Below are positions 1-64,000 of a stretch of 64,000 nt of DNA, one piece after another; the stretch's first letter is position 1; each line of letters starts with the position of its first letter. Location of the stretch: NCBI RefSeq assembly GCF_932294415.1, contig NC_065536.1:59731354-59795353 (forward strand), in the 5' to 3' direction. The notes under the pieces are model-generated. The model was not told the DNA's origin, did no database searches, and was given only the letters and a program-made list of their open reading frames with translations. Source of the DNA: Quercus robur. Taxonomy: Eukaryota > Streptophyta > Magnoliopsida > Fagales > Fagaceae. A program made the position numbers and the translations under genes.

Positions 1-235
1 ATAATGGAGTCTCAAGGAATTCGAAAGTCAACGTATTAAATCTATTAAAAGACTGTAAAATACACATTTTTGTTATTTAGAATAGTCATATGTCTGTATC
101 CGTTACTTGTATGTCTTTACCTCAATCTGTAATGATGGAATCACCTCTATTAGAGAAACAAGTTCTTAAACTTTGTTTTATTTATTTTTATATTGATTTA
201 TTCTTTCCCTCTTTTGGCTTTTGCTTTTAATTCAG
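1..235 (+). other. Intronic sequence of the TRANK1-like gene at the window edge
   Basis: AT-rich sequence ending in a pyrimidine-rich acceptor (ttcag at 231-235). I see no coding exon here. The Sen1-type homologues suggest the preceding exon lies to the left of the window. Confidence 0.5.
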
Positions 236-3200
236 CATGGATTGGCACTAGCTTCAAAGAGAATTATCACATTGGTGTAATATCTCCTTATGCTGCTCAA
301 GTAGTAGCAATTCAAGAAAGACTTGGACGGAAGTTTGATGCTCTTGATGGGTTTACAGTAAAGGTCAAGTCAGTAGATGGGTTTCAGGGTGGGGAAGAGG
401 ACCTAATTATAATATCGACAGTAAGATCTAATACTCATGCATCGATTGGGTTCACATCGAATCTACAGAGAACTAATGTTGCTCTTACAAGGGCTAGGTA
501 ATATTTTATGTAAGTTCTTTCGAGAAGTTTTTCTTTGCTTCCATTTTAACAAGTATTGTAAATAACAATTGGCCTTGTAATGCCTTTTAGGCACTGTCTA
601 TGGATATTGGGAAATGACAAAACACTAGTGAATGGTGGATCTATTTGGGAAACCTTGGTCCTTGATGCTAAGAATCGTCAATGTTTCTTTTACGCTGATG
701 AGGACAAGGATTTGGCTAAAGCAATATTAGACGTGAAGAAAGAATTTGAACAATTTGATGATTTGCTTAATCGTGATAGCATACTTTTTAAAAGTGCTAG
801 GTGGAAGGTATTTAGCACCCTCATATCTATACTTTTCATTATATATTCTTAATACTCTTTCTTAATTTGCTTATGTACTTATTATAGTTTCCTTTATTTC
901 CTTTTCGCAATCTCCACAGGTTCTTTTTAGTGATAACTTTCTGAAATCATTTCAAAAACTGAAGTCTGTCCGGACAAAGAAGTCAGTTATAAACCTTCTA
1001 CTGAAAATTTCCAATGGCTGGAGACCCAAAAAGTTAAGCGTAGTTTGTGAAAGTTCTTCACAGATCTTAAAGCAATTTAGGGTTGAAGGTCTTTATATTG
1101 TTTGTGCAAATGACATAGTAAAGGAATGGAGTGACATTGCAAAGGAATTGAGGTACTTTCAAGTTTTGAAGATCTGGTATATAGCACCTATAGAGGATAT
1201 TCCAAAATTAGTGAAACGTCTTGATAGTATGTTCGGAAAATATACAGATGACTTTATTAATCGCTGCCAAGAGAAATGTCTTGAGGGGTATGTATATTTT
1301 CTTGCATTCTTGTAGATCCATAATAATGTTTCCAATTTTGAAACTTGGATGATGTCTTATTTTGATATTTTGAATTTACTAGGATTTCTTTTTTATATTT
1401 TGAAACTTTTTCCCCTTGCTTTGTGTCTAGGGATTTGGAAATTCCAAAGAGTTGGTCAATCTCTTTTGATATTGTCCGGATTAAGAATCTTGATGACCAT
1501 GAAAATGGGAGTGATCTAAGTGGTTGTGCTGCTGATGGCAGAAGTTATGTTGAGAATGCTAGAGTGAGTGAGAGTCTTATGCTGATGAAATTCTACTCCT
1601 TATCATCAGGCGTAGTGACCCACTTGCTTTCTAACCATGACGGTGGTGAATTGGATCTACCATTTGAAGTATCTGACCAAGAGCTAGAGATAATCCTTTT
1701 TCCTAGAAGTACATTTGTACTGGGGCGGTCAGGTACTGGGAAAACTACTGTTTTGACTATGAAGTTATTTCAGAAAGAAAAACTGCACCATATGGCAAGG
1801 GAGTTATTGTATCAGGAAAAGGAGGTTGAGGAGACCGCTGCTGGGATGAAGGAAAATGTATTGCACCAACTTTTTGTGACAGTGAGTCCTAAACTGTGTT
1901 ATGCTGTAAAACAACATGTTTCTCATTTGAAAAGGTGTGTAGATTATCAAATAAAATGGTTTTCGTGAATTTACTTTGCTTCTGATGAATTAGTTTGCTT
2001 GATTTCTGACTAGAAACAATTGAACTCAGTATATACTTTAATTTCTTCAGGTTTTTGAGAAATTGGAAACATGACATATGTTTGATATTTCTTTTTGTCC
2101 TTGACGTGGATTGGTTGTTTCATTTCGTAAATTTGATATGCATTTTTCTTTCTAGGCAATAATGTTGGTTAATATAAAATGAAAAGCCCTATTGTAACAA
2201 TTTTTTTTCCACATGCAGCTTTTCTTGTGGTGGTAATTCTTCAAAAGGAAGTAGTTCAATTGATATGGATGATTTTGACAATGCCTCTCAATTCAAGGAT
2301 ATCCCAGATTCTTTTGTTGATGTTCCTCCCCTATCATATCCTCTTGTCATAACATTTCACAAATTTCTGATAATGCTTGATGGAACTGTGGGTAATTCAT
2401 ACTTTGAAAGATTCCATGAAGCAAGGAAACTTTCTAATGGTCCAATATGTGGTAGTTCAGTTTCCTTACAGAGCTTTATAAGGATGAAAGAAGTTAATTA
2501 TGAAAGGTTTAGTACATCATACTGGCCCCGTTTCAATACCCAGCTAACTAAGAAGCTCGACTCTTCTAGAGTTTTCACAGAGATTATTTCCCATATAAAA
2601 GGTGGCCCGCAAGCTGCAGAGGCAGGTGATGGTAAACTCAGTCGTGAGAACTATGTTCTACTATCAGAGGGCCGGGTTTCCCGTCTATGTAGACAAAAGA
2701 GAGAGATAATATATGAGATCTTTCAAAATTATGAAAAAATGAAGAATGAAAATGGTGAGTTTGATTTTTCTGATCTTGTAATTGATCTTCATCGTCGTTT
2801 AAGAGTTGAAAGATACGAGGGCGATGAAATGGATTTTGTATATGTGGATGAGGTGCAGGATCTTACATTAAGCCAAATTGCTTTATTCAAATATATTTGT
2901 AAAAATGTTGAAGAGGGTTTTGTTTTCTCTGGTGATACTGCTCAGACGATTGCGAAGGGAATTGACTTTAGATTCCAAGATATAAGATCTCTGTTCTACA
3001 ATAAGTTTGTGCTGGAATCAAAAAGCAGTGGACAAGATGGAAAAAAAGAGAAAGGAATAATCTCAGAGATCTTCCATTTGAGCCAGAACTTCCGTACTCA
3101 TGATGGAGTTCTTAAGCTATCACAAAGTGTGATTGAACCTATTTATCATTACTTTCCTCTATCTACTGATGTTTTGCAACCTGAGACTAGTCTTATATAT

Positions 3201-6200
3201 GGTGAAGCTCCTATTCTGCTTGAATCAGGGAACAAAGAAAATGCTATCATAACTATTTTTGGCAGTAGTGGAAAGGCTGGAGGAAGTATTGTTGGCTTCG
3301 GTGCAGAGCAGGTAATATTGGTACGAGATGATTTTGTTCAGAAGGAAATTACCAATCACGTTGGGAACCAAGCTCTTGTTCTGACTATTGTGGAGTGCAA
3401 GGGCCTTGAATTTCAGGTGCATAAAATGCATGTTTACTCATTTGTTTTATTACTTTACAATTTATTTATATGTTTAAATATTATCACTTCGTTTGTTCAA
3501 ATTGAAATTCATTAACATTATCAGTAATTTATTGGGTCATATTTTTTGGCCCATTTATGACTCATAATTTTTTTGTGTAGGATGTATTGTTGTACAACTT
3601 TTTTGGCTCATCACCTCTGAAAGATCAATGGAGGGTGATATATAAATATATGGAAGAGCAAGATTTGCTCGACCCAACTTTACCCATCTCTGCCCCACAT
3701 TTCAATGAGGCTAAACACGATGTGTTGTGCTCCGAACTGAAGCAACTTTATGTGGCTATCACTCGTACCAGGCAGAGGTTGTGGATTTCTGAGAATTCAG
3801 AGGACTTCTGCAAACCAATGTTTGACTATTGGAAGAAAAAGTGTCTTGTCCAAGTCAGACAACTGGATGATTCACTTGCTCAGGCAATGCAGGTTACTAG
3901 CAGTTCAGAGGAGTGGAAGTCCCGGGGCATTAAGGTTACTATTGACTGTGATCCTATCTGAAGGATCTATTGCTGTCTTCTCTCTCTCTCTCTCTCTCTC
4001 CTTTGGCAAAACCATTACTATGGATGTCCAATTCTTTTATTTGTTTTTATGCAGTTGTATTTAGAGCATAAGTTTGAATTTGCAACCATGTGCTTTGAAA
4101 GAGCTGGTGATATTTATTGGCAAAGAAGGTCCAAGGCTACTGGCCTTAGAGAAAATGCTGACCATATGCGCGGTTCAAATCTTGAAAAGGCAAATGTTAT
4201 GCTTAGGCAAGCTGCTGAAATATTTGAAACTATAGGCAAAGCTGATTCTGCTGCACAATGTTTCTCTGATTTGGGGGAGTATGAAAAAGCAGGTATGCAT
4301 TGGATTCTCTGACTTTGGTCTAATATAACTTAGCATTTTTTATGTACATTTTGTTATTGTTCTAGTGTCACAACTACATCATTATTATGGGAGATAACAT
4401 CATCTAGAAATTTAATGTTTGAAAATTGAAAGTTAATATTTTGAGTTTTAATGTAATAAAAGTTGGAGAAGATAGTTCTACATTAGAGAATGGTGTTTTC
4501 CCTGGTTTTTTTTTAATTATTTTTATTTTTTATTGTTTAGAGGGAGAGTGTTAGTTTTCTAGTGCAATGTCTAAGTCTCATCTTGCAAAGTGCAAGTCCA
4601 AGTGCAAGTGCATAGTCAAGGTTTGAGAGCAAACACATTATAAAAAAATTGATAGGTAGGACTCTGTTCAAGTTATCCTTCTCTAAACCTCACTTAAATG
4701 GGACCAACATTGGAATGACCCCTTCTTGAATAAGTTGAGGAAAATATTTAAGAGGGGAAAGGTACTCCACATTGATGTAATCAGGAAGAAGTTCCTGTAA
4801 GAGAATACTTAAAAGACCAAAACTATTTGAAGCTTTGTTTGAAACCAAAATTGTTGAGTCCACATGACGAGGTTGGCAAAACATGATCAAATGTAATCAA
4901 TGTTTAAGGGTCTTAGTGAGTATTTTGTGTGTTTGAAGTCCATTTCAAATCTGAGACAAGACCAAGATTGAAGAAGTTCACAAGTTTATGGATTCTTGAT
5001 ATGTGCTTGATCAAGAATCACTAATCTCAATCTATTGAGATTCATGTAGAATAGATTCCAAGTATGTTTCAATCAGCCCTCCTGAAGCTAGGGTATCATG
5101 GTTTTCAATCCAAGGTTTAAAAAAAAGAAGCAATTCTAGGGCTTGCTTTTCAAGACTTTTGGAGAGCCGTGTGGTATAAACAAACTATAGGAGATTTCCA
5201 AGTTCTCTTAAAGCATCAACCAAGGATCATTGTTCATGTTTTCAAAGATTTGGTGATCAAGGTGAAGTTGCTGAATCTGGTTAATAAAGAGTTATTGGAG
5301 TGAATCTTCAAGTGGGTACTTGAAGTTGTGAGCGGGTGTTCACATTCAATAGAGTTCGCTTGTATTAGATTCCTTGGATTTGAAGTTGTGTATGGTCACA
5401 TTAGTAAGTACTATTGGAGATAGCAACCTGGAATAGGGTAGAGGTGTCCACCCACCCACTGGACCCGACCCATCCACCGAAACAGACCAGAACCGACCCA
5501 CCTGCAATCGATCCCAAAGACTCTAGCGGTTCTCTCCTCTAAAACCCACCTCAACTGACCCGACCATGAAACTTATCAAAATCCAGCGATCCAAGCTCTT
5601 TCTGGCGAGTTTTTGGTAAAAATATTTCAAATCCCATGAGATTTATGTTGGATTTGGGGAGATCTCACTGAATCTAGTGAGATTTCAACCAGATCTGGTG
5701 GAAATCTTATCGGATCTAGCGAGATCTCACTAGATCTGGTGAGATCTCCGCCGGATTTGGCGAGATTTCTCCTGATAAATTGTTTTGGCCGTCTTTTTCT
5801 GCCGTTGAGGGTTTTGACTGAACCGATTGCTATCTGACGTGAATTTGACCACTTCGATCTAACTCCCTCGTCGGTCTGCGGTGGGTCTGAACTTCCTCCA
5901 CTCGATTTGGTTGGGTTGGTCGTAGGTTGGGCACTTGGACCGACCCATGGACACCCCTAGAATAGGGTTATTCTATTTGTAAAAACTTCAATTCTACACA
6001 GTGGATCTGTCTGCATCAAATTCAAATCCTAATCTTTGTTGGAAAAAGATTAGGAGTAGTCTATATAAATACTTTTACATAATTTGTCAAAGTTAACATA
6101 GGCATTGGGTTTAATTAAATCTTTCTAGCTTTGTTAAAGTATTTAGTTGTAATTGCCTGTTCCTTTGAAGTTGTGATTGCTTAGGAAATCTTAGTGTGGT

Positions 6201-9200
6201 TTCCTAGAATTTCCCTTTTTCTCCTTCTATATGCTAATATAAAACTAGACAATCCCCTCAGGTACTACCACTTAACACAAACGGTGATGTGTGTTGTCAA
6301 CCTATTTGGCCGGATTTCAAGAAGTTTATTAGAAAATTTTCTTTCTTTGTTCTTTTTAGTTTTTTTGGAAAAAAGATGTAACTATCCAACTCATTTGACC
6401 TCCTGAGTAGACCTATTGTACTAAATCTTTCCAATTTTCTAGTTCTCTCAATGGTTTGGTCTCTAAAACATTGACAGCTTAAATACTTTGACCTATATCT
6501 ATTTATTTATCTATAATCTATAAATACTCTATGACCGAAACCTTTGACTTTTTATTGACATTCTTATATTATGCCACTTAAACTTTAAAAGCCCCGCGAT
6601 TTTACACATCATCTAATTTTTGTTTTTTTTTGTTTTTTAATGCTTATAGTCTTTTTTTTTTTCTTTTACTAACTAAAGCTCCGTTTGGATTGTATTTCAA
6701 GGATGCACGTTTGTGTCTGCCTTTTTTTGCGCGTTTCAAATTTTCTAGTGGGTCCCGTGCATTGTTCACGGGACCCACAAACTTCTTTTTTCAACAAAAT
6801 TTTCATTAAAAATGGGTCTCACCTCACTATTCACACATTTAAAAATTATTTTGCTACAATGTTTTCAGTTTTCAGCAAAATAAGTGGTATTCAAACATAT
6901 ACTAATTCTTATTTTTAGTTAATGTTCCTGATACTTTTTCTTCCTCTCTTCTTCGACTCTCAGATCTCATTGTCTCTGTTCAAAGCCAAAAGCCCTCCCC
7001 GTATGTCACTTTATGTCCCAACTTCTCCTGGGTGCAATATAATCTCTCCTCTTTTTCTCAAAACTGATCTATTGGAAGAAGTATAGGCTATCTCTCCTAT
7101 CTCGGTCTCTTCTCTTCTTATTCTTTGTGTTGCTTCTTTTTCTTTGTTTTCTCTGTGTGCTCTTCCGTCTTCTATTTCTTCGTTTCTTTTCTAGTTATGA
7201 TTTGTTTCTCTCTTTGTGACCGCTTCTTTCTATTTCTTTGTTCTTTCAATTTCTCTGTGGCCTTTCAAGCTGGAATAAGTGGATGAGAATAAAAGAAGGT
7301 TAAAAAAATTGTTTTTTTTTTTGAGAAACAAACACACACACACAAGGGAGAGAGAAAGGGATTCTAACACAAAAGCATACCACAACTCCACTCAAAAGCC
7401 ATGGTAACTTTGGTGGAATAGTTAGAGTAAAAAAATATAAATGATGCTAAACATACAACAAATTTCACCACCTAAATGTCACCCGTCATTAAATTTTTTT
7501 TTTTTTGATATTTGTTTATATTATTTATTATGATATTGCCATTTACCAATCACAATTATTATCATATCAATTTACAAAATGTTATGTTATAAAATTTGTA
7601 GTATGTTTAGCATTTTACAAAACAATTAGTTTAGTGTATGTATATAGTGGTAATTCTGAAATGGTCTCCAATATGAAATTGACTCCTTGCAATGTGCACC
7701 ATGTATTTGACAAAATGTCTTAGTTATGCATTAGTTTAAGTCAACTTCATGGTTTGTGCCTCTTGTTTAATTTCCATTGGTCATCTTTTTTTTTTTTTTT
7801 TTTTTTGGTTTCATGTGCATTTAGGCATACTAGACCATCAATAATTGGTATTTTTATTACATTAGAACTTCATAACACCCAAATTGCAACATTAGAATAG
7901 TAGTCTTTTTACAATGGAATGTTTTATGAATTATGTTTTCGTATTAATATACATTTGCAAAGATAAATAAAAAAACGTAGAAAATTATAAATTTGATAAC
8001 ATTTAACATTAAGGGATAAGACCATTTCTAAGTGAGAGATAGAGGGGAAAATTTCTTTGGAAAATATTAGCACTATTTTTTTAAAATATCTTTAAGTAGT
8101 TTTTCTGTGCCATGCACGGGTTAGCGACTAGTAATATATAGTAGCAGAAGACGTTTGACTATTAGTTAACCTTTAAATATTTTGCCACATAAACTTTAGT
8201 AGTCCCACAATTTTACACTATTTTTTATTAATTTATTTATTATGTCAAAATGAGAGTTTTAAACCAACTACTACTTAGCAAATTGAAGAGTTTTAAACCA
8301 ACTGCTATTTTGCAACATGAAGAGTTTTAAACCAAACTGTTATTATGTCAAAAAGAGAGTTTTAAACCGACTACTACTTAGTAAACTGAAGAGTCTTAAA
8401 CCAACTACTACTCAACAATATAGAGTTTTAAACCAAACCAAAGACGTTTGACTATTAGTTGACCTTCTAACATTTTGCCACATAAGTTTTGGTAGTCCTA
8501 CAATTTTACACATCATTTTTTATTAATTTATTTATTAGGTCAAAAGAAGAGTTTTAAACTAACTACTAATTAGTAAATTTAAGAGTTTTAAACCAACTAC
8601 TACTTAGCAACATGGAAAAATTTAAACCAAACCGACCTACTACTATATATATACAACACCACACCAAAACCCTCTATTTGATTTACCCTCTCTCTGCCAT
8701 TTCTGCTCTTTTGTTTTTACAAACTTTTCGTCCTCGGGCCTCAAGGTATCTTTTAATATTCTATATTTGTGTATCTTTTTTTGTATTTTTACTTCTATTG
8801 CCCGTGTTTTTTTGTAATATTTTATTAAGAACCAAACTTCTAGACACCATGTTTGATTCTAGAGTTTTTATAGATGGAGTAAATGCTAAAAGAAAGCTAG
8901 ACACCAAAATATCTTGATTTTTTTATTCTCATGTTTGACATCTTAGTTTTGTTGGATGAATACTTTGTGCCATAGAATGTCATTTTTGTATCACTCTATT
9001 TGCCCCCCCCCCCCCCCCCTAAAAGAGCCTCAGTGGAACTTGAACAAAATTTCTCTCCAAACTAGTTTGGACTTTGGAGAGAAACTCTTTAAACTTCTCA
9101 TATATTTTTATATTGAGTGTAAATTTTGAAAATCTAACCGTTGGATTGAATGTTCTTATTATATATATCCTTCATGCTTGTAAATTTTCAAGAAGATCAA

Positions 9201-12200
9201 AGATCAATTGCTATGTTATCAAACAAATGTTAAAATTTCAAGTTTTTGTAATCTAAAATTGTGTATAAAAAATAAGTTTATTGATTGAATAGTAAATAAC
9301 ATCTAATTTGAACGAAATTTGATGTGTGTTAAGAACATAAGAAACATGAAATTCAACAATTAGATTTTCAAAATTCACACCCAAAATTTTCAACCGTTGG
9401 AGAGAAACTTTGTTTGTAGAACTTGGAAAATTTTCTTTTGACATCAAGTTATTGTATTTGTTGTTCCATGTTTTATAAAAGTTTAAACGTGGCAGAAACA
9501 TAAGTAGTGTGTCTTTATTTCATCCTATAAAAAAGACACCACATGGTTATTTTTTCAAAATATATATATCTTTGTTTCAGTATTATAAATATTAAATAGT
9601 GAAAATATTTAACCATCGTTAACTACCCGGTGCGTTGCATGGGTTAGCAAATAGTTTGTTCTTAAAATTTGATCCAAATTTCATTTTTGTACCACAAATG
9701 TAAATAGTTGCAATGTCATCCCTGAAAATTTATTAGGTACAAAGTATGTCCCATATATTAACCGTTAATTTTAACTTCTTATTATTGCAGGAAGGCTTTA
9801 TTTAGAAAAGTGTGGGGAGTCTGAACTTCAAAGAGCTGGGGAATGCTTTTGTCTAGCAGGATGCTATGAACTGGCAGCTGAGGTGTATGCTAAAGGCAAC
9901 TTTTTCTCAGAATGTTTGAAAGTTTGCACCATAGGAAAATTATTCAACATGGGTTTCAGGTACATTCAGTATTGGAAAAATAATGCAACTAAGGATTTTG
10001 GTGTGGCTAGAAGAGGACAAGAAATAGACAAGATTGAACATGAGTTTCTAGAGAGTTGTGCTCGTCATCATCATGAGCTTAAAGATAGCAGATCCATGAT
10101 GCAGTTTGTCAAAGCTTTTCAATCCATAGATTTGATGCGCACATTTTTGAAATCTTTGGATTGCCTTGGTGAGCTTCTATTGTTGGAAGAAGAATCGGGA
10201 AACTTCTTAGAAGCTGCCAGCATTGCAAAGCTGAGAGGGGAGATTCTACATGAAGCTGATCTTCTAGGGAAGGCAGGGAATGTCAAAGAAGCGTCCATGC
10301 TATTGCTCTTCTATGTGCTGTACAATTCACTTTGGACACCTGGAAGCAAGGGCTGGCCACTAAAGCAGTTTACACAGAAGCAGGAGCTTTTGGCGAAAGC
10401 CAAGTCATTTGCTAAGAACGACTCAAACTTTTATTCTTTTATTTGTACAGAGGCTGACATTTTATCAAATGAGCAGAGTGATTTGTCGATAACAAAAGAG
10501 TATATGAATGCTTCTCAGAGACATAATAGTGTTGGAGGTGAAATAATTTCTGCTCGAAAAATTCTAGATGCTCATCTTCAGTCAAACTATGCAAAGTTTG
10601 TGTGGCAGGATTATTTTGTTTTTGATCTGACAAAGCATTCGGAAGAGATGATCTCTAGAAATCAGATTTCTGTAGAAACACTGTTTTACTTCTGGAATTT
10701 TTGGAAAGATAAGATTCTAAGCATTTTCAAGTATCTCAGATGTCTTGACACTCAAGATGTTAATGAATATAGAAGTTATGGAGATTTCTGTTTGAATTAC
10801 TTGGGGGTGCGAAGGCAGTCTCATAATCTTAATGCAATCTATGTATTGCTCAACTCTGATGCGGATTGGGTCAGAGAGGACAGTAGATTCATTCATCGAA
10901 ATGGAAATTTGGTTTATATTGATGTGAGACATTTTGTTGCAACTGCTCAAACTTACTGGTGTTCAGAATTACTTTGTGCTGGTATGAAGGTTTTGGACAA
11001 TCTTGAAGCCCTTTACAATTTCTCATTGAAGAAATCCCTCTCCCTGTTTTGCCAAAGCAGATCTCTTACGTGTATCAATGAGGTTGCAAAGTTTCTTTTG
11101 GAATCCAAATATCTGAACCGTAGTCACTATAACAATAAGACATTGCAGAAATTTGTTGAACTTTGTAATAATTCTTTTTTTGGCTATATATTTCCCTTGG
11201 ATTGGCGGAAATCATTGGCAGAGAACATGTTTTCTCTGAGAGAATCAGAGGTTTCAAGGAATTTACTAGAACAGGTCATAATTGAAAACATCAGCTTGAA
11301 GGGTAAGTTGACATACGGGCAAATTGGAAGAGTTGTAGTGATAACTCTTGGATTGGGTAAGATAAACAATGGTTTATATGAGGAGATTTTGAAAAGGTTT
11401 GATGGGACTTATGGAAATCCACCATGGAAGGCATTCATTCAGGTTCTCTGTGGGAATATGGGACCGGAATTTTCTCAAGGTACTTTAACTGACAATAACT
11501 GTGAATCTCCAAGAGAATTGTGCGTTATGCTGAAGCTACAAGAAGCTTTGATGGAGACTTACAATGCAAATTGGAGAAAAGAAGTCGACTATATTTCACC
11601 TGGTTGTTTCTTGTATCTTATTGAGCGCCTCCTAATCTTGGCATCTTACTTCCAGGGATACTTTATCACTTTGAAGTCTTCTTTTGCTGAATGGTTTATC
11701 TATCAAGATGCAGATACCAACCCAAATTCCACTTTAGTGGCTCAAATGAGGCCATCCCATGATATCTTTGTGTTTATTTTCGATGTTGCTTATCAGCTTC
11801 TTTTTAACGAGAAAGATACAATGGATTGGATCAGAAGGTCTAATATAATTGTAAAGGACTACTATCCACTGCTGGTACTGAGATTGGTTTCTATAATATG
11901 TTTAGTTCATCTGAATTCTGATTCCGGGGAATTTTCGGAATCTCTTTTTGAATTGCTTGGTAGTAGCTATATTACTAAGCAACTTCCATGGGAATTTTAT
12001 GATGTTGTTCAGAGAAGACGGAAACATATAAATGTGAATGCGCTAGCTGAAGCATTTAAAAAGATTCACAATCCTCTTGTAATTGTGAGTTTGGGAGGAA
12101 ATTGTTCAAGGTTTCTATGTCCAGATGCCATTTTTGTGGACATGACGGTAAAACAGTGCAGGGAGGACATGTTAAAAGTCTTGTTTACAGAGACAGTGAA

Positions 12201-13331
12201 CGCATCACAAGGTCAAGCTGAGACATTTGAAGTGGAAGCAACTAACTCTGGCAATGAAGTGCTTTCTTCAGGCACTTATGATCAAGATAGTTGTAATTGT
12301 AAGTCTGCACCTTCAAACTTTGCTTTGGTGGCAGATCAGGGGGACTTGAACAACATAAATGGAAGCAGGCTGCAAGTGAATTACTTTTGGGAAATATTTG
12401 AAGCTTTGAAGTCGTTGGAGAATGGTAAAGATCCAAGGAGCTTTTTGTTAAATGTCCAAAAGATGAAGGTAATGCAAAATTTTCATAAAATATTTGACTT
12501 CAGCAAAAAGCATTCGCAAATGAGCATCATACTGTATTTTTTATCTTTTCCTATGTAAGCTAATGCCAAATTTTCATATAATATTTGACTTCAGCGAAAA
12601 GCATAAACAAATGAGCATCATACTAAATTTTTATTCTGTTCCTATGTACATAGCAGGTGAACGTGGAGAGAAGTATTCACGTTGTTAGTACTGTAATGCA
12701 CGAACGCCTTCAGAATGCTATCGACAATGTTGATGAAAACCTGTCGGAGGAAGTAGACAGCATGGTTGATGAACTGAAGCAACTTTCTGCTGCACTGGAT
12801 GTGAGGTCAGTATGTACATTGACTATGATATGCTTAGCCTTCTTTTGCTGTCCAAAAGGGGTCCTTACTCAAACTTACACATTATTGATGGATTATATGG
12901 ACCAATTATTACTTTGTTTTATAACTCGTGTACGTGGTAGCGATGGAATGTCAAAACCTTCCCTTTTTTACTGACCTTTTTTTTCTTCCTCCTCTCTTTT
13001 GCATCATGTTCTTAGTGAACCGGAACTTGGAAACAATATGTCAATAATTCAAGAACTTTGCAATACATTGCTGTCAAGAAGGCCAAATCTGGAACCCATC
13101 TTAAGTAAGCAATTGTTGCAACTGGGCACAAACCTTGTGGTTGAGACTTCTGGCAGTATATCAAATGAGCAGCATTGTGATGTCGACAGTGATAGCAAAG
13201 CTAAGGAAAATAGCAGTGCTGATGTTGCATCGGTCTCCAACAGCAAAAACAGCCGGGAAACAGAAAATAAGGTGAAGGGTAAAAAGTCCAGGAAAAATAA
13301 GACGGGTAAAAAAGGAGGCAGTAAGAGATAA
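236..13331 (+). CDS. TRANK1-like Sen1/UvrD double-helicase protein, 3' part (exons 236-497, 591-807, 920-1287, 1431-1934, 2219-3416, 3581-3934, 4055-4292, 9791-12468, 12657-12805, 13016-13331)
   Basis: Large P-loop ATPase resembling the plant 'TPR and ankyrin repeat-containing protein 1-like' family; its cellular role is poorly known and RNA/DNA helicase activity is only inferred. The first visible exons hold the end of a Sen1/AAA_12-type helicase ([32 protein letters not shown]). A second, UvrD/Rep-type ATPase follows: Walker [10 protein letters not shown] near 1725-1750, motif II VDEVQD at 2844-2861, SGDTAQTI near 2930, LSQNFRTH near 3075, VECKGLEFQ before 3416 and LYVAITRTR near 3750. The 9791-12468 exon encodes a long, mostly helical C-terminal region that I cannot classify, and the C-terminus is Lys/Ser-rich. 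All ten exons have GT/AG borders and their phases match, giving about 2,094 codons up to the stop at 13329-13331 with no break seen. The 5' part lies outside the window. The family is recognised with good confidence; exact edges are unconfirmed by transcripts. Confidence 0.85.
3979..4001. repeat. (CT)n microsatellite in an intron
   Basis: Simple CT-dinucleotide run inside the short intron between the exons ending at 3934 and starting at 4055. Confidence 0.9.
4544..6240. repeat. Unclassified repeat-like block (hAT-like insert removed)
   Basis: The flanks of the 5439-5959 insert read like one older interspersed repeat: non-coding, with a TATA-like stretch (ctatataaatac near 6060-6071) of the kind seen in LTRs. 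I found no clear TG...CA ends, no target duplication and no coding domains, so the family is not assigned. It may be a lone LTR fossil or simply intronic sequence. Confidence 0.25.
5439..5959. mobile_element. Non-autonomous hAT-like DNA transposon with 8-bp target duplication
   Basis: The left end TAGAGGTGTCCA and right end TGGACACCCCTA form an imperfect terminal inverted repeat. The element is flanked by a perfect 8-bp duplication GAATAGGG (5431-5438 and 5960-5967). An 8-bp duplication and a TA-rich short TIR fit the hAT superfamily. The 521-bp interior has GATCT-rich short repeats (5640-5770) and no transposase reading frame. Confidence 0.85.
6678..6905. mobile_element. MITE-like element with central hairpin
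   Basis: Begins gctccgtttggattgtattt and ends near ggtattcaaacatata, giving weakly complementary ends. The middle holds a perfect 12-bp stem (6748-6759 with 6767-6778) around a 7-base loop. I could not settle a target duplication, so the superfamily is open. Confidence 0.45.
7312..7420 (-). mobile_element. Retroposon (SINE/LINE 3' end) remnant, reverse orientation
   Basis: A T-run followed by GAGAAAC and then an (AC)n/GA-rich tail region. Read on the minus strand this is a 3' end GTTTCTC plus an A-tail. The same 7-base end recurs at 17603-17631 and 25094-25108 with clear target duplications. No duplication is evident at this copy. Confidence 0.4.
8115..8131 (+). other. Possible Helitron-like 3' terminus
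   Basis: The sequence catgcacgggttagcgactag resembles the hairpin-plus-CTRR ends of plant Helitrons. A similar motif (gcatgggttagcaaatag) lies near 9637-9654. No matching 5' end was found, so this is tentative. Confidence 0.3.
8250..8620. repeat. Short tandem array, about 32-bp unit built on GAGTTTTAAACCAACTACTA
   Basis: About eight diverged units of roughly 30-37 bp share the GAGTTTTAAACC core, at about 8257, 8287, 8320, 8357, 8390, 8422, 8550 and 8582. A longer unit is also duplicated: the stretch starting gacgtttgactattagtt near 8152 recurs near 8443. Confidence 0.7.
12471..12648 (+). repeat. Tandem duplication of about 88 bp in an intron
   Basis: Two adjacent copies, starting atgcaaaattttcat near 12472 and atgccaaattttcat near 12561, each run to ...cctatgta with about 85-90% identity by eye. 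The duplication fills the intron between exons 12468 and 12657. Confidence 0.8.
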
Positions 13332-14390
13332 ATAGATGTACATGAGTTGAAAGTTGTTATGTATTGTACATTTCAGAAATTGTCTTCTCTATGCACTTGA
13401 AAGAGATGAACAATCTAGCATTTCAGAAAAGATCTTTGGATCTCAATATTTAGCACTTATTGTTGTATAACGCAGTGCTATAGAAGTTGCAATTCAAGGG
13501 CAATGTGATTATCAAAGGTGGTTGTCTTGTCCCATCTTTTTGAGCAGGTGTGGGGTTATAGGAAAAAAAGATAAACTTTGGCACCTAAGGTTGTTTGAAG
13601 TTCACACCCAGTGGAAAAAAGGAAAATAAAGTTTAATAATCAATAATTAGGGTTGCATGTTGTTGTCAATACCAAGCCATTGGAAGAGAATTCCTAAATA
13701 ATAATAGTATTAAAGAAAAATGTATCAATATTGAATTTTGGAGCTTTAAATACGATTCTCAAGTTTTATTAGAAAAAAAGGAACTACCTAGTGAACAAAT
13801 TTTAAATACCCCTTTTTATCATAATTCATTCTTATAGCTTCAGAAGTGAAATTGCACGGGATATCTTAATAGGTTGGTCTCATGGAAGTCCCATGAGGTT
13901 TGGTTTGAGTCTTGGAATTAACATACGCATGGTTCTTATGGACGGGATGGGTACACACTACACGCAGTGGCCTCGCCTTGAAGAAGTTCCCCATAATTTT
14001 ATTATTATTATTTTTTTTAAAGGCTTTAGAAATGATATATAGTTCTCCCTAGCAAGCATATAAATATCCATATTTTCCTTGTGTCTTTCTTTCTTTTTAA
14101 AATAACTGGTACGAATGTTCAGAGAGTGCCAATTTAAACATATAATGAGAGGCTAGAAAATTTAAAGTGTCTCGTAGATGTGATTACTGACATCCTTGTA
14201 TGAGCAAGTATTGTCTTAGATAATGAAGAATAAGAGCAAAAAAAGAAAACCCTTGCTAGAATTAAGAAACACTGTTGAAAATGCATCACGTAATGCAACT
14301 GTCACAATTCTCATTAATGTGTACTTGATGCACGTGTATGCATGATGTGTGTATTACATAATAACTCCCTACTGATATTAGGGGAGCATA
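13332..14390. other. 3' flank of the TRANK1-like gene and AT-rich intergenic DNA
   Basis: Probable 3' untranslated sequence just after 13331, then AT-rich DNA without a convincing reading frame, RNA gene or terminal repeat. Confidence 0.5.
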
Positions 14391-14544
14391 TCAAAATTTG
14401 AAACTTTAGAGGATAAAATCAAAAGTCCCTCAAACTTTAAGGGTGTATTTTGCACTATAACTTATAGAACATGTTAGGTTTTGAGATTTTAGATTGGTAA
14501 ACCATGAACATAACTACCTTAGTTTAGTGCTTTTAAAATGTCAA

Positions 14545-14955
14545 AGTGTTGTTAAGTTCGCTACCAAGGTGCTAGAAGTCACTATGCAGAACCGTGTTGT
14601 TCAACTAATCAAGAAGCCCCGATTTCAACAGATTGAGCTGCATATCAACAAATCAAATCCCTAGATTATTGAAATATAAAATTCAACCCAAAAGTTCATT
14701 AAGTGATTAGGATTTTGTGTGATCAAGCCAAAGGTATATAAACAAACCCAAGTGTTTTTAAGTATGTTGCCTAGGTGCTAGAAGTCATTGTGCAAAACTG
14801 TGCTACTCAATCAATCAAGAAGCCAAAATTTTGACAGATCAAGTTGCATCTTGATAGATTGAATCTCAAGATTATTGAAAGTTAAAATTCAACCCATTAG
14901 CTTGTTAATTATTAGGGTTTCTTCCAATCAAGTCAAAGGTATTTATACAAACCCT
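14545..14955. repeat. Two tandem diverged copies of about 205 bp
   Basis: The segment around gtgctagaagtcactatgca (near 14568) recurs near 14775 (gtgctagaagtcattgtgca). Several further shared blocks follow in the same order, including atcaagaagcc, gattattgaa and tcaagccaaaggtat or its variant. No coding potential. Confidence 0.65.
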
Positions 14956-15109
14956 AACTCACGTCCAAGAGACTTTTGGAACTACTTTGTTATAGATCTA
15001 AAGATTCTATGCCTCTTGCTCACAAAATGTATGGTAAAATTCTAAAAAAAAGGAGATTTGTATAAAAGTAAGCTAATTTTTTTTATCAAATCTTTTTACT
15101 CAAAATTCT

Positions 15110-15166
15110 GATTTACCTGGGCATCAAGCCTTGGAAAAGCTTGATCTTGAGCGTTGTGGTTGGTTG
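15110..15166 (+). pseudogene. 57-bp fragment of a TNL leucine-rich-repeat exon
   Basis: 54 of 57 positions match 61895-61951, inside the LRR exon of the second TNL gene in this window (residues like GHQALEKLDLERC). The match stops abruptly on both sides. The fragment sits immediately outside the left arm of an inverted repeat (15170-15300), suggesting capture by a mobile element or filler DNA in break repair. Confidence 0.8.
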
Positions 15167-15169
15167 CTA

Positions 15170-16300
15170 ACATGTTTGTTAAATGCCGCATAAGCTTATG
15201 ATGTGTAGTAATGATCCAATCGAAACATGACACGTGGACTTACCTATTTTAATTATTCCATCTCAAATAAATAACCAAAATCACTTTAAATAATTAGAAT
15301 TAAATTCTTTAAAATTCAAAATCACATAAACTTAAAACAAAAAATAAAATAATTCAAATATTTTTTCTTTAACATTTCATGGTACCCCAAAAATTCCTAA
15401 CATCAAATCCAACCCAGTACAATCTCAATTAATACCCACATAGGCCATACAAACTATCAAAATAATGAAAGAACTAAACTAAAACAAAAATCATAATTAC
15501 TCCACAAATCGGTGAGGCCAAGAGAGAGAGAGATAGAATACCAGGACTCAAAGGGCTGGGCTACAAACTATGGCTACTGTGGTCACTCAAGATCATCAGC
15601 CGCTCATTTCATCCCCAAGTTCTTCAACTTCTTCCTTGCTCTCTTCGGCCTCGCTATCGCTACTCATCTTGATTTGGTGGTGGCTTCAAAGATCGGTGGC
15701 TAGGAGATTGACATTAAGATTGGAGAGCCTATATTTGGAATCATGGTCTCTCATCGGTGGCTTGGTGAACACTAGAGAAGAGTGGGTGATGGGCATTTTG
15801 GTTTTGTTTTGATGGGTCACGATAGTTAGTGGGTAAATGGGTTGTCTTGTTCATTACATCTATTTCAATTTTAATTCAATTTTCTTAGGTTCGATTATTT
15901 CTTCATTCCAATCTTATGGTTGTGTTTTTTTGGGTTTGAATCTATTGTGGTACTTTGTTTTTTGCTGGTTTGAATTTTTGTGTGTAATTTTCTTGGTTTG
16001 TTCATCGTGTTCTTCGTTTTTCATTTTTCTGGGTTGTTCGCCAGTGTTCGTCGTTTTTTATTGTCTGGGTTTGTTCATCCTATCAGGTAAAAAAATTAAG
16101 TAATTAAATTATTGTTTTTTTGAGGTAAAAGATAGAATTAAATTATTTATTAGTTTGGTAGAAATAATTTAAAGTTTTTTAGGTTATTTATCTGAGATGT
16201 AATAATTAAATCCACGTGTTGTGTTTCAATTGGATCATTAGTACAATTCATAAGCTTACATGGCACTTAATAGACATGTTAGTAAAAACTAATGAGAGGG
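15170..16300. mobile_element. Foldback/MULE-like element with long imperfect inverted repeats
   Basis: The left arm, about 15170-15300, is the diverged reverse complement of about 16135-16295 (shared aagcttat, taatgatccaat, cacgtgga and aataaataacc blocks, roughly 80% by eye). The middle has short reading frames with no recognised product. Outside the right arm is a TIR-like phrase (ctcaaactttaggggtgtgt at 16378-16397) of a kind seen in plant MULE or MITE ends. The left counterpart is replaced by the TNL fragment. No target duplication was found. Confidence 0.5.
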
Positions 16301-16419
16301 CTGCTAATGCAAACAGAATGTAACTTTAGGGTGTAAAATTCAATTTTTGAAACGTTAGGGTCTAAAATCTAAATACTCTCAAACTTTAGGGGTGTGTTTT
16401 GCAATTTATCCTTTTATTT

Positions 16420-17588
16420 TTCTTAATTCGTGAGTTGACACTTGATACATTTTCTAATCATAAAAATACTTGTGGGTGTGATAAGATTTATGCATGGAAA
16501 AATTATTTCACTCATAAATGCATAAATCTCATCACATCCCAATATGTTTTTGTGATTGAAAAATGCATCAACCTACAAATTAGGATGAATAGAATTTAGA
16601 AAGTATGCCTTTAGTAAAAATAAAAAATTAAAGAGCTTTTGAGCACATGCAAAGTGACTAGTAAGAGAATTTTTTTTTTTTCCTTTTTTTTAAGAAGGAA
16701 TAAGAGAGAATCCTAAACATTTTTTAAGTTTTATTGGTGAAATAACAAAAGAGGAGAGATTTTTCAAAATTTGAAAGTTTGAAAAAACCTACAATAAATA
16801 TGATAGCTGTTAAACAATCAAATGATAATCGGCAAGTTTGACTAAATAAATAAGTACTAATAAATTTTTTTTTCCCACTAATTTAGAAAGAGCCTAAGAG
16901 CCACAAATAAACTTTTAACCTTCATTTTACTAAGATTTTTTTTTTTTTTTAAAAAAAGGGGGTTCTTATTAGTTATCACATACATGAATCCAATTTTTTT
17001 TTTTTTAAAACAAGATAGAAATTCTACTATAATCTATCTAAGTGTATATATGTGTGAAACTCCAACCTAGAGATTTGAACTCCGGCCCTTGTCTCCCCTA
17101 CACCCTACAATAACTTATATTTATGGAGTGACCATCGTGTCAAGGGTGCGTGATGATACAAATCCAAATTATTAAAGACAAGGCTGCTAAATAAACGCCA
17201 CAAGGCCTACAACAACTTTAAAAAAAGAAAAAAAGAGAGAGAACATCAAAACAATAACCCTCAAGGATGATGAATCACTTAGATTATGTTTTGTTACTGG
17301 CCTAAAAAATATATATTCATATCATATATAATTTTATATACATGTATTATTAATAAGTGATGAGTGTTAGTAAATTAGATACATAATTGCTTAATTCGGG
17401 AATTTTTATAAAAAGATTTCATAAAAATTCATAATAACAATCCAAAGGAAAATAAAGCAAAATAATAATGAAATTATCCAAAATTTGAAATTGTTTCATT
17501 AAAAATTGGAAATACAGACTATTTATGAATCACAAGAGTGCAATGACACAAAAATTGTTGGAATAATAATAATAGCCTTCAAGTGTTC
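16420..17588. other. AT-rich intergenic DNA
   Basis: Several poly(A)/(T) tracts (for example 16671-16690 and 16937-16966) but no gene, RNA or terminal repeat that I can support. Confidence 0.5.
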
Positions 17589-17602
17589 CGAACCCTTGCA
17601 TC

Positions 17603-17631
17603 TTTTTTTTTTTTTTTTTTTTTTGAGAAAC
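17603..17631 (-). mobile_element. 29-bp retroposon insertion: A-tail plus GTTTCTC, with 14-bp target duplication
   Basis: A run of 22 T followed by GAGAAAC lies between two perfect copies of CGAACCCTTGCATC (17589-17602 and 17632-17645). On the minus strand this is a 3' terminus GTTTCTC plus poly(A), as left by target-primed reverse transcription of an extremely 5'-truncated LINE or SINE copy. Confidence 0.8.
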
Positions 17632-17664
17632 CGAACCCTTGCATCTTCAAATGTTAGTACTACC

Positions 17665-18146
17665 TGTAAGAAAACAAGCTTGAAGGTTTAACAATGGTGG
17701 ATTGTGAAAGAGCAAAGAGAGAAAAGATGAAGAATCAAAAGAAAACTTCTATTCAAGCTTGTGTAATAAAAATACATAACCTATATCCACTATTTATACA
17801 TTACACAAATGGTAACTACTCTAGAAGATTCCATCTAACAAACTCTAACAACTTCCTAACAAAAAATACAACTGTACATTATAACAAATATCTACAACAA
17901 ATATCTGGAATCATGGAGCTTGATAGAGACAGGGCAAGTCCAGAATAGAAGAAGAAAGAGCCTTTGATGAAAACGACGAGCTTTGCACTTAAACACGCAT
18001 GAGTAAGTATAGAACAGTGTCGTTTCTCATTTAATGAAACTCCACTGTGTTAAGCTTTGTCTCCTTTTAAACCAAAGTGACCGTTGGAACTGTCCTGTAT
18101 CTTCTTTTCAGGATCAGATTCAGTGAGTTGAGTAAGTCTACTTTCA
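17665..18146 (-). repeat. Left LTR (3' LTR) of the Copia element
   Basis: 482 bp, TG...CA ends. It pairs with 22613-23091 with about 6% substitution plus small indels. Confidence 0.9.
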
Positions 18147-21100
18147 TCTCCCCTCAAAACCAAGGGGTCAATGGACACCATGGTTTTGGAACGCAAAAAT
18201 AGAAACTGAGAGGAAGCAAGACTCTTTGTAAAAATGTCTGCAAGCTGGTCACCAGTGGCAATATAACAAACCTGAAGATCCTTGCGAAGCACCCTCTCAC
18301 GCACAAAATGGTAATCCACTTCAACATGCTTGGAGCGTGCATGAAAGACAGGATTAAAGGCAATGGCAAGAGCAGAGACATTGTCACACCAAAGCGTAGG
18401 AGCAAATGAAAGAAAGATGCCAAGATCCTTCAAAACTTAACGAATCCAAACTAACTGCACAGCAGTGGTGGCAAGAGCACGATACTCAAATTCTGTGGAA
18501 GATCTAGAAACAGTGTCTTGTTTCTTAGCACTCCAAGTGATGGGGTTTAAACTAAGATACACCAAAAACCCAATAGTGGAGCGACGATCAAAAAGATCAC
18601 CAACCAAATCTGAATCCGAGAAGGCAGAAAGGGATAAAGGACCATGTTGGAAGAAAATCCCCAAATTAGGAGTGCCACTCACATACCTCAGAATACGCTG
18701 GGCTGCAATTAAATGAGCTTTACATAGAGTAGACATGAATTGACAGACTTAATGCACAGCAAAACTGAGATTTGGTCTAGTGAAGGTCAAATAGTGAAGA
18801 GAACCAACAATGCTACGATATAGATGAGGATTAGCTAGCAAGGACCTTGAGGCAAGAACCAATCTGAGATTGGGGGCACAGGGAGTCTTAGCAGGCTTAG
18901 CAGAAAGCATATTGTGTTTCTGAAGTAAGTCATGAGCATACTTGGATTGACTGAGAAAAAGACCACTAGAGGTTCTAGTAATTTGTAACCCAAGAAAATA
19001 GTGTAAATTACCAAGATCTTTAAGCTCAAACTTAGAACTCAGTTGAAGAAGAGACTACAAGAAGGAAGGACTATTGCTAGTAAGTACTATGTCATCAACA
19101 TAGACCAACAAATAAACCAAGAACTTCCCATGCCTCAAGATGAAAAGAGAGGAATCTGCCAAAGAAGCCTGAAACCCCAAATGAAGAAGATGAGAAGAAA
19201 ACCTCTCAAACCAAGCCTTTGGTGCTTGTTTGAGACCATAGAGTGATTTCTTTAGCCTACATACATGATTAGGGAAAATTGGATCCACATACCCTTGTGG
19301 CTGAACCATATACACCTCTTCGTTCAATACACCATGAAGAAAAGCATTTCGAACATCCAATTATCTAAGGGGCCAATTGAATTGAACAACAAGAAATAAG
19401 ATAATTCTGACAATGGGAGGCTTGATCACAAGACTAAAGGTTACATCAAAGTCAATACCATATTGTTGATGAAATCCCTTAGCCACAAGTCTAGCCTTGT
19501 ACCTGTTGATGCTGCCATCATTGTTGTGTTTCAATTTGAAGACCCATTTACAACCCACAACATTCTGAGTTGGTGAAGAAGGCACTAAAACCCAAGTGCC
19601 TTGTCTAGTGAGAGCATCAAATTCTTCTTCCATAGCAGTAGACCACTGCCGATACTGAGCAGCAATCTTATAGGATGGAGGCTCAGTAATAGTATAATCA
19701 ATCTGAGTAGCCTTGGATTTAGATGTGCCAAAAGCCTTAGGCTTGAAGATACCTGTTTTGAACTTGGTGGTCATAGGATGAACATTCTGAACAGTCACAA
19801 AAGTAGGCACAGTCATATCAACAAAAGGAATGGGAGTAGGAAGTGGAGTGGGAGAAAAGGAAAGATTAGAGTTGAGAAGTTGAGGAGCAGTTAAGGTTGA
19901 TTAAACAGGTGTAGGGTCAAGTAAGGTTGACTGAATAGGTATAGGGTCAGGTGAGGTGGACTGAACAAGTATAAGGTCAGGTGAGGTTGACTGAATAGGT
20001 GTGGAAATAGAGTCAGAAGCTGAGATAGGTAAATGTGAGGAAGTACTTGCAGGTAAATGTGAGAGAAAGGACAACCAATGAGCAATGGAATAAGAGTTAG
20101 AGAATGAAGAAGTATGAGGAGAAGAATCTAAGACTAAAGTGGATGGTTTGGAAGAGAGAAACTCAGTTTCATTGAAAAGAACATGTCTAGAAATATAAAT
20201 CCTATGAGTACTAGGATCTAGACAAATATAACCTTTAGAATGGGTAGGATATCCAAGAAAGATGCAAGGTTTGGTATGGGGCTAAAGTTTGTGTTTATTG
20301 CATGGTCAAAGACGTGGGAAACAAGTACAGCCAAAAGTTCTAAGGAGGAGTGAATCAGGTTTAGATTGGAACAAAAGCTCCTATGGAGATTTGTGATGAA
20401 GTAAAGGTGTGGGAAGTCTATTAATAATGTGTGTGGCTGTTGATACAACATAAGACCAGTAAGATAAAGGCAATGTGGAGTGAGAAAGCATAGTGAGTGA
20501 ACACTCTACAAGATGCCTATGTTTTCTTTCTGCTGTGCCATTTTGTTGTGGAGTATGAGGGCAGGATGTTTGATGTATGATACCATGACTAGAACAAAAC
20601 TGGTGGAAGGCAGTAGAGGTAAACTCACCCCCTTCATTAGTTAAAATCTTGAGAGAGGTATGAAGTTGGTTTTCAACAAAGGCTTTGAAATACTTAAAAA
20701 CATCAAACATATCAGACTTATGCTTAAGAAGATATAGCCAAGAAAATTTAGAGTAATCATCAACAAAAACAAGATAATATCTAAAGTCATTAATGGAAGT
20801 AACAGGAGTTGGTCCCTATACATCACTATGAACAAGTTCAAGAGGCTTAGAAGCAACAAAATCAGATTTATTGAAAGGTAATTGATGCATTTTACCACTA
20901 AGGCAATGCTTACAATGACTGTCTGAATCAGAAGCAGTTTTATTACAAACATTAGAGAAAGGAAGAGAAGATAGTGCACTTCTAAGTACATTATCACTAG
21001 GATGACCTAGTCTGTGGTGCCATAGCAACCACTTATGTGATTTCTATACATGATAAGATGCAAAAGATGAGTTGTGTTGCTGTGAAGAAGATGGAATGTA

Positions 21101-22612
21101 CTGTGTGGGGGAAGAAGAAATAGAAGGTGGAAGAGATCTGTTGAAAAGCTTTGGATAGATTGGGTAAACCCCATTCTCACTCAAGCCCTTGTAAAGGATT
21201 CTCCCGTAGGAACATCCTAAATGGTAAGTTTGTTAGCATCAAAATGACAAGAGCAAATATTATGTAAACAAAACTTGTGAACTGAAAGAAGGTTCGTTGC
21301 TATCCTAGGGACATGAAGCACATCTTTAAGAAGGAAATTATGGTATTTGGTAGAGAGGGAAGCATTACCAATGTGATTAATATGAAGAGCTTGTCCATTG
21401 ACAACTGTGACTTGTTCTAAGCCTTTGTATTGTGACTGGATAGAAAGATAGTTCAGATTAGCAGTAAGGTGGTCTGAAGTTCCTGAATCTGCTAACCAAG
21501 GGTCTTGACAATTGGTTAAAGCTGGGTTAGAAGTTGAAGCCATTGCTGCTATCTTGGTTGGTGGATTCTTACCTTGATAGGCAAAATCCATTTTGTGATA
21601 ACAATCAAGGGCTTGGTGACCTGCCTTTCCATAGATCTAACAGATAGGTCTATCAGTTTTGAAGGTATGACCACCAAATTGACCTCTAAATTGAGCATTC
21701 TGAATTGAATTATAATTCTGTTAAGGTTGGGGAGTGAAGAATTGGTGTTGACCTCCACCACTATTGTTGTTGAATCTTCCTCCACCCCTTCCTCTATTAC
21801 TATTATTCTTTCCCCTTCCTTTATTAGAGCCACCATGATTGTGTGACTGAGGATGAGAGCTGTTAGAATTCTTATTTCCAAAAGCAAACATAGCCAAAGA
21901 ATGTGAAAAGCTATCAAGATTCTCTGCCATGGCCTGTTCTTCACTTTGCAACATGATTGAAAGTTGTTCATAGGTGATTGGTTCACTCCTAGTATGGATT
22001 GCTGAACAAAAGTGAGCAAAATCTTTAGGCAAACCTTGAAGAACAATACAGATGAGTTCTTCACTATCCATAACTATTCCAACTGCAAGAAGTTTATCAC
22101 GAGCTATCTTAATCTTCTGCAGAAAGAACCTTTCTTAAGACTTTGAAGCTCCAATTTCAGATTGAGAATGTTTGCCCTTGAGGTTGAGGTAAACCTCTAC
22201 TCTAGATTATTCCACACTTCTCTTGAAGTGGTGATTCCAACCACGAGAGAGAAAACTTGTGGAGTGAGTGTAGAATTAATCAAAGAAAGAAGAGGCTTAT
22301 CTTTGATTTTCCAGGTTTGAAACTCCAGATTCACATTTGTGGTCAAGCGTCCTTGAGCATCAAGAAGAAATCGACTAGGTTGTGGAGTTGAGCCATCAAT
22401 GTGTTCAACTAGAGAGTAAGCCTCCAGAATTGTGATCAACTGGTGCCTCCATGGAATGTAGTTCGTATAATCAAGCTTGATTGACAACAAGTTTGACATA
22501 TTAGAGAGTAGTAACAATGGTGAAGGTGTTTGAGTAGTGATCTGTGGTGATGGTGGTGAAGGAGTAATGCTTGTAGGAGTAGAGGAAGCCATGGATTCAG
22601 GCTCTGATACGA

Positions 22613-23091
22613 TGTAAGAAAACAAGCTTGAAGGTTTAACAATGGCAGATTGTGAAAGAGCAAAGAGAGAAAAGATGAAGAATCAAAAGAAAACTTCTAT
22701 TCAAGCTTGCGTAATAAAAATACATAACCTGTATCCATTATTTATACATTACACAGATGGTAACTACTCTAGAAGATTCCATCTAACAAACTCTAATAGA
22801 AAATACAACTGTACATTATAAAAAATATCTACAACAAATATCTGGAATCATGGAGCTTGATAGAGACAGGGCAAGTCCAAAATAGAATAAGAAAGAGCCA
22901 CTGATGAAAATGACATTGCTTGGAGCTTTGCACTTAAACACGCATGAGTAAGTATAAAACGATGCCGTTTCTCATTTAATGAAACTCCACCATGTTAAGC
23001 TCTGTCTCCTTTTAAACCAAAGTGACCTTTGGAACTGTCCTATATCTTCTTTTCAGGATCAGATTCAGTGAGTTCAATAACTCTACTTTCA
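22613..23091 (-). repeat. Right LTR (5' LTR) of the Copia element
   Basis: 479 bp, TG...CA ends, followed by the CTACC target duplication at 23092-23096. It abuts the tRNA-Met-type primer binding site. Confidence 0.9.
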
Positions 23092-23096
23092 CTACC

Positions 23097-23711
23097 AAAA
23101 CTTACATTTTCCTTTATAATGTATGGCATTAAAGACCCATCTTTGTCATGCGCTCCCATTTATGGCATTTGTCTTCATTCATATTAAATTCTTAACCAAT
23201 TTGAATATCAACAATTCTTGCTTAATTGTGGTTGGCAAGTCAACTAAAATTTTTGAACTCTGCTTACCCTTTGTATTCTTGTAGTTTTTATGGGATCAAC
23301 TTCCTAAGTTTTCTTGTCTTTTCTTTCAATAATAATAATAATAGTAATAGTAGTAGTAGAAACCCTGGATGTCCTCACTTTTGAAATACAAATCCATATG
23401 AATTCTACTTAGTTATTTAAGCATGGATATTCATTTTCCGCTTATTTAGTATAATAAAATTAGAACTTAAGAATAATTAAACCTAAATGACTTCCTTTTT
23501 TTGATAAAAAATTAAACAGTTTAAAAAGTTAATTGTAATACCTACTAATTGGCAATGGGCCAATACATATCTTTCTTCTCCTTGCTTGGATTTTTGCCAT
23601 GAAAGTGGAAAAACTTGTTAAACAATGGCTCGTATTCATTGCATATTTGCACACCTATTTTAACTCAAAAAGTAAGAGCCTTGTAACTCTTTCCCAAAAA
23701 TAAAATCCTTA
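23097..23711. other. AT-rich intergenic DNA
   Basis: Contains short (ATA)n/(TAG)n stretches near 23330-23360. No supported gene. Confidence 0.5.
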
Positions 23712-23986
23712 GAGCATTCACATCTAGTTTTTATAAAAAATTTCATTTTACCATCTCAAAAGCTACTTTATCATTTATACCATACCATTTTAGAGCATTC
23801 ACATTAAAGTTCTCAAAAGCTAAAAATGCTATTTTTTAGCATCTCATTCCAAAAAAGCACACTACAACAAAGGTGTTATTGTTAAAATTTTTAGCATCTG
23901 ACCTATAGTGAACTGTTATCAATGACAGTCCACTATAACTCAAATCTTATAAATATAATAATTTTTTAATACTACTTTAATTAAAA

Positions 23987-23989
<3 letters not shown>

Positions 23990-24033
<44 letters not shown>
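23990..24033. repeat. (TC)n microsatellite
   Basis: Uninterrupted CT-dinucleotide run of about 40 bp within the Harbinger-like element. Confidence 0.95.
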
Positions 24034-24035
<2 letters not shown>

Positions 24036-24299
24036 TCCTCTTTTCTTCTCACCGAACTCTCTTTTGCTTCTCTTCTTTCTCATTTTCTTCTCTCTTTCAT
24101 CGATCTCTCTCTTCTTTCTCTTTTTTCTTTCTTTCTCACTTGCTCTCTCTCTTTTTTCCTCTCTCCAACCCTCTTGCCCTTGCCCTCTCTTGCTCGTCCC
24201 TCTCCCTTTCACCAGTTTCCCATGGGTGTGAGTCACAGTGTGTCGGTAGCACTGCAGGTCGCCTGGTCAAGATGGGTTGTGGGTTGTGAGTCACAGTTT

Positions 24300-24790
24300 G
24301 GTGGTGGATTGGATTTGGTGGTGGCTAAAATTTTGTGATGGCTGCGTTTTGTGTTTGTGATGTTGGCTGTTTTGTGATTTGGAGGAGGTAGGCTAAAGGT
24401 GGTGGCTAAGTTGTGGTTTTGTTTTTGTTTGGTAGTAGGTGATTATGGTTTGTGGTGGTGGTGGTGGTGGTTGTGGTGGGTTGATTTTGGGTTGGGGGTT
24501 TATGGTGGTGGCAAGTGGGTGGATGAGTGGGTTTTGGTTTATGGTGGTTGATGGTGGGTGGGTGCCGTTTATAGTGGTGGGTTGATTTTGGGTTGAGGTT
24601 TATGGTGTTGGTAGGTGGGTGGGTGATGGTGGCTGGTGGTGACTGTGGGTTTTGTTATAGGTTGGGTTGGCTGGTGGTGACTGGGTTTGCTGTGGGTTTA
24701 TTTTTGTTTGTGATTTTGGTGGTTGGGGGTTGGGTGGCGGTGGCTATGGCTGTGGGCGGTGGTGGCTGGTGGTAGTGAGTATGGGTGTGG
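24300..24790 (+). repeat. T/G-rich TGG-repeat block
   Basis: Strongly strand-asymmetric sequence dominated by GGTGG/GTGGTG motifs, with many GG and GGG runs. The short reading frames through it are low complexity (Gly/Val/Trp-rich) and are not credible proteins. Confidence 0.7.
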
Positions 24791-25093
24791 GCAATGGTAG
24801 TGGATTTGTGGGTAGTAGAAGAGATGAGATTGAGAATAAAATATAATAATATTTTAATGATGTGGTAAAAAATATAAAATCTTCAATGTTGGGTGTATCG
24901 TAAAATGAGTTATTAAAATAGATAAAGTAGGTTTTTGAGATGTTAAATACTAAATCTTTTGAGATTCTTGATAAGAATGCTCTTACAATACACTTAACAT
25001 CTCAACTTTTATTTTACCATACTACACATTAAAATAATATAAAGTAAAATGAAAATGATATAAAAATATTTCTCACTTCTCTCTCTAATCTCT

Positions 25094-25108
25094 TTTTTTT
25101 TGAGAAAC
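25094..25108 (-). mobile_element. 15-bp retroposon insertion: (T)8 GAGAAAC with 15-bp target duplication
   Basis: Eight T plus GAGAAAC lie between perfect copies of CTCTCTCTAATCTCT (25079-25093 and 25109-25123). It has the same 7-base end as the 17603-17631 insertion, at a different target site. Confidence 0.75.
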
Positions 25109-25423
25109 CTCTCTCTAATCTCTATTTCTCTTACTACACATTAAAAAAGTATTATTTACTTTTGCAATTGTGTTACAGACTTACTTAGTACCATCACAAA
25201 TTTGTGTTGGTATAGCACAATTGTAAGTTTTTTTTGGGTTTACAAGTTCGGGTAACGAGGACTTTTGAAATTTTGATGCTAAAACATATCAACATATGGC
25301 ATTTGAAAGACCCACTGTGAATGCTCAACGTGCAATGTTGGTCAAAACTCCAAAGCATATTGTACGTAACACTAGAATCCTATGAATGAATACACGGAAG
25401 AGATCAGGTTCGAAGGGGTAGTA

Positions 25424-25875
25424 CGGATTTTTTTAGAAAATAACTATAAAATCTAAACAATATCATTAGTTAGCAAACGTTTTAAACTATTTTGGTTTCT
25501 AACAATTCGAGTTTATTGGAGTCGATTTGTGGGTTGTAAAATCGAGTTTAGTATACTCGATTTTCCTTTTTTGCAGTGAACGACGTGGGAAATGGGCGTA
25601 CAGAAATCGAGTTAAATAAACTCGATTTCTATGCATACAAACCGAGTCCAATACACTTGGTTTTTACACATAGAAATCGAGTTAAATAAACTCGATTTCC
25701 ATGCATACAAACCGAGTCCAATACACTCGGTTTTTACACATAGAAATCGAGTCCATTGGACTCGATTTCTGTGTGTAGAAAACGAGTCAATTAGACTCGG
25801 TTTGTATGTATAAAAACCGATTAGCGGTTTTTCTACACAGAAATCAAGTCCGTTGGACTTGATTTCTATTTTCTT
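25424..25875 (+). repeat. MULE left terminal inverted repeat with palindrome array
   Basis: The terminal 110 bp match the reverse complement of the right end. They are followed by about ten palindromes spaced roughly 30-45 bp apart, with half-sites AAATCGAGT or AAACCGAGT and 5-7-base centres, at about 25508, 25540, 25607, 25641, 25673, 25708, 25742, 25778, 25815 and 25840. Confidence 0.85.
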
Positions 25876-25879
25876 TTGC

Positions 25880-26320
25880 CACACGTGTCTCTCAACAAAA
25901 CTCTCAAAAAAACTCTCATTCAAAACAGTCTCAAAAAAACTCAGTCCTCCCACACTTTACAGTACTCTCTCAAAAAAAACTCTTTAGTTCAAAAAACTCT
26001 CATTCCCTCCCACACTCACAGTGCATCACTCAAAAAACTCAGTCTCTCTCTCTCTCTCTCACTCTCAGTCCTCTTCAGCTCCGTCGCCGTTCCGTCGCAC
26101 TCGATCTCTCTTCAGCTCCGTCGCCGTTCCGTCGCATTCATTCCCTCTCTTCAGCTCCGTCCTTGTCCGTCGCCGTCGGCCCTCCATCTCGCTTCGGTCT
26201 CTCACTTTCCGTCGCCGTCGCCGTCATAGAAACGTCGCCTTCGCCGTCAGCGTCTCCGTCTCCGTCGCCGTCGCCGTCGCCGTCGCCGTCCCAACAAACC
26301 GCAGGGTATCATTCTCATTT
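25880..26320 (+). promoter_or_regulatory. CT-rich then GTCGCC-repeat leader inside the MULE left end
   Basis: Repeated CTCTCAAAAAACTC-like motifs (25890-26040), a (CT)n run, repeated TTCAGCTCCGTCGCCG (26076-26165) and a (CGTCGC)n tract (26210-26290), then a possible donor (cag|ggtatc near 26304). CT-rich leaders are common in plant 5' untranslated regions. A promoter and non-coding first exon for the rightward PMD gene is inferred only. The several overlapping short frames are low complexity. Confidence 0.35.
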
Positions 26321-27137
26321 GATCTCTTCTTTTTGGGTTTTTATATCAGTGTATGATTTTTGCTTATATGTTCTTTTATTTTTTTTATTTTTTATAGTGA
26401 GTTTCTGTCATTGCCCAGATATTGCTGGGTATGGGTATGGCAATTATAATAGATACGCTTGGAATTGAATAATTAAAGTAATATTATTTCTGGTCTAACA
26501 AAGATATGTTCAAAGCAAATCAATTTGATTGCATGTTAAGATCTAACATAGATTTGTTCAAAGTAAACGAATTTGACTGCATATTAATTTTGGAAGGCAA
26601 TGCAAGAGGAAAAATATAGAAAATCTTCTTATAATTTAACTACAAGAACATATGCTTCACCGGGTTGCATCCAATCCCCTGAATCATTTTTAGTAGTGTT
26701 TGCCACCACTGGCCGAGGTGCATCTCTAGTGTTTGGATCCACCTCTAATTTGGTGTATTGTCCAAATGTTGAGAGTATCATATGATGATTGAATTATTAA
26801 ACATATAAATTTATGGTTATAAGGGTTCATATATTAAGGATTAATAATTGCTCAATTTTGAGCAGTAATGCACATTTTTCAAAGAAGAAAATACATTTGT
26901 TTTAATAATTTATTAGCTTACATGCATAATTTCATTGTGGTTATTGTGTGTGCTTTTTGGAATATATGCGTATAGTTTGTCTGTAATATTTTTTAAATAT
27001 AAATAAAAAAAATAAACATTAAATACATCTTAATCACTATCCTTATGACATTTGTTATATAACAAAATCATTAATTTATTAAACTATAATATGCTCCATA
27101 AGTTTTTTATTTTACATTTATTAAAATTTTAATGCAA
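26321..27137. other. AT-rich MULE interior without a supported gene
   Basis: No exon, RNA or repeat structure that I can support. It separates the leader-like left end from the GDSL segment. Confidence 0.5.
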
Positions 27138-27746
27138 TCAGTGATCAAACAACTCTTTGAGACTATGAGGTCGTATGACATTGGGACTTCCACTCCAAAT
27201 CAGCTCTGCGAATTGCTGGTAGGCTTTTTCGGAAGGATGAGGAGCATCAAAGAACACATAGTCACTAATGTTCCTACATAATTCGTACTTTGGGCCATCT
27301 GCTCTCTTTCCTCCGCAACTATAAATTCCATTATATGGACCAGTTCCACAGCATGCAATCTTCCCTTCTTTAAAACCTTCCCAACATAATTAAAACAAAG
27401 ATGCTATTAGTCTATGGCAAAAATAAAAAACAAAGTACAATTAAAAAAAAAAAAAATACATATCGTACTATTAAAATGGAAGTGACATACCATATTTTGA
27501 AGGATTATCTATTCTTTCACTAAGAAAAGTGTAGAAATCGGCTATTGAATATTTGAGTCCTTTCAGTTCACTCTCTAGCTTCTTAAGGGCTTTAGGAAGT
27601 GCTTTATTGTGTAGTTTCGTAATTGATGTTACTTCCTCCACGCATGGATTGGCTTCTTCTGGTGTCATTGCTTTCACAAGCGGGAAACAACCCAAAGGGG
27701 GCAGGTTTAAGATCACATGTTTTCTTCCTCCTTTCTTATATATTTC
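27138..27746 (-). pseudogene. Captured GDSL esterase/lipase gene segment (last two exons)
   Basis: Minus-strand exons 27491-27746 and 27138-27376 are separated by an intron with GT/AG borders. The first encodes HVILNLPPLGCFPLV and the block ending NPSKYG. The second encodes FKEGKIACCG, then SCGGKR, and finally FFDAPHPSEKAYQQF with the Asp and His of the GDSL catalytic triad, before a stop at 27138-27140. The N-terminal block with the GDSL Ser is absent, so this is a 3' fragment, not an enzyme gene. No break is seen inside it. It lies wholly within the MULE, so capture is inferred. Confidence 0.8.
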
Positions 27747-29541
27747 CTAACAAATCAAATTATAATTATGACCAATGAATTGAGTTATTAATGGGTTTTT
27801 GGATTTTTATTTTTATAAAATGTTTATTATTTCTGTGATTTGAATGCACAAGTTATGCTTACCAGTAAATAGGTAGCATTGATTGCTGGGATGACATGAT
27901 TTCTTATTTATTGAATTGCTGTTTGAACCTAGGGTTTTTATCATGTGGCCTTTTCAATGAACTTTTAACTCTTCACCATCTTGTGTGAAGTTGCCATAAT
28001 CACGATATATGTTCCTTCCTAGCAAATAAATTGCTCTGATAGTTTTTTCTTGTCATGACTAGCATCTAACTGGGTCTAACGTATTTGCATATAAACTTAG
28101 GAGGCATTGAAAAGGCCTGAATAAAAACATCTCTTTAATCTTGGTTTTCTGTTAGGCATTGAACGAGAGGGCAGGGATTTTCTTTATACATATGTACATA
28201 TGTAAAGAATCTATTGATAGATTTCTCATCATTTGGAAATTAAAAAATTACGTTATTAACTGCTCATACAAGTGTAAATGGACTTTGCCATTAATGCTCC
28301 TCTTTCCAATTAATCGTTTTAGTTCTCAAATCAGCATATTTCTTCATTTTTGGCAGTTCCACATATATCATGATGCTTTAACTTTCATTAAATGTCTTAT
28401 TCCTTTTTTTATATTGTTTTATGGTCTTTTGGTTTTATGGTCTTTGTTTCACAACTAGTGACGCCATTCCTGCATTTATAGTCTCTTTCTTATTGAACAT
28501 AATTTTTTTTTTTTTTCGTGTAATTGTTTTGGCTGCTTTGTGCTTTTTGTATGTAGTCTTTTTTTCAATAAAATTATTCTTATAAAAAAAAGGCTCTCCT
28601 AAATATTACAATATGAAATTCATCATATATATTAAAATGTCTGTCTAGAAATTTATTTTCCTTTCTTCCTTCTTTATATAAGCATAGAAATGATGTTCAT
28701 CCATATATATACGTATTTGAGGTGCTAATTGCATTTTATACCTTGCAGGAATAGGCTTGAAAAGGCTTCACAACATAAGCTTTTATTGCATGTAGTTGCA
28801 TAGTGATATTGCAGGTAATGATTCTACTATGTTGCTGCATTTCAAATCTTGGCTGCCATGTTTGCTTTGTTACCTTTGTTCATCTGCTTTACTATACATT
28901 GCTGTTATTGAAAATTTTTTATTTATTTATTTATTTATTTTTTGTCCTGGTCTTTAAATTTTGCATTATATTGTCTTATTTTTAACATCTGGTTCTTCAC
29001 TTCTTCTGCATAGTTTTCACATGAATCTACACAGGCAATGCTGCAATGTTGAAATGATTTTATGATTTCTTACATTATGTTTGGTAGGATGAAGTGTAGA
29101 AATGAGATTTTTCGTACCTAGTTGTGTTGGGGTGGTAGGGTAAAGGCTTTGTTCACCATTGTACCCTGGTTTGGATGTTTTGTTGTGAGTTCAGACAATC
29201 AATTTTAGAAAGTCTTTTAAGAACCCACCCCACAAACTCCTCCCCCCTTTTTAATTTTTTCAGATCTTTTATGTAGCACGTAACTGTAGGGTCCATTTGG
29301 TAGGAGGGAAAATAGTAAGGCCAACTATGTGGGTAGCCCAAATTAATCAACGCGGATATGATTTTCCTTCATTCTTTTTGTCACCTTTTGTAAAACTTCA
29401 TTGTAGCCCAAATTAATTTTATGAGTAAAGAGGACCATCTGCTTGTTGTCAAAATAAACTGAATCATTTTCTTGTTCATCACTTTCCTTGCCAATTTAAC
29501 ATGTGATTATATTACTCTTGACTCCCTAAACTTCGTGCAGT
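27747..29541. other. MULE interior between the GDSL segment and the PMD gene
   Basis: AT-rich. Near 28495-28590 a poly(T) and a sequence ending aataaaattattcttataaaaaaaa resemble a LINE-type 3' end, with low certainty. Nothing else supported. Confidence 0.4.
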
Positions 29542-32500
29542 ATGGCTGCTGTTCCTGCTCAGCTCCCTGATGAGTTTGGTCCTGAGCCCACTGACGATTC
29601 AGTGTTAAGGTTTATAAAAACACATCGAGCGTGCGCTGTTTGGGAAGGCAAGGTAAAAATGAAAACCGATCACCTGCTGAATATTCTCTTCTTATCCTTT
29701 TACATTATGTTGATTTTTTTTTCTTCCCATTTCTGAAATTCTAAGTGTCAATGGTATTACTAGCTTTCAATGCATGGTCATGCGCATTAGTTGGGTTAAG
29801 TTAGATTGGTTGACTGTTAGTGTGGGTGTACATGAACAAAGCAATCCTAGGTTCATAAGAGTTATTTTTGTTTGAAGCAATGTGACCTGTGATAATTTTA
29901 TTGTTGCTTGGCAAGAAGTTGTTCAGGTTGTGGTTGTTGCAGTAATTTTTATTGTTATTATTGAGAACGCTAGCCTTTGCCTCTAGTTTCTTTTACTTTC
30001 CTCTATTTAGGTTGTTTATTTTCCATATCATGTCAAACAGAGCTAAATTTTTTTAAAAAAAATGTGCTTGAGATTGGAAGCAATGGTACATGCATAAAAT
30101 ATGATCCTTAGGTTCCAAAAGCAAAACATAGAAGTTTATATTTAGGAATCCATTTGGAATTACAACTTGTCTAACAAACCTAGCTTAATGAATCATATTG
30201 AAGACAAGCTTTTGTCATAAATCAAATAAAATCCTTAAGGACCCTTTTCACTTGAGTTTCTTACTTGCATTAAAATACTTAGTTAAGTAAATTCAAGGGT
30301 TGGACAACAACAGAGCTTAAGGGAAAACAAACACAAATCAGCAACTATGACAACGAAATACAACCAAATTCCAAGATAGTTACTTAAAGCTTCTTAAATT
30401 AATGAAATAGCTTTAAGAAGCCTTTTGACTTTTCCTGGTTTAGAGGCAGCAATAGGCTGGTCGCATGGGAAGCCTTTCATTACTAGACAAATGTATAAAG
30501 TGCATTGCATCCTTTTATTTTGCTCCCGTTGTTGCTTTTTTTTTTGGTTTTTTTTTTTCTTTTTGGGGTTGATATTTTAAGGTCCCTTCATAATTGCTTT
30601 ATTTTTGTTTTTTGGGATCAATAACTACAATCATATATACAAAGGTTATGGCATATTGCATCTCATCACCATAATTCTATCATGTGCAGGATCCAGGGCC
30701 ACTGAAATGCCGCGGTCGTAATGACGAGTTCCGAAAACGACGCCGGATAGTGGTGGATGATCGTATCGTCGACATTGTGAAGAGAGTTGGATTAGAGGGG
30801 CTGTATAGGACCCCAGGTAGAGAGATTGATCATAACCTGATCACGGCCTTCGTTGAGCGATGGCGGCCTGAAACCCACACCTTCCACCTGCCACATGGTG
30901 AGACAACGATCACATTACAAGATGTGGAGGTTCTTTTTGGGATTCCAATCGATGGTGAGGCAATTGTTGGAACAACTGACTTGACATGGAAAGATGAATG
31001 TCAGAGTCTGCTTGGAATTGCTACTAATGACACCACGCTTAAAGGACAAAGGATCCAAATAAAGAAGCTACTAGAAAAAATTGACGAAGGGTTGCCCGAT
31101 GATGCAACAGAGGTGGTTGTGCATCAATATGCACGGTGTTATATCCTAGCACTCCTGGCAGACACAATTTTCGCCGACAAGTCTGGTGATAGGGTGCATA
31201 CGATGTGGTTGCAGATGCTGAGGAACCTTCGGAATCCACCTCAGTACAGTTGGGGGAGCGCTTGCCTTGCATGGCTGTACAGAGAGTTATGCAAGGCAAC
31301 CGACAGAGGTGCTAGTCAGATTGGTGGGGCCTTGTTGCTAGTTCAGTATTGGGCATGGGTCAGATTCCCTTTTTTGTGCCCAAGGATGGACCTCCCACCA
31401 GATGGTGCATATGGCCCACCATTTGCACCTTCTCCATTGTCTATTAAGTAAGTCTCTTCCTTGACCGATTCTCTCTATTGGAAATAAATCCATAATTTTA
31501 AACACATTGTTAGACATAGAAAATAAAATTTTAACCTTGACAACCACGGAGGTCATATGTTATGATTGATGTATAATATAAGTCTTATTAATTTTTAGCT
31601 CCACCTCTAATCATATGTATAGATAATCATTTATTAGTATAATCTTAGTGGTATGTACTGTTAAATTTACGATTGCCCATCACTTATTGTTGTTGATTAC
31701 TTCATATTCTCAATTCCAAGTATTGACTCCCTCTTTCGCAATTGTAGGACTGTGTGGGTTGTGAACACCTTGAATAGCCCCGCCGAAATCTGTCTGGTCC
31801 GGTACCGTCAGCTTTTAGATTGTATGCATCCAAAACAGGTACCAACATTGTGTTTATTCTATTGTTTATGACTATTGTTTATGATTATTGTATTTATAAA
31901 TGTAAAAGAGCTCATAGATATGGAACATTGCATAATGTGCTGCCCTTTGATTTGACTATTTTAGGTGGTGTGGCAACCATATGAAGCTGAATTAGCCCAC
32001 CTGCCTGCGTTTTGTGTCGCCGGAAGGGATGTATGGACGGCAAAGGTACCGCTTGTATGTTTCTGGCTAGTAGAGAAACATACACCGGACCGTGTTGTTC
32101 GTCAGTTCGGGATGGTACAAGAACCCCCCCCATATGTTGATACTGACGAAGCCCTTCATGCCATAGACCTGAGGGGGAAGGTGGAGGTGAATTGGAGGGA
32201 CAGACATGATGGCCATATCCGAGTATGGAATACTCGAGCACGATCTCTATGTCTTGGAGCACGACTAGAGGGTGATATGTCGCCTGCTCATCCATACTTC
32301 GATTGGTACGATAGGGTGACTTGGAGGTTCGTCGACCACACTTCGGCTTCACTTATTATTATGGTAATTGCTTCGACCTTTCTTTTCAATTTTTGTTGCG
32401 TATCAGGAACTTCAGTATGATGTACTAATTGTATTTATTTACTTTCAGGTTGCCAGTCACAAGAAGTTGTTGAGACTTTATACAGTAGGCAGTCTTGAGT

Positions 32501-33447
32501 ACAAGCATATTTCAGCTGTACTTAAGACAGTGGAACGCCTTCACCATATAACTGCTCGACTTCCGTTGGAAGATATCGATGGGGCAAATCCAGAAGTGCC
32601 AGAAGATACTGGACGACCAAGCACGAGCTCAACTCGTGCCAGCCATAGCCATGGTCAGCGTGCTGCATCCCATCAGGTTGTCAGTAGGGCAGATCTCCCT
32701 CCACCCCCACGTGCATCTCCTGCCCCAGAGTTCCCTCCACCTCCACATGCATCTCCTTCCCTAGAGATCCCTCCACATACTGCTCATGCAGTTTCTGACC
32801 TAGATATCTCTCTACCCACTACTCCTGCATCTTTTCACCCCGAGATCCCTTCACACACCTCACATACATTTTTTGATCCTGCTCATCTTTCATTTACTCC
32901 ACCATCCTTTGATCTCGGCCCTGATTTCAATCAAACCCCTCCTGTCATGCACACGCAATCCCCATCGTACAACATTGGTCATATAGACCATGTACCGCCC
33001 CATAGTCACTCCATGTCATTCATGCCCACTCCTAGACTGCATATAGATCCCATGAGTACGGGCACTCACATTTCATTTGCTACACCATCCTCCCCCGCAG
33101 TTGTTGGGAGTCAAGCAAAACAACCAGCTGTGCATGTTGAGAATGAGCAGGTTGTTGGGTTACAGTCACCCCCACAAGGTCGACCTAAACGTACAATGAA
33201 AGCACCTCCTTGTGGGACAGGTGGTCACAAAGCAGGACACAACGCTGGCCCCACGGTATGACAAATCATTTAATGTAATAAATATCGAGTAACTACTGTT
33301 ATGGTTGGTATTGGAATTCATGTAATCCATTGTTTGGTTGTAACTTCATCTTTGCAGCAACGTGAGGAGCCTCACGAAGGAGATGCAGTACCCCCTCCCC
33401 CACATACCAGACACTATACGAGACAGCATAAGCGTAAAATGCATTAG
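29542..33447 (+). CDS. Plant mobile domain (PMD, MAIN-like) protein; exons 29542-29652, 30690-31447, 31748-31838, 31965-32363, 32449-33255, 33358-33447
   Basis: The six exons have GT/AG borders and matching phases, totalling 2,256 nt (751 aa). Residues about 55-420 form the plant mobile domain (VGLEGLYRTPGREIDHNLI, ERWRPETHTFHLPHGE, TITLQDVEVLFGIPIDGEA, then WLYRELC...GGALLLVQYWAW and VRQFGMVQEPPP). The C-terminal third is Pro/Ser/His-rich with imperfect repeats (SPAPEFPPPPHASPSLEIPP-like) and a basic end. PMD proteins include host MAIN/MAIL factors for genome stability and silencing, and many transposon-borne copies. This copy lies inside the MULE and points toward the transposase gene, so it is probably element cargo. 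The start is the first ATG of exon 1; upstream non-coding exons are possible. Confidence 0.85.
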
Positions 33448-33819
33448 GATTAGCATCCCATAGAGGTTCGCTCTCTCTCTCTCGCTCTCTGAAATCACTT
33501 TTTTTTTATTTATTTAATTCTTTTAATGCTTTCAAAACATTCCTAATTATTTGATGTGGGTTTATCAAGAAACAAAGGAGGACACTCGAGAATTGGAGTT
33601 TCTGACCCTAAGTGATGATCAGCACTTAGCTTAGAAAACACCTCACTCTTTCTAGGTTGGACCTGAAAATGCTTCACAGGTTTGTTAGGATCTCTCTTTC
33701 TGCCATATTAATGGTGTTTTTAACAATTAATTTGAATTGACTTTTAGGTAAAATGATAATGTAATGCTTTCAGTTTTCAAATTTTGAACTGCACGTTATA
33801 ATTTTTTGCCATGGAGCAG
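33448..33819. other. PMD gene 3' flank
   Basis: A (CT)n run at 33474-33490 and AT-rich DNA up to the Fd-GOGAT segment. No gene supported. Confidence 0.5.
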
Positions 33820-36017
33820 GTTTGTCCAGCCCCGTACTGAATGAAGGGGAGCTTGAGTCCTTGCTAAATGATCCCTCTTTGAAACCTCAAGTTTTGCCAA
33901 CATTTTTTGATATTCGTAAAGGAGTTGATGGTTCCTTGGAAAAGACACTAAATATATATAGTGAAGCTGCTGATGAAGCTGTTCGAAATGGTTCCCAACT
34001 GCTTGTTCTGTCAGACCGTTCTGATGTGCTGGTAAAAAACTTTCACCTTACCTCTGTATTCATCCTGAAGTTATCTTTGTTTTTATATCTCAATCCTTTT
34101 TTTAGCTCATTGAGAGTTTATATCTACTGTGAGCATGAGTTAATTTTATTAAGTTAAAAAGAATTATATTTAGTTAAATGACCATTGAACAGAAACTTTT
34201 ATAGTTCACTACTAGCATTATTCTGATCATACCGATGTTTGAACTTCCTGATTATTATTCGTTGTCCTGCATTTTTCTTGATAAAGTTTTATGGCTTTAT
34301 AAAATATTGTATGTTATGCAAACGATTGCCATTTGTCCTACATGTAGTGGGTCATGTTCTAGTGTGTATGCATGAGTTTTTACGTAAACACACACACACA
34401 CACATATATATGTGCGTGTGTGTGGTACTTTAACGTAATCCTCATTAAAGCCTGGGAGGAAACTTTTTTGTAGACTGATTTTCTTATGTTGGAGCAATGC
34501 GTTGTTTCTTTTTCTTCCAGGAACCAACTCGTCCGGCAGTTCCAATACTTCTGGCTGTTGGTGCGGTTCATCAGCATCTTATTCAGAATGGATTGCGAAT
34601 GTCAGCTTCTATTGTTGCAGAGACTGCACAATGCTTCAGCACTCATCAGTTTGCCTGTTTGGTTGGATTTGGTGCAAGGTAATTTTTCCCTTGTGAAAAT
34701 TTTTAAATAATGGATTTCTTTTTATTTGTTGAAAAAAATTAACAAATATTGTTTCTTGTGCCATATTTTCTTAAAGCATTATTTTATTTGGTCTGATACC
34801 AGTTACTCTAAAATGTTCTCAGATAAATTCACTTTCTGTGTGTTAGTTGCATTATCTTAGACAATTTCATAGATCCTTTATAGTTGACACCTATGAAAAA
34901 AAATAGATCGTTTATAGCTGATCCCACTGTGAGAAGCAAAAAATTAATAATCAATATATATTATAATTTAATTATTGCAATTAAAAATTAACTGCTTTAA
35001 TTTTTTTTTTACTTACAAATGGGGAGGGGGATTTGAACCCATACTCTCTCCATGGAGAGGAGCATACAATGCTACTGAGCCATGAGGCTCTTGGCATTTG
35101 TACGGCATACATAAAATAGAACAAAGTGTATTTCTGTAAATGAAGGAACAGTTTTTTATTACTTATAAAAAAAAAAAGTAGGAATAGTTTCTTGAAAGTA
35201 AAGCTATAAGTTGCAGGGACAAGATTACTTTCTGGAAATGTCTCAGTAGCTGATTAAATCCCGCTAACAGTGTAGAATATTGTAAAAATGCTTTAAATGT
35301 ATAATAAGTCCTTTTTTTTTTTTTTTTTTGCTAAACAATGTATTGCAAACTTCTGTTCCTGTTTTACATGCACGTTTGGTTGTGTTAATGCTTGACCAAA
35401 CTGTCTTATGAAAAGATCTTAGAGGGTTCTACATCCCTCTGAATCAGAATCCTCTTCTTCATCTTCATTCCATTATTTGGGCTTGTTGATACTTTTACGT
35501 CTATTTTTTATCTTGAAAATGCTTAACACTATATCTCTTGAATTATTTTTTCAGTGCCATATGTCCATACTTGGCACTAGAAACATGCCGACAGTGGCGT
35601 CTGAGTAATAAAACCGTAAACAATTATGAGGAATGGAAAGATGCCTACTGTAACAATTGAGCAGGCTCAAAAGAACTTTTGCAAGGTCAGTACATCAATA
35701 TTAGAAGGAATATTTTAGGGATGAAAATATTTTGCTGTAATTTTCTAATGCAATTCATGTAATATTGTTCCCATAGCGTGTGTTGGCCCAATTCAATCCA
35801 GGCACTTATGTCAAGTGCGTTAGAACTTGATGATTCATTTTAGTGAGTTCCACCTTAAGAATTATCCACTTCTGGTTTATCTGTGGTTTCAATAGAAAAA
35901 AATGTTGCTCTATTCCATTGCTTTACTATTTTATACTGATTGTTTCTAATTATTTCAGGCTGTTAAATCCGGTCTTCTCAAAATTCTTTCCAAAATGGGA
36001 ATCTCATTGCTTTCTAG
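33820..36017 (+). pseudogene. Captured ferredoxin-dependent glutamate synthase (Fd-GOGAT) gene segment
   Basis: Four exon-like blocks with intact acceptors and donors: 33820-34031 ([26 protein letters not shown]), 34521-34678 ([29 protein letters not shown]), 35555 to about 35684 ([15 protein letters not shown], then the [13 protein letters not shown] equivalent) and 35959-36017 (SGLLKILSKMGISLLS). These match the central domain of plant Fd-GOGAT in order. The third block carries one extra base near 35620-35625, which throws the frame and creates an in-frame stop. The segment has no beginning or end of the gene, so it cannot make the enzyme. Introns are retained, indicating DNA-level capture. 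Confidence 0.85.
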
Positions 36018-36039
36018 GTATTAACTCTTTTTATTTTTA

Positions 36040-36080
<41 letters not shown>

Positions 36081-36269
36081 TTTAATCATGAATACCTCCG
36101 GTGTACTAGAGTGGCACTAATGTAATACCTGTTTTTTGTTCACTTTGCTAATTATATTCCCATTATACGTATAAAATATTCCTTTCCCATGTATATGAAA
36201 ACAAGAGCTCCTATCAGCAGTCCTGGTTAATAGGCAGCAATTTTGACTAAATATCTAAAATTTGCAGGC

Positions 36270-36530
36270 TTAAGCAAGGGAGAAAGCTGAAAAAGAGGGA
36301 TTTGAAGTAAGCAATCCCAAGACCCAAAATTTGGTGGCTAACACAAAGGCCCTAGCAGAAAATGAAGGGGAGGGACTTGCCAAGGTTACATTTCTTTTAC
36401 TTTTGTGCCTTGATTTATCCACCCCCTAGCTTAAATAAGTGTCCCTGCTCAGCACACTGTAATTCATCTTGATTATTACAGCACAGTTGAAGAGTTGGTG
36501 GAAGTGGGTCCTGAACAATTAAAGGAGGTA
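36270..36530 (+). pseudogene. Unidentified captured exon fragments
   Basis: Exon-like pieces 36270-36379 ([20 protein letters not shown]) and 36481-36526 (TVEELVEVGPEQLKE) end in GT donors. I do not recognise the protein. They may be two consecutive exons of one captured host gene. Confidence 0.35.
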
Positions 36531-36650
36531 AGGAGTTTTTTTTTTTCTTTTTTATAAACCTATAGTTGTAAGACTCCAGAACATATGACCTTACAAGAGT
36601 AATTGTGAATCATTTTCCCCCCTAGTAAAAGATATAAGGTGTTAGCAAAT

Positions 36651-36783
36651 AGCTTTCAATGAAGGGATGATATCCTCCTCCATTAACTGAGGCAGTGGCT
36701 TGGCCGCAGCTTTTGCTGGAGGTTTGGCCTTTGCTGGAGCTTCTTCTTGAGCTGTCTTCACCTCCTTTGTGGGTCCAATGATA
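36651..36783 (-). pseudogene. Unidentified captured coding fragment, minus strand
   Basis: The minus strand reads PTKEVKTAQEEAPAKAKPPA, then LPQLMEEDIIPSLKAI, with good coding character (Ala/Lys/Pro-rich linker followed by an acidic helix) before the frame closes. The source gene is not identified. Confidence 0.35.
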
Positions 36784-37461
36784 ATGTAGTATGCCTTACT
36801 TTGTGATAGTTATTATTAAATTACCATCTCATATATATACACACACACATATATCACCAAATTGTTCATTTTCTTTCCCGGCTGATAATTAGTAGCACAA
36901 AAGTCAATTGTTTTTAAAAAAATAACAAAAAAAAACTACTGGATATGTTGAATTCTCCATTTATTTTTTTGTATCCCTTGATTTGTTATCACTTTTTTGG
37001 CAATTGAACAAGACTCAAAACACAAAATAATAGTCTTTGGTGTGTAGAACAACTCGCTACAGCATATTCCAGAAAATAAGAAAATTACCAAACTACCCCT
37101 AGTTTTAGTAAGACTTTATTAAAACTGAACCAGCAACTTTCTAAAGTAAAGAAACTAAATACTTAGATTTAATAACAACTAAAGTAGCCTTTAAAAGGTG
37201 CCAAAAAGCCCCCCACGTCAAAATTAGTCCATAATTCTAGGTTTACTATTTAATCTTGTTTCTCCTTGAACACTTTACTTTTTGCATCATTAAGCCTAAC
37301 GTATAAGTTATCATTTGTCCTTAATGCCATTATCTTTCAGGTACTTAATATACCGACTAAGATGAATGAGGTGACTAATAACTTATGTTGAATCATTTTG
37401 CTCATACAGTCATTGATAGTCATCCTTTAATACTGATCATTTGTGCATCCTTTTTGTGCAG

Positions 37462-37508
37462 CTGTTGGTGCCATATTGTCAGCAACTGATTCAGTTTGCA
37501 CGCTGCAG
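37462..37508 (+). pseudogene. Captured single exon of an NHX-type Na+/H+ antiporter
   Basis: A 47-bp exon with clean AG and GT borders encodes AVGAILSATDSVCTLQ, matching the conserved transmembrane block (GAIFSATDSVCTLQ) of plant vacuolar NHX exchangers. No neighbouring NHX exons are seen. Short, so identity rests on this one motif. Confidence 0.6.
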
Positions 37509-37663
37509 GTACACGATGTTCATCCTTACATGAATGTTATACATGGCAGCATTTTAGGAGAGCAGCCTCTGTTCATGTTGTGTATCCTCCTTATAGAGCA
37601 TTTTAAAATGCCATTCTTTCACATACTAGTTGATATCTGATTAATGGATTCTGGCTTTGAAAC

Positions 37664-38169
37664 AGGGACAAGGAGCTTGTCATTTCCTTCAATGGGAGGA
37701 TACTCAAGAAATTACCACAATTAATGATCTTGTAGATGAAAGCAAACATGGCATATCTGTAGATTCTACTTCAACAAGCCATGAGTTAGTCACTAAAATG
37801 GGTGATTTGAGTACTAATAATTGAAAGAGGAAGTTTGATTCACTAGAGATGGAAAATCCTCAACATCTCCCAACTTCTGTGGCTGTACATGAACATTTTG
37901 AGAAAGATCAAGAGCCTGTCATAGAGAGGAGTGAACATGATGAGAGTTCAGAGAATTTAACATCTACAAAGTATATTGATCCATCACGAGTTGAGGACTC
38001 TTCAAATCTCCAAGACCTAGCTGTGCTGGAGGTTGAGTTGACTGTAAGTGAACCTTCTGCTCTTACTGTATCTTTGCATTCTTGTTGGCCTTTTGCCAAT
38101 GGTGATTGGTACAGTTTTTGTGTCAATCATAAACTCCTCGTGTATGCACTCCATCTGTGTTCAGTGTGA
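37664..38169 (+). pseudogene. Unidentified captured coding-like stretch
   Basis: Reads GQGACHFLQWEDTQEI after an AG acceptor, then a Ser/Glu-rich stretch with one stop near 37824, continuing to about 38042 (VERSEHDESS-type composition). The source is not recognised. A GRF-type zinc-finger remnant is a weak possibility. Confidence 0.3.
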
Positions 38170-39512
38170 AATGCTCCTGTCTATCATCATTAATTGTCTG
38201 ATATTTAACTAGTTAACACTTGTGACATGGTATGACCTGATTAGACATGGTGTGACTTGGGTGGGGTAGTGTGAGTTGTGAGGGTGGTTTTGATAGTTGT
38301 GGAAAAAAATGCCCACACCTTATATGGAGGAAGTGGGGAATATTTGGCTAAACAAAAACGGGAAGGCTGCTATCCTTATATATGAATTCTCAATTTACAT
38401 GCTGGATTGGCTACATTAATTCTTACATCTAAATTTTGGATGGAGTGAGTGTACTGCTCTCCAACCCCCCACCTCCAATCCTTTTGTTTTACTTGTTGTT
38501 GGCTAGCAAGGTATTATCGGCCAATTGACTATAATTGGAGCCTATCTTTAGCTAAACTAGAGCTTTCAATCTTTTTTGCAACTCAAGTTTGCATCCTTTC
38601 CTGCCATTGTCCTTTCGGTGCTGCAATTCAGATCATTTGTGTCCATTGGTGCAGCCATTGGACAACAACAAATCTTGCACTTGATCATGGCAGCTTGCCC
38701 TGAATTAATGCAAGCCATAAGCCTGTAACCACCAAGAATTAAGCAAGCATCTTCTTTTGCCATATGCCCTTCTGATCAGTTTGTGCCTGTCTGACTATCA
38801 TGATCTGATAGGTACAGGAACATGCCAATTTTGCTGTGTTTGAAGTATTTAGGATTCTAGAAAGAAAAAAAATGATAAAAACTTAGGATTCTTTTTGACA
38901 ATAATCTGAACTTTTTGAATATATTTATATTGTAGCCAAAGAAAGAAAATGGATCGTACTAGATTTAATATAGTACTATATTTGCATGTTTTTAATATAG
39001 TAAACTAGTATGCATCGCACTATATTTGTTGAGCTAATGTCTACCATCCTTTTGTGCCTGAAATCATTTATTTATTCAGCATTCGTTTATTAAATATGTA
39101 GTCACATAAAGAACAAGTTTTCTCATCCATCTGATCTTTCCTTTCCTTTTTTGAACTCTGCTTTTATTTCTTTTAATAAATTGATACCTGTTGTTACTTT
39201 AGTTTTCATTTCATATCCATTCTGTTCTTTTTATTTCAATGTGCTTTTTTTATCATCATCATTCTTGTTGATGTTGATATTATTATTAGAATTATTTTGT
39301 TAAGAGAAATTAAGATTCAATATAAAACGTCATCCAGATAAATTGTATCTTTTTAGTATTGCAGTATCGACATGTCTACAGTATCACATAAGAATTCAGT
39401 TTTAGCCATTACAGCCCTCCTAAAGTTTCATGAATCATCTTTCTGGTGAATAGTTTATGTTTCTAATCCTTTATATTCTCATCATTAATTCATTGGATAT
39501 TTGACTCGGCAG
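38170..39512. other. MULE interior without a supported gene
   Basis: AT-rich with pyrimidine tracts. The short frames here show no recognisable domain. Confidence 0.5.
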
Positions 39513-40617
39513 TATAAGATGGAAGACACTGCTTAGCTTCAATTGTCGGAACCGATTGCTGCTGACTGGTACACCTATCCAGAATAATATGGCAGAGCTG
39601 TGGGCCCTTTTGCATTTTATTATGCCAACCTTATTTGACAGCCATGAACAATTTAATGAGTGGTTTTCAAAAGGGTAAGCATTTTTTCTTTGGTTGGTTC
39701 ATCTTTTCGGTGAGTGTAGCCTGCAGTCTACAGAATTATAATATTTTCCTATCAATGATCTTTTACTGCATTCTATCAGAATCGAGAACCATGCAGAGCA
39801 CGGGGGTACTTTGAACGAGCACCAGCTTAACAGATTGGTGAGTTTGCCTTTTTCAGTATTGTCATTGTGAGAGTGAGCAATAAAGTTTTTTTGTCTACTT
39901 GCTGCCACGTACCATCCGAGACCATATATGTATGCTATTTAAAATAACTACAATAATTCTCAGTTTCTTTTGAGATCATGATCTCTTCTGCCTTCACTTT
40001 TGACCTTTGATATTAATATAACTATATCTTTCTAACTTGTATTTTGGTTGCCTTTTTTCTTACAGCATTCAATTCTTAAGCCTTTTATGCTGCGAAGAGT
40101 TAAAACAGATGTAATTTCTGAGCTGACCAGGAAAACTGAGGTTACAGTGCATTGCAAGTTGAGTTCTCGCCAGCAAGCTTTTTATCAGGCTATTAAGAAC
40201 AAGATATCTCTTGCCGAGTTGTTTGAGGGCAATCGTGGGCATCTTAATGAGAAGAAAATACTAAATTTAATGAATATTGTCATTCAGCTGAGAAAGGTAT
40301 ATTCTCAATTCTATTGGCATTCTGTTTGGTTCCCCTTCTTCATTTAAAAAGTATAACTTATCAACTCTGTGGGGGCAAGAAGTTGTGGAGTTTCATGCAT
40401 TTTGTCTGTCATGTGGAATATTTCTTTTTACTAGTTGTCCATGACATGTGTTCCAATGGTGCAATGGTAGGTGTGTAATCATCCAGAGTTGTTTGAAAGG
40501 AATGAGGGAAGAACATACCTCCACTTTGGGGAGATCCCAAATTCTCTTCTGCCCCCTCCCTTTGGGGAGTTGGAGGACGTGCACTATGCAGGAGGTCACA
40601 ATCCTATAACATACAAG
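39513..40617 (+). pseudogene. Captured INO80 chromatin-remodelling ATPase segment
   Basis: Four exons with GT/AG borders and no internal break: 39513-39674 ([20 protein letters not shown], the Snf2 motif III region), 39780-39837 (ENHAEHGGTLNEHQLNRL), 40066-40296 (ILKPFMLRRVKTDVISEL, KKILNLMNIVIQLRK) and 40471-40617 (VCNHPELFERNEG, GELEDVHYAGGHNPITYK). The order and sequence match plant INO80. Helicase motifs I-II and IV-VI are absent, so it is a fragment. Lying within the MULE with introns retained, it was probably captured as genomic DNA. Confidence 0.88.
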
Positions 40618-41534
40618 GTACGTTCTTAAAGCTTTTTCTGCCTTACATTAATGTTTTTGTTTGTTATATATACTACCAAAACATTAAGGTTCACTGTCAT
40701 GAAAATGCCAACCTTACTAAATACTCAATTCTTAGGTTTCTCTTATAGCTTTAAAAGTGAGGAAAGTTGCTTTGCTTCTTCTTCTTCTTCTTTATTTATT
40801 TATTTATTTATTTTTAATAAAATAAGTGAATACTTCATGCATTTGCACTTGCTTTATGTGTTTGGCTATAGACATGACACATGTACAAAAAAAATTAAAA
40901 AATTAAAATTAATGATTCTTTTTTGTTGATAAGGGCAGATTGTTCTGTATTTTTTTTGAGTTAGGCCAGCAGGCTAATATTTTTTTCTAGGAGGTCATTT
41001 GGTGAGCTCAAATATTTTTTTGTGGGGGAATGGGGGGGGGGGAGAGGGGTGGGCAATTCAATTTTTTCGAATCCCAGCCTTTGGCAGGCCTCTATATATG
41101 TGCGTGTGTGGGTGTTGTAAATGGGAATTCAAATTTTGGTGGGCACCATAGCCACCCAAGGGATATTTTGACTCTTCCAATGTGATGAGAATGCACGCTC
41201 CAGCTTCATTCTCTGCTTTAGTTTATGAGAATAAGGAACTTGAGCTCTTTATAGTTTATGTTTCTCTTGCTTTGTTCTTGCTAACTTGCTGCTTGCCCTT
41301 ATCAGTTATCTGTTAATATATATATTTTTTCTTCCAGTGACAGATTGTATAAGTCAAGTTTTAGGACTTCATATTCTGGGTTGGTTGGGCCGGCTTGCTT
41401 TCCCTCCTCCTCGATGTTTATTAGTTCTTCCACCTCGGCCTCTCTCTTGTGGTAAATACAGATTACATTCCATTTGTTTGGTTTTTTTTCCCTCTTTCAT
41501 CTTTGGTTGTGACTCTGATTCATATTTTTGGCAG

Positions 41535-41970
41535 GTGTTTTCCCTAATTTTGATTCCATATTTGTTCCTCGAGATAAAGATGTGTCTAATTGTGAAGGCT
41601 CTGCTGACCTGCATCATAGTCCTTCAATTGTTAAATTTGATGAGACGTCATCACAAATATCTTGTCGTGACGCTCAGTCTTCGAGTGAATTGTCAATCCC
41701 CAAGAGTCCTTATGTGTTTGGCTAAAAGGTAGCGTAACAACTTTAAACGTGGATGTGCTTGAGCAGACAGTGTTGCATGTTCAAAATCAGCTTCTTACCC
41801 GTCTTGAATCAATGAATCCGCTTCAACACGAGTCCATGACACAGGTGTTTATTGTTTATTGTTTCTCTCTTTTTGGTTGTTTTTTGATGAATGAGCATGA
41901 TTGCACTGATGGTACTGACCAAGCTTCAATTGGAAGTTGTAGCATCAATGCTCAAAGCACGAATAATTAA
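41535..41970 (+). pseudogene. Unidentified captured coding-like fragments
   Basis: After a gcag acceptor near 41532-41535 the frame reads VFPNFDSIFVPRDKD, then SIVKFDETSSQISCRDAQSS, to a stop near 41725. A second piece (VLEQTVLHVQNQLLTRLESM) starts near 41751. Composition looks exon-like but I do not recognise the source. Confidence 0.3.
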
Positions 41971-42764
41971 AGGGCTGATGGTGGATTGACAATATATATT
42001 ACTGCTTGAAGGGGAAGGGAAGGATGTGCATGTGTCTATAGCATTCAGGAAAAATCATAGTTAAGAATTGTGAACATTGGGTTCAATAAAGGCTTTTTAT
42101 GTTTTTTTTTTTTGGGAACAAAAGAACCCTTACAAGTAATATTCTCCCCTAAAAAATAAAATAAATTTTTATTTTTATTTTTTTACCTAAATAATGAGGC
42201 TATTGCATTTACGTGGAGCTCTCTTGCCATTTCTCTTTTTGGTCTTCTATAATTAACTATAATAGGAGGAAAAAAACAACCTTAAAAACAACCTTAACCG
42301 TCCAAGTCACACATCACTCTGACAAAATTTGTTCCTGGCCTGGATATATATGTACTGTTTAAAGTTCATTTCAGTAAGTTAATTCAATCATCACAATTAA
42401 ACTAGTGAGTAGTAAGCAATATAAACTACAAAATTGTGGGGATTTAAAATTGAAAGACAAAATTAAACAGTCATAATATCACAATCTAGAAACAGGTACA
42501 TTAGATATAAAATACTTCAATTACAAGTTCATTCAGTGACAAACAAAATAATAATTGTGTGGATACAACCCAGTAGTAAGTTCAAATACATAATAAAGAG
42601 AACCCCAATTGACATCTACAATGCCATTCCAAACTCGAGTATTTGCATGCCTAGCAAAAATTCAAATATTGTTGTTAGATACCAAAACCCAAAACATACG
42701 TACTAATCTATGCAACTTGGCTAATTGATACAATCATGGCATTTTATATAAAAGCATCACTTAC
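41971..42764. other. MULE interior 3' of the transposase gene
   Basis: AT-rich, with a poly(T) near 42101-42113. It probably contains the transposase transcript 3' end. No other gene supported. Confidence 0.4.
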
Positions 42765-45587
42765 CTAGTTTGGATTATTACTGCTTGTCGAAGCCCCACG
42801 GGAAAGCGGACATCTTCTACGGTTATGCCCATGTTGATGACACAGTCCACAGCTCTGCTTTTGCTGAATCTCCCTCAAGTCAGAATCTGGCCTCCGGCTT
42901 CCCGGTTCTCGCCGGACCCCATCCATCTCATTTCGTATCCTAGACGCCACAGGTCGACCTTTGCCCCGCAACAGTTTTGGGTCAGGCACCCACTTTGGAC
43001 CATCCACATCCCTCCACAATGAATCTGACTTTGGCACCACAAATGCATGTGAGTAGGTGTGAATGGCGTTCACCAAACTATAACATGGGTCAATATATGC
43101 AGTCGCATCTTGCCCCAAGTACTGAAGAGCTTTAATTGCATGTGAACAAGGGATCTTTCTAATTTGCCACTTTCCACAACCACATGTTCTGGCCTTTACA
43201 TTTACTTCATAACTATGGTGTCCCCCTCCAGAGCTATAGATGTTGTATGAAGTAATTACTTGATATATACCATTCTGATTATTAAACGGATTTATTTGGT
43301 GTGAAATTGATTTTTGTAGGTTGTGTCCATAGATTTTTAAGGCATATTTAGTCCATACCTTGTCCTTTGAGAGCTCATGAGTAATTTCTTTGTGTCGATC
43401 ATGGAAATACGCAACAAGTTTGCAATGAGTGAATTCAACCATTGCAGCAATGGGTAGGCCACGGGCACCTTTGAGTACTCCATTGAAGCACTCCGAGACA
43501 TTGGTTGTCATAGCCCCATAACGGTATCCACCATCATGTAGTTGGGTCCACTTGTCTAGATCCTCATTCATTAGATATGTGTATGGCATGATGGATGAGT
43601 CGGGTTCACTTTCCTGCCGCTCGGTTCTCCGTTTCTTCCTAAGGGCCTCGATCTCAGCTTCCTTGATAGGTTGCATGTACAGCTCAAATTTTGATTCCTT
43701 AGTAGCATACCCCGCTTTCAAGGCTAATGACTTTAAAGTGGCGTCCTGAAAATGCGTGTTGAAGTTGCTAGCAACATGTCGAAGGCAATATCTGTGAACT
43801 ACTCGTTGTCGTCCATCATCATGTCTAGGCCAGTTTGCAATTGCACTTTGAATACCCTTATGTCGGTCAGAAATTATACAGATGTCCTTATCTGCTATCA
43901 CATCCCCCAGTGCATTCCTGAGGCGTTCTAAAAACCACCCCCAACTAGACCCTGACTCTTTGTCCACAACAGCAAAGGCAAGAGGCAAAACCTTGTTGTT
44001 GGCATCGGTGGCCATTGCAATCAACAACACCCCTCGATATTTACCATACAAATGGGTCCCATCAATACTGATCACTGGCTTACAATGTCTGAATCCTGCA
44101 ATGCATGGAGCGAAAGCCCAAAATATATAGCGCAATATTGTATCACCGAACTCGTCCCTGGGTATGGTGTGAAACCAGAAACGGGTGCCAGGTTCTTGAT
44201 CCCAGTATGCAAACAATAACTTTTTCAACCTTTCGTAAGACTCTTCCCAATCCCCAAATATCTTTGCAATACCTCGTTGTTTCGCATCCCATATCTTATA
44301 GTAAGAAAGAATATGCCCATAATACTTCCCTTTAATGAAATGTCTGAGGTGATAAATTGTTGCCGTGTGTTTCTCTTTCAACAATGGAACAAATTCTTCT
44401 GCTAGAAAATTACAATCCATCATTCTACCATCAAGGGCCGTGGCAAGGGGCATACAACTATGAGGACCCCTATAAGATGTGACCATCCATAGTCCGAGTT
44501 CAGGCTTCACAACTGCCCCAACGTACCACATGCATGATTCATCGCTGCATTTCACAGACAGTCTACTTGTGGTCGACCTACTAGTCACAAAGTTTCTGTT
44601 ATGCTTTGCGGCGTAAATTGTTAATGCACGTCTCACCGCATCTTTATTAGCAAAAATCAACCCTTTCGCAAAATTCATGTCTGCATTCCAAGAACCAAAT
44701 GATTGCTGAACAACTTCAGGATCAACCATATTTTCCCAAGTATTTTCATAAAATGATGAGGCAGGAGGTTCATAAACGAGGGCCGTATTTGTAACATGCT
44801 GAACTCTAGCATTAGCGTCCTCATCATCTTCATCACATTCAGCCATATCATCAACATGAGGAATGTGAGTAATTTCATGGTCATCAAGACCCCTGTCAAA
44901 GTCACCATCGTCAATCCTCTCTTCATACTCATCTCTATCCTCACAATCTTCCCTAGAACAGTCTTCGTCTTCATCTTCATCTTCAACTACTGGAACTGTA
45001 GAGGATTCACCTCGATGTGTACAAAATTGATCTTCATATCTATTTCCAGGTTCACTCTCAATTGTTACTGGTGTCTCTTGAAAAGGGGGTGTATAGCCTC
45101 CCAATGTGGTGCATTGATCATCTAGGACTGCAAACTGTAGAGATGTAGTTGTTTGTACAATTTCGTCTTCTACGCCGACTTCTGCACGAGGCTCCAAAGT
45201 GACATATAACTCAAAATCTGCTGCTTGTTTCCATTTGTCCATCTTACTAAACATGAATTTCACATGTTTGTCCTCTGTTATCGCCATATATCTGTAATTA
45301 ATGCATTGATTGAGGACTTCATATGGAGAACGGAAAGTAATATGTATGTCATGCAAAGCAGGGTTCACTTGCAACTCTTCCATAATTTTTACTTTCAGCT
45401 CATTCAGGGTCTTTAGCTTACGGCGTATCATCATATAGTAGCACTGGATACCCGGACCTTGAAATGAGGCTCCATCATAAGGGTTGGCATTGCTAAGGGG
45501 TCCACCATAGTATATATTTATATAGATCATTGTCAACCTATAGATCATCAAGTGCAATTGTGTTAGTGACAAATTTATAACGCTCAA
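42765..45587 (-). CDS. MURA/MuDR-type Mutator transposase
   Basis: A 940-codon unbroken minus-strand frame. In order it has a PB1-like N-terminus (ELKVKIMEELQVNP, VKFMFSKMDKW), an acidic linker, a MuDR-type DNA-binding region (GLIFANKDAVRRAL, then VKCSDESCMWYVGA), and a MULE DDE core with VISIDGTHLYGKYRG (first Asp), ICIISDRHKGIQSAI (second Asp) and TTNVSECFNGVLKGAR (probable Glu). These are followed by a SWIM zinc finger (CGCGKWQIRKIPCSH) and a C-terminal CCHC knuckle (CGLCHQHGHNRRRC). It would cut and paste elements carrying the matching TIRs. It reads toward the PMD gene. The real start may be the Met at 45530 (MIYINIYYGGPL), since family proteins often begin like that. All expected catalytic blocks are present. 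Confidence 0.93.
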   Translation of the reverse strand: MSVINLSLTQLHLMIYRLTMIYINIYYGGPLSNANPYDGASFQGPGIQCYYMMIRRKLKTLNELKVKIMEELQVNPALHDIHITFRSPYEVLNQCINYRYMAITEDKHVKFMFSKMDKWKQAADFELYVTLEPRAEVGVEDEIVQTTTSLQFAVLDDQCTTLGGYTPPFQETPVTIESEPGNRYEDQFCTHRGESSTVPVVEDEDEDEDCSREDCEDRDEYEERIDDGDFDRGLDDHEITHIPHVDDMAECDEDDEDANARVQHVTNTALVYEPPASSFYENTWENMVDPEVVQQSFGSWNADMNFAKGLIFANKDAVRRALTIYAAKHNRNFVTSRSTTSRLSVKCSDESCMWYVGAVVKPELGLWMVTSYRGPHSCMPLATALDGRMMDCNFLAEEFVPLLKEKHTATIYHLRHFIKGKYYGHILSYYKIWDAKQRGIAKIFGDWEESYERLKKLLFAYWDQEPGTRFWFHTIPRDEFGDTILRYIFWAFAPCIAGFRHCKPVISIDGTHLYGKYRGVLLIAMATDANNKVLPLAFAVVDKESGSSWGWFLERLRNALGDVIADKDICIISDRHKGIQSAIANWPRHDDGRQRVVHRYCLRHVASNFNTHFQDATLKSLALKAGYATKESKFELYMQPIKEAEIEALRKKRRTERQESEPDSSIMPYTYLMNEDLDKWTQLHDGGYRYGAMTTNVSECFNGVLKGARGLPIAAMVEFTHCKLVAYFHDRHKEITHELSKDKVWTKYALKIYGHNLQKSISHQINPFNNQNGIYQVITSYNIYSSGGGHHSYEVNVKARTCGCGKWQIRKIPCSHAIKALQYLGQDATAYIDPCYSLVNAIHTYSHAFVVPKSDSLWRDVDGPKWVPDPKLLRGKGRPVASRIRNEMDGVRREPGSRRPDSDLREIQQKQSCGLCHQHGHNRRRCPLSRGASTSSNNPN

Positions 45588-45589
45588 TC

Positions 45590-47100
45590 AACATCAATCA
45601 CAAAACTTTGCGTATGAAATGCCAACAATACTAACCTCAACCAAATTTGCATATACTCACCTTTAGTAATCTTACAAAAATAGTCATTACCAATTTCATA
45701 TTCTTTAAAAATTCTAAATCATTCTAGGGGCATGACTTTCAAAACCCATTCAAATAAGTTATGATGAACAAAATATTATATACCAACCAGTTATCCATTG
45801 AAATCTCTGTTACAAATCTTAAACAAATATATCTTGAAATAATTTATGGTAAAAAGACTACTATCTTAGGTATCAAACTCATAATGTTATGATATATCCA
45901 TGAGAAAGACCTAAAAGTACTAAATATTCCTAACAATTGATCACAATATTTAGTACTAAATATTCCCAATAATTAATCACAATATTAATTTTTTTTTTAA
46001 CTTAGCATATTATCACAATATTTACACTAACAAACAAAACAAATATTCCCATATGTTGTAATAACATAATAATCACAATATTTGGTACTAAATATTCCCA
46101 ATAATCACAATATTTGTAGTTATTTTCTAAAAAAACCCTAATGACTCCATTCTTTTTGCCAATATCTAATCCCCTAAAATCCTAAAGGGCTATGGAAATG
46201 GACAGCGTTTGCTCTCTTTCTATTTTTAAAGTCTGCTCCTTTTTTCCTAACTTGGAATGTTACAAATGGTAATAACACCAAATATTTGTAAATTTTTCAC
46301 AAACTATACGTGCTCGTGCTGCACCATCCTTACACATTCATTCATGGTCATGGTCATGGTCATGACCATTTCATGTTACAATTTTACTGTTGCAACTTCC
46401 TTAAAAAAAATAAAAAATAATTGGATTTATAAAATAATTGGATTTATGCCAAAAAAGTTTTATATATTCTCTTAAATGAAAAAATAAAAATAAAAAGGAA
46501 AAAATTGCATATCTAGAGTACTCAAATTTTCACATAATAATCACAATATTTGGTACTAAATATTCCCAATAATCACAATATTAACTTTCTTAAAAAAAAA
46601 CTTAGCAAATAATTTAATCACAATATTCACACTAACAAAAAAAAAAAAAAAAAAAAAATTCCCCAATATGTTGTAATTTAATCAAAATATTTACACTAAC
46701 AAAAAAAAATTCCCCAATATGTTGTAATTTAATTACAATTATTTACTAAATATTCCCAACAATTAATCATTAAATTACTACTCATTATAGATATTTTTTC
46801 TTAAGTAGATTTATGATCTTATATAAATGTGTTATAACATTAATTTAAAAAAAAAAAAAATAGCAAATAATCACAATATACTAACAAATAAATTAATCAC
46901 ACTATTTACACTAACAAATAAGAAAAACAAAACATTTCCTAATATGTTCTAAATTTTTCTTTAAAAAAAACCTAGCAAATAATCACAATATACTAACAAA
47001 TAAATTGATCACAATATTTACACTAACAAATAAGAAAAAACAAAACTTTTCCTAATATGTTCTAAATTTTTCTTTAAAAAAAATCTAGCAAAATAATCAC
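45590..47100. repeat. AT-rich block with dispersed AATCACAATATTTACACTAAC repeats
   Basis: Phrases such as aatcacaatattt, actaaatattcccaataat and cctaatatgttctaaat recur many times (45940-46170, 46535-46760, 46860-47095). It lies upstream of the transposase gene. No gene supported. Confidence 0.7.
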
Positions 47101-47154
47101 AACATTGTAAAAATATTACCTGAGAATGTTGTGTGATGAGTGTTCTGTGAGTGA

Positions 47155-47420
47155 GTTGAATATAGAGACTGTGAGTTGAAAGAGTGTTCAAGAGAACTTA
47201 TATTCACAATACAGAGAGAGCATATAGAGACTGAGTTGAAAGAGTTGAAAGAGAACTTATATTCACAATACAGAGAGAGCATATAGAGACTAAGTTGAAA
47301 GAGTTGAAAGAGTGTTTAAGATAACTTATATTCACAATACAGAGAGAGCATATAGAGACTGAGTTGAAACAGTTGAGAGAGCATAAGACAGTCTTGAGTT
47401 TCTGATATTCACAATACAAC
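47155..47420. repeat. Minisatellite of about 60-70 bp, subterminal in the MULE
   Basis: Three clear units with TTCACAATACAGAGAGAGCA then TATAGAGACT start at about 47203, 47262 and 47331. Partial units lie at both sides, and internal GAGTTGAAA repeats are present. Confidence 0.85.
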
Positions 47421-47574
47421 TTATTCCCACGGCAAGAGAGAACTTATTGGAGCTGGGACCCACAGACACATGGAGGGCTGGGGACTGAAGCTGCTGTGGG
47501 GGAACTGTGATGCCCACGTGAAAGCTGCTGTGGGATGGGAGTGTTGCTGTTTGATGGAACTGATGCTGGTTTAT

Positions 47575-47912
47575 AAAAGGAAATCGAGTCCAAAGGACTC
47601 GGTTCCTAAGCCTGAAAAACGAGTTCGTTAAACTCGACTTCTAAGGCTGGAAATCGAGTCCAATGGACTCGGTTTCCAGGCTTTGAAACCGAGTGCAAGG
47701 GACTCGGTTTCCATGCTTTAAAACCGAGTCCTTTGGACTCGATTTCCAGCCTTAGAAGTCGAGTTCTTTTAACTCGATTTCTAGCAATAATAAACTAATA
47801 AACCCAGGAAATCGTGGATACTGAACTCGAGTTGCTATATTCCAAATTAGTTTCAAACGTTTCCTAACTAATGAAATAGTTTCGGTTTCAAGGTTATTTT
47901 CTAAAAAATCCC
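47575..47912 (-). repeat. MULE right terminal inverted repeat with palindrome array
   Basis: Seven palindromes with half-sites AAATCGAGT/AAACCGAGT/AAGTCGAGT lie at about 47578, 47615, 47651, 47685, 47720, 47756 and 47810. The terminal 110 bp then mirror the left end, and the 9-bp target duplication follows at 47913-47921. Confidence 0.85.
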
Positions 47913-48121
47913 GGGGTAGTACTTTACTCTCGACCATTGCTTCCTCTTCTCATATGAGGGTGGTCCATGTGAGTCCCACCATTAAGCCCACCTTCATGGG
48001 AGAAATAGAGACTCCCAACTATCTAATAATTTTCCGGTTCAAGTCCCTTTAACTTTATGTACCCCAAAATTAAATTTGCCTCAAAAAGTCAAGAACACTA
48101 CAGTCTGCACTAGTCAGAACC

Positions 48122-51100
48122 ATGGAAGATCACAACGACGACGCCATTTCCAGTTCCGAAGCTTCGAGGCTCCGGTGGCACGTGTTCTTGAGCTTCAGAG
48201 GCGAAGACACACGCTACCCCTTCATAAACAACCTCTACACCACGCTCCACAACAAAGGCATCCGAGCTTTTCGCGACGACGATGGGTTGCGCCGCGGAGA
48301 CGAGATCGCTCCGACTCTACTCGACGCGATAGAGGAGTCCGCAGCTTCCATCGTCATCATCTCCCAAAACTACGCGTCGTCGAGGTGGTGCCTAGAGGAG
48401 CTTTCCAAGATATGCGAGTGTAAGAGGCTTATTCTCCCTGTGTTCTACCTAGTCGACCCCTCGGATGTTCGGAAACAAAGAGGACCCTTCTTCGGAAAAC
48501 ATTTTAGGGAGCATGAAGAGAAGGGAATTGAGAAGGAAAAGGTGACGAAGTGGAGGGAAGCCATGGAAACAGCTGGTGGAAAGGCTGGTTTTGTTTTCCA
48601 AGACAAAGACAAAGACAGGTACTGTGTTAATATGCATATGTATGTATGTTTAATCCTTTTGTTTGAATTGTGCTTTTACTAATATAATAACAATCAAACC
48701 TTAGTACCAAAATTTTGGGTTTTAGTTATAGATCTTAACAAACTAGACAAGATTGGTCACGTATGCTTTTTTGCCATCTATCTGTACGAAGTCATTCCCT
48801 CTGTTTTTTCTTTAATTGTCATTTCATTTTTTATTACATCTATTAATGTTATTTTTGTCTTTTCCCTACATTTTTTTGGTTGCCCCAATTTGAATCAATT
48901 CATTCTTTCTCACTCGTGCATTTATCTCTTTCCTCTTAACATGACTAAACTATCTCAAGCGATTCTCTCTCTCCCATGTCTTCTATCAAAAGGGCCACCC
49001 CATTTTTGTTGATAAATTGTTTAATTGAATTTTAAACAATTTTTAAAAATCTAATTTATAGTCCTATTAGTTGTGTATTAATAGAAGCTAGAAACTGGCA
49101 TATCTGAACTATCGATGATATTCATTGTAGCTGTGGATATGATGTACAGGACATTGTGATTTGACCCTGTATGGGGTTTACTTAGAACCATAACAGTGGG
49201 AACATGGTATATGATACTGCTTGAACCACTCAAATATCTCAATTTTTCTATCAACAACTTAAGAGTCTAACATTGGATATGATCCATGAAGGGAGATGCG
49301 ACCATCTGGTGCTTCTCACTCATATTTACAATTTATGTCGTCTAACAGTCTTTATCTTAACAATAACAAATACTCCTATGCTTTGAAGAAGCCAGTAGTA
49401 TGGCATCATCAAAGGGGTCATTTAGCAGTTGTTGTGGCTCACAGACTTCACTCAAGGTTTTATATACACAATCCAAAACATTTATGATAAAGTGAAATAA
49501 CATGCTAGGATAATGCTAATACATTTCAATCTTACCTATGATTCTGTTTTTATGCACATAATAGCTGTTTCCCTTATATACTCCATTGTTGAACATTGTG
49601 GTCATCTTTTGGAAGGCCACAGAGTTTGAAGCACTTGTATTTATCAAAGTAGGCACTTGATACACATCTTATCTAAGTTTCTCTCTACCATTTGACTGTT
49701 GAAGTTTTATTTTTTATTTTTTTATTAGTATCTCCTTGCTAGTTTGTTTCCTATGGACTCATTTATGTTTTTTGGCAGCAATGAGGCACAAGCAAAGTTG
49801 ATTCAACTTTTAGTCAAAAGGGTATTGGAAGAACTAGACAGTACCCCACTGGATGTGGCTCCATATACAGTAGGACTCGATTCTCGTATTGAAAAACTGA
49901 AGAGCTTGTTAGATGTTAGATCCAATGGCGTTCGAGTTTTGGCATTACATGGGATGGGTGGGGTTGGTAAGACCACACTTGCTAAAGCTCTTTACAATAA
50001 ACTCGTTGGTAGCTTTGAGTGCCTCGTTTTCATGAAAAATGATAGAGAAAATTCTGAAACAGATGATGATTTAGTGTACCTTCAAAACAAACTTGTCAAT
50101 CATCTTTCTCCTGGTAAGCCTCCTGTGTATAGGATTGATTCTGGTATCTCTGCAATCAAAGCCATGGTTCATGAGAAGCAAGTTCTTGTTATTTTGGATG
50201 ATATTCGCAATGTAAGACAGCTTGAAGTGCTAGTCAGGAGAGATTGGTTTTCTGAAGGGAGTAGAATTATTATTACCACAAGAGACAGTGAAGTTTTACC
50301 CAAGCATCTTGTGAATGAGTTTTATGAGGTCATAGAGTTGGCCCCCACTGAGGCGCTACAACTTTTTAGCTACCATGCACTAAGAAGAGAGAAACCCACA
50401 GAAAGATTTATGAATCTATCCAAGAAAATGGTCTCTCTTACAGGAGGTCTACCATTGGCCCTGGAAGTATTTGGTTCCTTTTTGTTTGAAAGGTGGAGAA
50501 TAGAGGAATGGAAAGATGCTTTGCAAAAATTGGAAAGGATTCGTCCACACAATCTTCAGGATGTATTGAAGATAAGTTATGATGGGTTAGATGTACAAGA
50601 ACAATGTATATTCCTTGACCTTGCATGTTTATTCATTAAAAAGGAAATTGAGAGAGAGGATATACTTGATGCATTGAAAGGTTGCGGTTTTAGGGCTGAG
50701 ATAGCAGTTACAGTGCTCAGAGCAAGATCACTCATTAAGGTTTTTGAGGACAATTCTTTGTGGATGCACGATCAGATTAGAGACATGGGAAGACAAATTG
50801 TTCTAGATGAAAGTCCTGTATATCCTGGTATGCGTAGTAGACTGTGGGATCGTGATGAAATCATGACAGTCTTAAAGGGTGAGAAGGTATGACTAATAGT
50901 GAGATGCCTCATCTTTTTTTTTTTTTTTTTTTTTCCTGTTCCTTCTTTGTTGAATTGCAAGTTTGAAACTTTTCCAAGCGGCAAATATAGAAAAGTACTT
51001 GCATATTTCACTACATGCATCATATTGCTATTTATAATCCTCAAGCGAAAAAAGGAATACTAATGTTTGTGCTCCACTTGTAGCTTCATGCACTAGTGTA

Positions 51101-51540
51101 TTTTCAAATTTCCTTCTCACTCTCAGGGTAGAGTTCCAGTTGGTGAATATTGATGGGAGATTGCAAAACTTTCAAAGAGATGATAAAAATTGTTCAAGCT
51201 AACATCTTCAGACTATACCATAGATAAGAACAGGAAGGATTGGGATCTTCTAGACTTCTATCGTATTCCACAATGAAGTTCTCCAAATCCTAATATTTCA
51301 TAAATTAAAGGCTAAGATATAACATAACTTTGGTTCAATTGACATGAGACCAAACAATTAGTCGAACCTTCTTAGCCCTTAAACAGCCTACCACACAAGC
51401 ATATTCAACTTGTCATTCAATATGTTCTCCTCTTCGCTATCATCCTCACCCTCCAACAATTTAGATGGGTTGATCTTTTTTGTTCCTTTAGTCAGGTTCT
51501 CTTCCATGGAGGAAAAGTTTGTTTCTTTTCTCTACTTACT

Positions 51541-51582
<42 letters not shown>

Positions 51583-54500
51583 TAATTATTTCTGGGTTTG
51601 AAAATTGGCAAGAAGAGATGGTTGAATCGAATTCTTGCCCTTTCCATATTTTACTTCCAAAAAAATTATTAAAAAAAAAAAAATCTGAATCTTACAGTTT
51701 GGCCCCATTCCAGCTCCTTAGATGTTCTAAGTTTTCAAAGGATGGATAATATTCTTATGTGATTAATTAAAATCTTACAGCTTTTAACTTGATAACTATT
51801 TGTTTATTGTCTCTGTTTCACTTGGCTACATTCAATTTTTTAAAGTTTTTTCTATATGATTGACAATAGGGAACAAGACGTATTGAAGGAATTGTCCTAG
51901 ACTTTCAAAGGAGGCCCATTGTTCAGGATGCAAGTGGTGAGAGAATTTCTTGGGAAAACCTTCTAAGAACACCCAATTTCACCTCTGCATTAACATATGC
52001 GAAAGAAAGGTATAAGAAATTTCTTCAGGATATTGCTGAGAAAGAAAGAGAGGTAGTACTTTGCACTAAGCCATTTGAATCAATGGTTAATCTAAGACTT
52101 CTTCAAATTAACCATGTGAGATTGGAAGGGAAGTATAAATATCTTCCAGCTGGACTGAAGTGGCTACAGTGGAAAGGATGTCCTTTGAAAGCTCTTCCTT
52201 CTGAATTTCTTCCTCGAGAACTTTCTGTTCTTGATCTCTCCGAAAGCAGAATTGAGCAAGTGTGGGGTTGGTATAGTAACAAGGTGGCTGAGAAGTTGAT
52301 GGTTATTAAACTCCGCAATTGCTACAATCTAGCTGATATTCCCAATTTATCTGGGCACCAAAACTTGGAAAAGCTTGTTCTTGAAGGTTGCTGTAGACTT
52401 ACTAAGATTCATGAATCAATTGGGAACATAAGTACATTACGTCATTTGAACATGAGAGATTGTTCAAACCTTATTGAATTTCCTACTGATATCTCAGGGC
52501 TGAAACATCTTGAAAACCTTGTCCTCTCTGGCTGCTCAAAGTTGAAAAGGTTACCAAATGACCTACGTAGCTTGAAGTGTTTGAAAGAATTTCTTCTTGA
52601 CGAAACTGCTATAGAGGAGCTGCCTACATTCATTTACCACCTAACAAAACTTGAAAAGCTTAGTTTGAAAAGATGCCAATTTTTGACAACACTACCTGAG
52701 TGCATTGGACAGCTGTGCTCCCTGAAAGAACTCTCTCTTAATCATTCTGCTATTAAGGAAATACCTGATTCTGTTGGATCTTTATCAGACCTTGAGATAC
52801 TAAGTTTGATAGGGTGCAAATCATTCACCACAATTCCTGATTCTGTTGGCAATCTCAAGTCTTTGACAGAACTTCTAATTTATGGTAGTGCAATTGTAGT
52901 ACTGCCTCCCTCTATTGGCTCGTTATCATTTTTGAAGGAGTTATCTGTTGGAAAATGTCTGTCTCTGATTGAATTGCCTGATTCAATTGAAGGACTAGGT
53001 TCTCTGGTTGAGATTAATTTAGATTGGACATCAATCACACAGCTGCCAAATCAGGTAGGTGACTTGAAAATGCTAAGGAAGCTTGAGATGTGGAACTGTA
53101 AAAATCTTAAATTTTTACCAGAATCAATTGGAAGCATGCTGGCTCTTATGACTTTGAACATATCTAATGCCAAAATTTCTGAATTGCCAGAATCCATAGG
53201 GATGCTGGAAAATCTTATTACATTAAGATTGAGTAATTGTACACAGCTCTATAAACTTCCAGCATCGATAGGAAATTTGAAGTCTTTACAGCGGTTGCTG
53301 ATGGGAGAAACTGCTGTGGCAGAATTGCCCGAAAGCTTTGGGAAGCTCTCGAGCTTAATGATATTAGAAATGCCTAAGAAGCCTTATTTTGAGTTACCTA
53401 GAAACAGTGTGCCTAATTCTACAGTACTTCCAACTTCTTTCTCCAATTTATGCTCGCTAAAAGAACTAAATGCTCGTGCTTGGAAACTATGTGGGAAGAT
53501 TCCTGATGATTTTAAAAAGTTGTCATCATTGGTGATTTTGAATCTAGGCCACAATAATTTTTTCAGTCTCCCATCCAGCTTGATGGACCTTTCCAAGCTC
53601 AAAAAACTTTTATTGCCCAACTGCGAAGAGCTCAAGTCTCTCCCTCCGCTTCCCTCAAGCTTGGTGGAGGTGAATGTTGCAGACTGTCCTGCTTTGGAAA
53701 GGGTGTCTGATCTTTCAAACTTGGAAAGCTTAGAGGAGCTGAACCTTACAAACTGTGAGATGGTGGTGGATATTCCAGGCCTTGAATGCTTGAAGTCCTT
53801 GAGAAGGTTGTACATGAGTGGGTGCAAAACATGCTCATCTGTGGTTAAAAGAAGACTTTCTAAGGTTCTCTCTCTCTCTGCATATGACCTATCGTAGGTC
53901 AGAAACTTTCTTTTCATGATATTTTCATATAAGAAGAATCAGCTAAAATACATTTTATCCCTCCAAATTTGGTCTCTAGTTTCAATTTTTGCAATATCAA
54001 TATAGTTAAAAGTTCTGTTGGGACTAGGCACTGCTTGCTCCAACTCAGTTGAGGTAGCTCTCAATGCAAAAGGTTTTGAGGGCCTTCCTGGTCTTGCTCA
54101 GAAAGGCCTGTGGGGCTACCATTCCTAATTTTATTTAGTTTGATCTGGTTTTGAATTCCTGTGCGCTGTAAATATGATTGTGTTTTAGTTTGATCTTTGT
54201 TGTTCATGCAGTCCTTTTGATCATGGATGTCAATTCCTCAGTATTTTTCGTCCAATTCTACATGTTATTACAGACATGTGGGGCTCATGTGACAATGTTT
54301 CCAAGATTAATAGGAATAGATGGGACTAAATTAATGGTAATTTAAAACTTTAAGATTGATATTGCAATTGCTACAAGACAAGAGGACCAAACGGATAACA
54401 AATTCAAATTTGGAGGAACCAAAATGTACTTTAACTAAGACAAAGAATAAGGATTTATTTCTCTAAATTTTTTTTATTGCAGGTTTCTTTGAGGAATATG

Positions 54501-55130
54501 TTCTCTCTTAGCATGCCTGGAAGCAAAATTCCAGATTGGTTTTCTCAAGAGGTAGTTAAATTTTCAGAACGCAAAAACCTTAGGATCAAAGGTGTGATAA
54601 TAGGTGTTATTGTCTCTTTCAGCCATCAAATACCAGATAACTTAAGAGATCAAGACCCTTTACTAACAGGTATACGAGCAAATATTGTCAAACTGAATAG
54701 ACCTGTGTTCAATGCAATGTTGGACATAAAGAATGTTCCAAAGACACATGAAGATCATCTTTACTTGTCTCGGTTTCCAGAGTGGCATCCGTTATCATTT
54801 TCATTGAAAGATGATTATAAGATACATGTAACAATAGACGACCCACCCTACATTGAGGGACTCAAGCTGAAAAAGTGGCGGGTCCATTTGGTTTTTGAAG
54901 GTGATGATGATTATGATGGAAATGAAGAATCGTTGGATGAAACCCAACTGTCCATTTCTGAAAAACTAGCCAAGTTTTTCAGCTTTCTTGAAGAGGAAGA
55001 AGATCACATCCCCGAATCAGGCTTTGAAGTCGAAAGCCAAGTGCAAGAGATTGAGGAACAAGAAGAAATTGAAAGAGAGCCTCATTGGTGGCAATTTTTG
55101 TGGCTTTTTCGAAGGTGCTTCTGCTTTTGA
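48122..55130 (+). CDS. TIR-NB-LRR immune receptor 1 (exons 48122-48618, 49779-50886, 51870-53864, 54483-55130)
   Basis: The four exons join in frame to 1,415 aa. TIR domain at residues about 18-155 (WHVFLSFRGEDTR, FRDDDGLRRGDEI, SSRWCLEEL with the usual catalytic Glu). NB-ARC from about 190: P-loop GMGGVGKTT at 224-232, kinase-2 VLVILDDI, RNBS-B GSRIIITTRD, GLPLAL, MHD at about 495-497. LRR region about 560-1190 with around 20 repeats of the LPxSIGxLxxL type. A post-LRR (C-JID-like) domain opens SMPGSKIPDWFSQE and ends in an acidic stretch plus an aromatic/Cys tail (HWWQFLWLFRRCFCF). TNLs detect pathogen effectors and signal through TIR NADase activity and EDS1. The MULE end lies 209 bp before the ATG. 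Confidence 0.93.
51545..51580. repeat. (GA)n microsatellite in TNL1 intron 2
   Basis: Uninterrupted GA-dinucleotide run of about 34 bp. Confidence 0.95.
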
Positions 55131-55821
55131 AGGAGGAGAAGCTACCTGCAAGGCTGCAGCCCCTTCGAAGTTGCAACCAAGCAGATACAACTTGAAGTCT
55201 ATCTTTATTTTCAGCTGTCATTGTTAACTTTATTTATTATTCTATTACACACAACCTATTACACACTTTTTTTTTTAATTGAAATTGTGAGTTGAAGATA
55301 CAATTTCCAACTTGAAAATGTGTTTTCAACTCACAATTTCAGTTGTTACACACTTTTTTGATCTGAAATTGTGAGTTAAAGATACAAATTTTGACTTGAG
55401 ATTGCCTTTTCAATTTACAATTTCAATTAAAAAAGAAGTGTAATAGTGTGTGTAAAACTGTGTATATAATACCACTACGCACTCTTTTCAATTTACTAGT
55501 GTGTATATTGTAATAAAAAAGTGTATATATTGTAATAAAAACTATCCAATCTGAAAACATGATTTTACTTAAAGTCTTAAACTATCACAATTTTAAGTAG
55601 AATCATACTTTGAAAATTAATTTTTCTAAAAGAACTAAAAACTATGCTCCCAAAATAAACTAATTCAAATAATTATTTTTGAAAATTCTTCCTTAGAAAT
55701 TAGAATTGAACCAAAATCAACGTTGGCTTGCTTTGTTCGTCAGAACCCGCTTACGTAAATAACATAAAAAACTCCGAAGTCTATGCCTACCTTAGCTGAC
55801 TTTTCTCTTTCTTCTTTTTTG
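55131..55821. other. TNL1 3' flank and intergenic DNA
   Basis: Contains repeated short phrases (gaaattgtgagttgaagatacaa and variants near 55281-55400) in direct and inverted form. No gene supported. Confidence 0.5.
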
Positions 55822-55829
55822 TATAAATA
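55822..55829 (+). promoter_or_regulatory. Probable TATA box of TNL2
   Basis: TATAAATA about 95 bp before the ATG at 55924, preceded by a CT-rich stretch. Position and sequence fit a plant core promoter. Confidence 0.6.
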
Positions 55830-55923
55830 CCTTAATTTAGCTTGACTCTTCAGACCTCACATTCCAAATAATACAAATCATCAATTGGAATCCAATCTCG
55901 TAGAACACTGCAGCTAGCAGAAA

Positions 55924-57250
55924 ATGGACAACGACCCCGTTTCCGTTTCGTCAACTCCACCACTACGACGAGCTTTCAGGCTACACTGGGACGTGTTCCT
56001 AAGCTTCACAAGCGAAGAAGACACACACCACAGTACTTTCACTACCAACCTCTACAGCTCCCTCCAGAACCATAGCGTCCGAGTCTTCCGCCATGACACT
56101 GCGTTGGGCCGCGACGACGTCGTGGTCGAGGCTATGCAGGACTCGGCTGCTTCCATAGTCATCATGTCCCCGAACTACGTGTCGTCGCAATGGTGCCTCG
56201 AGGAGCTCTCAAAGCTATGCGAGTGCCAGAGACTACTCGTACTCCCCGTGTTCTACCGAGTTGACCCGGAGGATGTTCGGAGACAAAGAGGAGCTTTGGA
56301 AGAACATTTTAGGAACCATGAAGAGAGGTTCGGGAAGGACAAGGTTATGAGGTGGAGGAGAGCTATGGAAAAAGCTGGTGAAACTCCTGGTTGGGTTTTC
56401 AACAACAGGTAATTCATTTCATAAAAATGGTGGAACTGGTTTTGCTTTTGGTTTTGATTGTGGCTCTAAGGATTCTGAGATTAGTGGTTGAGTTGAAAAC
56501 TTTGGCAGATTTTAATGTTTTCTTATAAAAATTATAGATAAGAGCAAGACTTAGGCCTTGTTTGGGAGGAGGGAATGGAATGGAATGAAAAGGAATAAAA
56601 AGAATAATTTTAGAATATTCTTCCCTTCCCCTTGTTTGGGAGTTTTAATGGAGGGAATGGAAAGTTCATTCCCTTGTTTGGGAGTTTAAGTAGAAGGAAA
56701 TGGAATGAGTAGGAGGGAACACTCATTCCTCTCTATTCCCTTAAAACCTCAATTTTTCATTCCCTCCGAAATTGGGAGGAATGGGAGGGAATGAAATTAA
56801 ATTTAATGATTTTTTTACTAAAAATCCCAAAATACCCCTGTATATTCAATTATTTATTTTAAAATAAGGGTCTAATAGTAATATTGTTATAAAATGAATC
56901 CATTCCATTCCCTCCATGTTGCTCCCAAACAAAATTACTTATATTCCATTCCTTTCCATTCCTTCATTTTAAAACATCCAATCAAGGTTACTTAATTCCA
57001 TTCCATTCCTTTCTCTTGCTTAAATACATTCCATTCCATTCCGTTCCTTTCCATTCCCTTATGATCATTTTATTCCATTCCATTCCCTTCCCTTATGAAC
57101 TCCCAAACGGAGCCTTAGAGCTTGTTTGGTTCACTTTTTTTATCACTCAATTTTCATCACTTATCACTCATCATTCTAAATATCAAGATTGTTTGGTACC
57201 ATCACTCACTATTTTTCACACTATTTGGGGGGCTCACACCTGTCACGGTG

Positions 57251-57295
<45 letters not shown>

Positions 57296-60200
57296 CAGTA
57301 CCCAGAAACCGAACCTAGTGAAGAAAAAAAGAAAAAAAGAAAAAAACCAGTAAAGAAGACCGAACCCAGTGAAGAAGAAAGGAAAAAAAAAAAAAAAAAA
57401 AAAACCCAGTGAAGACCGAACCAGTGAGAAAGAAGAAGAAAAAAAAAAATCAGTTGGTCAAAAGGTGCGGCTAAGTAGGTCCCTCATGTGTGTTTAATTA
57501 CAAATATGTCATTGAGTTATGAGTTATGGAAACTGAAAACAGCCAAAAGGTGTTTTCAATTTCCATAACTCTTAACTCAAAAATCAGAGAATTGAGTGAT
57601 GGAAACAAAAAATTGGAAACTGAGTTATGACTTGCCAAACAAACTTTTTTTTTAGAATTGAGATGAATCCACCATTTTTGAGAATTGAGTTATGGAAACT
57701 GAGAATTGATGATCCAAACGGCCCCTTAGCTACTTTACTTAGGTGATGTTCTTTAAAGCTTTTTTAAGATTCTGTCATGTGAATTTTTCTTATAAAATGA
57801 AAATGTATATTTTAATTAAGTAACTATATGATTGAATCTTAAGAAGAAACCTAATAAATAATACCTAAGAAACTGTACCTAAATTTTGTCTTATAGATAA
57901 ATATACAAGATATTGTAGAATGAAGCCTAATACTTTATCACATCTTTAATTAACATGTCTTTTTTTTTTCTTTTTTTTCTGATTTCTCGACTTATATCAA
58001 ATCACTATAAACATGTTGCTACATATATAATTTCAAAAAAATTTTATATATAAAAGGTCACTAATTGTAATTAATACAACAATGAAAAAATTTGCTGTTC
58101 ACCTTCTTGTGATAGGGCTACTCATGGCGTAAATAATAATAATAAAATTATGGTACAGTACTAGTTGAGTAAATAGGGTTATTCTTGTTGCACACAGTTT
58201 ATCACACATTGCTGTACATACAAATGATTAAAATTATGTTTTCAAAACATGGTTTCACAATTTGAACTTAAATTGTGTAGTGTGTACGTATACACTTTGT
58301 ATGATACTTATTATCTGAGTGAATAAGGGTGGCTTTTTGCCCATCTATATATTAAAAAAAAAAAAAAGAAAAAAAAAAAAAGAGTACCTTGTTAAGGTGA
58401 TGAACATCACCGTTTAACCTTCTTTGTCATGTCACATATGCATAAAAATTATTGTTTAATGGTTGTTATTATTGTTTCCTGTTGATGTTATAGCCATCAT
58501 TCACATTCATTTGGCTTTACAACGAGTCAAGTCTTAGACTTTATGTGAATCCAAACCATTTAGGTACTTTAATAACATATGGAAATAATTAACAAGAAAT
58601 GTGCTGCTAACTATTGGTTGGTATTATCAGTAACTCTGCATTTGAATTTTATGTCATCCATTATCTTCCATCTTGGTTGGATCCATTTAGATTAAGTGAT
58701 ATTAGGGATACTACAAATTTTACTATATAGCCTTTACAAAATGGTTTTTCACCAATCACAAAAAAGTAATTCTGACATTCATTTATTATGTTTTGAAATT
58801 CACCAGTCACATTCATCGCAACTTCAGTTTGTAAAGGTTATGTAGTAGAATTTATAATATCTTTAGCATTTTTCATTTATATTTGTCATCAAACTGGAAG
58901 CAGTAATAGTGTACACATTTTATTCAAGTCCCTTCCATTGCTATTTGAGGTGTTATAGTATTTGCATCTTTGTAGCCTTTTATATCCTAAATTCCTAATG
59001 CCGTAATCATGTTTTTGTCAGTGAAGAAGCACAGTTGGTTCAGGCATTAGTCACAAGGGTTTTTATTGAATTGAGCAATACTCCAGTGGGTGTGGCTGCA
59101 TACACTGTTGGGCTTGATTCTCATATTGAAAAACTGATGAGATTGTTAGATGTTAAAAACAATGGAATCCAAGTTTTGGGATTTCATGGGATGGGTGGGG
59201 TTGGTAAGACAACCCTGGCTAAGGCTCTCTATGGTAGTCTTGTTGGTCACTTTAAGTACCGGAGTTTCATTTCAAATGTTAGAGAAACTTCAGCCCAAGA
59301 CAATGGTTTAGTATCTCTCCAAAATCAACTTATCAATAATATTTCACCTGGTAAGGTGTCTCCTATAAGGGAGATTAATGCTGGTATCACTGCCATCAAA
59401 GAGATGGTAAATGAGAAGCAAGTTCTAGTTGTTTTGGATGATGTTGATAATATAAGCCAACTAAATGCTCTAATTGGCAACAGAGAATGGTTTTATAAAG
59501 GAAGTCGAATAATTATTACAACCAGAGATAGAGAAGTATTATCCAAGCATCTTGTGAATGAGTTCTATGAGGTCAGAGAGTTGGATTCATCTGAGTCGCT
59601 AGAACTTTTTGGTTACCATGCACTAAAGGGAGAGAAACCCACAGGTGCTTTCTTGAATCTGTCCAAACAAATTGTGTCTCTTACAGGAGGATTACCATTG
59701 GCTCTGGAAGTATTTGGTTCTTTCCTGTTTGATAAAAGGAAACCAAAAGAATGGGAAGATGCTCTACAGAAATTTAAAGAGATTCGCCCGCGTTATCTTC
59801 AAGATGTCTTGATGGTAAGTTTTAATGGATTAGATGAACAAGAGAAGTGTATATTCCTGGACCTTGCCTGTTTATTTGCTGAAATGAGAATAAAGAGAGA
59901 AGATGCAATTGACATATTGAAGGGTTGTGGTTTTAATGCTGAGAGAGCAGTCACAGTCCTCACTGCAAAATCACTCATTAAGTTTACTGAGGACAATATT
60001 TTGTGGATGCACGATCAAGTTAGAGACATGGGAAGACAAATTGTTCGAGAAAATAGCCTTGTGGATCCTGGCATGCGTACTAGACTCTGGGATCGTGATG
60101 AGATCATGACTGTCTTGAAGGATATGAAGGTACATATCATATCATGATACCTTTTATTAGGAAAGCTGTCTTATTTATCCTTAATGGTTTATGTGTGTGT

Positions 60201-63200
60201 CAGGCAATGCCACTATCAAGCCTGTATGCATGTAGTATAGCATGTTTATTTGTTTGACAATCTGCCGTTAATTCCTTAGTGACAGTTTTCAAATTGAAAA
60301 TTGCCAGAGATGATTAGATCAGTTTGTGGTACGATAGAAATTGACTCAAAATCTGATTTGACTTATTTATCCTTTAATGGTTCATGTGTGTGTCAAACAA
60401 TGCCTCTGTCAAGCTTGTATGCATGTATTATAGTATGTTTATTCATTGTCAAAGAAGTAATTTCGTATTTCTTGTCCACCAATGAATAAGAGTTGGAGTA
60501 AGTAATTAGTCCTGTAAAGTCTGGTTGCTTTTGCATTAGTGGTCTTCTCACATGGAAAGAGAAGACTTTTATATAAACATGGAGTTTCTTTGAATATTAG
60601 TTTGGTAGTTTCTTGGGGTTGAAAGATACCCATGCATGTGAGTTGAGAGTTTGAGACTGTTGGATGTATTGGGTGAGGAAGCATCATTGGGTGTATTGAG
60701 ATTGTTGGATTGTGTGTCTTGTTTGTTAAGTTTGTTAGATAGTATTGAGAATTAATTTTGGGTATATTGAGATTTGGGTTAGTTTGTGTTTGTGAGGTTT
60801 TTAAGTGTTGTTTGCTAGTAATGTTTGGTTGAGTGTGGTTGTATACAATATTGTTGATAGAGAATTTTGGTTAGTATTGCTAGTGCATGCAGGTATGGAG
60901 TTGGTCAAACCACGTTAAACTTTGTTGTCTATTGTGTATGTTTTAATTTCTTGTTCATGTTAAGCTTGCCCCAAATTACAAGATATGGTACTATTCTAGA
61001 ACTAGGGGGAAACAAAACAGATAGTGCAGGAATCCATTCTATATGGCTGGACTACCAAAAATGTCAATTATTATCCTATGAAATATTTAGGTGCTCATTA
61101 ATATGTTAATTGTTTCCTTCTGTCTTCTTGCTTGCTACACCATAGCTGATTAAATTCCATTTGATTGACAATAGGGTACACAGTGTATAGAAGGCATTGT
61201 CCTAGACTTTGAAAAAAGAAACATTGTCAAGCATCCAAGTGGTGACAAAATTTCTTGGGTTAACTTTCGAAGGAAACCCAATTTCACCTCTGCGATCACA
61301 TACTTAAAGGAAAGATATAAAAGTTATCTTGAAGATCGAGCAGAGAAAGAGAGAGAGGTTATAATTTGCACCAAATCCTTTAAAAACATGGTCAATCTTA
61401 GACTGCTACAAATCAATAATGTGAATTTGGAAGGGGAGTTCAAGTATCTTCCTGTTGAACTGAAGTGGCTGCAATGGAAAGGCTGTCCCATGAAAACTCT
61501 TCCTTCAGATTTTTGTCCTTGCAAAGTTGTGGTGCTTGATCTATCAGAAAGCAAACTTGAACATCTGTGGCATTCAAACAATTACAAGGTATGTTACTCT
61601 TAAAAATTCCATTGTGATTTTCATCATTGTTTGAGCTAAATTATGACAGCAAGGATAGGATGCCTGACATATGGAATAGATTTCATGTTTAAGCTGGTTT
61701 CCCCTTGTTATCTCCCACTCTTCTCTCTATTCAAAGACACTAAAGTGATTGTGGTTTGTTCTGCTTATACATTTGGATGCTAAATCTTGATGACATTTCC
61801 CTTTCTGAAAGAAGAAAAAACTTCTTGTTTGCAGGTACTTGAGAACTTGAAGGTTTTGAATCTTCGTGGTTGCTATAATCTAACTGCTATCCCAGATTTA
61901 TCTGGGCATCAAGCCTTGGAAAAGCTTGATCTTGAGCGTTGTCGTCGGTTGATAAAGATTCATGAATCAATTGGTAGCTTAAGTTCATTACTTCACTTGA
62001 TCCTGAGAGATTGTTCAAACCTTATTGAACTCCCAAGTGATGTCTCTGGCCTAAAGCAACTTGAGAGCCTTATTCTCTCACATTGCTCAAAGGTGAAAGA
62101 ACTGCCAGAGAACATAGGCAGCATGAAATCTTTAAAAGAACTTCTTCTTGATGAAACCTCGATAGAAATCATTCCTGAATCTATCTTCCACCTTACAAAC
62201 CTTGAAATGCTTAGTTTAAATGATTGCAAACTTCTGAAAGGGCTACCCCAGTTTATTGGGAAGCTGTGTTCTCTGAAAGAACTTTCCCTTAATAATTCTG
62301 TATTAGAGGAAATACCTGATTCCATTGGATTTTTGGCAAACCTTGAGGAACTAAGTTTGAAGTGTTGTAGATCACTGACCAGAATCCCAGATTCCATTGG
62401 CAATCTCAAATCGTTGACCAATTTTTTTATAAATGGTACTAAAATAAAAGAACTACCTTGGTCTATTGGCTCATTATCAAATTTGAAGCACTTATTGATT
62501 GGAGAAAATTATTTTCTTAGCAAACTACCCGATTCAATTGGGGGATTAGCTTCTATAGTTGACCTTAATATTGAGGGGACATCAATGACAAATTTGCCAG
62601 ATCAGATCGGTGCCTTGAAAGTACTCAAAAAGCTTGAAATAAGGAAATGTGAATCTCTTATATCATTGCCAGAATCAATTGGAAGCATGTTAACACTTAC
62701 TACTTTAATCATATTTCAAGCTAATATTAATGAGTTGCCAGAATCAATAGGGATGTTGGAAAATCTTATTGTGTTAAGATTGGATAAATGTAAACAACTC
62801 TATAAACTTCCATCTTCAATAGGAAAGTTAAAGTCATTGCAGTGCTTGCTAATGGAGGAAACTGCTGTGACAGATTTACCTGAGAGCTTTGGGATGCTCT
62901 CAAGCTTAATGATAATAAAAATGGCAAAGAAACCTCATGTCAAACTACTTGAAAGCAGTACGCCTAAAGATGCTGTTATTCACAATACAAAAGAGAAGTC
63001 TAAGTTGATTGACTTCCCAACTTCTTTCTTAAATCTATCCAGACTCTGTGAATTCAACATTTGTGCTTGGCAAATATCTGGTAAAATTCCTGATGATTTT
63101 GAAAAATTGTCGACATTAGAGATTTTGAATTTAGGCCACAATCATTTTTGCAGCCTTCCCTCCAGCCTGAGGGGCCTGTCCATCCTCAAAAAACTTATCC

Positions 63201-63451
63201 TGTCCCATTGTAAAGAGCTTAAGACTCTCCCTTCACTTCCGTCAAGTTTACAAGAGGTGAATGTTTCAAATTGCATTGCATTGGAAAGTTTTTCTGATCT
63301 TTCAAACTTGGAAAACTTATGTGACCTGAACCTCACCAATTGTGAAAAACTGGTGGATATTCCTGGCCTTGAATGCTTGGAGTCCTTGAGAAGGTTGTAC
63401 ATGAGTGGTTGCAATGCTTGCTCCTCAGTAGTTAAGAGAAGACTTGCTAAG

Positions 63452-63487
<36 letters not shown>

Positions 63488-63824
63488 TATTTTTGCTAGG
63501 TAACATAAATTTTATTAATAAAAATCATAGCCAACCCGAAAATACTTCCAAAATCTAATTCTGTCTCTCTCTCATTATATTAAAAAAACTAAAAGGAAAA
63601 AATTTGAACTCTTGTGATATATATATATTTTGCAGGCTCCTTTGAGAACTTTTTGTAATATAAGTATGCCTGGAAGCAAGATTCCAGATTTTTTTTCTCA
63701 AGAGGAGGTTAGATTTGAAGACTTTAAAAACCGTCAGATCAAAGGTGTTATCATAGGTGTTGTCTTCTCTGTCAATCATCAAATATCAGAGGACTTTAGA
63801 CATCCCCCCCTGCAGATGCAATAG
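55924..63824 (+). CDS. TIR-NB-LRR immune receptor 2, C-terminus apparently frame-broken (exons 55924-56408, 59022-60129, 61175-61588, 61835-63451, 63636-63824 or beyond)
   Basis: Tandem paralogue of TNL1 with the same exon phases; its NB-ARC exon is the same length (1,108 nt). P-loop GMGGVGKTT, VLVVLDDV, GLPLAL and WMHDQVRDMG are intact, and the LRRs run to residue about 1,208. The TIR is unusual: FTSEEDTHHST replaces FRGEDTR, and LGRDDVVVEAM replaces the usual RG(D/E)xI block, though WCLEEL remains. Unlike TNL1 it has an intron at 61589-61834 within the LRR region. The last visible exon opens like TNL1's post-LRR domain (SMPGSKIPDFFSQEE), then stops at 63822-63824 just after a C run (63804-63810). 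A shifted frame continues with TNL1-like residues (ASILKL, GVPKTND) to the window edge. So it encodes about 1,270 aa if the stop is used; a single-base error or indel is possible. Confidence 0.85.
56554..57114. mobile_element. Tourist-like MITE A in TNL2 intron 1
   Basis: The ends GGCCTTGTTTGGGAG and CTCCCAAACGGAGCC are inverted repeats, with TTA on both sides (56551-56553 and 57115-57117). The 561-bp interior is GGAATGGAATG/CCATTCCATTCC-rich and strongly self-complementary. TTA target plus TIR fits PIF/Harbinger (Tourist). Confidence 0.8.
57118..57725. mobile_element. Tourist-like MITE B, sharing a TTA with MITE A
   Basis: The ends GAGCTTGTTTGGTTCA and GATCCAAACGGCCCC are inverted, with TTA at 57115-57117 and 57726-57728. 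The interior has a 41-base T run (57255-57295), A-rich repeats, and inverted CATAACTC/GAGTTATG phrases. No coding. Confidence 0.75.
57729..59021 (+). other. Remainder of TNL2 intron 1
   Basis: AT-rich, with A/T homopolymers (57961-57977 and 58355-58381). No gene or clear element supported. Confidence 0.5.
60130..61174 (+). other. TNL2 intron 2
   Basis: Contains a diverged short duplication: sttatttatccttaatggtt-like text with gtgtgtca-caatgcc and caagc(c/t)tgtatgcatgta occurs near 60172-60235 and again near 60362-60430. GTTGGATTGTGT/TTGTTAG-rich sequence follows (60660-60860). The intron ends at the same gattgacaatag acceptor as TNL1. Confidence 0.6.
63452..63482. repeat. (CT)n microsatellite at the donor of the last TNL2 intron
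   Basis: CT-dinucleotide run starting just after the GT donor at 63452. TNL1 has a much shorter one at the same place (53865-53880). Confidence 0.9.
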
Positions 63825-64000
63825 TGGACATTGAAGCAAGTATCCTCAAACTAGATTTCCAGATATTCAAAACAACCTTGCGCTTAATGGGAGTACCAAA
63901 GACAAATGACAATCAAATCCACTTGTGTCAATATCCAAACTGCCATCCATTAGTTTCTTCATTGAAAGATGGTTATAAGATACATGTGACAAAGAGAAAC

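Follow-up and report, generated by a model that had tools for sequence, protein, structure and literature searches.

A 22.5-kb unit of the Quercus robur genome with the features of a MuDR-type Mutator-like element and captured pieces of host genes

Introduction

A block of about 22.5 kb in the genome of Quercus robur lies between inverted repeats and holds a transposase frame together with pieces of host genes. Did it move as one unit, what kind of element is it, and how did host DNA come to lie inside it? We addressed these questions in the window, that is, the whole stretch of 64,000 nucleotides of contig NC_065536.1 that was analysed, and searched for copies and donors in the window's own assembly (786 Mb).

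Results

The inverted-repeat ends and the flanking repeat some 22.5 kb apart, from which a sequence-only reading of this locus had started, are both present in the window. On the + strand of the window, GGGGTAGTA has exactly two occurrences (25415 and 47913), and the opposite strand has none; the string shared by the two flanks is one base longer, GGGGTAGTAC (25415–25424 and 47913–47922). Since sibling copies elsewhere in the genome begin with GGATTTTTTTAG and finish with CTAAAAAATCCC, the element extends from 25425 to 47912 (22,488 bp), which leaves 10 bp for the target-site duplication. The duplication had been described as perfect, which holds, and as 9 bp, which does not.

The left terminal inverted repeat (25425–25535, + strand) opens with GGATTTTTTTAGAAAATAAC and is defined by its match to the right end and by genome copies; the right one (47803–47912, − strand, ending in CTAAAAAATCCC) is defined by genome copies of the right end. 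Both sides also have a subterminal array of 35-bp palindrome-like units (25602–25820 and 47579–47785). The window's two terminal repeats are identical at 82 of 110 aligned positions. Decay of the window copy is ruled out as the cause of these unequal ends because each end type recurs unchanged in many copies: with 40 candidates scored for each, 100% identity was found at 8 places in the genome for the left 110 bp and at 12 for the right 110 bp, the window included in both counts. A Helitron is ruled out by the inverted repeats and the 10-bp duplication, as Helitrons have neither.

The sequence-only reading had proposed two checks, a search for copies and a search for empty sites. The genome search for copies with the same ends returned ten left ends at 99–100% identity (window included), each paired with a 100%-identical right end 10.7–26.9 kb away; 6 of the 10 pairs span more than 22 kb. 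Seven pairs, the window and six siblings (C41, C35a, C35b, C39, C2a and C2b), were read end to end. All seven carry a perfect duplication of 9–10 bp at the same termini, different in sequence each time, which excludes a chance match. Three of the six siblings were tested for empty sites, and for each of them a paralogous locus contains the target once, without interruption; for the window copy, none of the 40 candidates scored spans the join. The seven copies differ by 0.14–0.85% over the right 4.1 kb, copies differ by 0.10–1.46% over the left 1 kb, and some internal segments of the siblings are absent from the window copy.

The window block inserted as one unit, as had been supposed: at unrelated loci the interior accompanies the ends, within perfect outer duplications. 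The outcome that the sequence-only reading had named as fatal to itself, two separate short MULEs placed by chance around an ordinary syntenic block of host genes, might be suggested by the partial match between the ends and by the 12 short elements (0.94–1.6 kb, perfect 9–11-bp duplications) that related ends enclose among 30 loci examined, but it is practically untenable because in the sibling copies the interior travels with the ends, and the gene pieces have donors elsewhere.

The suspected foreign gene segments could indeed be assigned to donor loci elsewhere in the genome, and for about 30% of the element a host donor was located (GDSL lipase, INO80, a C40 locus and glutamate synthase). 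From left to right, a GDSL lipase/esterase piece (26394–27775, − strand; Lipase_GDSL found by Pfam in two frames, above cut-off in one) matches its donor at C4:73465214-73466598 with 99% identity over 26392–27779. A module at 28448–29489 is 94% identical to C40:25683515-25684536 and related to further loci. The glutamate synthase piece (33654–36059, + strand; PF04898) consists of two donor blocks, 33654–35829 and 35828–36059, separated by a donor-internal skip (donors C35:40423069-40425246, 94%, and C35:40427827-40428060, 97%); its name rests on Pfam, since the fragment had no match among solved structures at E 0.01. Modules at 36067–38386 are common to related elements elsewhere in the genome at 93–99%, and the module at 38376–39059 has a donor-like locus at C40:9470998-9471682 (96%). 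The piece of the chromatin remodeller INO80 (39058–41250, + strand; PF00176), with INO80 chains as its best match in solved structures, is 99% identical to C35:46065380-46067562; in sibling C39 the donor match extends leftward (judged from 60 bp at the border), whereas in the window it is cut at 39059. An older gene module (41246–41847, + strand) is 96–99% identical to related elements. In four of the six siblings it is followed by a 2,244-bp aminotransferase-bearing segment (donor identity 97%; named from Pfam in two of three frames), which is missing in the window; the window copy has probably lost it.

The GDSL capture is polarised, as the genome holds forms with and without it. The junction without the piece, the older form, is common to C2a, C2b and the diverged element C4a, and the match of C3b also begins at the GDSL-less border. 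The cargo of C4a matched no Pfam family in the four frames tried; it may resemble chloroplast calcium-sensor/rhodanese proteins. Copies without and with the GDSL piece are not separated in the right end (C2b and C35b differ by 0.15%) but are separated in the left end, a disagreement that may reflect either recombination between copies or poor resolution.

Donor matches run on through non-coding stretches, so genomic DNA was copied. Short overlaps occur at the right GDSL border (TGAA), at the donor-internal skip of glutamate synthase (TG) and at a deletion in C39 (TAG); they are few, 2–4 bp long and read by eye, without a chance model. At other borders, for example the left one of the aminotransferase piece, the join is blunt or includes extra bases. 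Within the captured segment, 125 bp of the aminotransferase donor lie inverted. The short overlaps at some junctions, the skip and the inverted piece favour template-switching repair as the putative mode of capture.

Alternatively, the host pieces could have arrived within inserted gene-carrying elements or through exchange between elements, rather than by repair at each capture. The modules shared with related elements (36067–38386 and 41246–41847) are compatible with this, and a locus at C5:42.65 Mb, where a right end of the type described here is joined to a left end of another type, indicates that exchange does occur. We nevertheless regard this origin as improbable: the non-coding stretches in the donor matches mean that the pieces are not retrocopies, inspection by eye of the 60 bp to either side of the borders of the GDSL, INO80 and glutamate synthase pieces showed no ends of a second element, and the skip and the inverted piece speak against it. 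Growth through nested insertions is likewise unsupported by repeat scans, in which inverted repeats of at least 40 bp were listed in the element's two terminal regions alone and direct repeats of at least 100 bp were absent from the list for the inside of the element.

The predicted MuDR-type (MURA-like) transposase is encoded by a single open frame of 927 aa (42765–45548, − strand), unbroken as the sequence-only reading had stated. Its Pfam matches above cut-off are the MULE domain, the MuDR DNA-binding domain and the SWIM zinc finger expected of a MURA-type transposase (PF10551, E = 3.7e-17; PF03108, E = 2.6e-07; PF04434, E = 7.7e-09). Terminal repeats of about 110 bp with subterminal arrays are those of a long-terminal-inverted-repeat (TIR) MULE, and the 9–10-bp duplications of all seven giant copies agree with the roughly 9 bp typical of MULEs. 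Judged by these features of its sequence, the element is a MuDR-type MULE. Host gene pieces inside MULE ends are also found in Pack-MULEs; however, the definition given in the available parts of PMC8903248 and PMC3310237 makes these non-autonomous and devoid of a transposase, which the 927-aa frame contradicts here.

Is this transposase the one that moves the giant copies, or are they passengers mobilised in trans by the transposase of another element? Potential sources exist: the transposase region has matches of 90% or more at 27 loci, and at 26 of these the match covers the entire frame. C2a has a perfect duplication despite a shortened transposase frame. Set against this, the frame is open in six of the seven end-to-end copies, five of these six being 22.5–26.4 kb long, and the protein is 99.8–99.9% identical to that of the window. 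An open frame is no proof of function, but such conservation would point away from passengers, and we consider trans mobilisation unlikely, with about one chance in its favour for every three against.

The second unbroken gene announced by the sequence-only reading corresponds to a plant-mobile-domain (PMD) gene (29542–33261, + strand; PF10536 in two frames), predicted to encode 723 aa in five exons (29542–29652, 30690–31447, 31748–31838, 31965–32363 and 32449–33261), where the end of the first exon is our choice among three options that keep the frame. The window, C41, C35a and C35b all keep this modelled frame open. It is tempting to see in it a working accessory gene of the element, acting for example against host silencing: Arabidopsis PMD proteins act in silencing, and the available text of PMC5418596 speculates on an anti-silencing role for MULE-borne PMDs. 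Such a role is a tentative possibility at best. Stops interrupt the frame in two of the five other copies examined (C39 and C2a), and C2b retains the first exon alone, yet has a perfect target duplication. Selection on the gene is unsupported by the single pair compared, which gave no sign of constraint (dN/dS 1.18 against C4a, a decayed relative whose own copy is broken).

Discussion

The data from this genome show the ends, whole-unit insertion, siblings, donor loci and a GDSL capture that some copies have and others lack. The reading that we hold with high confidence is that of a MuDR-type MULE family that is young, multicopy and potentially autonomous, grows by repeated internal copying of host gene pieces and still transposes whole at about 11–27 kb. 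We lean, by a small margin of belief, toward the further view of a self-mobilising MULE lineage, recently or perhaps still active, which serially captures host genes while moving at 22–27 kb, with pre- and post-capture forms in one genome and donors at 94–99%. In the MULE family as we read it, the transposase would act on the terminal repeats and perhaps also on the subterminal arrays, and host DNA would be captured during the repair of an internal break or gap, when DNA synthesis jumps to an ectopic template. The internal deletions in several copies, the window included, may be the product of the same repair ended early.

The element had been thought far larger than ordinary MULEs and Pack-MULEs. 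It is larger, but it does not stand as a class apart. According to the available parts of PMC2528002, grapevine has MULE families of 11–17.7 kb (Table 4), and Mutavine-1 and Mutavine-18 (17.7 and 16.2 kb) are likewise large MuDR-type MULEs with terminal inverted repeats (70 and 230–263 bp) and a transposase, although smaller than the element described here. These parts mention ULP1 regions in several families and one family with introns and exons of cellulose synthase, and describe no series of captures in one element. The Abermu MULEs of grasses are MuDR-related, with 8–12-bp duplications; by their coordinates, a few large members reach about 15.4 kb in Brachypodium and about 19.2 kb in Hordeum spontaneum, the latter marked nested (PMC9168764, Table 1). 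However, most are 3–10 kb with one to three frames, and donor-traced host gene pieces are not described in the portion of PMC9168764 available. Given the grapevine families and the large grass MULEs, the size is a step up and not a separate class; what is new is an unusually large variant of a known MULE type.

Other known systems share single features, as far as the accessible parts of the sources go. In Pack-MULEs, too, MULE ends enclose pieces of host genes that transposition has amplified; however, Pack-MULEs are by definition non-autonomous and none in the set of Jiang et al. 2004 exceeds 7 kb, whereas here a transposase frame lies in 22.5 kb (PMC6431247, PMC8903248). KI-MULEs and KAONASHI are transposase-bearing MULEs with host-derived coding sequence, but there a single captured domain, old and conserved, sits in a MULE of the non-TIR type, while the oak family has recent pieces that vary between copies (PMC13317346, PMC2528002). 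The PMD-encoding MULEs of several grasses and Amborella are transposase fusions, in contrast to the separate PMD gene on the opposite strand found here (PMC5418596). Animal Pack-TIRs, explained by gap filling or FoSTeST, capture via template switching with a median microhomology of 2 bp (PMC8277862); the present case differs in that the element is a MULE of a plant, has a transposase frame and combines several captures in one copy.

Our results indicate that MULEs can move whole at roughly three times the length of 7 kb that the first rice Pack-MULE set did not exceed, and pipelines that label transposase-bearing elements simply as autonomous would miss their gene pieces. Gene acquisition by MULEs is unsettled; since the captures here are young, their donors still present and sister copies without them available, repair models become testable junction by junction. 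If the lineage is indeed a self-mobilising serial capturer, the boundary between autonomous MULEs and Pack-MULEs would stem from how the two are defined, and transposition of MULEs with related ends would tolerate lengths that vary 28-fold, from 0.94 to 26.9 kb.

Results

The element in the window, a MuDR-type Mutator-like element (MULE), is a repeated unit in the Quercus robur genome. In the 786-Mb assembly (42 contigs, window included), its left 111 bp matched at least 8 places at 100% and at least 10 at 99% or more, both counts including the window's own end (best 40 of 520 candidates scored), and its right 110 bp matched at least 12 places at 100% (best 40 of 248 candidates scored). All 10 of the best left ends pair, in the correct orientation, with a 100% right end; the pairs, the window's among them, measure 10,699–26,867 bp and 6 of the 10 exceed 22 kb, so that further copies of similar size, which the sequence-only reading had suggested looking for, are present. 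Seven copies were read over their full length, namely the window copy and six siblings that are named by contig: C39 (22,657 bp), C41 (24,557 bp), C35a (23,439 bp), C35b (26,382 bp), C2a (11,248 bp) and C2b (10,699 bp). Perfect 9–10-bp duplications, different in sequence in each, flank all six siblings. End pairs and partial internal matches define C2c (26,867 bp), C3b (16,495 bp) and C35c (11,785 bp).

Two 100% right ends, at C40:50.88 Mb and C5:42.66 Mb, had no left end of the window type among the best 40 of 520 candidates. The element at C5:42643887-42660895 combines a right end 100% identical to that of the window copy with a left end of a different type, which matches the right-end query at 91%; ends were likely exchanged between subfamilies. 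Further oppositely oriented end matches, 22–27 kb apart, lie at C40:47058153-47084895, C2:97652575-97675306 and C35:32081056-32103150, and have internal modules in common with the window element, mostly at 97–99%. Short elements (0.94–1.6 kb) with both ends and perfect 9–11-bp duplications make up 12 of 30 loci from the left-end search.

On the + strand of the window, GGGGTAGTA occurs twice, starting at 25415 and 47913, each time on the outer side of an inverted repeat (25424-25528 and 47809-47913). The string common to both flanks is one base longer, GGGGTAGTAC. Siblings start with GGATTTTTTTAG and end with CTAAAAAATCCC, which places the element at 25425-47912, a length of 22,488 bp, and makes the duplication 10 bp long: the claim that a duplication flanks both inverted ends stood, but its length of 9 bp and the left border at 25424 did not. 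Left and right ends are identical at 82 of 110 aligned positions, and arrays of 35-bp palindrome-like units follow both terminal repeats inward.

Queries made by joining the two flanks of a copy matched places that span the join for each of C39, C41 and C2b (one aligned for each of the first two, two for C2b), with the target read through once: 212/220 aligned positions identical for C39, 206/217 for C41 with a 2-base gap within the target, and 131/139 and 128/136 for C2b, where the target differs at one position. For the window copy (900-bp query), no place spanning the join was found among 40 candidates scored; right-hand relatives start at query position 655 or later and lie in neighbouring loci, resistance-gene paralogues among them. 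A single target at an empty site, as the sequence-only reading expected for the window copy, is documented at paralogous loci for the three siblings tested and was not found for the window copy itself.

Around the element, the region 48122-63999 contains two or more resistance-type genes, with TIR, NB-ARC and LRR frames and related blocks about 9.2 kb apart. Between the element's right border and the first TIR frame lie about 0.2 kb, and the promoter of this first gene may be affected by the insertion. To the left, a frame with a UvrD/REP-type helicase domain lies at 2265-3515, and at 17665-23091 direct repeats (93–97%, about 4.94 kb apart) on both sides of a reverse transcriptase piece of copia type (19361-19816) probably mark an LTR retrotransposon.

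Both genes described as unbroken have open frames in the window, the second by its modelled exons. The transposase frame (42765-45548, minus strand) has MULE, MuDR DNA-binding and SWIM domains and is open over a predicted 927 aa in six of the seven copies read (636 aa in C2a); at 90% or more, 27 loci match this region, and in 26 the match extends over the full frame. The second gene, with a plant mobile domain (PMD), was modelled at 29542-33261 with five exons and 723 aa; its frame is also open in C41, C35a and C35b, has stops in C39 and C2a, and is reduced to the first exon in C2b. Against C4a (C4:29282401-29302400), a diverged related element, dN/dS was 1.18 for the PMD gene and 0.48 for 385 transposase codons; C4a itself has stops in both genes. 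There is thus no sign that the PMD gene is under constraint. C4a carries other cargo, in which Pfam named neither an open frame of 338 aa nor further frames.

Copies diverge by 0.14–0.85% over the right 4.1 kb, where C41 is nearest to the window (0.14%), and by 0.10–1.46% over the left 1 kb. C2c, outside this alignment, is 100% (rounded) identical to the window over the transposase region.

Several foreign gene segments had been proposed, and donors were located for four host pieces of the window copy: GDSL lipase (26392-27779; C4:73465214-73466598, 99%, with related loci clustered around it), glutamate synthase (33654-36059; C35:40423069-40425246, 94%, and C35:40427827-40428060, 97%), a piece of a C40 locus (38376-39059; C40:9470998-9471682, 96%) and INO80 (39058-41250; C35:46065380-46067562, 99%). 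They cover 6,669 of 22,488 bp (30%), or 34% with 28448-29489 added. The glutamate synthase donor (C35:40.42 Mb) lies about 0.4 Mb from an element copy (C35:40.81-40.84 Mb), which may be chance.

A class-III aminotransferase piece (donor C6:20594104-20595836, 97%; a second similar locus lies close by) is part of a further segment of 2,244 bp, which is found in 4 of 6 siblings (C39, C41, C35a, C35b), in part in C2b, and not in the window copy. Loss from the window copy is the simpler reading, because C41, its nearest relative among the copies read, has the segment and joins it with full support in the right-end tree.

Discussion

The element is a MuDR-type TIR-MULE by the marks tested. Pack-MULEs, i.e., MULEs carrying host gene pieces, are described as non-autonomous by definition (PMC8903248, PMC3310237), and it differs from them in that one mark. 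The accounts consulted give no rice Pack-MULE of 2004 above 7 kb (as described in PMC6431247, PMC8903248), maize Helitrons as long as 39 kb, with nine gene fragments (same review as the rice sizes), and grapevine MULE families of up to 17.7 kb (PMC2528002). Our literature search, with subscription papers mostly outside its scope, found no MULE of 22–27 kb with several donor-traced captures.

At the GDSL place, C2a, C2b and C4a read ATTTTTT-GGGTGTAATG-TGAATTGAG, where the window has a 1.38-kb GDSL piece: relatives hold the capture-free state, the window the captured one, and the 99% donor lies elsewhere. Junction overlaps, read by eye, are TGAA between donor and element at the right GDSL border, TG between both blocks at the donor-internal skip in glutamate synthase, and TAG at the deletion in C39, which lacks 33656-37921. 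The window lacks sibling segments at 39059 and 41847, with a repeated TTTATTG at the latter. In the aminotransferase segment, whose borders are not clean, 95-1845 is followed by an inverted 125-bp stretch from the start of the same donor. We hypothesize that a gap in the element would be repaired by template switching, copying a donor that remains in place; donors left in place, short overlaps, the skip and the strand switch are as such repair predicts. In animal Pack-TIRs, capture is likewise explained by template switching, at microhomologies whose median length is 2 bp (PMC8277862). Recombination between copies would likely have acted in addition, because copies without the GDSL piece are not grouped apart in the right end.
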